Part shown: positions 1 through 64,000 of the stretch, piece by piece
Layout of the letters: each line of letters starts with the position of its first letter
How positions within the stretch are numbered: position 1 is the stretch's first letter
Origin: Amphibalanus amphitrite
Lineage: Eukaryota > Arthropoda > Thecostraca > Balanomorpha > Balanidae
Length of the DNA stretch: 64,000 nucleotides
Assembly (NCBI RefSeq): GCF_019059575.1
Contig: NW_024883070.1
Coordinates: 1 to 64,000 of the forward strand
Direction: 5' to 3'
Made by a program: the position numbers and the translations under genes
The notes under the pieces: model-generated
The model's input: only the letters and a program-made list of their open reading frames with translations
What the model was told of the DNA's origin: nothing
The model's database searches: none

Positions 1-195
1 AGTCTGCTCTGCAGTGCTGGGCGCCCCCGGAGGTAGGACATTGTGTGGTATATTCTACTACAGGACACGACCCCTCTCAGTCTGCACTGCAGTGCTGGGC
101 CCCGCCGTAGGTAGGACATTGTGTGGTATATTCTACTACAGGACACAACCCCTTCCCAGTCTGCACTGCAGTGCTGGGCCCTCCGGAGGTACAGG
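1..195. repeat. 89-bp tandem repeat at left edge
   Basis: About 2.3 units, each with CTGCAGTGCTGGGC and GTAGGACATTGTGTGG. By analogy with the other arrays it could derive from an upstream IKK exon edge (GGAG/GTA resembles a donor), but that exon is not visible, so the origin is unproven. Confidence 0.6.
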
Positions 196-854
196 TACTT
201 ACACATACACTGTTTGAGAGAGGGTATGCCTTACATTCACATTGTTCTTTTGTGTTGCCATCGGAATGTGTGAGTACAAGCCACCTTGCTCTTCTCACGA
301 CGATAGGTACTGGCCGGGCCGTGGCTCAGGCCAGGCAGGGCACGCCGAACCAAAGCGCCCACCTATTGTACACACTGTATTATATTAGTCGGTCGTACAG
401 GGTTCTTTCATTTGTGTCGAGTATCTTTACATCCGAATGCGATTGAAATATATTTTTGTTTTGCTCCAAGCTAGACGTGATTTGCTAAATTGCCTGCAGA
501 TCTGCCTGATTGGTGTATTTTTCGTTTAGCATCCTCAGTCTGCTGTACTTGTCCGATGTCTTTCCTGACAACACTCAGTATTGTGGTGTATTTCCTGACT
601 AACCACTGTCTGTTTGTTGTATGCATCTAGAGAGCTCCCCGTTGCCTGATGCATTTCTCAGGAGAGGGGAGTGGGGCATTCTCCACTAACTCCGCATGGC
701 TGATGAGTTGGTGTCGGAGTCGGAGTCGGAGTCGACAGCTCTGACCGGAGTCGGGGTTGATTTTGGCAACCGGAGCCAGAATCAGAGTCGGTGTTGAAGT
801 CGGAATCATCGAAAATCCATCGACTCCGCAGCGGCCTGCTCAGGAGGCTCAATT
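196..854. other. Intronic stretch, low content
   Basis: No exon recognised. It holds a short (GGAGTC)n microsatellite near 712-735 and several partial GTGTATTT motifs related to the next array. Confidence 0.5.
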
Positions 855-1139
855 GGTGTATTTTTGAGTAACTTTCCGTGGTGTATTTTATTCGGAGTGG
901 TGTATTTTTCAGTAACCCTTCCGTGGTGTATTTCCCAGGAGACGGAGTGGTGTATTCTTTCAGTAACCATCCGTGGTGTATTTCCCGGATACTGAGCGGT
1001 GTATTTTTTCAGTAACCTTCCGTGGTGTATTTCCCAGGAGGCTGAGTGGTGTATTTTTTTCAGTAACCATCCGTGGTGTATTTCCCAGGAGGCTGAGTGG
1101 TGTATTTTTTTCAGTAACCTTCCGTGGTGTATTTCCCAG
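855..1139. repeat. Exon-edge array, IKK exon 1 acceptor (51-bp unit)
   Basis: Five to six units, each with TTTCCCAGGAG, (A/G)C(T/G)GAGTGG and TTTTTTTCAGTAACC. The CCCAG/GAG part copies the acceptor and first codons of the exon at 1140, which is the last unit. Confidence 0.85.
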
Positions 1140-1277
1140 GAGACGGAGTGGGTACTGTACGTGTTCAACGCGGGTGCCGGCGGGGACGGCACTCCGAGCT
1201 CGGAGGTGGTCCCCCTGCCGCCTCTGGTGCGGGATATGCTATCGAACACCGAACAACGGCCAGAGTACTACAGACAG
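1140..1277 (+). CDS. IKBKB-like: IKK exon 1 of window (end of ubiquitin-like domain)
   Basis: 46 codons, phase 0 at both ends. Acceptor TTTCCCAG before GAG; donor CAG/GTGAGA. VLYVFN followed by PLPPLVRDML matches the segment of IKK-beta around VFLFDN and SCILQEP. The acceptor is the last copy of the 51-bp array just upstream. Confidence 0.85.
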
Positions 1278-4200
1278 GTGAGAAATATAGCTCAGAGGTA
1301 GAGCATTGGAGCGCTAATCCAAAGGCCCGGGCTCGAATCCCCGTACTTAAATCTTTAACGAGCTTGCAAAAGATGACTGATGTCATCACTGTCAACCGTG
1401 GAAGCCGTATGGCTACCCATCTACGCTGGACTACGAAAAACATCATCTCACGCTCTCAGTCCCAGCGGATAAAAACAACACCTAAGAATATCACAGACAG
1501 GTGGAAAATGCACTACAGCTGGAGGAAAATACACTACTTGAGCGTCGGTACTGTTTGCACTTATGCAAAATTGCTGGTAGAGCTTGTCTTTGACCATGAG
1601 TCTGTATATGAAAAGTGTCTGATCATCTTGCAGAGGAGTGACAATTTTCTCCGCCTGTCTCCGGGGTGCCGGCTATCGCCAATAACACGATTGAACCAAA
1701 AAAACCGCCAAATGCACGCTGTATCTGTAATACCGCGGCTATTGTATGTAACTATATAACGGAACGGCGCCGGCTGCCGGTCTGCTCAGTCACCGAGGCC
1801 CCCCCCCCCCCCACAGCGGGCCATATACGCCCAGTCGGTGTTCATGATCCAGCGCAACATGGAGCTCCTCAACCTGCGGGAGCGGGCGCGACACGTGCAC
1901 ATGTGAGTCCGGCGCCCCCGGCTGTGGGGATAGCGGTGGCGCGCGCTTTTGGTTTGGTGAACATCAGCTAAACTATTGTCGCTACAAGGTGTTTGTATCT
2001 GAGGCAGTCGACCACCACTGGGTGGATATGGGTAAAATGAATTTAGCACGACGTTATTCAAGCATCCGAACGATAGGAACATTTCATAGGGGTCACGCAG
2101 TGACTAAACGGACAAGGAATTTTTGAATCATATCTATCTATCATTTCTGTCTTTTAATAGTTTATAGTGTGGAACAATATGTTCTGTTCATGTGGCTTTA
2201 AGAAGCACACTCACCCCGGTATGTAAGTATTCTGTTTCTCTGCCCCTGCACTTGGCCTATGTCCCCACAGATTATGTCTTGCTCGTCTCCTTGACCTCAT
2301 GTCTCCTTTACAGGCGCCCCTAACCCACTTTCTCCTTATTCGTTTTCATGGCATACCTGTATGACGCAACTCCTGAAAATTCATGTCTTATGGATGGATT
2401 TTAGCAAATATACATACATACATACATGCATACAGGATATCTCTGGCGCTGTCTCTGTCCCGTCTCCCGTATAGTCTCCCTGACCCCCTGTCTCTCTCCC
2501 TCAGGATGTCTCTGGCAATGTCTCTGTCCTGTCTCTCCCGTATAGTCTCCCTGACCCCCTGTCTCTCTCCCTCAGGATGTCTCTGGCAATGTCTCTGTCC
2601 CGTCTCCCGTATAGTCTCCCTGACCCCCTGTCTCCCCCGCAGGATGTCTCTGGCGATGTCTCTGTCCCGTCTCTCCCGTCTCTCGGAGCGCCTCGTCTCC
2701 GATCTCTCCCGTCTCCAGGCGGCAACGGACCTGTTCCTCGCCTCTCTGGCCTGTGACGAGGACAGTTACCTCAAACAGGCGGCAGCCGGAGGAGTCAGTG
2801 AGTGAGGGGTCGCGGGTTCGAGACCCGCCCCCGACAACGGGTTTTGACGATCTGTGCGGAAAGTTGTCTTATTCACATCTGCGTGAATTTGTGTTCGATT
2901 GATGTATGATGTTATGCATGCTTGCCTATTGAAACGCTGAAGTTCTGGATAAAATGGTTTCATTCGTTGCAGGTCATCTGTCTTGAATAAGCCATCATAT
3001 TACAATGATATTGCCGCTACCTCTCTACGCTCAAACCTTTGCATTTACGCATTATCCTTACCAGTAAAACGCCTTTTGGGCGAAGAACGAGCGAGCGAGA
3101 TAGTGAGCCCTGCACGCGCGGAAGGGCGAGAGGGTACTTCCAACGGGCTTGCGCAAAGCACCCTTCTAACCGGTCGCTAGCGGTGTACCAAATTTGAACG
3201 CAATCGGCCCAGCCGTTCCTGAGATCTGGAAGCGGCATTCTGCACGTGCGCACGTGCAAACGGGGTCCAAACTGACTTTTGCACGGCACCCTACTAACCG
3301 GTCTCCAACCGTGTACCAAATTTGAGCGCAATCGGCCCAGCCGTTCTCGAGATCTGGAAGCGCCTCCTGCACGTGCGCACGTGCAGTAGCACCTTAACCG
3401 CAACACATGGGAATGCATTGCCTGGTGGGTGCCTACCTGTATGCCAAGTTTCAGCGAAATCGCCTGAGTAATTACCGAGTTATTAAAATGGGAACAAATT
3501 TGACACCTCTTATTGTTGTATTTTGCACGTGCACTGGGGGTGACCCACATGCATCGAGAGTATCCTATTTTTGGTAGAAAGGATGCAGCTACCCTATAAA
3601 AATTGCCGCAAGTCAATCGCCCAAGCGGCTGCTGAGATATGAGCCTCTCAAAATCACTACTTTTGCAAAACAGCTTGAACACCCTTGACTTTTCACGTGG
3701 CACGTGCCACGACGGTCACTGAGATGCATCAAAAGTGGTCAATTACGGGGTAGAAGGGATGGGGCTACCCAGCAAAAAAGACCGCAGGCCAATCGGTCCA
3801 GCGGTTGCTGAGATATAAGCCTCTCAAAAGCGTTACAGGCCGGACAGGGCCGGGCCGGGCCGCTCATACTGAGATTTTTCCGTTATATTGAAAAGACTCG
3901 CTTCGCTCGCTGCGCTCGCTCGCTCGTAATTATCTTCTTCGACTCTGATTCCGGCATCTAATTCTCTTGATTTGTCCTTCAAAACTCCCTCGCATGGCGT
4001 CCGTCCATGACCCTGCCTCCATTACAATTGTCAATCTCCCATAATTTCACCTCTGATCCCATGACCCCCTCTACCCCAGTCCCTGATGACGCTACTCCCC
4101 TGCAGCTTCTGATGACGCCCCGCTCCCATCCTCTGATGACGCTCCCCTTCCCTTCTTATGACTGCCCCCTCCCCCGCAGCCTCTAATGACGCCCCCTCCC

Positions 4201-7200
4201 CCGCACTCTCTGATGACGCCCCCCGCAGACTCTGATGACGCCTATCTCCCCTCTGATGACGCCTTTCCTCTCCCCGTCTGACGCCCCTTGCAGCCTCTGC
4301 TGACGCCCCCTTCCCCCTTCCAAGCCTCTGATGACGCCCCCCCCCTCCCCCGCACCCTCTGATGACCCCCCCCCCCCCGGCAGCCTCTGATGACTCTCCC
4401 CCCTCCCCCTGCAGCCTCTGATGACGCGTACCGCCGTTGGCGGGAGGCCGGCGACCACGTCCGTCGTCGGCTCGAGCAGCACCGCCAGAAGGCCCAGCAG
4501 TTGACGGCGCAGATCACAGAGGTCCGACGGCAGGGCGCAGAGCTGCAGAGGCTCCCCGACGGCCAGCACAAGCCCGACGACCTCCGAGTCTTGTGAGTAG
4601 AGCCGGGGGATTTGAGGACACAAACCCGACGAGTTGAAGGGTTTTGTGAGTAGAGCCGGGGGATTTGGGGACACAGACCCGACGAGTTGAGTAGTGATTA
4701 TGTTGTAAGTAGAGCCGAGGGATTTGGGGACACAAACCTGACGACCTGAGGGTCTGGTGAGTAGAGCCGGGGGATTTAGGGACATAAACCCGACGACCTG
4801 AGGGTCTGGTGAGTAGAGCTGGGGGATTTGGGGGCACAAGCCCAAGGAGCTAAAGGTCTTGTCATTTTGAGTAGAGTGGAGGACTATGGGGACACAGGCC
4901 CGACGGGCTGAGGGTCTTGTGACTTGTGAGTAGAGTGGGGGGATTTGGGGACACAAGCCCGACGAGCCGAGGGTCTTGTGAGTAGAGAGAGGGGGGATTT
5001 GGGGACACAGACCCGACGACCTCAGAGTCTTGTGAGTAGAGTGGGGGATTTGGGGACACAAACCCGACGACCTCAGAGTCTTGTGAGTAGAGAGAGCACA
5101 GGTCCGACGAGCTCAAGGTGTTGTAAGTAGAGTCGGGGGATTTAGGGGCACAAACCGGACGGCCTCCGCGTCTTTTGAGTAGAGCCGGGGGTGGGGGGTG
5201 GGGGGGGGACACAGGCCCGACGATCTGAGTAGTGATTATGTTGTAAGTAGAGCCGAGGGATTTGGGGACACAGACCCGACGACCTGTGGGTCTTGTGAGT
5301 AGAGAGGGGGGATTTGGGGATACACGCCCGACGACCTCAGAGTGTTGTGAGTAGAGTAGGGGGATTTGGAGACACACGCCCGACGACCTCCGAGTCTTGT
5401 GAGTAGAGAGGGGGGATTTGGGGACACAAGCCCGACGAGTCAAAGGGTGTTGTCAGTAGAGTGGGGGACTTTGGGGACACAAGCCCAACGAGCTAAAGGT
5501 CTTGTCATTGTGAGTAGAGTGGGGAAATTTGGGGACACAGGTCCGACGAGCTCAGGGTGTTGTGAGTAGAGTAGGGGGATTTGGAGACACACGCCCGACG
5601 ACCTCCGGGTCCTTATAGAAGAGAGGGAGATTTGGGGACACAAACCGATGACCTCAGCTAACACCTCTGACCTCCGTTGACCCTGTCTGTACTCCCTGCT
5701 GACCCTCACTGATTGACCTCTCTCTGACCTCCGCCCCCCCCCCCCCCCAGCTACAACAAGGCGTGTCTGGCTTACGACAGCCACCGGCGCCGACCGAAGG
5801 AACAGCGCAGCCGCTGCTCCAGCAATCTGGACATGATACGGATCGTGGCCAAGTTCCTGGTACACCGCGATCAGCCCTTCAAATACGTCCACCAGGCCGT
5901 GTGGTGAGCGGGGGATTATACTGCAGAGGTGGGGAATATACTACAGTGGTAGGAGGATTACACTGCAGAGGGGTGTGGTGAGTGGGGAAATACACTACAG
6001 GGCAGTGTAGATAGTGGGGGGAATACACCGTGATCAGCCGTTCAAATACTACACCAGGCCGTGTGGTGAGTGGGGGATTATACTGCAGAGGTGGAGAATA
6101 TGCTACAGTGGTAGGGGAGTATACTACAGAGGTAGGGGAATATACTACAGAGGGGTGTGAGAAGGTACTACAGGTGGGTGGGGTAATATACTACCGCGGT
6201 GCGCGCATAAGAGAGTGTAGTGGGGGCCGGGGAATATCCTACAGAGGGGCTGATCAGTTAGAGGAATATACCACAGTGCTGTATGTTTAGTGTGGGAATA
6301 CACTACAGAGGAGTGTGGTCTATCATGGAGGAATACACTAAGGAATGGTGTGTGGAAATGTGCTACAGAGTGGCCTGGGGAATACACTATAAAAGCTGAC
6401 ACCATCTGTACCCCGTCTGTACCCCCAGTGACCAGCAGAAGGTGGAGAGGTACGCCCTAACCCTGTTCCAGCCTGTGACACCCTCTGTACCCCGTCTGTA
6501 CCCCCAAAGACCAGCAGAAGGTGGAGAGGTACGCCCTGGCCCTGTTCCAGCCTGTGACACCCTCTGTACCCCGTCTGTACCCCCAGTGACCAGCAGAAGG
6601 TGGAGAGGTACGCCCTGACCCTGTTCCAGCCTCTGACACCCCTTGTACCCCCTCTGTACCCCGTCTGTACCCCCAGTGACCAGCAGAAGGTGGAGAGGTA
6701 CGGCTCTCCAGTAAAAGTCTTGTTGGTTTTGCTTTTTCGGACATATCTGGTCCTATGTAATGTTCAAATGCATAAGTATCAACCCGAATTATGTGTATGC
6801 ACATTTACCACGAGACTGTGAAATTGCATCGTTGTATGCCAAATACTTTCCGAGATAATCACCAAATACCTCATTTTCTGCCGTTTGGGGTATTCTGGCC
6901 GCAATCTTCCTGGGATCGCCTATGACATTAGTAGAGCCATCTAACGAGAGGAGCGCGGAAACACAGAATCATGAATGAATCGAGCGCGTAGTAAACGGTG
7001 TATGAAAGGGAGACTCGGCAGAGGCTATCCGGGTAGCCGGCGCGCGGCGCGCCCTTAGGCATCGGCCGACCCTTCGGACCGCGTGGGGTCAGAGGTCGCG
7101 CTCGGGAAGTCTCGGCTCTGGGTTTTAGCGCTGTGCAGTCAGGAAGGGAGGATAGGATAGCGCTAGCCCGACTGACTACTGTGAATAGTATCTCGGCTGA

Positions 7201-10200
7201 TTCGTGTGGGGTGGAAGGGAGCACAGAACGGGATGGTGGCTAGTGGTGGATGATGGGATGGTGGTTAGGTTAGTGCGTACTGCGTAGAACGTAGCTGAAC
7301 ATGCATTGTTTTTTTTTCATGGCAAACAACATGCAGCATAATGTGCGGGATTATGCCAGAACTCACACAAAAAGGAAATAATATTTCGGCCGAGGAAGTG
7401 GATGAGTGCCGTGACAAAGCATGACGATGCTGCCAAAATCGGGATGCTTTTTTGCCCCCCCCCCCCCATTTTTTTTACCCCTAACATGCAGCGCTTGATC
7501 CGAACTTAGAGGTCCCCGACTGACCTTAGACCTTAAAATCGCACCCGTCCGGTGCGCCACCTTTTCTTCAGGGGCGCTCTTCTTGGTTGTATCTGTTCTT
7601 ACCAATAACTAAAGCAAACCGAATGTATAATAAAAAAGGCATACCTCAAACACAGTTTTATTCACACCCGCTCGTGTGCATACTTGTTTTGACCTATAAC
7701 TTCTCGCATCATAATATATCACTTCAGTGCTTAACCCTCAACGGAATTTTGGGTTTCCTACATATGCCCCGGCCGAGGGGGGGGGCGAATACGACCCCTC
7801 TCCGTCTTTTTGCCCCTAATTGAGCTAGCGCCTTGCGGATAAAACTGAGCGCGTGCGTCGTATGAGATGCAGCAACTGGTACCCGAGTTGAATGTCTCAG
7901 GTCAACCGATAAACTCTGAGGTCAGTACAAGTGCTCCAAGTCGCGGGATCGTTTTTTGGTAAACAACTTCACCATAAGTGGTTACAGAGCCAAGATCATG
8001 GCACCATCGACTGAGTTTTGCATGCTCAAGCGCGTCGAATAGTATACGCTTTGTTTTTGTTGAGGTCAATTTAATGTGTTCACATCAGGTCATGGTCAGG
8101 GCAGAGCCATTCAGGCCACGAAGCTGGCCCAAGGAGGTCATATCGCTTCTTCGATTCGGTAGGTCCTCACAAGTCCACTGGTGGCTTCCCGACTCGCTAG
8201 CTCAATTTGATCGGGACTTTTTGGTGAAAACTCCTGCAACAGGGTGTCCGGAAAGTCCTGGCGCTTTTCAACATTTTTGAAACAAATGCCTTTGGTCCAT
8301 ATATACTCAGCAATAGAACAAAACAATGACCAGGAACACCAAGCCACATGCTTCTGCTAAGTGCCCATTCATTGAAACCACCGTCTGTGCCGACGACGGT
8401 CTCGACGCAAGGGCGGAAACGCCTGCGGCTTTTGACGATGCAGGACAATTCCTATCCTCCCATGCTGTCATGATGCGAGTCTTCAGCGACTCCAGGCTGA
8501 GATGAGAGGTGGCCGAGAGCTTATTCTGCAAAACGCGTAGCATGCCTTAGTTGAACGGGTTAAGGCTGGGATAATAAGGTGGCCTAATCTCATTTCACCA
8601 CGGCGATCTGGTCCGCCGAGCTCCTCTGTCAGTTTGGCTTGGACGGCAGCGGCGTTGTTGGAGGGCGCTCCGTGCTGTTAAAGTGCGAAATGACCCTTTC
8701 GTCGACAATCAAGGCGACGACCCTTCGGGCACGTCGCCTTGATTGTCGTGTCCACTGTCCAGGAACCCCTCGTGGACCAGCCTGTCAGCCATTTATGTAA
8801 CCTTGACGAAAATGATGGAACATTTGTGCCCATCAGACCCCAGATTTTCTTCGATTGCCGCTGAAATGCTGCTTCAGTCTCAGCAGCTTTGGCATACCGT
8901 GGTCGTAACTGAGTGATAATATTTTCTAAGAAATTTCCGATCCGGAATGCACCTTTGCCTGCTCAACCGTTCGCCGGGAAACGCCGCATCGCGCTGCAAC
9001 TCGCGCCTTGTTCAAGCCGCACCGGGCTCTCAGAGACAAGGCGCATCTTCGCCCATATACCTAGCACTGAAAACGATTCAACGTCATATTTACGCGACCC
9101 TTAGCTGAGCGGTGACCGAGGGTTCATATCTGCGGTGATTGGTTGAAAGTCCAATAATCACAGTGCGCGTTAGACGACGTCCAAAAGAGGCGCCAGAACT
9201 TTCCGGACACCCTGTTCGCGCACCGGGAGATCGCTCCGGTTTCGTTCATGCGGTCACCATTTCTCCCTAGTCTTAGAGACCAGCGGCTGGCGACCAGCTT
9301 GAAAACCCGCCGAGAAGCACGAGTGTGGCCGTATCATGACCACGGGTATCGCCATCATGTCGGTCTGTGTTTGTGTTAGGCACTTTTCGGAGCGATAAAA
9401 GAAGAAAGTAAATATACAGACTGAATAGTAGAAGTTATAACGCAAATACAAAATGTTTGCCTACTAAATTATGACATAAATTGAAATTTGTAAGATGCAA
9501 TGTTAGCTTTTCAGAACAAAACAAGATGTAGGAAAAATACCTTGTTTGTGATCACCAGAAGCGAATTTTGCCGTAGGGAAACTGGTTAAAAACAGCTGAA
9601 AAGTGATAGCACGGATTGACTTCAGTTAACTTTCCGGAGTCGGAGTCGAGGCAGCTGGACCGACTCCGACTCCGACTCTGACTCCTGGCTGCTTGCCACG
9701 ACTCCGGGCGACTCCGACTCCGACTCCGACTCTGACTCCGACTCCGACTCCGAAACCCTGCCTCCTACCCTCAGTTTTTCGCAAATAACTCGCGCAAAAA
9801 GCGGCTGATTGCGACGAAACTTTCAGTGCCCTCGAGTTAATGAATATTACGCCTACTCTATAATTTGTATGACCCTGACTCAAAAGACCTTTGACTTGTG
9901 ACCTGTTTTCCAAGACCATGTTTGGCCGGAATCGCGAATCGCGTTTTGGCGTATTTCGAGTAGAGCGCGTTTTATTGTCTTTTTGTGGCTTTAAGCGATC
10001 AAACATGTGAAAGGATGTTGATCCCATGGATTCTAGTGGGCATCAAGGTCACGTGAAGGTCAGTCAGGTCACTGGCCTTTGATGACTTTTGTTCACTCTT
10101 TCGAGTTCTACATGTTTCTAAGGTAGATTTTGGAGTTGATTTCGCATTTAGAAACCGTTTGAACATTTAAGAAGTAGTTTTGGTTCCCTCGTAACATGTG

Positions 10201-13200
10201 ACCTGACCTGACCTGACCCGACCTGGCCTAATTGCACGAAAACATCATCTGTGATAAAAAGTAACATGAAATTTGTGATCAGCACCCCGCAAAACCCTAT
10301 AACAGCTTCACTTTACGAAGCTCTAACAGGTCCCGATTCTCCCGACTTTTGATTTATATTGACCTGTCAACCAATGACCTAGGACCTTAAAATTGGGTAT
10401 CATCGGCCTCCTCTCGTCACGGGCGACACGCTCTTTTTCCGCGAAGCTCTAGCTCGATCAGGGGCTGAACGGCAAAGGGGTCTAACGGACCCTCCTCCCC
10501 CCCTTTACGATAGACGCTGGCAAAACACCAATATGGGCGAGGGTGAAAATACAGCTGCTGTCATAAAAATTCAGCTTGAATCAAAGGTCACGCTGGCCAA
10601 ATTTCAGCTCTCGCAGCTATCAACAGTCAACACAAATAAACATGTGGACTGTGGAGGCGGCACCCACCTCCCCGCCCCCCCCCCCCTCTCCTCTCGGCCA
10701 CTGCCAGCGAGGTTTTAAGCGTATCATACACGTTACAAAGCATCATATCAAGATGACACACCCCAGCAGCCATATGCACTGAACGAAAACTATTACCCAC
10801 GCTAGCGTGGGTAAACTATTACCCACGCTAGTCTATCGGCACCATAGCATATGGCGAGACTGTCGTCAGCCACGGACGCACACTCGACCAACCCTCTGAG
10901 CCCGTTGACTGCGGGTGACCTTGACATGTCTAGCCTGATCGGCGGCCGGCCGCTGTCGTGCGGTCGTTACACGCGGAGGGGAGGGAGACACAAAGCTCTA
11001 CGTTATAGCTGACCTCTGACCTTTCCCTGCGCCCTGGTCACTGACCCCGCTCCATGTCGCTGGACGGTGGCATGGCGGTGGAAACCGGTTCTAGCCTCTA
11101 CACATGCCACCATTCTAACCCTCCCCTCCCCACGCTACTACGCGGCGTGGAGTACGCTCGTGCGTAACTGGGCGGAGCAAGGGGCCACGCGATACAGGGG
11201 CGGAACTGGTTGCCCTCCCGCTCGCCGAGCGACCAACGACTACTATGCACGTCAAACCCCTTGAGACCCCACTTTTTTGCGATAATTTTTAAATGCGTCA
11301 ACTCTCGTTGACAATATTCTGGCAATGTGTGTTTCAGAACCTGCCGAAACTTTTATTACTAAGGTATTTTGACGCCAAACGATTATTAAAGGTACTTCTC
11401 ATTCACTCGTAATGTTAAATTTCACGGAACGAATCTGCTGTTTGGGTAGAGGCTACGCGCTCATGGGGCGGAGCCACGTAATGACGTCAGCGCTAAGCTC
11501 CGCCCTACCCCTCCGGCGCTCCTTGCCCGGCGACCGGTCTCTCGCTCCATTCAGGCTTGATGGTGGGCGGTAGCTGGTAGCGGTAGCGGGCGCTGGTAGA
11601 TGGCATTTAGAGCAGATGGCGCTGGTGGCGGGGCTCGAGTGTGGCCGAGCGCAAGCCTCTGCCCGGGCCTGAATTGACCTTAACATTACGAGTGAATGAG
11701 AAGTACCTTCCATAATCGTTTGGCGTCAAAATACCTTAGTAATAAAAGTTTCGGCAGGTTCTGAAACATACATTGCCAGAATATTGTCAACGAAAGTTGA
11801 CGCATTTAAAAATTATCGCAAAAAAGTGGGGTCTCAAGGGGTTTGACGTTCATAGTAATACCCTGGAGAACCGTACGCCCTGGCCCTGTTCCAGCCGCTG
11901 ACACCCCTGTACCCCCTCTGTACCCCGTCTGTACCCCCAGTGACCAGCAGAAGGTGGAGAGGTACGCCCTGAACACTCCCTGTACCCCCTCTGTACCCCG
12001 TCTGTACCCCCAGTGACCAGCAGAAGATGGAGAGGTACGCCCTGGCCCTGTTCCAGCCGCTGACACCCTTGTACCCCCTCTGTACCCCGTATGTACCCCC
12101 AGTGACCAGCAGAAGGTGGAGAGGTACGCCCTGGCCCTGTTCCAGCCGCTGACACCCTCTGTACCCCCTCTGTACCCCCAGTGACCAGCAGAAGGTGGAG
12201 AGGTACGCCCTGGCCCTGTTCCAGCCTGTGACACCCTCTGTACCCCATCTGTACCCCCAGCGACCAGCAGATGGTGGAGAGGTACGCCCTGGCCCTGTTC
12301 CAGCCGCCGACACCCTTGTACCCCCTCTGTACCCCGTCTGTACCCCCAGTGACCAGCAGAAGGTGGAGAGGTACGCCCTGGCCCTGTTCCAGCCGCTGAC
12401 AGAGACGCTGGAGGGACTCCAGCGCGGCCTGGACATCGTCACTCGATTCCAGAAACAGCGCCAGGCCGAGATCTGGAACCTGATGCGGATCGTGGTAGGT
12501 TCTACTGCCCTACTGTAGGGGGTATAACAGCCTACCGTGGTAGGTTCTAAAGCCGTACTGTGGGAGTTTTCCAGTCGACCGTGGAGGATTTACAGCCTTT
12601 TGGGATTCAGACAGCCGTACTCTGTGGTTTTTGCAGCTGTACTGTGGGGGAGGGAGGGGCACCATAATGTGGAGAAGTTTACAGCTAAACGGTGGAGGTT
12701 TTACACTAGTCGTACTGTGGCCGGTTCATTTTATTTAGTCGTGCTAGCCCGCCAAGTGTCATTTCCACCAGTGACATTTTATTGTACCTTTGTGATGATC
12801 TACGGGCTTTCTTGTGTGTACTATTATCAATCACACGTCACTCACATGCATATTTGTCATTTTTTTCGATGATACCGCAGTGTAGCACCTGAAGTATCTC
12901 ACTGCACTGTCCTGTTGATGACCAGCTGTCCTGCTAACGCCTGTGTCCCCTGCTGTCTGTTTCAGCTGCTGGGCCGGCTGGCGGCGGCCACCCCGGCGGT
13001 GGCGGACGGCGCCCCCGCCTTATCCGCCGCCCCCGCCCCCGCCCCCGCCCGGGCGGCGGGAGGTCAGTCGGTGGAGGAGCTGCTCACTACGGGACCTGAC
13101 GGTGAGGACACTCTACGGATCAGGGCCTTATATAGGGGGTAGCGACACTGAGCGGTTTGTTTACAGCCAGTTTCGATCCCGATGACGCAAATGTGTCGTC

Positions 13201-16200
13201 ACGAGACAAAACAATATGGCCACCTCTAATGAGAACCAAGTGCAATAAGTTCCCGGATGTAGACAGCACTGACGTCACCGGGATCGAAACCAATGGCATC
13301 AGTACTGGACCTATGGCGAAGCAAAGTAGTGACATCCCCCTGAAAACCTGTTTGGTGAGGACACTCTACGGAGCAGCTGGCTTTGCTGAGCTGCTCCTAA
13401 ATCTGGAACACAGCTTTCAAGCGTGCAAATCGCGTCCCAGCACCTCGGCCCATTTGGAATACATGACATATGTTTTGTTTGCAACTGGTAGGGCACTAAG
13501 CTACGTGTCGGGAGCTGAAAATATGAAATGCATTCCAATTGGAGGTGCTGAGACGCGATATGCACGCTTGAAAGCTGTGTTCCAGCCACTAGGGTGGGGT
13601 AGTATTGGTAATGTGCCAAGACTCCTCCCGGTCCTCCCGGGGTCTAGCGTGGCCCTCTCTCGCCAGTTGCCAGCTGGCTTAATCTAGGAACGCGGGTCGC
13701 AACAAGCACTGCTTAGCGGGGCACACGGGCCCATAGCCACCCATTCATCCATTCGGACAAAGTTTCTAAAAAAAAAGACTGGATTTTTAACTGTAGTCAC
13801 TAGCATTTGATCTTGGCTACACGATAAATACAATTTTGAATTTCGGTGTTCTCCTTTTAATTCGCTACTTTACTGTGACATTAATATTATTTCGTGACTG
13901 CGTATTGTTGTGTCGTGCTCAATTCACACCGTATAGTTCTGGAACCTCCTGATTGATTCTGAACCTCCTGATGCTGTTCCTATTGCGTGATACTTGGGCT
14001 TAATGTGGTGCTGACTCAGTTTTTGATGTTGTTGTTGTTTTTGTTGTTGTTGGGTTAGGCCCTTTCGGTCCAATTAGACCATTTCAGAGCCGGAAGGATG
14101 ATAGGAATTAGGGGGAGACATTGGTCTGGACAGGCACCCTAGTAAGTCACCGGGGCTGAGCCCGTCCAGAGGACAGGCCACCCAGCCCCAAGGCACTCAC
14201 TGCACCCGGCTACGGGGTGCGCTCCCTCGGGAGCAGCGGTGCCGCTCCAAGGGAGCAGCCCGCATAAGATAAAGGTGCCTGTCCAGCCCAGGGTGGGGGT
14301 TGCGGCGTGGAGAAGAAGGATTTCAGCATCCTGACGATGGAATCGACGGGACGGAGACCCTACAACCATATTTGTGGTACAATGGGTATTCTGCCAACGC
14401 TGTGATATCTGACGCTAACTCCACTCCTTATTTTCAGAGAACTCCAACCCCCGGTCCCAGGCCCCTGGCGGTATCTGTGATGGTATCTGGTCTCTGTATC
14501 CCCCACTGTCTGTGATGGTAATTGGTCTCTGTATCCCCCACAGAGAACTCCAACCCCCGATCCCCAGCCCCTGCCAGTACTGTCTGTGATGGTAACTGGT
14601 CTCTGTATCCCCCACAGAGAACTTTCAGCGGGGACATCTTTTGCCCTCTTTTTTTTTTCTTGTTCTAACTAACCAGACTTCCTCTTACCGACTGGTTGCT
14701 TATTCTGAGTTGTTTTCCGTTTCTTAGCAAGGAGTGCCGCGACTTTGCCACTTTTATTTTTTCTCTGGTGGTAAAATAAGGTTCTGTGAGTCGCTGGGCT
14801 GAGGGAGGGGGCACTCCTGGTCACCTATTAATGGGTGGCGATGTAGTTAGAAAAAAAAAACTCCAACCCCCGGTCCCCGGCCCCTGGCGGTGTGTCTGTG
14901 ATGGTAACTGGCCTCTGTATCCCCCACAGAGAACTCCAACCCCCGGTCCCCGGCTCCTGCCAGTACTGTCTGTGATGGTAACTGGTCTCTGTATCCCCCA
15001 CAGAGAACTCCAACCCCCGGTCCCCGGCTCCTGCCAGTACTGTTTGTGATGGTAACTGGTCTCTGTATCCCCCACAGAGAACTCCAACCCCCGGTCCCCG
15101 GCCCCAGTTGGTGTCTGTGATGGTAACTGGTCTCTGTATCCCCCACAGAGAACTCCAACCCCCGGTCCCCGGCCCCTGGCGGTGTGTCTGTGATGGTAAC
15201 TGGTCTCTGTATCCCCCACAGAGAACTCCAACCCCCGGTCCCCGGCCCCTGGCGGTGTGTCTGTGATGGTAACTGGTCTCTGTATCCCCCACAGAGAACT
15301 CCAACCCCCGCTCCCCGGCCCCTGGCGGTGTGTCTGTGATGGTAACTGGTCTCTGTATCCCCCACAGAGAACTCCAACACCCGAACTCCGGCCCCTGGCG
15401 GTGTGTCTGTGATGGTAACTGGTCTCTGTATCCCCCACAGAGAACTCCAACCCCCGGCCCCTGGCGGTGTGTCTGTGATGGTAACTGGTCTCTGTATCCC
15501 CCACAGAGAACTCCAACCCCCGCTCCCCGGCCCCTGGCGGTGTGTCTGTGATGGTAACTGGTCTCTGTATCCCCCACAGAGAACTCCAACCCCCGTTCCC
15601 CGGCCCCTGGCGGTGTGTGTGTGATGGTAACTGGTCTCTGTATCCCCCACAGAGAACTCCAACCCCCGGTCCCCGGCTCCTGCCAGTACTGTTTGTGATG
15701 GTAACTGGTCTCTGTATCCCCCACAGAGAACTCCAACCCCCGTTCCCCGGCCCCTGGCGGTGTGTGTGTGATGGTAACTGGTCTCTGTATCCCCCACAGA
15801 GAACTCCAACCCCCGAACTCCGGCCCCTGGCGGTGTGTCTGTGATGGTAACTGGTCTCTGTATCCCCGACAGAGAACTCCAACCCCCGCTCCCCGGCCCC
15901 TGCCAGTACTGTTTGTGATGGTAACTGGTCTCTGTATCCCCCACAGAGAACTCCAACCCCCGGTCCCCGGCTCCTGCCAGTACTGTTTGTGATGGTAACT
16001 GGTCTCTGTATCCCCCACAGAGAACTCCAACCCCCGCTCCCCGGCCCCTGGCGGTGTGTCTGTGATGGTAACTGGTCTCTGTATCCCCCACAGAGAACTC
16101 CAACCCCCGCTCCCCGGCCCCTGGCGGTGTGTCTGTGATGGTAACTGGTCTCTGTATCCCCCACAGAGAACTCCAACACCCGAACTCCGGCCCCTGGCGG

Positions 16201-18462
16201 TGTGTCTGTGATGGTAACTGGTCTCTGTATCCCCCACAGAGAACTCCAACCCCCGAACTCCGGCCCCTGGCGGTGTGTCTGTGATGGTAACTGGTCTCTG
16301 TATCCCCCACAGAGAACTCCAACCCCCGGTCCCCGGCCCCTGGCGGTGTGTCTGTGATGGTAACTGGCCTCTGTATCCCCCACAGAGAACTCCAACCCCC
16401 GGTCCCCGGCCCCAGTTGGTGTCTGTGATGGTAACTGGTCTCTGTATCCCCCACAGAGAACTCCAACCCCCGGTCCCCGACCCCTGGCGGTGTGTCTGTG
16501 ATGGTAACTGGTCTCTGTATCCCCCAGAGAACTCCAACCCCCGGTCCCCGGCCCCTGGCGGTGTGTCTGTGATGGTAACTGGCCTCTGTATCCCCCACAG
16601 AGAACTCCAACCCCCGCTCCCCGGCCCCTGGCGGTGTGTCTGTGATGGTAACTGGTCTCTGTATCCCCCACAGAGAACTCTAACCCCCGTTCCCCGGCCC
16701 CTGGCGGTGTGTGTGTGTGATGGTAACTGGTCTCTGTATCCCCCACAGAGAACTCCAACCCCCGCTCCCCGGCCCCTGCCAGTACTGTTTGTGATGGTAA
16801 CTGGTCTCTGTATCCCCAACAGAGAACTCCAACCCCCGGTCCCCGGCTCCTGCCAGTACTGTTTGTGATGGTAACTGGTCTCTGTATCCCCCACAGAGAA
16901 CTCCAACCCCAGGCTCCTGGCGGTGTGTCTGTGATGGTAACTGGTCTCTGTATCCCCCACAGAGAACTACAACCCCCAGTCCCCGGCCCCTGCCAGTACT
17001 GTTTGTGATGGTGACTGGTCTCTGTATCCCCCACAGAGAACTCCAACCCCCGGTCCCCGGCTCCTGCCAGTACTGTTTGTGATGGTAACTGGTCTCTGTA
17101 TCCCCCACAGAGAACTCCAACCCCCGGTCCCCGGCTCCTGCCAGTACTGTTTGTGATGGTAACTGGTCTCTGTATCCCCCACAGAGAACTCCAACCCCAG
17201 GCTCCTGGCGGTGTGTCTGTGATGGTAACTGGTCTCTGTATCCCCCACAGAGAACTACAACCCCCAGTCCCCGGCCCCTGCCAGTACTGTTTGTGATGGT
17301 AACTGGTCTCTGTATCCCCCACAGAGAACTCCAACCCCCGGTCCCCGGCTCCTGCCAGTACTGTTTGTGATGGTAACTGGCCTCTGTATCCCCCACAGAG
17401 AACTCCAACCCCCGGCCCCTGCCAGTACTGTCTGTGATGGTAGGTAACTGGTCTCTGTATCCCCCACAGAGAACTCCAACCCCCGGCCCCTGGCGGTGTG
17501 TCTGTGATGGTAACTGGTCTCTGTATGCCCACAGAGAACTCCAACCCCCGGTCCCCGGCCCCTGCCAGTACTGTCTGTGATGGTAAATGGTCTCTCCCCC
17601 ACAGAGAACTCCAACCCCCGCTCCCCGGCCCCTGGCGGTGTGTCTGTGATGGTAACTGGCCTCTGTATCCCCCACAGAGAACTCCAACCCCCGGTCCCCG
17701 GCTCCTGCCAGTACTGTTTGTGATGGTAACTGGTCTCTGTATCCCCCACAGAGAACTCCAACCCCCGGTCCCCGGCCCCTGGCGGTGTGTCTGTGATGGC
17801 AACTGGTCTCTCTATCCCCCACAGAGAACTCCAACCCCCGGCCCCCGGCCCCAGGCGGTGTCTGTGATGGTAACTGGTCTCTGTATCCCCCACAGAGAAC
17901 TCCAACCCCCGGCCCCCGGCCCCAGGCGGTATCTCGGACGCGCTCTCGCTGTCCGGCCTGCTCGACTCGGCGACACTAGAGACATCTGACGCCGTCTCGG
18001 AGAACCTCAACCTGCACGCCGAGTGAGTGGCGGCGCCACCGGGCCGAGGGGCCGTTTTATATGACAGACAATAGGACGAAGCTAGGGATTAGGTGTCATC
18101 CACCAGGTCGAATTATTCTTCACTTACGTTTGGTGCCTGATATTCAGTAATTCTTACCGTATAGGAAATGCTTGACACCTAGATAATTATTTTTTGGGTA
18201 GTGATTTATAGTGAAGAATGATGACTTTGAGCTCTGTTTTCTTTCAAGCTGACACTATCATGCACTTTTAACCCTGCTTAAATAATTGCATTGGACAGTC
18301 ATTACAGAACAGATAGTCATTACAGATTTCATGGAAAAGTAATTACAGAATGGGCTGTAAATCGCCATATATTTCATTCGCAGAATCAGCGAGCTGCTGC
18401 GGGCTGCCGACACCGTGCCGCCACCTGACGGCGAGAACATAGACTGGAGCTTCCTCAACTAG
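1140..18462 (+). CDS. IKBKB-like: IkB kinase (IKK beta/alpha type), C-terminal 398 residues in nine exons
   Basis: IKK phosphorylates IkB (in arthropods also acting in the Toll/IMD-NF-kB route) as a cytoplasmic complex with NEMO/IKK-gamma. Nine exons (1140-1277, 1817-1902, 2643-2797, 4415-4592, 5751-5903, 12350-12494, 12966-13101, 17896-18022, 18384-18462) join in compatible phases to 1197 nt, ending in TAG. Colinear matches to the known IKK-beta C-terminus: VLYVFN (end of the ubiquitin-like domain), a helical scaffold with TSDDAYRRWREAG (human TSDKLLLAWREME), RRRPKEQRS (human REKPRDQRT), FQKQRQAEIWNLMRIV (human LQEKRQKELWNLLKIA), then an Ala/Pro linker and a final IDWSFL, like the NEMO-binding LDWSWL. 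The length from this point agrees with human IKK-beta (about 387 residues). The kinase domain and start codon are outside the window to the left. IKK-alpha versus beta cannot be decided. Introns total about 16 kb, mostly tandem arrays and transposons. Confidence 0.9.
1284..1348 (+). repeat. tRNA-related (SINE-like) sequence
   Basis: A-box TAGCTCAGAGGTAGAGC (1288-1304) and B-box GCTCGAATCC (1331-1340), with a possible five-pair anticodon stem. The acceptor and T stems do not pair properly, so it is a tRNA-derived relic. It begins 6 nt after an IKK donor site. Confidence 0.55.
1349..1816. other. Intronic stretch without recognisable features
   Basis: Intron between IKK exons 1 and 2. Mixed-composition sequence ending in a C-tract (1801-1812) that serves as the polypyrimidine tract of the next exon. 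Confidence 0.5.
1817..1902 (+). CDS. IKBKB-like: IKK exon 2 of window
   Basis: 86 nt, phase 0 to 2; acceptor after a C-tract (CCACAG), donor AT/GTGAGT. Encodes a helix with QSVFMIQRNMELLNLRERAR, the counterpart of the IKK scaffold helix QVWHSIQTLKEDCNRLQQG. No exon-derived repeats flank it. Confidence 0.8.
1903..2434. other. Intronic stretch
   Basis: Intron between IKK exons 2 and 3. Apart from a (CATA)n microsatellite near 2410-2430 I see nothing. Confidence 0.5.
2435..2642. repeat. Exon-edge array, IKK exon 3 acceptor (about 70-bp unit)
   Basis: Three units, each with a CT-rich tract, CAG/GATGTCTCTGGC and GTCTCTGTCC. The CAG/GATGTCTCTGG block is the acceptor and start of the exon at 2643, the last copy. 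Confidence 0.85.
2643..2797 (+). CDS. IKBKB-like: IKK exon 3 of window (scaffold helix)
   Basis: 155 nt, phase 2 to 1. Acceptor CCCCCGCAG, donor A/GTGAGT at 2798. Encodes a Leu/Ser helix (SRLSERLVSDLSRLQAATD) aligning with human [26 protein letters not shown] is preferred to the GTCAGT five bases upstream because it restores phase with the next exon, giving T-S-D at the junction as in human IKK-beta. Confidence 0.85.
2812..2828 (+). repeat. tRNA B-box-like hairpin next to donor
   Basis: GCGGGTTCGAGACCCGC is a perfect T-arm-like hairpin, 14 nt after the exon 3 donor. Probably a SINE relic; no complete tRNA is visible. Confidence 0.45.
2829..4079. repeat. Dispersed-repeat intron with 127-bp duplication
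   Basis: Two tandem copies (about 3160-3280 and 3290-3395) share CCAAATTTGA, GCAATCGGCCCAGCCGTT and GCACGTGCGCACGTGCA. The sequence up to 3860 has more divergent relatives (GAGATATAAGCCTCTCAAAA). No coding potential; an unclassified transposable-element relic. Confidence 0.5.
4080..4414. repeat. Exon-edge array, IKK exon 4 acceptor (about 20-27-bp unit)
   Basis: More than ten units of (C/T)-rich tract plus GCAGCCTCTGATGACG. The core GCAG/CCTCTGATGACGC is exactly the acceptor and first codons of the exon at 4415, the last copy. Confidence 0.9.
4415..4592 (+). CDS. IKBKB-like: IKK exon 4 of window (scaffold helix, flanked by arrays on both sides)
   Basis: 178 nt, phase 1 to 2. Acceptor CCTGCAG, donor TT/GTGAGT. 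Encodes SDDAYRRWREAGDHVRRRL and AQQLTAQITEVRRQGAELQ, matching the IKK-beta region around AWREMEQAVEL and ERMMALQTDIVDLQR. Both flanks are minisatellites that repeat this exon's own edges (4080-4414 and 4593-5640). Confidence 0.9.
4593..5640. repeat. Exon-edge array, IKK exon 4 donor (about 50-58-bp unit)
   Basis: About 20 units of GATTTGGGGACACA, ACCCGACGACCT and GTCTTGTGAGTAGAG. The block CCCGACGACCTCCGAGTCTT/GTGAGTAG is the last 20 nt of the exon plus its donor. The genuine exon end at 4592 is the first copy, and most units keep a consensus-like GTGAGT. Confidence 0.92.
5751..5903 (+). CDS. IKBKB-like: IKK exon 5 of window
   Basis: 153 nt, phase 2 to 2. Acceptor after a long C-tract ending CCAG; donor TG/GTGAGC. 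RRRPKEQRS and NLDMIRIVAKFL match the IKK-beta REKPRDQRT and QEMVRLLLQAI segment. Confidence 0.9.
5904..6390. repeat. Exon-edge duplication, IKK exon 5 donor, plus short-unit repeats
   Basis: The end of exon 5 and its donor recur at about 6030-6076 (GATCAGCC, CACCAGGCCGTGTGGTGAG) with small indels. Around both copies lie shorter GAATATACTACAGAGG units. Confidence 0.8.
6402..6701. repeat. Exon-edge array, IKK exon 6 acceptor, left part
   Basis: Four units of CCGTCTGTACCCCCAG, TGACCAGCAGAAGGTGGAG and AGGTACGCCCT, copies of the acceptor and start of the exon whose functional copy is at 12350. The array is interrupted at 6701 by an insertion and resumes at 11873. Confidence 0.9.
8240..9214 (-). 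mobile_element. Degenerate Tc1/mariner-type element
   Basis: Terminal inverted repeats start CAGGGTGTCCGGAAAGT and end with its complement. On the minus strand around 8400-8600, remnants such as LENKL-like LQNKLSATSHLSLESLKT resemble the C-terminal part of mariner transposases (SPDLNP...LENK), broken by stops and frameshifts. Non-autonomous; flanking TA duplication not seen. Confidence 0.75.
9640..9760. repeat. (GACTCC)n microsatellite
   Basis: Imperfect hexamer repeat of GACTCC/GGAGTC, related to the short tract at 712-735. Its reverse-strand ORFs (Val-Gly runs) are artefacts. Confidence 0.8.
11232..11866. mobile_element. Foldback element with about 180-bp inverted arms
   Basis: The arm at 11232-11420 (CACGTCAAACCCCTTGAG ... 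CATTCACTCGTAATGTTAA) recurs inverted at 11679-11860. The central 260 bp is GC-rich and unique. No ORF. It sits at the right end of the larger 6702-11872 insertion, so it may be part of that element's terminus. Confidence 0.7.
11873..12349. repeat. Exon-edge array, IKK exon 6 acceptor, right part
   Basis: Five decoy units (near 11940, 12014, 12103, 12180, 12259) before the genuine acceptor at 12349. Each has TGTACCCCCAG followed by (T/C)GACCAGCAGA and GGAGAGGTACGCCCTG. Some keep 70 nt of exon sequence. Confidence 0.92.
12350..12494 (+). CDS. IKBKB-like: IKK exon 6 of window (conserved WNL helix)
   Basis: 145 nt, phase 2 to 0. Acceptor TACCCCCAG, donor GTG/GTAGGT. Its C-terminal helix FQKQRQAEIWNLMRIV is the best match to IKK-beta in the window. 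Many copies of its first 40-60 nt precede it, but only this copy continues into the full exon. Confidence 0.92.
12495..12720. repeat. Weak exon-edge duplication, IKK exon 6 donor
   Basis: GTG/GTAGGTTCTA at the donor recurs at about 12535 (ACCGTGGTAGGTTCTA). More degenerate GTACTGTGGG/TTTACAG units follow to about 12720. Confidence 0.6.
12721..12965. other. Intronic stretch
   Basis: Rest of the intron before IKK exon 7; AT-rich, nothing recognised except the polypyrimidine tract and TTTCAG acceptor. Confidence 0.5.
12966..13101 (+). CDS. IKBKB-like: IKK exon 7 of window (Ala/Pro linker)
   Basis: 136 nt, phase 0 to 1; acceptor TGTTTCAG, donor G/GTGAGG. Low-complexity linker with an APAPAPAR run, then SVEELLTTG. 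It corresponds to the divergent Ser/Pro segment of IKK-beta. GC-rich. Confidence 0.75.
13102..14040. repeat. Intron with a single exon 7-donor copy and a short inverted repeat
   Basis: GGTGAGGACACTCTACGGA from the exon 7 donor (13101) recurs once at 13353-13371. Between them, 13168-13291 is bounded by inverted arms (TTTCGATCCCGATGACG and GTCACCGGGATCGAAA), a possible small MITE. The 176-codon ORF here shows no known domain. Confidence 0.5.
14041..14400 (-). repeat. Dispersed repeat, copy 1 (related to 61660-62140)
   Basis: Shares CCCTTTCGGTC, GACCATTTCAGAGCCGGAAG, GGAGACATTGGTCT and CGCACCCGGCTACGG-like blocks with the copy near 61.7 kb. Preceded by (GTT)n, so read on the minus strand it ends in an (AAC)n tail, as for a retroposon. 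Confidence 0.65.
14430..17895. repeat. Exon-edge array, IKK exon 8 acceptor (73-bp unit, more than 40 copies)
   Basis: Unit: CTCTGTATCCCCCACAG / AGAACTCCAACCCCCGG / TCCCCGGCCCCTGGCGG / TGTGTCTGTGATGGTAACTG. It starts with the exon 8 acceptor and about 35 nt of coding sequence. Subtypes differ by GGCGGTGTGT versus GCCAGTACTG and by GGT/GCT/AAC/GTT changes, and appear in runs that suggest block duplication. Foreign sequence interrupts the array at about 14632-14862. The 73-bp period leaves all three frames open on both strands. Confidence 0.95.
14632..14862. mobile_element. Insertion interrupting the 73-bp array
   Basis: After GAGAACT the array breaks into unrelated T-rich sequence and returns after an A-run with CTCCAACCCCC. 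The A-run suggests a short plus-strand retroposon, but there are no recognisable boxes. Confidence 0.4.
17896..18022 (+). CDS. IKBKB-like: IKK exon 8 of window
   Basis: 127 nt, phase 1 to 2; acceptor CCCCCACAG, donor GA/GTGAGT. Starts ENSNPRPPAPGG and continues to SLSGLLDSATLETSDAVSEN. It is the last copy of a 73-bp array of more than 40 units; only this copy runs on into unique coding sequence. Confidence 0.75.
18384..18462 (+). CDS. IKBKB-like: IKK terminal exon with NEMO-binding-like motif
   Basis: 79 nt including TAG; acceptor ATTCGCAG. Encodes ISELLRAAD, then DGENIDWSFLN and stop. IDWSFL matches the human IKK NEMO-binding core LDWSWL at the acid and both aromatic positions, but only one residue follows it. 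Confidence 0.88.
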
Positions 18463-19988
18463 CCGCTGGCGGCGCTGCAGTCGCCGTGAGTGTCCGCTGC
18501 GGCCGACTATGAAAAACCAGGGTCAGTTCGGGTGGGCGACGACAGCCTCTTTTCGAGACTGTACGTACGCGTCTGTGTGGTGTCCGGGACTGTACCGCAG
18601 TCTGAGTGCCTTGTGTAAAATGATGCCGGCCAGTGCCATAATGATTATAATTATGGCCCCCTATGCAGTTTTAATGAGCGATAAATTTTGTTTAAGGCCA
18701 TAGAGACTAGAGTGTTACGCGTGTGTGTAGGTGGATACAAGTCGAGCTCATGAGATCCTTGGGCTGGAAATGATGCTTTGCCGGCTGTTTTAGGTTAGAC
18801 TGGTGATTGTGATATGGGCCGAGGCATTTCACAATACTTTTATTGATTTTAGTGTGCGATTTCCAGCTTTTGCGCGCTCGTTTATCCTTTAGATGATATT
18901 TTTACATAAGGTGGTCATAGTGATTGACTTCATTCAATGAATGATGACCGTCTACGGTATATCATGATTATTACCGCTCTTTTCGAGGTTTGTGACAGTC
19001 ACTCGCCCTTTGCACAATGTTACTCTCTTTTTACCCTCAATTTTCATTTGAACAACATTTTGTGTGTGAGACCATAGAGATCTTATATGTATATAAGATA
19101 TCTATGTGTGAGACAGCCGGTGCTGAAAATAATTTGTTCTTATTTTATGAGAAGTCACTCGGCTTATTTCATGCTAAGTTCAGATCGACCAATGCTCGTT
19201 TAAGCTGTTCATTCAAGGGTTTCGTTTGGCTTTTAATCGGAGGGGCTTCTCCAGTCTTGTTTACTGTAGCTTAGAGTAGCTCAGAAACTCACCATGTTTT
19301 TTCTAGTTGATTGCCCATGCTGTTTTTCGTGTTGCTGGTTGAGAGGTAACTGAAAGAATTGCCTTACACGCGATCAACGCATAACTGCACTTGAAGAACA
19401 TTGCTCTATGAAAATGTTTGTCAAATCGAGATATGATAATGGATGAGAAATGAGATCGTTTTTAGTGGTGATTATAAGTGGATGAGCTCGACAATTCCAT
19501 TTTAGTTTCGTGCTGCCATTGCGATACTTATTGCGGAAATATGATAAATGTTTCATGTTTCTTAGATATCCTAGGTTTGCTGGTTGTGTAAATGTCCATA
19601 TCGTCTATCTAAATGACCATGCTTTCAATGTTTTTGTACGAAGAATATTTGTGATGTTTTTTTCGTGCTACAACATGATGTAATAATCGCCTTCCTGATT
19701 ATGTTATGGCTATCAAATATCGAGGCTATATTATTACCGGCTTTCAGTTACCCAGTATATATTTGCTCCGCGCATTACGGTGCGCACACGTGCTTGTGTT
19801 ACTTTCTGCTTTACGTTACGACGTAACGTTACGTTATATACGCTCTCGATCTTGATCCGCAATGGACGAACTAAAGCGAACGAATGAGCCATTTGGGCGG
19901 ATGGCAATGAGTTTGAAATGACAGGATGACGTGGAAATGACTCTCAAATGACAGGTTGCGCTAGATTGGTAGGCTAGCTCTGACATTG
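18463..19988. other. IKK 3' UTR and intergenic sequence
   Basis: Starts just after the IKK stop. A GTGAGTGT motif 25 nt after the stop could be a 3'-UTR donor. AT-rich sequence with no ORF, RNA gene or repeat that I can assign. Confidence 0.5.
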
Positions 19989-19990
19989 TA

Positions 19991-21346
19991 CAGGGTGTCC
20001 CATAAGTTCCTTCTCACCTAAATTTTTCTTTAAGAGGCTCTCTTATTTAAAGCCACGCTTAATTTATTTTGTAACTGAGCTTTTGGGGTTGCCATGGCAA
20101 CTGTGAATGTGCTCCACGGTAACTAATTCGTCTAGACAAAATATTTTTTGCCAGTGAGTTCACTTCCTTTGGAGACGGCTTACGCCGCAACATAGAGGTC
20201 TCTGATTCGGGAACGTCTCGGTATTTAGACCGCACTGGGCCATTCACGACGGTTGAGGGTGATTGAGGCCATCCAGTATGTAGCCAATGTCTATCGCTAA
20301 CTGGACGCACAGTCAACAAGTGACGCCGATGATTTGTCGGGAGTCAATCGCTGCAATTTTATGCTCTTTTTTGTCAGATTTCACGAGTGAGCCATGTGGC
20401 CAAAACTGTGTGGCGCCAAAATGGCCGTCAAAAAGGTCTTAGCGTTAGAAAGTTGGTAAACAGGCTTTTCAGGATGTATTGCCAGCTGTCTAAGAGTATC
20501 ATTTCGGGGTACCTAACTCAAGGTGACTTAAGCTCTACTTACCGGAGGGCTCAAAACAGTCAAAAACGTCTTAAAATGGCCAAACATGTGTTTCGTTATG
20601 CCTGAGGCTAAAAAAACTGGAGGGTCGATGACATCAATGTGGTCATCTGGACTACCTAGTCCGTGCTCGAGATAAAACACCCGTCCAAACCCCAAAACGG
20701 TCCCATATGGGCGACGGAAAAGGCCTTTGTGTCATTCAGCTTTATTCCTATGCAAAAGGCCAGGGTCACGGTAATGTGGGTCAATATGCGTCCAGACACT
20801 GATCACGTTGCGAATGATGCTCCAGAAACAGTCTTGGGACGCAGAATGCTTCTTCAAGAAGATCTAGGAGGAGTTTCAGCTTTCTAGCTTAACTTGAACC
20901 GCAAGTATGACCACATTTTTTTAGTAGAAAATGGCATCCGGGAGGTCGTAGGCCCATCTTCAAGCAAGACAGTGCATCAGTGCAGAGGTCAAGCAAAGCA
21001 TAAAAGCAGTGCCAGGAGACTGTGATAGGCGTGTGTGGCAAGATCACATCCCAGGCAACTCATCGGATCCAAATTTCATAAAAATGTGTTGGGAATATTG
21101 AAATCGAGGCTCGTCGAAGCGAAGCGGTGTTCCAGCATTGAGGAGCTCACGGCGCATGCCAAGTCAGTCTGCGCTAACTTCAAGCCTGCTATGCTGCCAA
21201 ACATGCCGGTTGGCATGTCGCAGCATGTATTCATGTGTTTGCCTATGAAATGGGGAGCACATTGAGGGGTTATAAACATATCAAAACGCAATGTACTTTG
21301 TTTTACATGCAAATAAAAGGTGAGAACGAACTTATGGGACACCCTG
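19991..21346 (+). mobile_element. Degenerate mariner-like element, copy 1
   Basis: TIR CAGGGTGTCCCATAAGTTC at the left and its complement at the right, flanked by TA on both sides. 1356 bp. The plus strand carries broken transposase-like reading frames (about 20387-21240), including FHKNVLGILKSRL near the C-terminus. Same family as 22878-24235, opposite orientation. Confidence 0.8.
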
Positions 21347-21348
21347 TA

Positions 21349-22875
21349 CTCCGGTGATATCATTGGAGTTCCGTTAGATTTTCAATCATGAAATGTTTGC
21401 TGTTTTAGCTGAGAATGCACACCAAAAGCGAACACCCTCTTACATAGTTGGATAAAGTTTAACATATATCTATCAAACATTTAGTGGGCTTTGAAAAGAT
21501 ATTGTATGTCGCATACTCAAAACCTGTTTTCTGTTTACTGCATTCATCTTTGCCCCGTCTTACGCTCAGCTGTTTGCCATTCGTCCTGATGGCTCGTGAG
21601 GTATTTTGTTTTGCTATCTCCGCCTAGCTGCCTATCTGCCTGCCTATGTACAGTCTGTCAAAGCTAAGAAAGAACGGATTGTGCTCAGTTATCGATGCAC
21701 GTGTCTGTATAGATAACTTCGAATACGACAGAGATAATTTTTTCTTGAGCACATGTAGGCTATCTTCAACGTCCAATGCACGTGTTAAGTGCTTCGAGAC
21801 GCTTTAGCTCCGTTCTCTTTAGGTTTGACAGACTAGTTATTTACCAGCCTGTTTAGTTATCTATTGGCTCAGCTATGTTACATCGGTCGACTTTCTTTCG
21901 CTGCGTTTCGTCCTATTTCGTGCGGTTGTTTTGTGTCTAGTCAGTATTGGTTTGTTATTGCGCGTCGTATTTCAGCTGATGTGAAATACACACACCTACC
22001 GCCTCTGTTCGTTTTCAATGTGTGAGCTGCAGAATGGTGCTCTTCACTAAAACTTCTAAGCCGAATAACAAAATCATTGGATATCAGTACCTATTAGCTA
22101 AAGACACTGTTTTAACATTGCCACAGTTCTGGTCTTGTGGCCGCTAAAACTTAACACTACGTAGTAACTTACACGTAAATATGATAGCAACGACAAAGAA
22201 AGGTATTTTTCGGCACACTGTCGTTACATAACTTTTTACAGGGCTCGCATAGTGTCTGATCGGGATGGGAAGAGTCAAGGTCTACCCTCGGTCGGCGCGT
22301 GAGAAGAGTCCAGGTCACCCATAGGTCGGCGGGTGGGAAGGGTCAAGGTCGGCGGCGGGGGATGACAGGCAGGAATATGTCGGGAGCTTATGAATGTTCG
22401 AATAGATTCGAGAACTATCGAAGACGGCTGTGAAACAGAGCATGAATATTAAAAGTCACGCTGTCAAATCAGACAACCCTACAGAGCAGGGCAGACCAGC
22501 GGTGTACTCCTCCCACAGAACACGTGTTGAAGTAGTTATATGCTGTATATGTTGTGCCCTTATCACAGTCTTGGATTCCCGAAGTGTTGTAGCACCGCAG
22601 CCTACATCATACATAGGTTCTACCTACAGTATGTATGACAGGTCCCAAACTACACAGCGGCTGGTGGTATGCGGCCTTTTTATTATTCACGTCTCACACA
22701 CTACAAAGCGGTACCAATGACAGTTGCGCACTTCTAAATTTCTAATCTGACATTCGTGCTGCTGGTTGTTGGTGTACAATGGTGCCTTTTGCAACACAGC
22801 ACGGCAATGCTTATTTGCGGTGATGATACATTTAAAGCGTCCTTAACAAGTAGAGGTCACGATAACACTTGGTAA
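21349..22875. other. Intergenic sequence between the two mariner-like copies
   Basis: No gene, array or RNA recognised. Near 22250-22370 a short GGTC(G/A)GCG-containing repeat (AAGAGTCAAGGTC) occurs about three times. Confidence 0.5.
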
Positions 22876-22877
22876 TA

Positions 22878-24235
22878 CAGGGTGTCCCATAAGTTCGTTC
22901 TCACATTATGTTTGCATGTGAAACAGAGAACATTGCGTTTTAATATATTTATGACCCCTCAATATGCTCCTCATTTAATAGGCAAACACATGAATACATG
23001 CTGCAGCATGCCAACCGGCATGTTTGGCTGCATAATAGGCTTAAAGTTAACCCAGACTGACTTAACATGCGCCGTGAGCTCCTCGAGGCTGGAACAGCGC
23101 TACGCTTCGACGAGCCTCAATTTCAGCATAACCAACAAATTTTTATGAAATTTTGATCCAATGAGGTGCCTGGCATGTGATCTTGCCACAAATGCCTGTC
23201 ACAGTCTCCTTGCACCGCTTTTAAGCTTTGCTTGACCTGTGCACTGATGCACTGTCTTGCCTGAAGATGGGCCTACGACCTCCCGGATGCCATTTTCTCC
23301 TCTATAAATATGTTCATACTCGCGGTTCGAGTTCAGCTTGAGGGCTGAAACTCCTCCTAGATGTTCTTGGAAAGGCATTCTGCTTCCCAAAACTGTTTCT
23401 GGGTCGCCACTTGCAACTTGGTCAACTCCAGAACGCCTATAATCCCACAACACAGTGACCCTGACCTTTTGCATAGGAACATAACGGGACGAAACGGAGG
23501 CCTCCTCCTTCGCCCTTATGGGGTTGTTTTCGAGTTTGGACGGGTGTTTCATCTCGAACGTGGACTAGTTAGTCCTGATGACCTGGTTGATGTCATCAGC
23601 CCTCTGTTTTGTTTAGCCTCAGGCATAACGAAACTCATGTTTGGCCATTTTAAGACGTTTTTGACTGTTTTGAGCCCTCCGGTAAGCAAAGCTTAAGTCA
23701 CCTTGAGTTATGTACCCCGAAAGAACACTCTTAGACAGCTGGTAATCCATCCTGAAAAGTCTGCTTACCAACTTTGTAACCCTTTGACCTTTTTGATGGC
23801 CACTTTGGCGCCACACAGTTTTGGCCACTTGGCTCACTCCTGAGGGCTGACTGGAAAGAGGATAAACTTGCAGTGACTGACTCCCGACAAATCATCGGTG
23901 TCACTTGCTGACTGTGCGCGTCCAGTTAGCGATGGACATTGGCTACAGACTGGTAGGCCTCAATCACCCTCAATCGTCGCGAATGGTCACGTGCTGACTA
24001 AATACTGAGACGTACCCGTATCGGAGACCTCTATGTTGCGGCGTTAGCCGTCTCTGTAGGAAGCGGGCTCTATAGCAAAAACTATTTTGTCTACAGAAAT
24101 TAGCTACTGTGGAGCATATTTCTACCAGCCATGGCAACCACGTAAGCTCAGTTACGAACCAATTTCAGCGTGTCTTTAAGCAAGAGAGCCTAAAAACGTA
24201 AAATTTAGGTGAGAACGAACTTATGGGACACCCTG
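22878..24235 (-). mobile_element. Degenerate mariner-like element, copy 2 (inverted)
   Basis: Same TIR and TA flanks as copy 1, 1358 bp. The transposase remnants lie on the minus strand (about 23199-23837), again with frameshifts. Confidence 0.8.
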
Positions 24236-24339
24236 TATGTTTGATGTTATCTTCGACATTTGTCTATAAAAGCTGTGATGTAGAGCCTGCTCCCAAATGT
24301 CACAGTTCTCAGGGCCTTTCCTCGCTGATCACAAATGCT

Positions 24340-24705
24340 GTCACTCTCAGGGCCTATATTCACAAAGGCGTCCGTGCGTGGTATACAGTCTGGTATACAG
24401 TCTGTATACAGTTTGTAAACACCCGCTGATATACAGCATGTACTCACAACTGTGACTAGGCATCCCTACAGTATATGTATACTCACAAATCCACACGCGT
24501 GGTGAGCGAACAGTGAACAAATACCCACTGGCCCCCATAAATGTGACTATCCCTACAGTCTCGACTCACAAATCTGACCATCTTTCGGCCTCTGTTTTCA
24601 ACCGTAACCTTATCAGGGTCTGTACTCACAGATGTGTCCGTGCTTAGGGCCTGTACTCACAGATGTGTCTGTGCTCAGGGTCTGTACTCACAGATGTGTC
24701 CCTGC
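24340..24705. repeat. Array derived from the stop-codon end of the lectin-like gene
   Basis: On the minus strand, units contain CACATCTGTGAGTACAG and C(C/T)CTGA: the codons for HICEYRP and its stop, repeated about four times (24610-24705) and more degenerately down to about 24340. The functional copy is the first in gene direction. Confidence 0.8.
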
Positions 24706-25527
24706 TCAGGGTCTGTACTCACAGATGTGCCCATGCCGAGCAACATTACACTCGCTAGTGTATAGCCCGCCCGGCAGCATCACCATGCAGTTGCTGCTGG
24801 TGCTCTTGTGCACCACGCCGTACAAGAACCACTGGGCCGGCACGTCCACCCGCTCCCCGTTCAGCATGTCCACGAACTCGCCTTCCACCCGCGGCTCCCA
24901 CACCCCAACATACAGCCACTTGTGTGCAGGAGTCAGCGCCTTCATGGCTTCATACTGATCCTGCGTCCGCGGCACGGCAGGCGCGGCCTCCGGATCATAC
25001 TGCCGGCAGGCGGAGAGGACGGCCTCCCTGCCGCCCAGCAGGCTGAACAGCCGGGTCCGGTAGGCCACCGTCCGGTCGGCGCTCAAACTAAACCCCTCGG
25101 GGAGTTTACTCTGGTAGAGGGAGTTGTTTGACTCGGTGAGGGGGTTAGAGGCCGAGTGGAGGGGGTGGAGCTGACAGAGTGTGTTGTTACGGCTCCATTT
25201 GATACAGGAGGGGGTACGGAGACAGAGTGCTGAGCACTGGAGGGAGGAGAGGGAGGCAGAAGAGCGGAGGGGGGTCTGGGCGTGTTGGACGCACCGGGCG
25301 CGGTACCGGTGGCTCTGCGGGACGGAGAGAGCCGAGGGAAAGGGAGAGAGGACTAGCAGCAGGGCGAGCCAGCGGAGCGAGAGGCCGAACCTCCAGGGAA
25401 CTGGAATGGTAGATAGGGAGAGGCCCAACGTCCAGGGAACTGGAATGGGGAGCGAGAGGCCGAACGTCCACGGAACTGGCTTGGTAGAAAGGGAGGGAAG
25501 CGGTGGCTTCTGAGAGGACGACTTCAT
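24706..25527 (-). CDS. Secreted protein with C-type-lectin-like C-terminus
   Basis: 273 residues in one open frame. Residues about 1-45 contain three copies of a PVPW(T/R)xGLSL unit, then a hydrophobic signal-peptide-like stretch (WLALLLVL ... ALS, about 52-68). A Cys-rich segment follows (about 74-120) that could be an apple/PAN-like fold. The C-terminal 120 residues have the usual C-type-lectin-like order: a starting Cys, WLYVGVW, an Asn-Cys pair (SSNCMVML), a later Cys and HICEYRP at the end. Calcium-site residues (EPN/QPD, WND) are not evident, so sugar binding is doubtful. The start is uncertain: CATTCCAG before VPW could be an acceptor, which would make the N-terminus an intron-exon array. 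Expected to be extracellular. Family call moderate. Confidence 0.65.
   Translation of the reverse strand: MKSSSQKPPLPSLSTKPVPWTFGLSLPIPVPWTLGLSLSTIPVPWRFGLSLRWLALLLVLSPFPSALSVPQSHRYRARCVQHAQTPLRSSASLSSLQCSALCLRTPSCIKWSRNNTLCQLHPLHSASNPLTESNNSLYQSKLPEGFSLSADRTVAYRTRLFSLLGGREAVLSACRQYDPEAAPAVPRTQDQYEAMKALTPAHKWLYVGVWEPRVEGEFVDMLNGERVDVPAQWFLYGVVHKSTSSNCMVMLPGGLYTSECNVARHGHICEYRP
25380..25490. repeat. Repeat at the 5' coding edge of the lectin-like gene (36-42-bp unit)
   Basis: Three units on the minus strand with CATTCCAG or equivalent, TTCC(C/G)TGGA and GGCCTCTC. They are in frame and encode PVPW(T/R)xGLSL before the signal peptide. Confidence 0.8.
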
Positions 25528-25970
25528 GCCGAAGTGTTAATCTATTGATCGGGATCACTGTGGCTGTAGGTACTCAGCGTTCTTTGGGATCTCACCTTCC
25601 CGACTGTGGTTCTGGCAGCGTCCCTTCACTTTTCCAAGAGACTGCTCCGGTGTCTTTCGCTGTGTTCTCGGATCTCCTTCCAGCGGTCCTTCAGAGCTGT
25701 GTCGGTGTCCCCTCGCTGCTCACATCCAGCGTTTTTCTGGGTTCCTGTCACACTACCTCACCTCTTCTTCGGCTCTCCTCTGGTGTTCTTCCTTGACTCT
25801 TTTGACTCTTCGGCGCCTTTTCGGTGTTCTTTCTTTGTCTTTAAACCCGCCTTCACTGCGTTCACTACGCTCTTTCAGTGTGCTTTCTTGCTCTTGGCAG
25901 CTGATCTGACGCCGAAGCTCCGCCTCCGAGCACGGATGCACTGGTGGAAAATTCACTTCCTTTATATACC

Positions 25971-25978
25971 TCCGCCGA
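25971..25978 (-). promoter_or_regulatory. TATA box, probably of the lectin-like gene
   Basis: TATATAAA on the minus strand, with an initiator-like CAGT about 36 bp downstream (25940-25943). That would put the transcription start about 415 bp before the proposed start codon. Confidence 0.5.
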
Positions 25979-27150
25979 GAGAAAAAGGTGGTTTTTATCT
26001 TACCCTCTTTGTCCAACTCCGCACATATCCAGGAAGGCTACTGCAGCAGGTCGCCATCAGTGCGAACTTGTTACGCGCGATGTGCGTCAAAGGTAATGCA
26101 TTCTGGCGATATCGTCTCTGAAGTTTTGTAAATGTGTGCGACTTACTAAAGATTCACTGTGCAAGTTTGCAAGCTTTACTTTCAGTATAAGTGATGCCTA
26201 GGGTAGTGGTTAGCCGACGATTTTTCTTCGAACTTGTAAGCATCCCCGTGCAGAGTGAGTTGCATGCTTTTAGTGAGAATAACTTCGTCCATTTATGAGA
26301 ACCACGTTTGAAGGATGTTCACAGTGTTACAGCACTTTCTGTTGAGGTCTGGAGAACGGTTTGAAGTTTTAAAGTGCCCGGGCAGCCGGCAGGAATGCTT
26401 CTGAGCATCATCCAACCCAACAGCAATGTCACTCCTGGGTGCAGCCTGCTCCGACGCCAGTCGAGCGACACTGATACCTAACCCAAGGCCTGTCCCGTAC
26501 ACTTGTTCCGTGCCTTATATTGCCGCTAAAAAAAGAAAACTTGCAAAGCTACCCAGCTCGTAACTTATCCAACTTCTACATATAAAAGCCGAATCACATC
26601 CTATACCTAGATTGTTCAATGTGCGCAGGGTATAACCATTCACTGAAGACGTGAAACTTTTGATGGCGATGCTTTGCCGTTCCCTCGTCGAGTTGATTTT
26701 GTCTGCGAGTCAAACTTTGTTAGTGGGCGAGAAGCCTGCAAGTTTGCCGCACCGTTAAAAATTGGTCGGACCGCCAGAACGCTGAATTCTCCTTTCCACA
26801 CACTGAGCGCTGCGCCCGCAGATAAGCCAGAGCGAAGTTCTGTGGCTTGTTCCGGTGAAATATTCATTTCCCATTTGTCCGCAGCACACACCCGGTCCAT
26901 GTTTCAACGGCGCCGTTTCTGCCCGAGTCAGTGCCATATTTATTTGACATCGAAAACGCCTAACACGTATAGCTCGTTATCAAGCAGTTTATGAGGGGAG
27001 ACATTACGCTACACGCTGCTGCAACAAGTCAACGAACATGCCTGTGGGCTACCGGGATATGCCATCTCCCTACGTGTGTGGTTATGTAGGTACTTTGTGT
27101 CCATCAAACATAAGTGGCATTTCAAAACCCTTCTACACGCGCTGCACCCA
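25979..27150. other. Intergenic sequence
   Basis: No coding exon, repeat array or RNA gene that I can support. Short ORFs on both strands lack recognisable domains. Confidence 0.5.
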
Positions 27151-28015
27151 CCAGCGGCGCTCGGACACATGACGTCACTGGCACCTGTGATGACGTCATA
27201 CACATTACGAGCCACCAAAACCACGAACTGCGGTGAATTAACCCAATCTCATCGGATTATAGTCAAAACAGCTTCGACGCATAACAATAAGACACATTGA
27301 GAGGCAGGCACAGAGCTAGAAGTGTACATACATTACAACAGTGGCAAATCGAAAAGCACATTTCCCCGCAATAATCAACCACGCCGTGCAGCGTTCCAAT
27401 GACGTCAAAAATATACACAAACTGACCCAGGACCCTGTTCGTGCATCATTTGACGTCACCCTCCCCATCCGATGACGTCACAATTTCGTTTGCAGTGTCG
27501 TTTTCGTTACCAGCCCACACTCTACTTACCTATTACTGGTCCATCTTCTGAGTTGTCAAAGGGAAAAACGTATGACGTCATATACGTTACACATACGACT
27601 GGCGAAATCGTCGGCCCTTCTCCAGTAACCTTTCAGGTATTTAACATGTGACGTCATAAACGTACATGCGTCTGAGGACAACACCGCAGCTTCCATTCCA
27701 GCCGTAAAACATTTTGCGACACGTAACTACATATTTATTAATTTAGCATGGCAACGATGGGCGCCGATGACCACTGCAGTCCGGGCGCCCAAAAAAAAGC
27801 CAATTCATCATCATCATCACCGCTGCCAATACTACCCACCAAAGGCATAAGTTTTGTGACGTAATATGTCTTCACCTGTCACCATCATTATATATATAGA
27901 CGCACACATCTGGATCTGACAGCCTCCACCCCTCCACTGACTGCCAGGGCTGACAGCAGTCATACCCAGTGACGTCACAGGCATCACTGACGTCACTGGC
28001 TCTCGTTTTTATGCG
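27150..28015. promoter_or_regulatory. Cluster of TGACGTCA (CRE/ATF-type) octamers outside any array
   Basis: TGACGTCA occurs about ten times (e.g. near 27170, 27192, 27399, 27455, 27473, 27575, 27650, 27970, 27988) in otherwise non-repetitive DNA downstream of the P450 stop. It is the palindromic CREB/ATF consensus; function here is inference. Confidence 0.45.
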
Positions 28016-28912
28016 TGAAGTTGAGGAAGAGTCACCCTCCAGTCCCAGTATGACGTCACTGGTAGCCGCAACGTCACTGTTTCTCTGCTCTCAGCTCAGG
28101 AAGAACCCTCCCTCCAGCCGCAAAATGACGTCACTGGTTGCAAGATAACAGCCCCCCTCCAGTCTCAGGATGACGTCACTGGTCCCTCGGTGTGAAGCTG
28201 AGGAAGAGCCCTCCCTCTAGTCTCAGGATCTGGATGACGTCACTGGTCCCTCGGTGTGAAGCTGAGGAAGAGCCCTCCCTCCAGTCGGAGGATGACGTCA
28301 CTGGTCCTTCGGTCTGAAGCTGAGGAACAGCCCTCCCTCCAGTCGGAGGATGACGTCACTGATAGTCGTGACGTCACTGGTTCCTCGGTGTGAAGCTGAG
28401 GAACAGCCCTCCCTCCAGTCGCAGTATGACGTCACTGGTCCCTCGGTGTGAAGCTGAGGAGCAGTCCTCCCTCCAGTCGCAGTATGACGTCACTGGTCCC
28501 TCGGTGTGAAGCTGAGGAAGAGCCCTCCCTCCAGCCGCAGGATGACGTCACTGGTCCCTCGGTGTGAAGCTGAAGAAGAGCCCTCCCTCCAGCCGCAGGA
28601 TGACGTCACTGGTCCCTCGGTGTGAAGCTGAGGAAGAGCCCTCCCTCCAGCCGCAGGATGACGTCACTGGTCCCTCGGTGTGAAGCTGAGGAAGAGCCCT
28701 CCCTCCAGCCGCAGGATGACGTCACTGGTCCCTCGGTGTGAAGCTGAGGAAGAGCCCTCCCTCCAGCCGCAGGATGACGTCACTGATAGCCGTGACGTCA
28801 CTGTTTCTCGGCTCTCAGCTCAGGAACAGCCCTCCCTCCAGCCGCAGTATGACGTCACTGGTCCCTCGGTGTGAAGCTGAGGAAGAGCCCTCCCTCCAGC
28901 CGCAGTGTGACG
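28016..28912. repeat. Array derived from the stop-codon end of the P450 gene (58-bp unit)
   Basis: About 15 units. Each, read on the minus strand, encodes [14 protein letters not shown], one or two residues and TGA, then CGTCA. The genuine end of the coding sequence (28913) is the first copy. Variants include GAACAGCCC/GAAGAGCCC and an alternative GATAG(C/T)CGTGACGTCA junction. Each unit carries one TGACGTCA made from the stop codon plus CGTCA. Confidence 0.95.
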
Positions 28913-29076
28913 TCACTGGTTCCTCGGTGTGAAGCTGAGGAAGAGCCCTCCCTCCAGCCGCAGTATGACGTCCGGCCTCAGTTTGATGGTGTCCAGGCTG
29001 TCGTGGGAGGTGACGTGGAAGGTTCGCACCACGCTGGCCAGCAGCACCTTCTCCTCCATCAGCGCAAACTTCTGAC
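28913..29076 (-). CDS. CYP4-like: P450 last exon (C-terminal beta region, stop)
   Basis: Acceptor CCCCGCAG; phase 1 start completes Gly of NCIG. Encodes [20 protein letters not shown], then [22 protein letters not shown] and TGA. Flanked on both sides by arrays made from its own edges. Confidence 0.95.
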
Positions 29077-32000
29077 CTGCGGGGGTAAGATATAATCAGT
29101 CAGAATACCTAATCTACCAGCACAAACTTCTGACCTGCGGGGGTCGGAGATAATAAGTCAGAATAACCTACCAGGGTAAACTTCTGACCTGCGGGGGTAA
29201 GATACAATCAGTCAGAGTAATCTATCAGGGCAAACTTCTTACCTGCGGGGTCACGGGGAGGTCGGATAAGCGGTCAGACTGATACACCAATCCACAAGAG
29301 CGAACTTCTGCCCTGTGAGCGAGAGAGCGTCCATCGTGGCAAAATCCTGACCTATCAATGAGGGAGAAGGTAAGATATAAGCGACGTTCTGATCTATGGG
29401 GCATGATCTGACCGGTGATAAGCTATAAACTGACCGGTGATAAACTAGAAATACTCAGACTCACCCCCTTTGTAACCGTTACTGCGGCCTAATCTGTTAG
29501 TTCTGTGATACCGGTCCCGCCCCCGTCCTAATCTGTCAGCTCTGTGGTGCCGGTCCCGTCCGTACGCTAATCTGTCCGATCTGTGGTTCCGGTCCCGTCC
29601 CCGTCCTAATCTGTCAGATCTGTGATACCTGTCCCGTCACCCGCGCCAAGCTGTCAGCTCTGTGATACCGGTCCCGTCCCTGTCCTAATCTGTCAGCTCT
29701 GTGGTGCCGGTCCCGTTCCTGTCCTAATCTGTCCACTCTGTGGTACCGGCCTCGTCCCTGCGCTAATCTGTACGCTCCACCACCCACCAATGCAGTTGCG
29801 GGGTCCGGCGAAGAAGGGAACATACCGGTCCCGTTCCTGTCCTAATCTGTCAGCTCTGTGATACCGGTCCTGTTCCTGTCCTAATCTGTACACACCACCA
29901 CGTACCGATGCAGTTGCGGGGCCCGGCGGAGAAGGGCACGTAGCTGTACGGGTGGCGACCCTTGCTGTTCTCCGGACTGAACCGTTCCGGATCGAACCGC
30001 TCCGGATCCGGCCAGTGCACCGGGTCTCGGTGGATGGCGTACACCAACAGACCGACGTTGCAGCTGCCCGGAATCGGGTACCCGTCTGCCGGCCGAACAC
30101 GGTGCGGTGAGGGTGCGGGTTCGAATCCCGGGGGGGGGAATATTATGTGAGAGAAAACAGATTTGAGAAATGTTTTAGTTTTCTTTTCTTTTTTGCATTG
30201 CTGCGTACCTGCCCCCTAGCATTTAATGACAGTGTGTTATGCGGTATTTTATCGACCACAAAACATATGAAGAAGAGATTTATTTTCAGTAACACTTTTA
30301 GTTCAATCCACAGCTGACGTGTTCTCATATACCTATGCATTATGCACTCCCGATGACGTCACCGCACTAACTGACCAATGACGGTGTCTGAGCTGACGTC
30401 ACAGATGACGTCACCGCACTAACTGACCAATGACGGTGTCCGGGTTGAGGTCACCGATGACGTCACCGCACTAACTGACCAATGACGGTGTCCGAGTTGA
30501 GGTTACCGATGACGTCACTGCACTGACTGACCAATGACGGTGTCTGAGTTGACGTCACCGATGACGTCACCGCACTAACTGAGCAATGACGGTGTCCGAG
30601 TTGAGGTCACCGATGACGTCACTGCACGGACTGACCAATGACAGTGTCTGAGTTAAGGTCACCGATGACGTCACCGCACTAACTGACCAATGACGGTGTC
30701 TGAGTTGAGTCGTCGGCCAATCATGGGCACTGGCGGGAACAGTCGCAGCGTCTCCTTGATGACCATTTCCAGGTAACGGAGCTTCGGCAGGTCGTCGCGG
30801 GTCAGCGGCCTGGGAATAAGGTCACAGAAGGCAGAGGTCACAGAGGTCAGAGGTCACAGAGGGGCAGAGGTCATAGAGGGACAGAGGTCTGTAAACAGGT
30901 CACAGAGGGTCAAAGGGACATGTCACAGAGGGGTCTGTAAAAAAGGTCACAGAGGGTCAAAGCTCACAGGGGGTCAGAGGTCAGATGTCACAAAGAGACA
31001 GAGGTATGGTCAAAGCTGGTTAGAGATCTGTAAACAAGTCACAGCGGGTAAACGGGCTGTGAAAATCTGTGAAAGTGTCATCGCGGGTTAGAGTCTTGTG
31101 GATAACTAGGAAACTTGGAGGTCCATCAGCAGGATAGAGCAAGGAAATGGTCTTGCTCTGACGAAATGGATAAATTGTTAACCCTCGCCAGCCGAGGGGG
31201 GGGGGGGGGGTGCTTCGCTATAGCTCCGAACACGCTAGCGATAGAGAGCTGAAACTTGGCATACCTGACCTTTGATCTAAGCCGGATCTTTTGACACCAA
31301 CCGCATTTTTGGGTCAGGTCAGGTCACTGACCTATGACGTCATAAGTGAACCTCTGCACGGTCTTCAGATGTCGCAACTTCGCAACGCCCTCACTGCCAG
31401 AGGAGATGTCACAGGGAAATGAAACTTGCAGGACCTAGTATCCATTATGAGTCTCACAACTTGTATATCTCGGATTTTTCCTAAAGGTCATATGAGGTCA
31501 GGTCATTTTCGTGACCTCACCATTATATGTAAGTCAATGGGGAAAATTCATAGGTACTGCTATTCTGGCGCCGGGAACGATCTCCCACTATCTCAAGCAC
31601 ATAGAATCGTGATTTGATGCACTCCTTGCAAAGTTAGATGCGTCACTTTTGCAATGTTGACCTTGCGTGACGTCATTTATGACGTCATCAAGGTCATATT
31701 AGTTTTTCGTCAATAACTCTTGATCAAATTGAGCTAGCGAGTCGGAAAAGCCACTAATGGACTCAGGAAGACCTGCCGAATCGAATGATATGCGACATGA
31801 CCCCTCTCGACCAACTTCGTTACCTTAGGGTGCTGACCTGACCTTGACCTGAGGTCAACACCCCAAGTTGACCTGACCCGAACAAAAAGTATATCATTCG
31901 ACGCGCCTGAGCGAGGCGAACACGATGCTGCCAAAATCGCGGCTCTGCGGCCGTTTTTTGCGAAGTTATTCACCAAAAGCTGAACCGTACCTTGGGGCAC

Positions 32001-35000
32001 TTGACCTGACCTCAGAGGTCAGCGGTTGACCGAGGACCTTAAAATCGGAAACCAATCTCTGCGTCTTGTAACGGCGTACACGCTCGTTTTTTTCCGCGAC
32101 GCGTTAGCTCCACCAGGGGCGAAACGGCGATGGGGTCGTACCCGCCCCCCCCCCCCCTCGGCCGGCGCGTATGTAGAAAACCAAAAGGTCCGGCTAGGGT
32201 TAACTCAGCACCATTTCCAAATGGAGAAAATTATTCCTATATCCTGATGATACTAGGGGAAGTTGGGGCAATGCCGGAGTTGGGGCAAAGCCGAAATTCG
32301 AGATATTTCGAAAAACGTACGACATGGATGCCACCTCTCAGTGATGCTCTGAAGCTTAAGTGACTAACAATTATCGCATGTTTGTTACGAGTCGTCATTC
32401 GGAATACTTCGGCTGTGAGGGCGCCAAGAGCGTTTTCAAGGTACGTTTCCCTTGTACTTCATGCGCCTTTGAAGCTACATTTCTTACTCATTATGCTACC
32501 GTTTGTCTGGCCAATTCGGTCAAGTAATCTTCAGCATGTCTTTGCATAAGTGTCCTGTCTATTTGAAATTTATACAGCACGTTGAAAAGTTATGGGCCTG
32601 CAAATGAAAGTATGGCTGGCTGGGGTAATGCCGAAAACGTGCAATTACGCGCGTTAAAGCACGCTACGTGAACGTTACTGCTGTAGAATAGCAACACGTA
32701 TTTTTAGTCACACAAATTACGCTTTCAACCGACACAACGGCCTGTTACCTATAAGGAATGATTTACCTGGCCTTTTATTATTATATCACACAATTATAAC
32801 TTCCAGTGTGCACCAAGCGTCCTCAAGCTCTTAAAACGCGTGTCAGCTTTGATGAATTCTGGATAAAGTTGGAGATAAAATGGCAAAGCATCAATGTCGG
32901 CATTCCTCGTAGATCATTTCTCCCATTTTCGGCCTTCCCCGCAGTCCGGGGCAACGCCGAAAAAGTCACTTCTTTGATACTTTTAGTTTGTGCGCTTAAC
33001 GGTATGCGAATTCATCAAATGCGCCTGGTATGTTTGAAAGGCAAAAAACTGGCCTCTCGAATGACGCCAACAAGAATAGCTTATGTTGTCTACCTTGCGT
33101 GCTACGGGCGTCAGAAAAAAGTATTCGGCGTTCCCCCAACTTCCCCTACATTGAGATTATTTTGTGTGTGATAAAAACACAAATTAACACAACCGACATT
33201 TCAACAGAATTCAATCCAACATTGGGATTTTCAGAGAAAACAAAGTTACATAGAAACCTCCAGCAACCCGAATTACCAACAACAAAGACCTGAACTCTCT
33301 TAACCAGCGATCTGAATTTACAACACCAGTGACCCGAGCCTGCACCTCTAGCGACCCCAGTTCGCACCGCTAGATACCCGAGTTTGCACCGCTAGTTACC
33401 TGCGTTTGTAGTCGGGCGTGTGGCCTTGACCGGGCCGGACGCTCAGCCGCGGGCTCCGTGCGGCGGTATGGCTGAGTGAGCGGGGCGCGCGGAGCGCACG
33501 GGCGGCGCAGTGGGCTGTGCGAGTGGACGTTGTGGCCCAGTATGGACGCGACAGAGGTTGCTGTGGCATTCGCGTAACGTGACACATGAGGTGACTGGAA
33601 ATCACAGCTAAAGTGAGTGCCTCTGTGCAGACTTTCCGCTCAAGTGACAGTGGCAATTTCGCGATGGACTCGGATAGTGGCGACGACCCGACATTCACGG
33701 ACTGCCAAGCATCTGGGTCCGAGAGTGCCAGCGGAACGTTTGGTGGTCGGAAAAGACAGCTTTTCTTACACGATATGGTCCGCAGTGCTGATGGGAAACG
33801 CGCCAAACGCCAGGCGGCCGGGCGGGGGTCGGGGTCGCCGGGCGACCCGCTGGCGCCTGCGGCGGGTAGAGCCGGCGCCGGGCCGGCCTCGGAGCCGGTG
33901 CAGCTGAGCGCGGCCGCTCTGGCAGAGATCAAACAGCTGATCGACCAGAGCAACGCCAACGTCATCAGGGCGCTAGAGGCGAAGTTGGAAAGCGTGGAAA
34001 GGAGGCTGAATATGCTGGAAGGAGAGTGCATGGAGAAAGACTGTAAGATCCAACAGCTCTCGAAACAGCTGGACCAGCAGGTGAGAGCGAACGAGGAGCT
34101 GGATTCCAGACTGGAGGAGCTTGATATGAACGGTCGGCTGTCGTCACTCATTCTCGCGTGTGATGCATTTAAGGCACACCCGCGAAGTGCAAGTGTTGAG
34201 CAGCTGGTCGTGACTGTGCTCAATCAGAGAGTGCCGGGCCTCTCCGTGACGACTGCCGACCTGCAGGCGGCGCACAAGCTCCAAAATGACTCTAAAGTGT
34301 TCTGCAAGTTCACGAAGCGGCAGGTGAGAGACGCGGTGTACGAGTCACGCTTCGACATGGTGCGATTCCGTGAAGGTAACACCGGCCGTGACGGGCGTCA
34401 GCTGGCGCCGCTCTACATCTCCGAGTCGCTGACGCCCAGAAACCGACTTCTTTACGACGAGCTCCTACGAGCGAAGCGGCCGGAGAGCGGCGGGCTGATC
34501 GCCTCCGTCTTCAGCCGGCGGGGAGTCGTCTGGTGCCGCACGGAGAGGGGCGGCGCCAATCTCCGGGTCCGGGACGAGGCTGACCTGCGCAGGATTCTGG
34601 GCGGCAGGCGTTTCCCGGTGCAGCAGCGCGTCTCCGGGCGAGGGGTGCTGCCCCGGACGTCGCCTGCCGCGCGGCGGCCCCCTGATTCGGACTCCTTCGA
34701 CGGGCGGCCTCCTCCGCGCCGGGCGGCCGCGGATGCTCTTCCGGGACCTCCCGGGGACTCCGGGGCCGCTGGGTCTCGTGGTACTGCTGCGGAGCCGAGA
34801 GAGACCGCATCTGTGGCGGATTCGGGTGCGACGGCTCCGCCGGGTCTGCCGTCGGCGGGCGGGGTGGCCGGCTCTAGCTCGGCCCCGGCCTAGCGGTCGG
34901 GTTCGGCGGGGAGGGCGGCGTCTCGTCTGTCCCTGGTCACGTGAGTGTGGACTTTAACGGAGTGAGCGAGACTCTCCGCACGGTACGTTCTGATGAAACG

Positions 35001-38000
35001 TCACTTTTTCAGTGAAAGTAGACAGAAAAAAACTGTAAATGTTAGCGACTGATAACGCCAGTGAATATGGTGATGTGAGTAGTAATTACCGAAGAAATGG
35101 TGCTTTCGATTATGTATTCCGATCCTATTGCCAGTTGAAGTTCAGTAGGCAGTTTTTGCAAATCGGCGCTCAGCGAGTTGTTTTTCTTTTCATTTTGGTA
35201 TTCTGCGCCTTAAGACAGGATTGGAACGTATCCGTCCGTTTATGTAGAAGTCTGACCGTTACATTGGGGGATAGTCGGGTGTTGCGGCTGCGGACGGTGC
35301 TGGGTCGGGTCGCCGTGTAGCCGTAGCGTGTGGCTGCCCGGTGAGTGTGACGTCACACGTGGTGGAGGAGGGCAGCTGAGACGGGTGATCTGCCCGTCCG
35401 TACCGGCAGCGGCCGCCCCGGTCTGGGGCGACCGGCCGGGCTGCCGGGCGTGGTCGGTGGCCGGCTGGGTTGCCGGACGTTTTGGAGCTTGCGCCTGTTA
35501 TGAGATTGAGTGAGATCAAAGCTGAGATTAGAGCGCGTGTCTGGCCGGTGATAGGTCACCGTCCGGGTTGTGTTCTCACCTCTGACCAGGTGGCTGCGTC
35601 GCCCGGGGCTCTGTTGCGTGGAGCAGGTGATAGCGGGCAGTTGATGAGAGGTTCTGGTGATGGGGGGAGGGGATGTGAGTGGGATGGAGGGGAACGTCAC
35701 ATGATACCCACGTCACAGTGGGTCCCAGAGGTTCCGGTGGGGATGGGGTTCCGCGGCGGAGTGCCGAGGCAGTTCGCGCCCACAGTTTACAGTCACCTTG
35801 AGAATGACAGAAGAAGTTAACAAAATGCAGCGACTATCTATTGTAACTTTTAACGCACGCGGTCTTCGAAATCGTATTAAGCGCCGTTCAATTTTCAGGC
35901 ACGTTAGAATCAACTATCAAAATAGCATAGTAGTGTTACAAGAAACCCACTCAACTCAGAATGACGAATTTATTTGGAAGAGCGAATGGTCAGGTTCTAT
36001 TTTTTTTCTCTCACAGTGTGGAATCAGGTCAGGGTGGAGTGGCGATGCTATTTCCAGTAAATTTTGCAGGCTCTCCCAGTAAGACGTTTGATTGTGAAGG
36101 CCGGATTATCTGCGCAAAACTTAACAGTGCCACGGACCAAGAGCCGAGCTATATCATTGGGGTATATGGTCCATCGGTTGATAACCAGCGCGAAAAATGT
36201 AATTTTTTAGATCAAGTGCGAGAGTTATTGCTTTGCTATGAAACGCATGATATCTGTCTTGCAGGGGATTTTAATATTAGAATGAGCGGATTGGATACTG
36301 ACAGCGACACATACCATGGTACGAGAGCCAGCAGAAAATTACAAGATATCCTCAGTGAATTCGAGCTAGAAGATGTATGGCGGTACCATCATCCGACAGT
36401 GCGTAGGTACACTTGGCGTAGGACTAACCCAGTACAGCAGTCACGTATTGACTACGTTTTCACGAGCCGAAACCTTATAGCAAATAACGTGACAGAAGCG
36501 AGGATAGATACTGGCATATTGAGTGACCATAGCTTTGTGTTTCTTGATATTCAGATTAATAATGAGCGTCGTGGCCCTGGGATTTGGCGTTATAATAATG
36601 CACTTCTGGATGACTTGGATCACGTGAACGATATCCGAGTAGAAATTGAAAAGGCAAAACGTAATCGTGGAGCATATATCGAGGTTACAAGCATAGGATT
36701 AAAAATAGAAATGCTGTTAAGCAACATTAGAGTCCGTACCATCAGGCATAGCAAGAAGTTAGCCAGAGAGAATCGGAAACAGGAAAGTGAACTTTACAAC
36801 CGAGCAAATGAATTAGAATCAATCGTTGCAATTATGCCCACTGATGAGCAGCGGGCAGAATATGAAAATCTGAAAATGATGCTAGATGAGTTAAAGGAAA
36901 AAAGAGGAAAATCGGCTATATTACATTCGCAAGCTAGGTGGATAGAAGAAGGAGAGAAATCGAATAAGTATTTCTTACGCTTATGCAAGAGGCAACAAGC
37001 ACAAACAAACATTACTACTGTCATTACGGACGACGGAAAACTTATTAGGGGAAATAAGCCAATATTAGATGCTTGTGTTACACACTTTAGCAGACTGTAT
37101 AAATCAAAACTTCACAAAGACCGTGTCTTGCATGACTTTATAGATGAGGAAAACGTTCCCCGGTTGTCTGAAGATGAAATGACGGCATGCGAGGGGCCGA
37201 TAACCTTGGAGGAATGCAAAGACGCGTTAGATAAAATGGCAAGGAATAAAGCGGCAGGGATATCGGGATTTACGGCAGAGTTCTTTGCATTCTTTTGGCA
37301 GGACATGGGTAAAATGATGGTAGAGTACTTTAATCTCGCAAAAGAGGAGGGAGAATTATTTATCTCTCATAGGAGAGGAATTCTAACCTTGATCCCGAAA
37401 AAGGGCAATCAGATGCAGCTTAAAAATAAAAGACCGATCTGTTTATTAGACGTAGTATATAAAATAATAGCTAAAGTGATTGCCAATAGGCTAAGCAATG
37501 TGATCGATAAATTAGTGCATCACAGTCAAACAGGATTTATTAAAGGAAGATTTATAGGTGAAAACATTAGACTGATTTCAGATGTAATAGAATACTGTCA
37601 AATGGACAACACGGAAGGTATTCTTTTGGCAATAGATTATCGAAACGCGTTTGACTCCGTTGAACATGACTTTATTGTATATGTCCTCAAAATGTTTCAC
37701 TTCGGGCCAGACTTTATAGCGTGGGTCCGATTACTATACAGTAATGCATTGCTTACGGTAAAGAATAATGGATTAACGTCCGATTGGTTTTCATGTTCGC
37801 GCGGAACGTTCCAGGGTTCGCCATTAAGTGGTCTGCTATTTAATCTGGTAGTTGAAACTCTCGCAATTAAAATCAGGGACTCAGAACACATTGTGGGCGT
37901 CAAGATAAACGGAAACGAAATAAAAATATCTCAATACGCCGATGACACCACGCTGTTCCTCAGAGACCCAGCTTCGGTTAACAGAGTGATGAAAGTACTG

Positions 38001-41000
38001 TCTGACTTTAAGAACGTTTCTGGTCTGGAGATAAACGTACAGAAGTGCAATATTATGTGGTTGGGCCCGACGCGTATTAGGAGAGACTCCATTTGTGGAA
38101 TCGAGGCGCAGACAAAAGTAAAAATTTTAGGCGTCTGGTTTAGCGCAACAGAGCCATGCAACGAGGATAATGTCGCCCCGGTAGTAAAAAGGATAAGAAA
38201 TACAGTCAATTCATGGTCGCAGCGTAACCTGACGATAAAAGGCAGAATAGTTGTCACCAAAGCATTATTAGCGTCGCAAATGGTGTATGTGGCAACATGC
38301 AGTTCAATTGCACAAGTAGACTTAAGAGAAATTCAAAGTTTAATTATGAAGTTCGTTTGGCGCGGTAGACCTCCGAAAGTATCACAAAGCGTCTTGTGTC
38401 AGGATATTAAAGACGGCGGACTGGGTGCAATAAATGTTGCTCGGTTTTATACGGCCTTAAGGCTAACGTGGATTACTCGAATAGTGAAATGTAGGGAATC
38501 GGCATGGCGTGTTCTTTTGCAATCCAGAGTAGGTCAGTTCGATATCCAAGATGTGCTCAGAATCAGAAAATGTAATGTGTTTTTGCAACGGTTGAAAATT
38601 CCGGACTTTTACAAGGATATTTTATCAGACTTTCAAAACATTCACCAGCAAAACCCGATCATATATGCGACAGAAGTTCGTTCCCAGTGTTTATGGCACA
38701 ATGACGAGATAACGGTAGATAGGAGGCCGGTGTTTGTTAAAGACATGTATGATGCAGGAATCAAACTAGTAGACGATATAGTTGATTCTAGCGGAAATAT
38801 ATTGTCATTTGATGAAATCAAAAGAGTACATCCTAATGTTAAGTCAAACTTATTTACAATTCAGAGTGTAACATGTGCTATACCTGGATCATGGAAAAGG
38901 ATTCTACGTCAAAGAGATGAAGGAAGGAATAAGACAGATCCAAAAAAGTTGTCTGTAATGGTAAAAGAACAGTACTGCGAACTCGAAACATGCAAATGCA
39001 ATCATTTCTATAAAAGCATAGAATATAGAATATCTAAGCCAGCCGCCGTAAGCAGATGGGAGCACTATGGAGTGTGTCCGGAGTCCTGGCGAAAAGTCTT
39101 CGAAATACCGTATAAATGCACAAAATCTACGCGGCTTCAATCTCTACATTTTCGGATAATTAACAGGTACATTCCAACGAGAAAGTATCTATGTGCAAGA
39201 GGAGTGGTCGGTAGTCCACGGTGCCTAAAATGTTTTGAAGTTGATGATTTTGAGCACTTCTTTTATGGATGTACCGACGTAAAAATAATATGGGAAAAAG
39301 TAATTTCTCAACTGAGAAGTAAATGTCGCTTACCTAGAAATTTTAACACCTATCAGTCAGTTATTCTTGGGAATCCCGCGGCACCACCACTTGTGAACCT
39401 GATTCTACTATTAACAAAACAGTACATAGTCAATTGTAAACTGGGCAATGGTGATAGATTGCGAACGCCGAAAATCGCGTGCGTCACGGAAATTATAAAT
39501 AGGGAAGCAAAAGTGGAAAAAATTGTAGCAAAAAAGAAAAACAAAATTGCCGAATATTGTGAAAAGTGGGGTTTAATATTAGATGAAAGAGGAAACGTGG
39601 CTATTGCGGATAACTCGGCACTCTATCGCGCTGCTGTCACTGGCTGGTGAGGCGGGGGCGGTGCGGGATGGGGGCGACGGCCCGCCCGAGGCACCGGGGA
39701 GGCATCACGCAGCCCTCCCCGGCCGGGGAGAAAACCCTCAGCTCTCCCCGGGGCCGGCGCGGTAGTGGCGGGTGCAGTTAGTTTGTGCGCTTAACGGTAT
39801 GCGAATTCATCAAATGCGCCTGGTATGTTTGAAAGGCAAAAAACTGGCCTCTCGAATGACGCCAACAAGAATAGCTTATGTTGTCTACCTTGCGTGCTAC
39901 GGGCGTCAGAAAAAAGTATTCGGCGTTCCCCCAACTTCCCCTACATTGAGATTATTTTGTGTGTGATAAAAACACAAATTAACACAACCGACATTTCAAC
40001 AGAATTCAATCCAACATTGGGATTTTCAGAGAAAACAAAGTTACATAGAAACCTCCAGCAACCCGAATTACCAACAACAAAGACCTGAACTCTCTTAACC
40101 AGCGATCTGAATTTACAACACCAGTGACCCGAGCCTGCACCTCTAGCGACCCCAGTTCGCACCGCTAGATACCCGAGTTTGCACCGCTAGTTACCTGCGT
40201 TTGTACCTCTCAGGACCCGGTGTTTGCACCTCTTGTTACCCGAGTCTGCACCTCTAGTGACCCGAGCTTGCACCTCTAATGACTCGAGTTTACACCTCTA
40301 GCAACCCCAGTTTGCACCTCTAGCGACCCCAGTCTGCACCTCTAGTGAACCGAGTTTGGACCTCTAATGACCCGAGTCTGCACCTCTAGTGACCCGAGTT
40401 TGCACCTCTAGCGAACCTTGTTCGCACCTCTAGTGACCCGGGTTTGCACCTCTAGCGACCCAAGTTTGCACCTCTGGTGACCCGAGTTTGCACCTCTAGT
40501 GACCCGAGTTTGCACCTCTGGTGACCCGTGACCTACCTTTGCTGGTCGCCGAGGACCTCCACCAGCTCGTCATAGACCTTCTGCTGGACGTCCGGGTTTC
40601 TGCCCAGGTTATACAGGGCCCAGTTGGTGCCGGCAGAGGTCGTGTCGTGACCCTGAAACACACCAGGTCAGGTCAGGTCAGGTCAGAGGTTATACAGGGC
40701 CCAGTTGGTGCCTGCAGAGGTGTCGTGACCCTGAAACACACACCAGGTCAGGTCAGGTCAGAGGTCACAGAGTCAGTAACTGTGGTCACTCGAACCTTCT
40801 TGGACCAGGGAGCGCCCGTCACCAGTTGGTCAGTCCTGAGTACAGTGTCCCCGAATTAGGTCCTGCCCAATATTGGGGTGCACGGTGGGTCAGGTCAGGG
40901 CGCTGTGTCAGTGGTCAATGTCGGCTATAATCGCTAGACTATAGCGTCAGCGCAGATAACCGCTCGCCGTAATGGTTCAATGTGTCTACAATACTCGGAT

Positions 41001-44000
41001 GTCGCAATAAACGTATTACATTGACGTTTAAATGGAACATTCACATTCCACAACGCAATACGCACGACGTTAATCTTATTCTATCGCTCATGATATATAC
41101 GAGAACTATATTTAACCATGTGGCAACACTCCAGACTCAACATTGAATCCGCGACCTTCGAACTCCTGCTGAGTGCGCCGAAACAAACCCGTCTTTGTTG
41201 ATAATCGTTCGACGCAGACCTGTCTTTGAAACGTCAAAACATTTCAGCTGTGAAATATGAGAGAGCATGAACATCTAAACCGATTACGTTCGATGAAATA
41301 CGTTGCCTCACTACACATAAATGTTTCTGTTGGATTAGAATATCTACTATTATAAATCTTAAAAAGTCCGCCGCCGCCGCCCACGCCGCCGTCGGGGTTA
41401 CGCAGTCGGTGTTACTCCCAAAAACGCTTATTGAGGCGCCGTCGATTGACGCAGGAGGGTGAAATTTTCACGACTCGTGGGTCACGTAATTCAACAGGTC
41501 GTATTAAATTTTGGGCACGATGCGGCCAGGGGTGCACCCGTGGCGCGTGCTCATGTGCGCCATAGGGTTAGCATTAGAATCGCGACCGGCGCCGAGCAGA
41601 GGGCACGTGCTTTAGGCTCAGTTGTTCGCTTAAAAAACTGAGTGAAAGCATCAGAGCCGGCAGGTCGTTGACCTTTGACAACGAAGGCCGACACAGGGCA
41701 CCGCTCGCCATGGGGATTCGCCAGTAAATACAATTAATTTGTTTTTGTAATATCTCAGCCGTTTCTGGGCCGATTTAACTGAAACTTGGACTGTCGGTGG
41801 TAGTATAGTGTAGGGTTGGGTAGGGTAGGGTAGGGTAGGGTAGGGGAGGGTAGGGTAGTGTAGGGTAGTGTAGTGTAGGGGTAGGGTAGGGTAGGGTAGG
41901 GTAGGGTAGGGTAGGGTAGGGTAGGGTAGGGGTAGGGTAGGGTAGGTAAGGGTAGGGAAGGGGATTGTAGGGTAGGGTAGGGTAGGGGATTGTAGGGTAG
42001 GGTAGGGTAGGGTAGGGTAGGAGTAGGGTAGGGTAAGGTAGGGTAGGGTAGGGTAGGGTAGGGTAGGGTAGGGTAGGGGTAGGGGTAGGGTAGTGTAGTG
42101 TAGGGTAGTAGGGTAGGGTAGGGTAGAGGGTAGGGTAGGGTAGGGGATTGTAGGGTAGGGTAGGGTAGGGTAGTGTAGGGGTAGGGTAGGGTAGGGTAGG
42201 GTAGGGTATGATAAGGTAGGGTAGGGTAGGAGTAGGGTAGGGTAGGGTAGTGTAGGGGTAGGGTAGGGCAGTGTAGGGTTAGGGGTAGGGTAGGGTAAGG
42301 TAGGGTAGGGGTAGGGTGGGGTAGGGTAGGGGTGGGGTAGGTAGGGTAGGGTAGGGTAGGGTAGAATAGGGTAGGGTAGGGTTGGGTAGGGGATTGTAGG
42401 GTAGGGTAGGGTAGGGTAGGGGATTGTAGGGTAGGGGTAGGGTAGGGTAGGGTAGGGTAGTGTAAGGGTAGGGTAGGGTAGGAGAGGGTAGTGTAAGGGT
42501 AGGGTAGGGTAGGGTAGGGTAGGGTAGGGTAGGGTAGTGTAAAGGTAGGGTAGGGTAGGGTAGGGTAAGGTAGGATAGGGTAGGGTAGGGTAGGGTAGTG
42601 TGAAGGTAGGGTAGTGTAGGAGTAGGCTAGGGTAGGGTAGGGTAGGAGTAGGGTAGGTTAGGGTAGGGTAGTGGTAAGGTAGGGTAGAGTAGGGTAGGGG
42701 GTAGGGTAGGGGTAGGGTAGGGGTAGGGTAGGGGTAGGGTAGGGGTAGGGTTGAGTTCAAAAAGGGCCCAACATACAAAACACTTGAACACCCCGCAACT
42801 ATCACCATCCCTTACAGTTCAATTAAAAACAGCTACCCAAATCTACCCAAATAATACAGCTAAAAATACAAACCCAAACTAATGCACCCGTAACATAACA
42901 TAAATCAAAGCATACAGTTATCGCGTAAACCTGTACCTCTAGTCTACTATTATAAATCTTAAAAAATCCCACGCCGCCGTCGGGGTTACTCCCAAAAAGG
43001 CTTATTGCGGCGCCGTCGATTGACGCACGAGGATGAAATTTTCACGATTCGTGGGTCACGTCATTCAACAGGTCGTATTAAATTTTGGGCACGATGCGGC
43101 CGGGGGTGCGCCCGTGGCGCGTGCTCATGTGCGCCATAGGGTTAGCATTAGAATGGGCAAAAACAGGCCATTGCCCGGGAACGGTAAGGGCTACAGGGGT
43201 GAAATTTTCATACCAAGTCGAGCGCGTGCACTCATTTGTCGTATTAAATTTTCGACGGTGTGGGTTCAGCGGTGTGCACGTGGTGGGGCCGCGACCGGCG
43301 CCGAGCAGAGGGCACGTGCTTTAGGCTCAGTTGTTCGCTTAGAAAACTGAGTGAAAAGCATCAGAGCCAACGAAGGCCGACACAAGGCACCGCTCGCCAA
43401 GGGGATTCGCCAGTAAATACAACTAATTTGTTTTTGCAATATCTCGGCCGTTTCTGGGCCGATTTAGCTGAAACTTGGACTGTCGGTGGTAGTGTAGTGT
43501 AGGGTAGGGTAGGGTAGGGTAGGGTAGGGTAGGGTAGGGTAGGGTAGGGTAGGGTAGGGTAGGGTAGGGTAGGGTAGGGTAGGGTAGGGTAGTAGGGTAG
43601 GTTAGGGTAGTAGGGTAGGGTAGGGTATGGTAGGGTAGTGTAAGGGTAGGGTAGGTGAGGATAGGGTAGGGTAGGGTAGTGTAAGGGTAGGGTAGGGTAG
43701 GGTAGTTTAGGGTAAGGTAGGGAAGGGTAGGGTAGTAGAGTAGGGTAGGGACTAGGGTAGGGTAGGGTAAGGTAGTGTAGGGTAGGGTAGGGTAGGGTAG
43801 GGTAGGGTAGGGTAGGGGTAGGGTATGGTAGGGTAGGTTAGGGTAGTGTAGGGTAGGGTAGGGTTGGATATAGGGTAAGGTAGGGTAGGGTAGTAGGGTA
43901 GGTTAGGGTAGTATGGTATGGTATGGTAGGGTAGGGTAGGGTAGAGTAGGGTAGGGTAGGGTAGTAGGGTAGGGTAGGGTAGGGTAGGGTAGGGTAGGGT

Positions 44001-47000
44001 AGGGTAGGGGGTAGGGTAGGATAGAGTAGGGGTAGGGTAGGGGTAGGGTTGAGTTAAAAAAGGTCCCAACATATAAAACACTTGAACACCCCGCAACTAT
44101 CACCATCCCTTACAGTTCAATTAAAAACAGCTACCCAAATCTACCCAAATAATACAGTACCCAAATACCCAAATAATACCCCTACCCCTACCCCTACCCC
44201 AAAAAGGGGTAGGGGTAGGGGTAGGGTAGGGTAGGGTAGGGTAGGGACTAGGGTAGGGTAGGGTAGGGTAGTGTAGGGGTAGGGTAGGGTAGGGTAGGGT
44301 AGGGTAGGGTAGGTTAGGGTAGTGTAGGGTAGGGTAGGGTAGGGTAGGGTAAGGGTAGGGTAGGGTAGTGTAAGGGTAGGGTAGTGTAGGGTTGGGTAAG
44401 GTAGGGTAGGGACTAGGGTAGGGTAGGGTAGGGTAGGGTAAGGTAGGGTAGGGTAGTAGGGTAGGGTATGGTAGGGTAGGGTAGGGTAGGGTAGAGTTAG
44501 GTAGGGTAGGGTAGGATAGGGTAGTAGGGTAGGTTAGGGTATAGGATTAAGGTAGGGTAGTAGGGTAGGGTAGTAGGGTAGGGTAGGGTAGGGTAGGGTA
44601 GTAGGGTAGGGTAGGGTAGGGTAGGGTAGGGTATGGTAGGGTAGGGTATGGTAGGGTATGGTAGTAGGGTAGGTGTAGGGTAGGGGTAGGATAGGGGTAG
44701 GGTTGAGTTCAAAAAGGGCCCAACATACAATACACTTGAACACCCCGCAACTATCACCATCCCTTACAGTTCAATTAAAAACAGCTACCCAAATCTACCC
44801 AAATAATACAGCTAAAAATACAAGTCAATCACCCAAAACTAATGCACCCGTAACATAACATAAATCAAAACATACAGTTATCGCGTAAACCTGTACCTCT
44901 AGTTTTACTTAAAAGGGTGTCTGCCTGTAGTACCTACTATGACTGTTATGATTTTTCGGTCTGACTGTATGGCCTGGACATTATTTCTCCTGAGACATCG
45001 GAACTCTGTACACCGTCTCTACCCTTCCCCAGCCTACATAACTTATATGAGTTAGATATGTGACCTTCCTAATTCTAACCTGCATGTGATCTCCCGTGAC
45101 ACACGTGACCTCTGACCCCCCACACACATGATCTCTGACCCCGCACCCCACGTGACCTCTGACCCCGCACACCATGTGACCTCTGACCACGCACACACGT
45201 GACCTCTGCCCCTCCGCACCACATGACCTCTGACCCCGCACACCACGTGACCCCTGCTGACCTCGAACATGAACGTGTCGACCTCCTCCCGGGTCACGTG
45301 ACCCCCACATGACCTACTGACCTCGAACATGAACGTGTCAACCTCCTCCCGGGTCATGTGACCCCCACATGACCTACTGACCTCGAACATGAACATGTCG
45401 ACCTCCTCCCGGGTCACGTGACCCCCACATGACCTACTGACCTCGAACATGAACGTGTCGACCTCCTCCCGGGTCACGTGACCCCCACATGACCTACTGA
45501 CCTCGAACATGAACGTGTCAACCTCCTCCCGGGTCATGTGACCCCCACATGACCTACTGACCTCGAACATGAACGTGTCGACCTCCTCCCGGGTCACGTG
45601 ACCCCCACATGACCTACTGACCTCGAACATGAACGTGTCGACCTCCTCCCGGGTCACGTGACCCCACATGACTTACTGACCTCGAACATGAACGTGTCGA
45701 CCTCCTCCCGAATGTCAGCGTCGCTAAGCGGTCGGCCGTCGATGGTCGAGTGGAGCAGAAGATCCAGGAAGGCTCGCCGCTTCTTCTTACCTGAAGCCAG
45801 CGCGGAAACGGTGAGTCACGGCACAATCAGGCGAGTATAATCTGCGTCAGAATGGCCGGTACAATATATAGGCACTACGGATTTCTTTGTTATACTATTG
45901 TATGAAAATTCAGAGGAAGAGTGCCATTTTTTATTTGATCATTATGTAAAAGCGCCAGCCTTCGTGGTGTTGAAAGGTAACCAAAGCATCAGCCATCTCC
46001 CGCATTGCACTAGGCATGAGATTACGACATACCAGCATACTAATGCGCATAATTGCTCAGTAGCTCCCTGGTTTATCAGAATAAACATGGTAACTTCTAC
46101 TTGGTACTTTTAACCCGTCCAACCACAGCAGAACCAAAGGGTGGCTGTAATACATATACTATGAAGGAACTCGCCTGCCTCGTCCGTCACGGCACCGCCG
46201 TCGCATGATGTCGCCTTGCTGAGCTCCTCCCGACGGGTTCGGATCACCTGGACACAATTGTGGATACAATTGATATGTTACAGGGAGTATGCGATTTCAG
46301 TTAGTTTGCAACGACCCTAGGGTGGTTGTAACCTCCCTGAACGATCAGTTTGTTTACAACGACCCTAGGGACGTTACAAAATAACTGCTCGTTCCGGGAC
46401 GTTGTAACGAAACTAGGGTCGTTGCAACCTCCCTAGTTAGTATGCAACGAACCTAGGGTTGTTACAAAATAACTAGGGAGTTTAACCCGGCAGTTGCTGG
46501 GGTATTTCGCCACCCACCGTTTGCTGGGGGGGGGGGGGCGTTAAACGCCCCCAGCCGATAACTCGAGAACCAATAGGCGCAGCGAAACGCACGAGGCGGC
46601 AAACGAAAGAGCGCGATGAGACGCTTCAGATGAGTACTTTAAAGTTGAATTTTGAGGTCACAGGTCGGGTCAAGGTCAGGTCAAACACCTGAAATCGGGC
46701 TTTCAGTAGCATGGACTTCAGGACTTCGCAATGGGCGCCTCTCGCCATAAACTCTGTCAAAACGGTGTACAATCCATCATATAAGGCCTACAAGAGTGTC
46801 AGCTCCATGTAGGGGTCAGTCAAGCATAGGTCAAGGTCAAGGTCAGGTCAGCCGGGTAGGCACATATACCCGAAAATCAAAACTGATATTCGCAGCCTGT
46901 GACACATGTTTTATAGGTAATTTGGGGCGTAGAACACGATGGTGACATTCATTTTATCATATGTGTACGTGTTTGGCTCAAAAAGTTCAATTTAAGAAAT

Positions 47001-50000
47001 TCATGTATCATGGTCGTGAAGTTGTCACGAAAAATTGCCAAGATTCAGTTCAAGATTATGGAAAATGCGGAACGATAATCAATAATCGAAGATAGCCATT
47101 TGATTGACCATGGTATTGGCAGTCTAATGGCGTTTACGGCATGTCTGTATGCCTGTTCTGTGATTTTATATGATTTTTTGAACATATGCCGTTTTTGGTC
47201 GAAAACTCAGAAATCATGACGTCACTAAAACCTCGATATCTCAAAAATTTTCCGACCGATTTTTTTGAAACTTTGTCACAATAAACTTCACTCAATTTTC
47301 TACAGGTACCCAAAATTTGGCGCGCCTGCGGCGCGCCGTTTTTATGCTATGGCCCGGCGAAAAAAGTGGGGGCGTTTAACGCCCCCCCCCCCCAGCAACT
47401 CGCGGGTTAAGAATTCATCGAGTCTCATTTCACATGAGGGCCGTCAGCAATCTTGTCCATTGAAAATCTTGTTCAATCTAGTTCATTTAAAAAGAAAAGA
47501 AGAACAAAATTTGAATATTCAGCTCAGGAGTATTTCACGACGGCCATCTAGTACACATTTTGTGCAGATTAGGTGCACATTTGGTGCAGATTTGTTCAAA
47601 TTAGATGGGCATTTGCCAGGAAGCCCTTCGTAAAAACGGTTATTATCCGCTCGTTTCCAGTCTTTTTGTGATTGTTAACGTTCAAACATGTGAAATGATG
47701 ATGGTCCCATGCATTATAGTGGGTGTCAAGGTCACGTGAAGGTCAGGTCAAGGTCATTGACCTTTGATGACCTTAGTTCACTTCTTCTGGGTTCATATAT
47801 TCTTTAGGTTAGTTTTTGGAGCTGATTTCGAATTTAGCACCCATTTGAACATTTAAGAAGTAATTTTGGCGCCTTCGTACCATGTCACGAGGCTTTCAGT
47901 GGTGGTTGACACCTACTATGGACAGCTAGCAAGACGCCTACTGGTTGACCTGACCTGACCTGACCCGACCTGACCCAAAAACATCAAGACATCATCGGTG
48001 ATCAAAGCTAACATGAAATTCGTGATCAGCGCACCGAAAAACCTCGTAACAAGCTAACTCTCCAAAGTTTTAACAGGTCCCGATTTTCCCGACTTCTGAG
48101 TCACTGACCTGACCTGGAAAGTCAACCAATAACCTAGCCCCGCCATGTGCGTTTGCAGCTAGCAAAACACCAATAAGGGCGAGAGTTAACCCTCGCCCGC
48201 ACATGCCATTTTCCCATCCTAGAACGCACATGGGGGGGTGCCACCCCCCCCCCCGCGCCATTTCGTTCCTGTTGGAGATAGAACTTCGCAGTAAAGACCA
48301 AAAAGATTCTTTGGGAAGAAACGAATCCAATGATACCCAGTTTTACCTTCTCAGGTCAGTCATTGACCTTCCAGGTCAGGTCAAACTAAAAAAATGTTGC
48401 TGTTTTGGGTCACCGTTGGATATCAAGTGCGCTGCTTATCATATAGCGATGACGATGCCGTTTTCTGGTGCCCAGCTAGCTAGAACCTCTTTGTCACACT
48501 ACCCGGCCAGATTTTTGCTGCTGAGGTCATTTCAGGTCAAGTTAGGTCGAGGTCAATGATATGTGTTTGTATATCTGTGTGTGTCTGTGTGTATAATGAT
48601 TTGTGCACCGATTGTTTGTGTTCCTATTACATGAAATCATGATCTGAGAAGCTTTCACCAAGAATGCAGTCAAAAAACATCACGAAAAGTAAATTCAGCT
48701 TGCCTAAAACGCAATTGTTTTAGATGACCTAGGCTGACCTTAACCCTGACCTTGACATCTGTACATCGTCGAACAACATGTTCCATGATAGGTGGGAGGT
48801 AAGACTGGCAAAAAAGGCCGAAATCAAGGTGTCAAAAGCTCACAAGGCCCATAGCCAACGCAAGATGTTGAGAATTGGCCATTTGGGTCACGACATGACC
48901 TGAAAAACAAGGTCATATCTCCGAAACCAAAAACCACAAAAACTTGAATTTTTTAGTGAACATCAAGAAAGAATAAAGGAGCAGCTATACCAAAAATCAG
49001 GCTTCTAGCTCTAAAAATGTTGAGTGCAGAGCAGAAAGACTACCTGGGGGAGTGGCAACCCCCCCCCCCCCCATGTGCCCCCTGTGAAACGAGACTCGAT
49101 GATTTCTTAAACTCCCTAACAACCCTAGGTTCGTTGCATACTAACTAGGGAGGTTGCAACGACCCTAGTTTCGTTACAACGTCCCGGAACGAGCAGTTAT
49201 TTTGTAACGTCCCTAGGGTCGTTGCAAACAAACTGATCGTTCAGGGAGGTTACAACCACCCTAGGGTCGTTGCAAACTAACTGAAATCGCATACTCCCTG
49301 TAACAGATACACTAGATATAATTCGGATACAATTGTGAGAACGAACCGAACCACAGCGGCGCTACAGAGTGCTGAGAGACACAGGGGAATGGTTGTCACA
49401 GAATAGTGAGAAATATACGAGAATGGGCGTTACAGAATAGTGAGAAGCACAGCGAAATCGGTGTCATGGAAAGTGAGAACAATAGGGAAATGAGCTACAC
49501 AGAGAATAGTAAGAGTCACAGGGGTATGAGTGAGAGTACTAAAAAACACACACACAGAGAATGGACGTTATAGAATAGTGAGAAGCACAGCGGTACGGAC
49601 ATCATAGATTGGTGATCAATACAGACAGTGGCGCCCACTACACTGAAAGTAATTCTCGATACTTGATCGCATAGTTTGGTGACATTTTGGTTCGCTATAG
49701 GAGCGATGAATGTGTACTCTACGGATCATTTTATCGTCGACTTGTGTACCAACTCCTGTGACTCTTTTGCTGGTTACACAGTGCCTTGCAAAACATTCGT
49801 TACCAGTCGCGCCGCAAGTTTGACGTACCGAGTCGGTGAATCCGTGCAGCAGCTTGAGACTGTCCTTTTGTACTTTGTACAGAGATGACAGTCGGAACAC
49901 CAGATCGTTTCGCAGCCAGGGACGCATGAACCGGAAAAACACCACCTCGCCCATACTGAAACAAACAAACAGACATCATATCACATCAAACGCATAGGCA

Positions 50001-53000
50001 TACCACAAACATAGGAACCGTAAATATAGCGGCTCATACTGAAACTAAACCTATCAAGAAACACATCACGTCAAATATATACAACACAATACGAGTTGTA
50101 TATATGGAAATGGAAACTCGTAAAATGGAAAAGAAACACGACCTCGCCTACACTGACAGAACAACATCTAACTTACTATTCCAACAGAATCCGTCTGTCT
50201 GTGAGTGTGTGAGTGTGTGTGTCCGCCACGCCGTGTAGTGGGTTCAATTTGTTACGGCTACAGGGCAGACGGTACGGGGTAGGAGGTTGAAATTTGCACA
50301 CCTTCTAGGTGACAGAGCGGGTCAACGCCTTTTCTAGGTTTCGACTCGCTGGGGTGCACGGTTCGCGCGTGGCGCGCGCTGGAAGAAAGCCAATGAAATT
50401 TTGATCGGTTCGTACTTCGTAGATCTTCATTGAGAGCCGGGGTCGACAAACTTTGTGGACTAAATGCATGCCGATCGGCGGCGAGTGCCTCGCATTGGCG
50501 GATCGGCAAGTTATTTATTTGAATGAAAAGTGGCGAAAAAATGTGTTGATTTTCGTTCAATGGAAACAGTTTGTGATAAGTCTACAAATGCACCGCGTTT
50601 GCCGCAATGCGCCACATCTGTCCCAAGGCGTCATTTTTGCCGCAAATCGCACAGTTTTGTCAAATATGGTGGGCAAAGGGTACAATTTGGTAGACAGATG
50701 CATGCTTAAACAACAGGTACAGATGCACCGCCTTTGTCGCACTGCGCCACATTTGCCTCAAAGCGCCATTTCCGACAAAATCGAGTAAGGGTAATGGAAT
50801 GGCACGAATAGGGGCATGGCTGGGAACACTTTAAGTCTGATGTTTTAGTACTGATTGGATCCAATTATTCTGTGACCTGACATGACCCAGCGGTGTTGGT
50901 AGGGGTAGGGGTAGGGGTAGTGGTAGGGGTAGTAGTAGGGGTAGTAGTAGGGGTAGTGGTAGGGTAGGGGTAGGAGTATGAGTAGGAGTAGTGGTAGGGG
51001 TAGGGGTAGGGGTAGTGGTATGGGTAGGGGTAGTGGTAGGGGCAGTGGTAGGGGTAGTGGTAGGTGTAGTGGTAGGGGTAGTGGTAGGGGTAGTGGTAGG
51101 GGTAGGGGTAGGGGTAGGGGTAGTGGTAGTGGTAGGGGTAGGGGTAGTGGTAGGGGTAGGGGTAGTGGTAGGAGTAGGGGTAGTGGTAGGGGTGGGGGTA
51201 GTGGTGGAGGCAAAAGTAGAATTGTGGCCCGGGCTGATCCCATCGGACGAGAGGTGACCTATGTGACCTGAAGTGGTCAGGTAAAGGCTACGTGCTCTGT
51301 GATTGGAAGGAAAATGATTGTTCTGCCAAAATGACACGTGGGACGAAAGACAATGTTTAGGTAAGCGAGATAACGAGAGATCAGCGGTAAAAATTAAGGA
51401 AAAACGTGAGGAAAGCTCGCGCGAATACTCAGCCTGTCAGACGCCACTGTGCACTGTAGAAAAGCTATATTTAGCGTAGATATATCGAGATGTGAAAAAA
51501 CTGTGTAACGAGAGCCGGAATAACAATGGAGCGGAAGCGACAGTGCCAGAAACACAAACTATTTTAGATAAAAGATAGAAACGGGCTTACAGAAAACAAC
51601 GAAATAATTACGCCAATTAAAGCACAATAAACTTATTTTAGAACGCAAGTAACATTATATAATCTTAAGACAATAGCGAAGATAATACGATTTAAATATA
51701 ATACTAAAAACGAGATCAGAAGGTACTTGAAAAGGAAACAGTATTTGCGCACACGCGACAAAACAATAGCGCACTTGGGCGGAGACGCCGCAACTAAATA
51801 ATGTGCCGGTGGGCTGCGCGGCACCACAGTACTTCCCCCCCCCTAAGAGCGGAGCGGGAAAAGATAAAAAAACTCACGAGGGTGGAACACGAAACCGAAC
51901 GCGGCGACCAGCACGAGTGTACACGGCGTCTCGCTGTGGACGAACAGGCACAGGCGACGGCGGCGACGCGGGCGCCGAGCTCTGGCCCCCAAGACGGCGA
52001 CCACGACGTGGCGGAGCAGATGGCGGCGGCGCTACGTCAGCACGGTCCGGCTCCGCTGGCGGCGATGATGAAGCGTGCACAGGCGGTGCAGCGCTGGCCA
52101 GGCCGGGAAGCGGGGACAGCGCGGCATCGGCGCGACCCGGCTCCACCGACGGCGATGTGGTTGTACCGGACTGCACGGGGGGCAGGGGCGGTGCGGCAGC
52201 GGCACCGCCCAGCCCACCCGGCGGCGGTGACTGCGGTAGGTATGCTGGCTTGAGCCGCTCGACCGAGACGGTGTCACTCTTCCCCGACGGCAGCTCCAGC
52301 TGGTACCAGCGATCCCATCGTCTGAGGACGCGCAGAGGGCCGATATAAGGCGCCTCCAGAGGGCGGCGCACGCGGTCAACCCGCAGCCAGACGTGTGAAC
52401 ACGTCGAGAGGTCGGTCGGCATGTGCGGCTGGGTCAGTCCATGGTGGCTGCCTTCAGACGGCGAGAGGAAGTCTGTCCTGGCGAGTCGGCGGGCCAGCTC
52501 CCCGACGGTCTCGGCGGCGCCGTCCGGAGCAGGCTGCCGGTCCACACTTATCCGGGGCTGCAACAGCATGCCCCCGGTGACGGCAGTGAACGGCGCATAG
52601 CCAGTCTCATTCATGGCCGCCCGGATGCCCAGGAGGACCACAGGTAGTGCTTGTAACCACTGTTTCTTGCTGGCGATGATGGCCGACTTCAGCGTCCGAT
52701 GCTGACGCTCCACCATGCCGTTGGTCTTGGGGTGGTACGCCGTTGTCCGCAGGCGGTGAAAGCCGAGGATCTCGGCCAGTTGTCGGAAGAGGGCGGACTC
52801 AAACTGAGTACCTCTGTCGGTGACGACGTGCAGCGGCACACCAAACCGGGCCACCCAGACGTCCATGAAGGCGGCTGCGACGGTGGCTGCTGAGATGTCG
52901 GCGATAGGGGCCGCCTCCAGCCAGCGGGTGGAACGGTCAACACACGTCAGGAGGTACCGACACGGGGAGGTGAAAGACTCACCGTGAGGGATTGATGGCG

Positions 53001-56000
53001 GCAGAGGACCGACAATGTCTATGTGGATGGTCTCGAACCTGTCGCTGAGGAGAGAAAACGGAGACGGGACGGTTTTGGTGTGGCGGTGGACCTTACTCGA
53101 TTGGCAGGAGGAGCACTCGCGTACCCACCGGCGGATACAGCGGTCCATGTCGGGCCAGAAGTAGCGCGACTTGACCAGCTGAAGGGAGGCCTTGACACCA
53201 GGATGAGCGAGGCTGTGCACCTGTTCGAACACATGAGTGCGGAGGGGGACTGGGACAAACGGCCTGGGAAGTGTCAGAGTGGTATCACAGAGGACGGTGA
53301 GATCAGCTGACAACGGGAAGGGTGTCAGCCGGTCCGAGTAGGCAGCTGTCTCCTGGTCGTCCCTCTGAGCCTCGGCGATGGCGTGCAGGTCGGCGGCGTC
53401 CACGGTGGCGGCGTTCACTGACGCTGTAGGCGTGGTGCTCGGTGGCGCGGCAGCCGCCAGCGACTCGGTGGCCGGGTGCGGCGCAGCAGTCACCGGGGTC
53501 ATGCCAGTGTCGGCGGCGGTGCTGCTGAGCGCAGCAGACGGCGGATCGGGGCGCGCGCGCGCGCGGTCCGGTGCGGCGACAGGTGGCCGCTCCGAGCGCG
53601 CGCGGGCACTGTCCGGCGCGGCGACCGGTGGCGGCTCGAGGCGTACCGCGCGCGCGGCGACCGGAGGCGGCACAGGGCGCGCGCGCGCGCCGTCCGATAC
53701 GGTGACCGGAGGCGACTCAGGGCGCGCACCCGCACCGACGGGCGCGGTAGCCGCGCTGCTCAGTGTGGCCAGGAGTGATCCTGTCGGTGGCGAGGTCTCG
53801 GAGCTCTGGTCGGGCGGACTGAGGGCGTCGGGGGTCACAGGGCGACTCCAACAGTCAGCGACCACGTTGTCAGCCCCGCGCACGTACTGGACGGAGGAGA
53901 CGTACTCGGAGATCACGCTCCAGTGCCGCTGCTGACGGTCCGACTTGGCCGTCTGCGGGCTGAGGAACGCGGTGGTGAGCGGCCGGTGGTCAGTGAAGAG
54001 CGCGACGACACGACCTTCCAACAGGTGACGGAAGTGAAGCACGGCCAGGTAGGCGGCCAGCAGCTCGCGGTCGTATGTTGAGTATCGCCTCTGCTGGTCG
54101 CTGAGCTTCTTGGAGAAGAAGCCGACGGGGACAGGGTGACCGTCCACGATCTGGTACAGAGCTGCACCGGCTGCCACCTGTGAGCAGTCGGTGACCAGGT
54201 GGTAGGTCTCACAGGACGGCAGGTGATGTCGGATGGTGCATGCTGTCTGCAGTGCCTCCTTGATGTCTGTGAAGGCGGCGAGCTCCGTCTCGGTCCACGG
54301 GAGGTTGGTGCTCTTCTGGTTGTGCTTCATCAGCTCTGTCAGCGGGTGGACGATCTCGGCGAAGTGTGGGATCATCCGGCGGAAGAACCCGACCATCCCG
54401 AGGAATCGGCGGAGTGCTGTGGAGTCCGGTGGAGTCGGCAGATCTGCGATCTCCTCGATCTTGGCGTCTGGCGGCCGGAGCCCCTCGGCGGAGACGGTGT
54501 GGCCTAGATAGACCACCTGCGACTTGAAGAAGTCGCACTTGTCCAGCGAGATCCTTAGCCGGTGTCGATGGAGGATGCCGAGGACGGTCTGAAGGTCCTT
54601 GTGATGCTGCTCTGCGTCTGGCGAGAAGATCAGGACGTCATCCAGGTAGACGAAGACGCAGCTGACCTGGCGGAACAGCTGGTCCATCACACGCTGGAAT
54701 GTAGCCCCACTGTTCCGCAGGCCCAGCGGCATGAACACGTATTCGTACGCGCCGAATGGTGTCGTTACAGCCGTCTTCTCCACATCCTGTGGCGACATAG
54801 GGATCTGGTGATAGGCTCTCAGCAGGTCCACCTTGGAGAACACACGCATCCCATGGAGACGGGTGCTGATGCTGTGGATGTGTGGCAGCGGGTAGCGGTC
54901 TGGCTTGGTCTTGCCGTTCAGCGCGCGGTAGTCCCCTGTCGCTCTCCACATCCCGGGTGTCTTCTTCGGGACCATGTGCAGAGGCGATGCCCAGGGAGAG
55001 TTGGACGGTCGGATGATGCCAGCCTCCAGCAGGGTGTCGAACGTCTTCTTGGCAGCTTCCAGCTTGTCCGGCGGGAGTCGTCTCGGACTGGCGAACGTCG
55101 GTGGAGAGCTGCCGGTGTCGATGTTGTGGGAGGCTGGAATCGGGCACGCATCAGCTTCTGTTCCCAGTTGCAGCGGCATCAGCAGAGAGGGGAACTGCTG
55201 CAGGAGTGTCTGGACCTTCGGTGGTAGACTGTCGCTCTGGTTGACCAGGAAGGCGCCGGGACCGGGGCGGTCGACGGGAGCACCTGGAGAACGGAGGGAG
55301 GTCACGGAGTCCAGGAGAGTCTGGGAACCACAGTCAACAAGGAGGTTGTGATGGGCAAGAAAATCATGGCCGAGCAGGGGAGCTGTGACGTCAGCAACAA
55401 CAAACGACCAGAGGAAAGAACGGCGGAGGGCAGGAATGACGAAGGAGAGCAGTACTTCACCATGCGTTGGGAGAGGCGCTCCACTGGCGGTGGTGATGCG
55501 GACAGCTGTCGGCTGCAGGATGGCTCCCTTGACGACGTCCTGAGGCACCAGAGAGACGCCGGCTCCAGTGTCTACGATGAAGTGTAGAGTGCTGGCTCCA
55601 GCTTGGGCTGCGACTCGAAAGAGTGGCAGGCCGCGCGTCGCAGTCGCGAGGGCCTGCCCCTCTAGTTTCCCGGACGCTGGGGAGAACCACGCCGGGAGGA
55701 GGGCTCCATCTTGGCGTCCCCCTTCTTCGGCCACCGGCACCAGGGCTTGCACGTGCGGGCCTCCTGGCCGAAGTACAGGTGCGCCCTGCAGACTTGTGGT
55801 CGCTGGTCTCTGTAGAATGGCTGCAGGCCTCGTGGAGTGGAGCTGGCAGCAGGTAGAGGTCCATCCCGACTGCGGCCACTGGATCGGGCGGCAGGACGAT
55901 GGTCCCACTGGTGCTGCTGCTGACTGGTCGAGGGCGGCTGAGGCTGGGCAGTTGCTGCTAAGCAGGACGTCTGAAGCAGAGGCATCAGTTCATCGGCCAG

Positions 56001-59000
56001 CTTGCCCAGCTGGTGGAGCGTGAGGTCCCGCTGGGCTGCGAGGACAGTTCCCACGGTGGGCGGCAGGCTCTGGAGCAACTTGTGTCTCACGAGGTCGTCG
56101 CCGACCCCCACCTTGCGGCCAATCTCCTGTAGTTCTCTGACGAAAAGAGAAGGCCGTCCGGTCAGTTGGACCTTGCTGATGAGCTGATCGAATAGCTCAG
56201 ACCTAGTCCGCTCATAGAGGGAGCACACAGCATCCCGCAGGGTTGCATAGCTGCTCGAACCAAGCACTGATGTGTCAAGCTTGGAGACTGTGGTGGGCGG
56301 AAGGGCAGCCAGGACGTGGTAGAACCTGGTGGTGTCGCTGGTAATCTTGGCCAGATGGAATTGGGCCTCCATGATCGCGAACCAGCCCTGGACAGCCGTC
56401 TCCATGAAGGCTGGTGGCTTCACTGACACGTGCTGGACAGCACCAGTGGCAGAGTCAGTTGGAGCAGCTGCTGCTGCTGCACCCCCAGTCACAGGGACAA
56501 CAGTGTCACCGGAGAGGGCACGGCCATCATCAACAGGGTCAGGCATCACGACGAGCAGGTGGGGAGGTCAATCAACAAAACAGACAAAAAAAATGACAAC
56601 AAAAGCACAGGAAAAGCAGGCAAAACAATCACGTCGGGCAGGTCACCAGTTATGAAGTGGTCAGGTAAAGGCTACGTGCTCTGTGATTGGAAGGAAAATG
56701 ATTGTTCTGCCAAAATGACACGTGGGACGAAAGACAATGTTTAGGTAAGCGAGATAACGAGAGATCAGCGGTAAAAATTAAGGAAAAACGTGAGGAAAGT
56801 TCGCGCGAATACTCAGCCTGTCAGACGCCACTGTGCACTGTAGAAAAGCTATATTTAGCGTAGATATATCGAGATGTGAAAAAACTGTGTAACGAGAGCC
56901 GGAATAACAATGGAGCGGAAGCGACAGTGCCAGAAACACAAACTATTTTAGATAAAAGATAGAAACGGGCTTACAGAAAACAACGAAATAATTACGCCAA
57001 TTAAAGCACAATAAACTTATTTTAGAACGCAAGTAACATTATATAATCTTAAGACAATAGCGAAGATAATACGATTTAAATATAATACTAAAAACGAGAT
57101 CAGAAGGTACTTGAAAAGGAAACAGTATTTGCGCACACGCGACAAAACAATAGCGCACTTGGGCGGAGACGCCGCAACTAAATAATGTGCCGGTGGGCTG
57201 CGCGGCACCACAGACCTGGCCTGACCCAAAGTGACCGGGGCTGACTCCCTTGGCCTTTCTAGACCCCGTGTCAGCCAAATTTCATCCAACAAAACCCTCA
57301 GAACAGTTCTTTTTCAATTCTCTTCACATTTCCGTCCATATCTATGCTTCTAGACGACACATCGATTTGAAAAGAACACCATTCGAATTCCGTCCATATC
57401 TATGCTTCTAGACGACACATCGATTTGAATCGAACACCATTCGATAGCAAATTGGCTGATGCCGCAATTTTTTCCTACAACGCAGCAAAGCAAGTGGCGC
57501 AGCCGCTTGTCTATACTACTATTTGAACAGGATCCATCTGTTTGTTTGTTTGTCTGTCCGCCACGCCGTGTAGTGGGTTCAATTTAGCCGGCCTACAGGG
57601 CAGACGGTATATCGTAGGGGGTTGAAATTTGCACACCTTATAGGTGACAGAGTGGGTCAGCGCCTTTTCTAGGTTTCCACTCGCTGGGGTGCACGGTTCG
57701 CGCGTGGGGCGCGCTAGAAGAACGGCAATGAAATTTTGATCGGTTCGTAGATCTTCATTGAGAGCCGGGGTCGACAAACTTTGTGAACTAAATGCATGCC
57801 GATCGGTGGCGGGTGCCTCGCATTGAAGGATGGTGAAATTATTGATTTTGATAAATGGTGGCGAAAAAATGTGTTGATTGTCGCTAAATGGGTACAGTTT
57901 GCGATAGGAACTTAAAAATGCACCGTGTTTGCCGCAAGGCGCCACAATTATCTCAGGGCGCCATTTTTGCCACAAATCGCACAGTTTTGTCAAATATAGT
58001 CCGATATGGGTGCAATTTGGTGCAAGGGTGCATGCTCAATCGCCGGGTGACAATGCGCCGCGTTTGTCGCAATGCGCCAAATTTGTCACAAAGCGCCATT
58101 TCCGACAAATACGATGAAGCGTAATGGAATGGCACGAATAGGAGCAGGGCTAGGAACACTTCGTCTTATTTTTAGTACTTATTATTATATTAACTTAGTC
58201 CGTGACCTGACGTGACCCAGTGGTATTGGTAGGGGTAGAGGTACGGGTGTTTTTTGCGGCGTTTGCGGTTGGCGGAGGGCGGTCGCACGATGCTGGCAGT
58301 TTTCAGTTTTGCAGCGTTTGCGGTTGGCGGCGGGCGGGCGCGCGATGCGGGCGGTTTTCATTTGTTGCGGCGTTTGCGTTTGGTGGCGGGCGAGCGCGCG
58401 ATGCGGGCGGTTTTATTTTTTTGCGGCGTTTGCGGTTGGCGGCGGGCGGGCGCGGGATGCGGGCGGTTTTCATTTTTGCGGCGTTTGCGTTTGGTGGCGG
58501 GCGGGCGCGCGATGCGGGCGGTTTTCATTTGTTGCGGCGGTTGCGTTTGGTGGCGGGCGAGCGCGCGATGCGGGCGGTTTTAGTTTTTTTGTGGCGTTTG
58601 CGGTTGGCGGCGGGCGGGCGCGGGATGCGGGCGGTTTTCATTTTTGCGGCGTTTGCGTTTGGTGGCGGGCGGGCGCGCGATGCGGGCGGTTTTCATTTGT
58701 TGCGGCGTTTGCGTTTGGTGGCGGGCGGGCGCGCGATGCGGGCGGTTTTAATTTTTTTGCGGCGTTTGCGGTTGGCGGCGGGCGGGCGCGGGATGCGGGC
58801 GGTTTTCATTTTTTGCGGCGTTTGCGTTTGGTGGCGGGCGGGCGCGCGATGCGGGCGGTTTTCATTTGTTGCGGCGTTTGCGTTTGGTGGCGGGCGGGCG
58901 CGCGATGCGGGCGGTTTTAATTTTTTGCGGCGTTTGCGGTTGGCGGCGGGCGGGCGCGGGATGCGGGCGGTTTTCATTTTTTGCGGCGTTTGCGCTGTTG

Positions 59001-62000
59001 TTCGCGGTTGGAGGCGGTCGTTTTTTATTTTTGTTTGTGCGGTGTTTGCGTTTGTCGGCATGCGGGCGTTTTTAGGCGTTTGCGGTTGGCAGTTAGGGTG
59101 CGTGCGATGCGGGCGTCTTTTTTGCGTTTTTTTGTGTTTTTGTTTTGCGGTTTGCGGCGGTTGAGCGTTTTTTTTTTTCAATTTGCTTTCGCATTTGCTC
59201 ACCACGCAGCAAAGCAAGTGGCGCAGCCGCTTGTCTATATTACTATTTGAGGAGGGTGCGTCTGTCCGTTACCGAGGTCCCGACTTGGTCGTGCTTTGCG
59301 TGGACTACAGGCCAGACCGTTGCACCTAGCCCGGTGAAATTTGCACAACTTATAGATCAAGGATGCGCGACGTGCCTTTGAGGGGTCTCAGCTCGATCGG
59401 GTCGTTAGTGAGCGCGTGGCGCGTGCCCAAAAAGTGCAAATTCGCGTCATAGACTTTACATGTATAAATCGGCGTGCGAAATCGGGCGAAAACGGCTAAT
59501 TTTGGCCGACACGGGTCCAGTTCCCGTGCATTATCTTGGTGACCAGGGGTCCGACCGGCACAGGGAAAACAGCATCGTGTACAGAATTGAACGGGCTATC
59601 GAATGGTGTGCGGTGCAGGGGATGACACGCGCCATGTGCACCGGGGAGGGCACTTTTATGTGGAAAATTGACGTTTTGGACGGATTTTGGAATTGATTTT
59701 ATTTTTAGGTGACCGTTAAACGGAGCGAGTTGGAACAACCCCTGTTGGCAAGAGAAATGTACCGCCTCTCATGAGAAAATTGTGAAAAGCTGATTGCTCC
59801 AAATCAAGGTGGTACAAATCACGGAAGAAAATGGTGTTTGTCAATTTTGTGCCACTTTATTAATCACACGGGTTTTGCTCAATGATCTGATAGCTCTGGC
59901 AATAAACAAATTGCACCATTGGAAAGAGCATTCAATTCTGTCCAAGGCTCAGCCTTCATTTTTGCATGATGATCAACAGCATTCTTAAAAATGTAAATAT
60001 TCCAAACCATTACATTGTCATTTTTACCGGAATTCGTCGATGGCCATCAAAAGACTTCACGTCAGTTTTCGAATCATTCTAAAGTAGAAAGCATGATAAT
60101 ACGACACGGGCACCTCGATGCGATGTATCCTTTTTGTTTTATTACAAAATGCTTGGCCGTCAAAAAGAAATCGAACGAAATGGATACCAACCAGATCGAC
60201 ACAGACCAACCCAATACCCACGGGTCAAAAATAACCCTTCTTCGCGTTGCGGAGCACGCGGGTCACCCTAGTAGCAACTATAACACAATACAACAAATAC
60301 AAAATTTTTAACCCACGAGCCGCTGGGGGGCATAAAGTTGCCCCCCTTTACGTTTGGTGTTATATCTCCGAAACCGGATGAGATACGAAGCTGAAACTTG
60401 GCATAGCTTCAAATGAATACCTAGCGCATATTTGACGAAAGTTTGGTGGTTGTAGCTTTTAAGATGACGTCACAGTGACGTCATAAAGTTTTGTCGTTTT
60501 CCGATATGGAGCGTTTCCGATGTCGCTGACCACGAAAAGCAACGGTAAATGATCTAAACAGCACCTGTTGTCATTCTGACACATCTAAGTACACTTTCAA
60601 CTAGATCCTGACCAGTGATCGGCCCAATATATTCGGTCTCATATGTCGGATATATCGTGAGGAAACCCAGGGACGCAAATCTATAATTGGGCTTCTGACG
60701 TCACTGTGACGTCATTTCAAGTGGGATCGACACCAAATTTTGACACAACCTCGGCTAGGTATTCAGAAATATGTGTGCAAAGTTTCGTTTCTCTATCTCT
60801 TCGCGTTGCGACGATATCGTCGGAGAAGTAAAGGGGGGGCAACTATATGCCCCCCCCCCCAGCGGCTGGCGGGTGGCGCGGAGGCCCAGCGGCCGCCGGG
60901 TTAATAAACGATCCACACCGGCTGAGCATCACGAGTTATTGCTAGCGATCTGGCAGCATAGCGTCTGTGATGTTAGATGTCCCGATTAGAAGGTCTATCC
61001 GTGTGACGTCACAACTCACAAGTCACTTGTAGCCGTGTTATATGACGCCACTGCTCTCGTATGTCAGCCTGCACATGCTAAATGACGTCAAAACTCACTC
61101 GTAAACGTATTATATGACGTCAAAGCTCACTAGTAGACGTGTTATATGACGTCACTACTATCTCGTAGCCGTCATCGTTTTATTGTTGTTTTTTTTTTCG
61201 TTTTATTGCCTTGCTTTTTTAACTATCTCGTAGCCGTGTAATACGACGTCACTACCCAGTAAACATGCCGACGTCGGCCCAACGTCGGCCCGAGGCTCGG
61301 CCCGACGTCGGCCCAACGTCGGTTCAACCTCGGCCCGACATCGGCTGGACGTCGTATATGCCCGCATGTTCCGACGTCCAGCCGAAGTCCAGCCGACGTC
61401 GGGCCGAGATCGTTTGCCGAGGTTGACGAGATCGTTGGTCGTTGGACCGACGGGGCCGACGTCGGCATGTTTATTGGGACAACGCGCCAAAAATATCAAC
61501 CGGCGGTGGGATTCGAGCCCCCCAGTCGCCGACGTCGGCGTGTTTACTGGGACAACACGCCAAAAGGATCAGCCGGCGATGAGATTCGAACCCCGTGTCA
61601 TTCGAACGCGATGTTAGTGCGCTAACCACTACACCACGCAGCCAACTAACGAATTTGGTTTGTTTTGTTGTGTTATGCCCTTTCGGTCTGACAAGACCAT
61701 TTCAGAGCCGGAAGGATCATAGGATGGAGACATTGGTCTTCTCGGCGAGCACCCTGGGTCCAGTTCATATAGAGTCCCTGGTCCCATTGTTGTTACGTGA
61801 CACTTATTGGAAAGGGCGACCCCACAATGGATTCATATAGCCACTCTTACACACCTGCACCAACGTTTCCCAAAGTGTCCCTTTGATTAGTGGCACTTTG
61901 GCAAAGTGACACTTGCCGACTGGCCTTTCTATATGAACTGGGCTCGGCCCTGGTGAGTTGCCGGGGCTGAGCCTGACCAAAGGATAGGCCGAGCAGCCCC

Positions 62001-63201
62001 CAAGCACTCACCGCACCCGGCTACGGGCGAGCTCGGCTTACGGGCAATCCCAAATGGGAGATAAAGTTTCCCGTCCAGTCCGGATCAGGGGGTGGCGGCG
62101 TGGAGGAAGATTTGAGTTTCCTGAGGATATTTTGAATACAGAAGCTCTTTATGAAACATGAAACATGTATTTTATATTATTTTAACGGTCAAAACAGCGG
62201 CCGATGTCGGTCCGACGTCGCCCCGACGTCGGCCCGACGTCGGCTGGACCTCAGCAATTGATCTCGGTCCGACGTCGGCCCGACGTCGGCTGGACCTCGG
62301 CTGGACGTCGGAACATGCGGGCATATCCGACATCCAGCCGACGTCGAGCCGAGGTTGGACCGACGTCGGCATGCCGATGCCGAGTTGCCGACGTCACCCC
62401 GACGTCGGCCGACGTCGGGCCGACGTCGGCATGTTTACTGGGTACTCTCTCGTAGCCGTGTTATATGACGTCACTACTCACCTGCAGACGGCCTGCGCAG
62501 TGCACGTGTTATACGACGTCATTAATCATTTCTGTCTCTATATTATCAGACGTCACTAGTCACTACTCACTCGTAGACGGCCTGCACATAGTCTGTACGA
62601 GCTCCATCCTGAGCCTTGATCTGAACGCCCATCGTGGCTTCTGAAACATAAACGAAATAAATAACTTCAGTGCTATTTAATTGTGAGACTAGAAATACAA
62701 CGTCATCGTTTTATTGCCTGTCTCCCTGCTGAAAATGCGATGTATTAGGTACATGCATAAACAAAGTAAGTAAAACATGATCTTGCTTCATGTCTCAGTA
62801 CATATCAGGCATCATATCGCATAGTAGAATATCCAGTGCAAAATACACACAATATCTCTGTACATTTACGTGAATTTATGCATCAGTAGGTAATGCATAA
62901 CGGATGTGAAATAGCATGCCGCTAGTCATTCATAACCTCATGGAGCCCTCATTGCCCTAGTGCTACGCTAGTCACTAGCATGACCGCTGACCCAAACGTT
63001 CCGTTGTCCACGCCGTACCGCATATGATATCGAGTGTCGCCTTGGTGATGAATGGGAACACGTTCACGCGCTGGCCGCCAGTGTCCTTCAGCTTTGCCAC
63101 CAGAACCTGCGACTGCTCGTTGAACACGTCCATGAACTGGTCCAGAATGGTGAAGTGGAACGCCGGCGTCAGCATCTTGCGCCGCTTGTGCCACTTGGTG
63201 C
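28913..63201 (-). CDS. CYP4-like: Cytochrome P450, CYP4 type, nine C-terminal exons (about 380 residues)
   Basis: CYP4 enzymes are ER-bound monooxygenases that hydroxylate fatty acids, hormones or xenobiotics. Exons in gene order: 63201-63019, 62640-62571, 49955-49829, 46247-46175, 45790-45681, 40652-40537, 30809-30688, 30085-29906, 29076-28913. All phases agree; the total is 1145 nt, beginning two bases into a codon. Signatures: [14 protein letters not shown] (C-helix), I-helix [18 protein letters not shown]-helix [19 protein letters not shown], heme loop [11 protein letters not shown] and C-terminal [17 protein letters not shown] full CYP4 has about 500 residues, so some 120 N-terminal residues (membrane anchor included) are off the right edge. 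The gene is intact in what is visible despite more than 30 kb of intronic transposons and arrays. The clade within CYP4 cannot be set. Confidence 0.96.
29077..29295. repeat. Exon-edge array, P450 last-exon acceptor (about 66-bp unit)
   Basis: Four to five units with (minus strand) CCCCGCAG/GTCAGAAGTTTGC, the acceptor and first codons of the last exon. The functional copy is the lowest-coordinate one. Confidence 0.9.
29480..29905. repeat. Exon-edge array, P450 heme-exon donor
   Basis: 46-bp intronic units (ACCGGTCCCGTCC, CTAATCTGTC, GCTCTGTG) include at about 29777-29830 a second copy of the last 40 nt of the heme exon with donor: [11 protein letters not shown]-coding sequence then GTGGGTGG. 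The genuine exon end is 29906. Confidence 0.9.
29906..30085 (-). CDS. CYP4-like: P450 heme-binding exon
   Basis: 180 nt, phase 1 to 1. Acceptor GGCAG/AC, donor G/GTACGT. Contains [37 protein letters not shown] and [13 protein letters not shown], with the heme-ligand Cys. Confidence 0.97.
30116..30130 (+). repeat. tRNA B-box-like motif next to the heme exon
   Basis: GGGTTCGAATCCCG, a consensus B-box followed by a G-tract, about 30 nt from the exon acceptor. A SINE fragment is likely. Confidence 0.4.
30345..30687. repeat. Exon-edge array, P450 K-helix-exon donor (about 57-bp unit)
   Basis: About seven units. Minus strand: (C)TCAGACACCGTCATTG/GTCAGTTAGTGCGG, i.e. SDTVI plus the donor GTCAGT, then TGACGTCATCGG. 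The functional exon end at 30688 is the first copy in gene direction. Confidence 0.93.
30688..30809 (-). CDS. CYP4-like: P450 K-helix exon
   Basis: 122 nt, phase 2 to 1; acceptor TTCCCAG, donor G/GTCAGT. Encodes [19 protein letters not shown] followed by [21 protein letters not shown]; the ExxR motif is present (ETLR). Confidence 0.96.
30810..31177. repeat. AGGTCA-rich intronic repeat
   Basis: Irregular repeats of GGTCACAGAGG(G/T)CAGA. Rich in AGGTCA half-sites. Not derived from the neighbouring exon edge. Confidence 0.6.
31182..32199. mobile_element. TTAA-flanked MITE with G/C tracts
   Basis: Flanked by TTAA at 31178-31181 and 32200-32203. Ends CCCTCGCCAGCCGAGG and, inverted, GCCGGCCGAGG then AGGG. 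TTAA target sites suggest piggyBac-type mobilisation. No ORF; internal direct AGGTCA repeats. Confidence 0.5.
32259..33150. mobile_element. TIR element (about 0.9 kb), non-autonomous
   Basis: Left end TAGGGGAAGTTGGGGCAATG, right end GCGTTCCCCCAACTTCCCCTA in inverted orientation. Several internal (G)GGGCAATGCCG-like boxes echo the end. No transposase. Its right end is included in the 428-bp repeat that flanks the LINE. Confidence 0.65.
32983..33410. repeat. 428-bp direct repeat flanking the LINE, left copy
   Basis: Identical by eye to 39778-40205 (offset exactly 6795). It contains the right end of the TIR element and the start of the CACCTCTAGTGACCC array. Behaves as a very long target-site duplication. 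Confidence 0.85.
33613..34893 (+). CDS. LINE ORF1, RNA-binding protein
   Basis: 426 residues. Acidic/Ser N-terminus, a coiled coil (about 95-175, heptad Leu/Ile with [17 protein letters not shown]), then an RRM-like/L1 ORF1 C-terminal-type domain around [18 protein letters not shown] and [18 protein letters not shown]-terminal 100 residues Pro/Ala/Gly-rich. It should bind the LINE transcript. Very GC-rich, unlike ORF2. Confidence 0.75.
   Translation: MSASVQTFRSSDSGNFAMDSDSGDDPTFTDCQASGSESASGTFGGRKRQLFLHDMVRSADGKRAKRQAAGRGSGSPGDPLAPAAGRAGAGPASEPVQLSAAALAEIKQLIDQSNANVIRALEAKLESVERRLNMLEGECMEKDCKIQQLSKQLDQQVRANEELDSRLEELDMNGRLSSLILACDAFKAHPRSASVEQLVVTVLNQRVPGLSVTTADLQAAHKLQNDSKVFCKFTKRQVRDAVYESRFDMVRFREGNTGRDGRQLAPLYISESLTPRNRLLYDELLRAKRPESGGLIASVFSRRGVVWCRTERGGANLRVRDEADLRRILGGRRFPVQQRVSGRGVLPRTSPAARRPPDSDSFDGRPPPRRAAADALPGPPGDSGAAGSRGTAAEPRETASVADSGATAPPGLPSAGGVAGSSSAPA
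34894..35797. other. LINE inter-ORF spacer
   Basis: Short ORFs only; no domain recognised. An internal promoter or translation-control region is possible but not visible. Confidence 0.5.
35798..39650 (+). pseudogene. LINE ORF2: endonuclease-reverse transcriptase, one frameshift
   Basis: The main open frame is 35961-39650 (1229 codons). The endonuclease start ([18 protein letters not shown]) is in another frame from 35798 and shifts at the T8 run near 36001-36008. Seen in the long frame: AP-endonuclease GDFNI (about residue 101), SRIDYVF and SDHSF (about 187); reverse transcriptase [29 protein letters not shown] (about 556), FQGSPLSG (about 617), YADDTTLF (about 657); a C-terminal CxxC...H...C cluster ([17 protein letters not shown]). 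This is typical of L1/Tx1-group LINEs. A single homopolymer change separates it from an open gene, so assembly error is an alternative. Confidence 0.85.
39778..40205. repeat. 428-bp direct repeat flanking the LINE, right copy
   Basis: Same sequence as 32983-33410; continues on the right directly into the array at 40206, which shows that the original locus was on this side. Confidence 0.85.
40100..40530. repeat. 27-bp minisatellite beside the P450 I-helix exon donor
   Basis: Units of TTGCACCTCTAGTGACCCGAG. It starts within about 10 nt of the donor at 40536 but does not include exon sequence, unlike the other arrays. Confidence 0.85.
40537..40652 (-). CDS. CYP4-like: P450 I-helix exon
   Basis: 116 nt, phase 0 to 2; acceptor GTTTCAG, donor AG/GTAGGT. 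Encodes [19 protein letters not shown] and [19 protein letters not shown]; includes the oxygen-activating (A/G)GxDT core. Confidence 0.97.
40688..40745 (-). repeat. Single decoy copy of the I-helix exon 5' edge
   Basis: Repeats the acceptor CTGAAACAC and about 50 nt of the exon with a 3-nt deletion (GTGTCGTGACC). It is placed upstream in gene direction, with AGGTC repeats between. A one-copy version of the acceptor arrays. Confidence 0.85.
40746..41342. other. Intronic stretch
   Basis: No exon or repeat recognised between the I-helix exon copy and the Helitron-like element. Confidence 0.5.
41343..42942 (+). mobile_element. Helitron-like non-autonomous element, copy 1, with TAGGG array
   Basis: Starts TCTACTATTATAAATC after an A and ends CAGTTATCGCGTAAACCTG (imperfect hairpin), TACCTCTAG. 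TC...CTAG (CTRR) ends, a near-terminal hairpin and no target duplication are Helitron hallmarks. The centre (about 41805-42750) is a (TAGGG)n minisatellite with TAGTG/TAGGGG variants. No Rep/helicase ORF. Confidence 0.65.
42943..44902 (+). mobile_element. Helitron-like element, copy 2, head-to-tail with copy 1
   Basis: Begins TCTACTATTATAAATC immediately after the CTAG of copy 1 and ends with the same tail before a T. Contains two TAGGG arrays (43490-44055, 44180-44712) separated by a second copy of the post-array tail (GTTGAGTT(C)AAAAAGG...), so it has an internal duplication. Confidence 0.65.
44903..45241. repeat. Intron with short GTGACCTCTGACC units
   Basis: About seven degenerate 25-bp units of CACACCACGTGACCTCTGAC (45080-45241), grading into the exon-edge array that follows. 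Confidence 0.6.
45242..45680. repeat. Exon-edge array, P450 exon 5 donor (60-bp unit, seven copies)
   Basis: Minus-strand unit: GGGAGGAGGTCGACACGTTC, ATGTTCGAG/GTCAGTAGG, TCATGTGGGGGTCACGTG. It repeats the [10 protein letters not shown] codons with the donor. The period is a multiple of three and stop-free. The genuine exon ends at 45681. Confidence 0.95.
45681..45790 (-). CDS. CYP4-like: P450 exon before the I-helix
   Basis: 110 nt, phase 1 to 0; acceptor GGCTTCAG, donor GAG/GTCAGT. Encodes [19 protein letters not shown] followed by [18 protein letters not shown], the standard CYP4 lead-in to the I-helix. Confidence 0.96.
45791..46174. other. Intron with a GC donor
   Basis: Starts (minus strand) CAG/GCGAGTTCC, so it is a GC-AG intron if the exon model is right. 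No repeats noted. Confidence 0.6.
46175..46247 (-). CDS. CYP4-like: P450 small exon (VIRTRREEL)
   Basis: 73 nt, phase 0 to 1; acceptor TGTCCAG. Encodes [18 protein letters not shown]; phase 1 at the GC donor joins to GT AAG of the next exon, giving Gly. Fits the CYP4 linker after FTDS. Confidence 0.85.
46281..49302. mobile_element. 3.0-kb TIR element, non-autonomous, with nested MITE
   Basis: Left end CAGGGAGTATGCGATTTCAG and right end with its complement, both next to TTA/TAA. The arms are over 200 bp and contain internal CCTAGGGTCGTTGCAAC repeats in both orientations. The left arm is interrupted by the MITE at 46486-47406; arm homology (TCATCGAGTCTC(A/G)TTTCAC) resumes after it. The interior holds GGTCAGGTCA-rich sequence and no transposase. 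Confidence 0.75.
46486..47406. mobile_element. piggyBac-type MITE (TTAA target) nested in the TIR arm
   Basis: TTAA at 46482-46485 and 47407-47410. Inverted ends CCCGGCAGTTGCTGGGG and CCCAGCAACTCGCGGG. Removing it restores the interrupted arm of the host element, which confirms the insertion. Confidence 0.75.
49303..49828. repeat. Intron with GAATAGTGAGAA repeats
   Basis: From 49370 to 49600, irregular units of ACAGAATAGTGAGAAGCACAG. They contain a GTGAGAA motif but no recognisable exon sequence. Confidence 0.6.
49829..49955 (-). CDS. CYP4-like: P450 exon 3 of window
   Basis: 127 nt, phase 2 to 0; acceptor TTTCAG, donor TCG/GTACGT. Encodes [20 protein letters not shown], then [22 protein letters not shown], matching the CYP4 F-G region (RPWLHPD..., LKVLHGFTD). 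Confidence 0.95.
49956..50167. repeat. Weak exon-edge duplication, P450 exon 3 acceptor
   Basis: AAACAC(C/G)ACCTCGCC(C/T)A followed by ACTGA(A/C)A at the exon edge recurs at 50131-50157; a shorter CTCATACTGAAAC copy lies at 50032-50044. Confidence 0.6.
50895..51215. repeat. GGTAGGGGTAGT minisatellite
   Basis: Central array of the Helentron-like element. It creates spurious Pro/Leu/Thr-rich and Gly/Arg-rich ORFs. Confidence 0.9.
51269..51828 (-). repeat. 3' LTR (in element direction)
   Basis: 560 bp; differs from the other LTR at one noticed position (AAGCTCGCG versus AAGTTCGCG). It adjoins the polypurine tract at 51829-51845. Confidence 0.93.
51874..55908 (-). CDS. pol: Gypsy-type pol: protease, reverse transcriptase, RNase H, integrase
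   Basis: 1344-codon open frame in the -1 frame relative to gag, overlapping it by 247 nt, so frameshift expression is likely. Order: aspartic protease ([13 protein letters not shown], about residue 113), RT ([25 protein letters not shown] at about 420), RNase H ([21 protein letters not shown]), a long Ala/Pro/Arg linker (about 690-840), integrase zinc region (HPGVKASL...CSSC), catalytic core ([32 protein letters not shown]) and a GPY/F-like end ([11 protein letters not shown]). No chromodomain seen. The N-terminal part upstream of the protease is out-of-frame gag overlap. All key catalytic motifs are present. Confidence 0.93.
55662..56549 (-). CDS. gag: Gypsy-type gag
   Basis: 295 residues. 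A capsid-like helical region with [27 protein letters not shown] and [12 protein letters not shown], then a basic Ser/Arg stretch and a short Cys/His cluster ([18 protein letters not shown]) as in CsRn1-type gag. Its 3' end overlaps pol. Confidence 0.85.
56653..57212 (-). repeat. 5' LTR (in element direction)
   Basis: 560 bp, begins TGTGGTGCCGCGCAG and ends ACTTCA on the minus strand. The primer-binding site follows within a few bases at 56652 downward. Confidence 0.93.
57314..57446. repeat. 58-bp tandem duplication
   Basis: TTCCGTCCATATCTATGCTT, CTAGACGACACATCGATTTG and ACACCATTCGA occur twice in tandem, in the 3' part of the Helentron-like element. Confidence 0.85.
57510..59233 (+). mobile_element. 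Helentron-like element 2 with GC-rich minisatellite
   Basis: Begins TCTATACTACTATTTGAAC directly after the terminal hairpin of the previous element and ends in the same hairpin (CAAGTGGC GCA GCCGCTTG) at 59233. The 5' 700 bp match 50168-50890. The array at 58245-59100 repeats GCGGCGTTTGCG, GTTGGCGGCGGGCGGGCGCG and ATGCGGGCGGTTTT. No Rep/helicase gene. Confidence 0.65.
59234..60307. mobile_element. Start of a third Helentron-like element and unassigned intron
   Basis: TCTATATTACTATTTGAGG at 59234 is the same 5' end, again abutting the preceding hairpin. Homology fades after about 59400 and no 3' hairpin is seen. The remainder has no recognisable gene. Confidence 0.5.
60312..60900. mobile_element. 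TTAA-flanked MITE
   Basis: TTAA at 60308-60311 and 60901-60904. Ends CCCACGAGCCGCTGGGGGG and the inverted CCAGCGGC/GCCGCCGGG, with a C-tract inside. Same style as 31182-32199 and 46486-47406. Confidence 0.6.
60990..61254. repeat. Exon-edge array, P450 exon 2 donor, left part
   Basis: Units of (minus strand) GTCTACGA/GTGAGTAGTGACGT then CATATAACACG, with variants. GTCTACGA/GTGAGTAGTGAC is the end and donor of the exon at 62571. Split from its right part by the TIR element at 61255-62442. Confidence 0.85.
61580..61650 (-). repeat. tRNA-related (SINE-like) sequence
   Basis: Minus strand: A-box TGGTGTAGTGGTTAGCGC and B-box GGGGTTCGAATCTC at tRNA-like spacing. A second partial B-box lies at about 61505-61525. 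Acceptor stem not convincing, so tRNA-derived. Confidence 0.55.
61655..62140 (-). repeat. Dispersed repeat, copy 2 (related to 14041-14400)
   Basis: Shares CCCTTTCGGTC, GACCATTTCAGAGCCGGAAG and CACCGCACCCGGCTACGGG with copy 1. Interrupted by a 185-bp MITE at about 61758-61943. Confidence 0.65.
61758..61943. mobile_element. 185-bp MITE nested in the dispersed repeat
   Basis: Ends CCAGTTCATATAGA and TCTATATGAACTGG are perfect inverted repeats; internal AGTGTCCC/AGTGCCAC repeats. Absent from the other copy of the host repeat. Confidence 0.75.
62443..62570. repeat. Exon-edge array, P450 exon 2 donor, right part
   Basis: Two to three further units before the functional donor at 62570, with the same ATATGACGTCACTACTCAC core. 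Confidence 0.85.
62571..62640 (-). CDS. CYP4-like: P450 exon 2 of window
   Basis: 70 nt, phase 1 to 2; acceptor TGTTTCAG, donor GA/GTGAGT. Encodes [20 protein letters not shown] then VY, the CYP4 motif following IICE. Confidence 0.95.
62641..63018. other. Intronic stretch
   Basis: AT-rich, no repeat or RNA recognised. Confidence 0.5.
63019..63201 (-). CDS. CYP4-like: P450 exon 1 of window (C-helix)
   Basis: 183 nt, phase 1 to 1; acceptor GGTTTCAG, donor G/GTACGG. Encodes [37 protein letters not shown] and [15 protein letters not shown]. WxxxR heme-contact residues are present (WHKRR). Preceding exons are outside the window. Confidence 0.96.
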
Positions 63202-64000
63202 CTGAAACCGGATCATTGAGGAGGCTGACATAGCGTCGTATTTTACTATGGTTTTCTTTTGACGTTTTGAGGTATCTAAATGTTTCAATAATCAATGAGT
63301 TGTTAAGCACTGCTTTTTAAAGTGTCTGTCTGTTATTTCGACACCTTTTTTTAAACCCCACATTTGTTCTCCGGTGAATTTCGGACAAGTTGGTTAGAGA
63401 CCTTCAAAAAGGGTACAATCACTCGATTTTTCTCAAGTTTGTCTGTCTTGGCAGATAAAGCAATACCAGAACAGGCCTACTGTGAGACGCGGTAGTAACG
63501 TTCCGGCGTATATTGGTGCTCCGCTCCAACTGACCACCAAGGGACCAGGAACCCAGCCGGCCGGCCGACTGCCGGAGGGCAGGGCACGGCAGTGGCGTCT
63601 CCAGGGACTCAACTCGGGCACACACTGGCACACCACGCGCAATGGAGGCGGGGACACCAGCACATCTCCCCTCCCCTCAGGGGTCCCACCTGAGCTCATA
63701 TTACAGCCGTAAGTACCAGCATAACGTAACAACGAAAACAACTTGACAACAAAACAACAACAAAATAACTTAACAAGTGAAAAGAAACATCACGCTGCGC
63801 ACACGCAAGCCTATCATTACATCTCCTCTATCAGACGCCGCGGCCGTCTCCTCGTCCGCGTCGACCGTCGGAGCGGCGGTTCCTCGGCGAGACGGGACGT
63901 CCCCTGAAGCGGCTGTCGGCCTCCGCTGGGCACCTCGGCGCGACGCTGCCCGGTCGGACCTGAGTTGTCCGATGCACCGCTCCTCTCCGCTAGACACGGT
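63202..64000. other. Intron of the P450 gene up to the window edge
   Basis: No P450 exon found here. From 63480 to 63710 and 63820 to 64000 the sequence is GC-rich with short ORFs that match no family I recognise; they may belong to a transposon. Confidence 0.45.

Follow-up and report, generated by a model that had tools for sequence, protein, structure and literature searches.

The original description of the tandem repeats called mirages is reportedly that given by Canestro in 2002. In amphioxus, mirages lie across exon-intron boundaries and have been described for Adh3, for the globin genes BflGb6 and BflGb9 and for other loci (PMC3087553), as well as for PGBD5 and TnC (PMC3902484). In the sections of these accounts drawn on here, splicing was said to be undisturbed, repeat length to be unstable (both between alleles and somatically) and the generating mechanism to be unclear (PMC3087553, PMC3902484). 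In human genes located in segmental duplications, minisatellites with units averaging 30 bp were noted at exon-intron boundaries together with 27 intron modifications, according to the part of the report cited here (PMC2812944). A third related proposal, attributed to Rogers in the cited section of PMC3087553, is intron gain through tandem duplication of AG/GT proto-splice sites.

The locus compared with these systems is a window of 64,000 nucleotides (the whole stretch of DNA that was analysed) from the barnacle Amphibalanus amphitrite (contig NW_024883070.1, positions 1 to 64,000 of the forward strand). Tandem arrays at exon edges of three genes had been claimed in an original prediction for this window, and the observation proved largely real. 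The accompanying statement that no named process produces such arrays was incorrect, given the amphioxus mirages and the minisatellites at exon-intron boundaries of human duplicated genes.

Results

Gene models

The coding edges considered belonged to the following genes.

1140..18462, forward strand: IKK-like kinase gene, 3' nine exons (Pfam IKBKB_SDD, 5.5e-30)
28913..63201, reverse strand: CYP4-type P450 gene, nine exons (Pfam p450, 3.4e-105; identity with A. amphitrite P0001)
24706..25527, reverse strand: lectin-like ORF (best PDB match mannose-binding protein, E 0.02)

The P450 exons joined in frame into 380 residues, with AG acceptors and GT donors except for one GC donor (exon 4), and 379 of the 380 residues were identical to those of P0001 ('cytochrome P450 4V2-like isoform X3', Amphibalanus amphitrite). 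An amphioxus origin of the window, considered at first on account of the mirages, was rejected by this barnacle match. The product also matched the CYP4B1 structure 5t6q (E 1.1e-76). The deposited isoform X3 uses the same exon joins as the nine-exon model, i.e., the innermost sites. The GC donor of exon 4, at 46175, agrees with P0001; P0002 has five extra residues there, and this donor, at which P0002 departs from the model, was without an array.

The Pfam match of the IKK-like product is to the scaffold dimerization domain, and in a PDB search the product was matched by the human IKK-beta chain 4kik_A (E 6.1e-17 over residues 25-285). No IKK relative passed E 0.001 or 0.01 in two protein searches (at least 7,990 candidates and 377 candidates); therefore, the IKK joins rest on frame and on Pfam and PDB homology, and the last three IKK exons on frame and splice signals. 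The prediction that the functional site belongs to the copy adjoining the exon body was thus supported for P450 by identity with P0001 and for IKK by frame and homology only. The lectin-like ORF had no Pfam match at 0.001 (PAN_3 was sub-threshold at E 0.27). Exons of the IKK and P450 genes were 70-183 bp in length; the lectin-like ORF is longer.

Arrays at splice edges

The edge set comprised 38 coding edges in the three genes, i.e., 18 acceptors, 16 donors, 3 stops and 1 start. Under a fixed ungapped rule, which asked for 29 or more matching bases out of 40, 12 or more of them to each side of the edge, at a distance of no more than 1.5 kb, 13 of the 38 edges had a copy. Gapped alignment, which covered 17 of the 38, added two P450 edges, the acceptor of exon 6 and the donor of exon 2. 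Tandem copies were thus noted at 15/38 edges, as opposed to the 'about half' first claimed, and were distributed over 7/18 acceptors, 6/16 donors, 2/3 stops and 0/1 starts. Repeat units of contiguous exon and intron sequence were present at 13 of the 34 splice edges, in two genes and at both exon ends. Copy numbers listed for each edge array include the functional copy.

Edge arrays in the IKK gene were as follows.

854..1151, forward strand: 51-bp array, exon 1 acceptor (exon 1140-1277); 5 copies, AG in 4/5
2433..2673, forward strand: 71-bp array, exon 3 acceptor (exon 2643-2797); 3 copies, AG in 3/3
4074..4427, forward strand: units of 22-77 bp, exon 4 acceptor (exon 4415-4592); two TRF arrays, 11 copies, AG in 8/11
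4567..5657, forward strand: array of about 52 bp, exon 4 donor, occupying most of the intron; 18 copies, GT in 16/18
5880..6194, forward strand: exon 5 donor (exon 5751-5903); 2 copies, with 20-21-bp repeats besides
6397..6702, forward strand: exon 6 acceptor array, left part; 4 copies, AG in 3/4
11873..12401, forward strand: exon 6 acceptor array, right part (exon 12350-12494); 6 copies, AG in 6/6
14474..17930, forward strand: 73-bp array, exon 8 acceptor (exon 17896-18022); 44 copies, AG in 44/44

By gapped alignment, further copies at the exon 3 acceptor matched at 57/60 and 58/60 bases, one further copy in the right part of the exon 6 acceptor array was identical at 60/60 and the second copy of the exon 5 donor, 162 bp off, matched at 50/52 (61/64 in another comparison). 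The main part of the exon 8 acceptor array extended from 14859 to 17930, and its outermost sites were at 14437 and 14543. The exon 6 acceptor array, with 10 copies in total, was divided into its two parts by an insertion at approximately 6703-11872. This insertion had GTAC at both sides, short inverted ends (GGCTCTCCAG / CTGGAGAACC) and, within it, inverted arms of 178 bp (97%) at 11241-11418 and 11680-11857.

Two further stretches were noted near the first IKK exon of the window. A 78-bp array at 1-191, at the window edge, has a first copy that reads SALQCWAPPE and then gtagga in one frame, and may be where the previous IKK exon has its donor. A tRNA-like stretch at 1283-1348 scored 38.4 bits with the Rfam tRNA model, while ARAGORN found no tRNA there; it is perhaps a tRNA-derived SINE.

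In the P450 gene, the arrays at splice edges were as follows.

29060..29250, reverse strand: 54-bp array, exon 9 acceptor (exon 29076-28913); 4 copies, AG in 4/4
29488..29936, reverse strand: 118-bp duplication and 39-bp repeats, exon 8 donor (exon 30085-29906); 2 copies
30350..30709, reverse strand: 52-bp array, exon 7 donor (exon 30809-30688); 7 copies, GT in 6/7
40600..40760, reverse strand: duplication at the exon 6 acceptor, 78 bp apart (exon 40652-40537); 51/52 bases, AG in both
45253..45710, reverse strand: 60-bp array, exon 5 donor (exon 45790-45681); 8 copies, GT in 8/8
62460..62600, reverse strand: exon 2 donor (exon 62640-62571), weak copy 89 bp downstream; 26/30 bases

The two exon 8 donor copies were homologous at 96/112 bases. 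The exon 6 acceptor fell below the ungapped rule (25/40) and was counted through gapped alignment. The exon 2 donor copy 89 bp away matched at 24/27 bases in another comparison, and a second copy, approximately 1.5 kb off, matched at 25/31.

Compared with the original prediction, 13 of the edges listed as multi-copy were upheld (seven in IKK, five in P450 and the lectin-like stop) while the P450 exon 2 donor proved weak. Among the edges listed as weak, the P450 exon 6 acceptor was confirmed by its 51/52 match and three others were not. Thus, the IKK exon 6 donor had no further copy by gapped alignment, although a 22-bp TRF array starts 4 bp within this exon at the donor side; the IKK exon 7 donor failed the ungapped rule (6/20 exonic and 19/20 intronic bases); and the P450 exon 3 acceptor fell short of it (26/40). 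Gapped alignment also gave no further copy for the P450 exon 6 donor.

Array sequences, compared by eye, differed from array to array, in agreement with the prediction that units are unrelated. The motif TGACGTCA, which we take to be CRE-like, was common to two P450 arrays, with 15 occurrences in 28150-28972, 9 in 30350-30709 and 52 in the window; the TRF consensus units otherwise looked unrelated by eye.

Placement of arrays relative to chance

After 84 TRF rows with a period of at least 10 were merged, 47 arrays totalling 11,881 bp remained, and these spanned 12 edges (10 splice edges and 2 stop codons). An end within 60 bp of a coding edge, 60 bp being one of three distances tried (15, 30 and 60 bp), was found for 17 of the 47 arrays, compared with an expectation of 4.9-5.0; the observed count was reached in 0/1,585 shifts and 0/4,000 random placements. 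At 30 bp there were 10 such arrays (0/1,585 shifts, 5/4,000 placements) and at 15 bp there were 6 (12/1,585 shifts, 26/4,000 placements). Among arrays of at least 100 bp, 14/24 ended less than about 60 bp from an edge where 2.8 were expected, a count reached by no shift and no placement, while arrays shorter than 100 bp showed no edge excess (3/23 versus approximately 2 expected). The array-end excess was also unusual gene by gene, at 2/4,000 for IKK and 31/4,000 for P450 and, for arrays of at least 100 bp, at 9 and 2/4,000, respectively. All of these edge-excess probabilities are optimistic because the window was chosen for its arrays.

The tests of whether arrays lie nearer to edges than shuffled positions thus disagreed in this window, with an excess for array ends (17/47 versus about 5) and a marginal result for coverage. 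Edges covered by an array numbered 12/38, compared with a shift mean of 6.8 (78/1,272) and a placement mean of 6.2 (207/5,000). A nearby copy by the ungapped rule was found for 231/688 intron points in IKK and 288/1,427 in P450 as compared with 13/38 edges, and many of these random intron points fall inside edge arrays. For exon-interior points the corresponding figure was 3/107, versus 519/2,115 for intron points. With transposable elements cut out, 11/24 arrays spanned an edge as opposed to 12% for a 60-bp unit (binomial P 4.4e-5), the limits of the elements being set by eye and some of the 24 being pieces of one array. In a looser count of the same set, on which this P value is not based and to which no weight is given, 15/24 were within 60 bp of an edge.

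These results bear on the possibility that the genome is simply rich in minisatellites and that a window picked for its edge arrays gives a misleading picture, with no genome-wide excess. The marginal edge coverage, the repetition of IKK intron points as often as edges, the lack of excess among short arrays and the use of one window, selected for arrays, are all as this explanation would have it. The array-end test, however, lay outside both null models, and the excess was unusual in each gene taken alone; ascertainment is judged unlikely.

Arrays at stop codons

Two arrays included stop codons.

28150..28972, reverse strand: 58-bp array, P450 stop codon; 13 further copies, stop triplet in 13/13
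24613..24736, reverse strand: 31-bp array, lectin-like stop codon; 3 copies (TGA, TGA, TAA)

The P450 array comprised 4 copies at the gapped-alignment threshold and the 13 further copies at a looser one. There was no array at the IKK stop codon. Both ends of the lectin-like gene had been predicted to carry arrays, and this held for the stop, with its three copies; at the 5' end, the feature in question is a 39-bp (13-codon) repeat at 25379-25495, near the N-terminus and within the coding frame, rather than an edge array.

Since these edges have no splice site, whatever makes or tolerates the arrays needs none. Their presence at 2/3 stop codons, as opposed to 13/34 splice edges, runs counter to the suggestion that the duplication mechanism starts at splice junctions. 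A process of this kind, tied to splicing or transcription (R-loop formation, RNA-templated repair or a paused polymerase) and beginning at splice sites, would account for arrays lying near edges more often than under random placement. It is nevertheless disfavoured, and rated quite unlikely, because stop codons carry similar arrays; moreover, the units hold contiguous exon and intron sequence, and of 15 edge arrays or array parts only 4 had motifs of the G-quadruplex type. Seeding by G-quadruplexes, considered as a candidate in its own right, was rejected on this count, to which a single array contributed two of the four positives.

The only residue of the P450 model unlike P0001 was codon 379, which is N in the window, as it is in P0002, and D in P0001. 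This codon lies inside the stop array, and D was encoded by 10 of 11 outlying copies in a pattern search. The comparison, which concerns one residue and was made at the protein level only, suggests that the functional stop copy may exchange sequence with its array.

Anatomy of arrays and upkeep of copies

Arrays had been said to start exactly at exon boundaries, whereas the 12 edge-spanning arrays in fact include 12-60 bp of coding sequence. None of the 18 IKK and P450 exons was wholly inside an array (2.1 expected), a result that is not significant as it also appeared in 206/1,585 shifts. Exonic bases within arrays were not depleted overall (372 versus a shift mean of 427, with 127/317 shifts as low). 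Three TRF arrays were located wholly within coding sequence, at 25104-25146, 25379-25495 and 29970-30008; their periods (21, 39 and 15, respectively) are all divisible by three, and the 21-bp array contained 13% indels. Of the two causes originally offered, tolerance of duplications at edges with selection against them inside exons fits best.

AG, GT or the stop was kept in 115/124 outlying copies, compared with an expectation of 106.7 based on the bases around them (P 0.012), i.e., in 68/72 acceptors (65.1 expected), 32/36 donors (28.3) and 15/16 stops (13.2); the excess is weak because it is small and the copies are not independent. Identity of outlying copies was 3,122/3,405 (0.917) for exonic parts and 2,764/2,906 (0.951) for intronic parts. 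Exonic parts were therefore kept no better than intronic parts, and nothing pointed to coding by the outlying copies. Constraint of a coding kind on their exonic parts was considered but received no support from identity; distinct exonic differences, which numbered 33, 29 and 48 at codon positions 1, 2 and 3, showed a weak lean to the third position (P 0.065).

The slight excess of retained signals would be expected if the extra sites were functional, as decoys or in regulated alternative transcripts, and boundary tandem repeats can give alternative splicing in human duplicated genes, in the part of the report cited (PMC2812944). Nevertheless, a function of this kind is very unlikely in view of the upkeep of exonic parts, which is no better than that of intronic parts, and of the deposited P450 isoform X3, the joins of which are the innermost ones.

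Among seven arrays in which identity could be compared with distance from the functional copy, identity fell with distance in one, rose in one and showed no trend in five. Some outlying sites matched the functional site at 40/40 or 60/60 bases, so that local sequence cannot pick the site that is used and position must do so. In exon definition, the acceptor and donor that are nearest across an exon pair with one another, which would explain use of the innermost of several identical sites.

Other copies differed from the functional copy by up to approximately 20% in gapped alignments. Such divergence is not what mis-assembly would be expected to add, and although tandem repeats are hard to assemble, errors would show no preference for coding edges and an insertion that has GTAC at both sides breaks up one of the arrays. 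An assembly artefact is thus considered extremely improbable.

Other repeats and mobile elements

Several other repeats were noted in the window. A perfect 428-bp direct repeat (32983-33410 and 39778-40205) flanks a stretch that resembles a non-LTR retrotransposon, with reverse transcriptase and endonuclease domains, and takes in part of a 22-bp array adjoining the P450 exon 6 donor; it is either a target-site duplication of unusual length or a duplicate that arose in some other way. An ORF on the reverse strand at 51874-55989 encodes a polyprotein of the LTR-retrotransposon type (protease, reverse transcriptase, RNase H and integrase), the domain order of which is presumably that of the Gypsy type. 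Long TAGGG-type pentanucleotide arrays at 41806-42751 and 43488-44703, in a P450 intron, have flanks that are similar by eye. Also by eye, two inverted copies of an element with ends like ACAGGGTGTCCCATAAGTTC were seen between the IKK and lectin-like genes, at approximately 19992-21345 and 22876-24236.

Discussion

The reading preferred here, with a probability of roughly 0.55, is that the barnacle arrays are tolerated edge duplications of the mirage type that then underwent minisatellite turnover. In a first step, ordinary tandem duplication (slippage or unequal exchange) of tens of bp, and up to about 160 bp, would have produced a duplicated stretch that happened to straddle an exon end or stop codon. 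In a second, the duplication would have been tolerated since the copy adjoining the exon body preserves an unbroken coding sequence. Where exons are short and introns long, as here, exon definition would pair the nearest acceptor and donor and ignore outlying identical sites, and beyond a stop codon the downstream copies would simply be untranslated. Outward copying, the third step, would then have given arrays of up to 44 units, a pattern evident in the window, where most copies retain AG, GT or the stop. In a fourth step, suggested by the single case of P450 codon 379, the functional copy may join the exchange between units, so that the exon end would evolve with its array.

Tolerance alone predicts that approximately 12% of arrays should span an edge, as opposed to the 11/24 observed, so that something more is needed. 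One guess is anchoring, in which a conserved edge unit would re-seed its array while unanchored intron arrays would decay or be overwritten by transposable elements, thereby giving the edge excess. The fall of identity with distance in only one of seven arrays, and its rise in another, lend this guess no consistent support.

More tentatively, and with the balance of judgement against it, coding edges, whether splice sites or stops, might anchor minisatellites throughout barnacle genomes, and these arrays might keep exchanging sequence with the functional edge, such that exon and protein ends evolve in concert with them. Such a system could have arisen independently of that in amphioxus, perhaps because exon-definition splicing meets very high polymorphism in either group. 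For another barnacle, Balanus improvisus, coding diversity of approximately 5% and a repeat content of at least 40% are given in the cited part of PMC8270832, and frequent exchange in a setting of comparable diversity and repeats would be plausible.

If the pattern is general, barnacles would make an oddity named in lancelets open to study in an arthropod and would show that its cause need not be splicing. The arrays would also serve as natural experiments on site choice by the spliceosome where dozens of sites are nearly identical, and would mean that exchange with adjoining non-coding repeats can alter the ends of exons and proteins. Annotators of barnacle genomes would likewise be warned of false exons. 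No report of exon-edge repeats in barnacles was found in the open-licence literature among the matches listed, as judged from titles and the starts of abstracts, and a scan of viral contigs with one array unit gave 0 matches.

Among described systems, ordinary minisatellites or VNTRs resemble the barnacle arrays in unit size, divergence of copies and likely turnover by unequal exchange, but the ends of the barnacle arrays are nearer to coding edges than random placement gives. Intron gain at AG/GT proto-splice sites, as outlined in the cited section of PMC3087553, shares with them a tandem duplication that carries splice signals; in the barnacle, however, no new intron was seen, and the joins of all nine P450 exons are those of the deposited protein. 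The human boundary minisatellites alter splicing and can form new introns, whereas the barnacle coding joins appear unchanged, and in the part of the report cited the human repeats are not described as edge copies that flank an intact exon (PMC2812944). The closest likeness is to mirages, the anatomical definition of which in the cited sections (exonic and intronic sequence within the unit, at both exon ends) also describes the barnacle arrays. Mirages are known from cephalochordates, while the present host is an arthropod of the Cirripedia with arrays at 13/34 splice edges in two genes and up to 44 copies in one of them. In addition, the barnacle arrays extend over stop codons, which are absent from the sections of the mirage accounts cited here (PMC3087553, PMC3902484) and which argue against a splice-specific cause. 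What is new is the barnacle host, the density of the arrays and their presence over stop codons.
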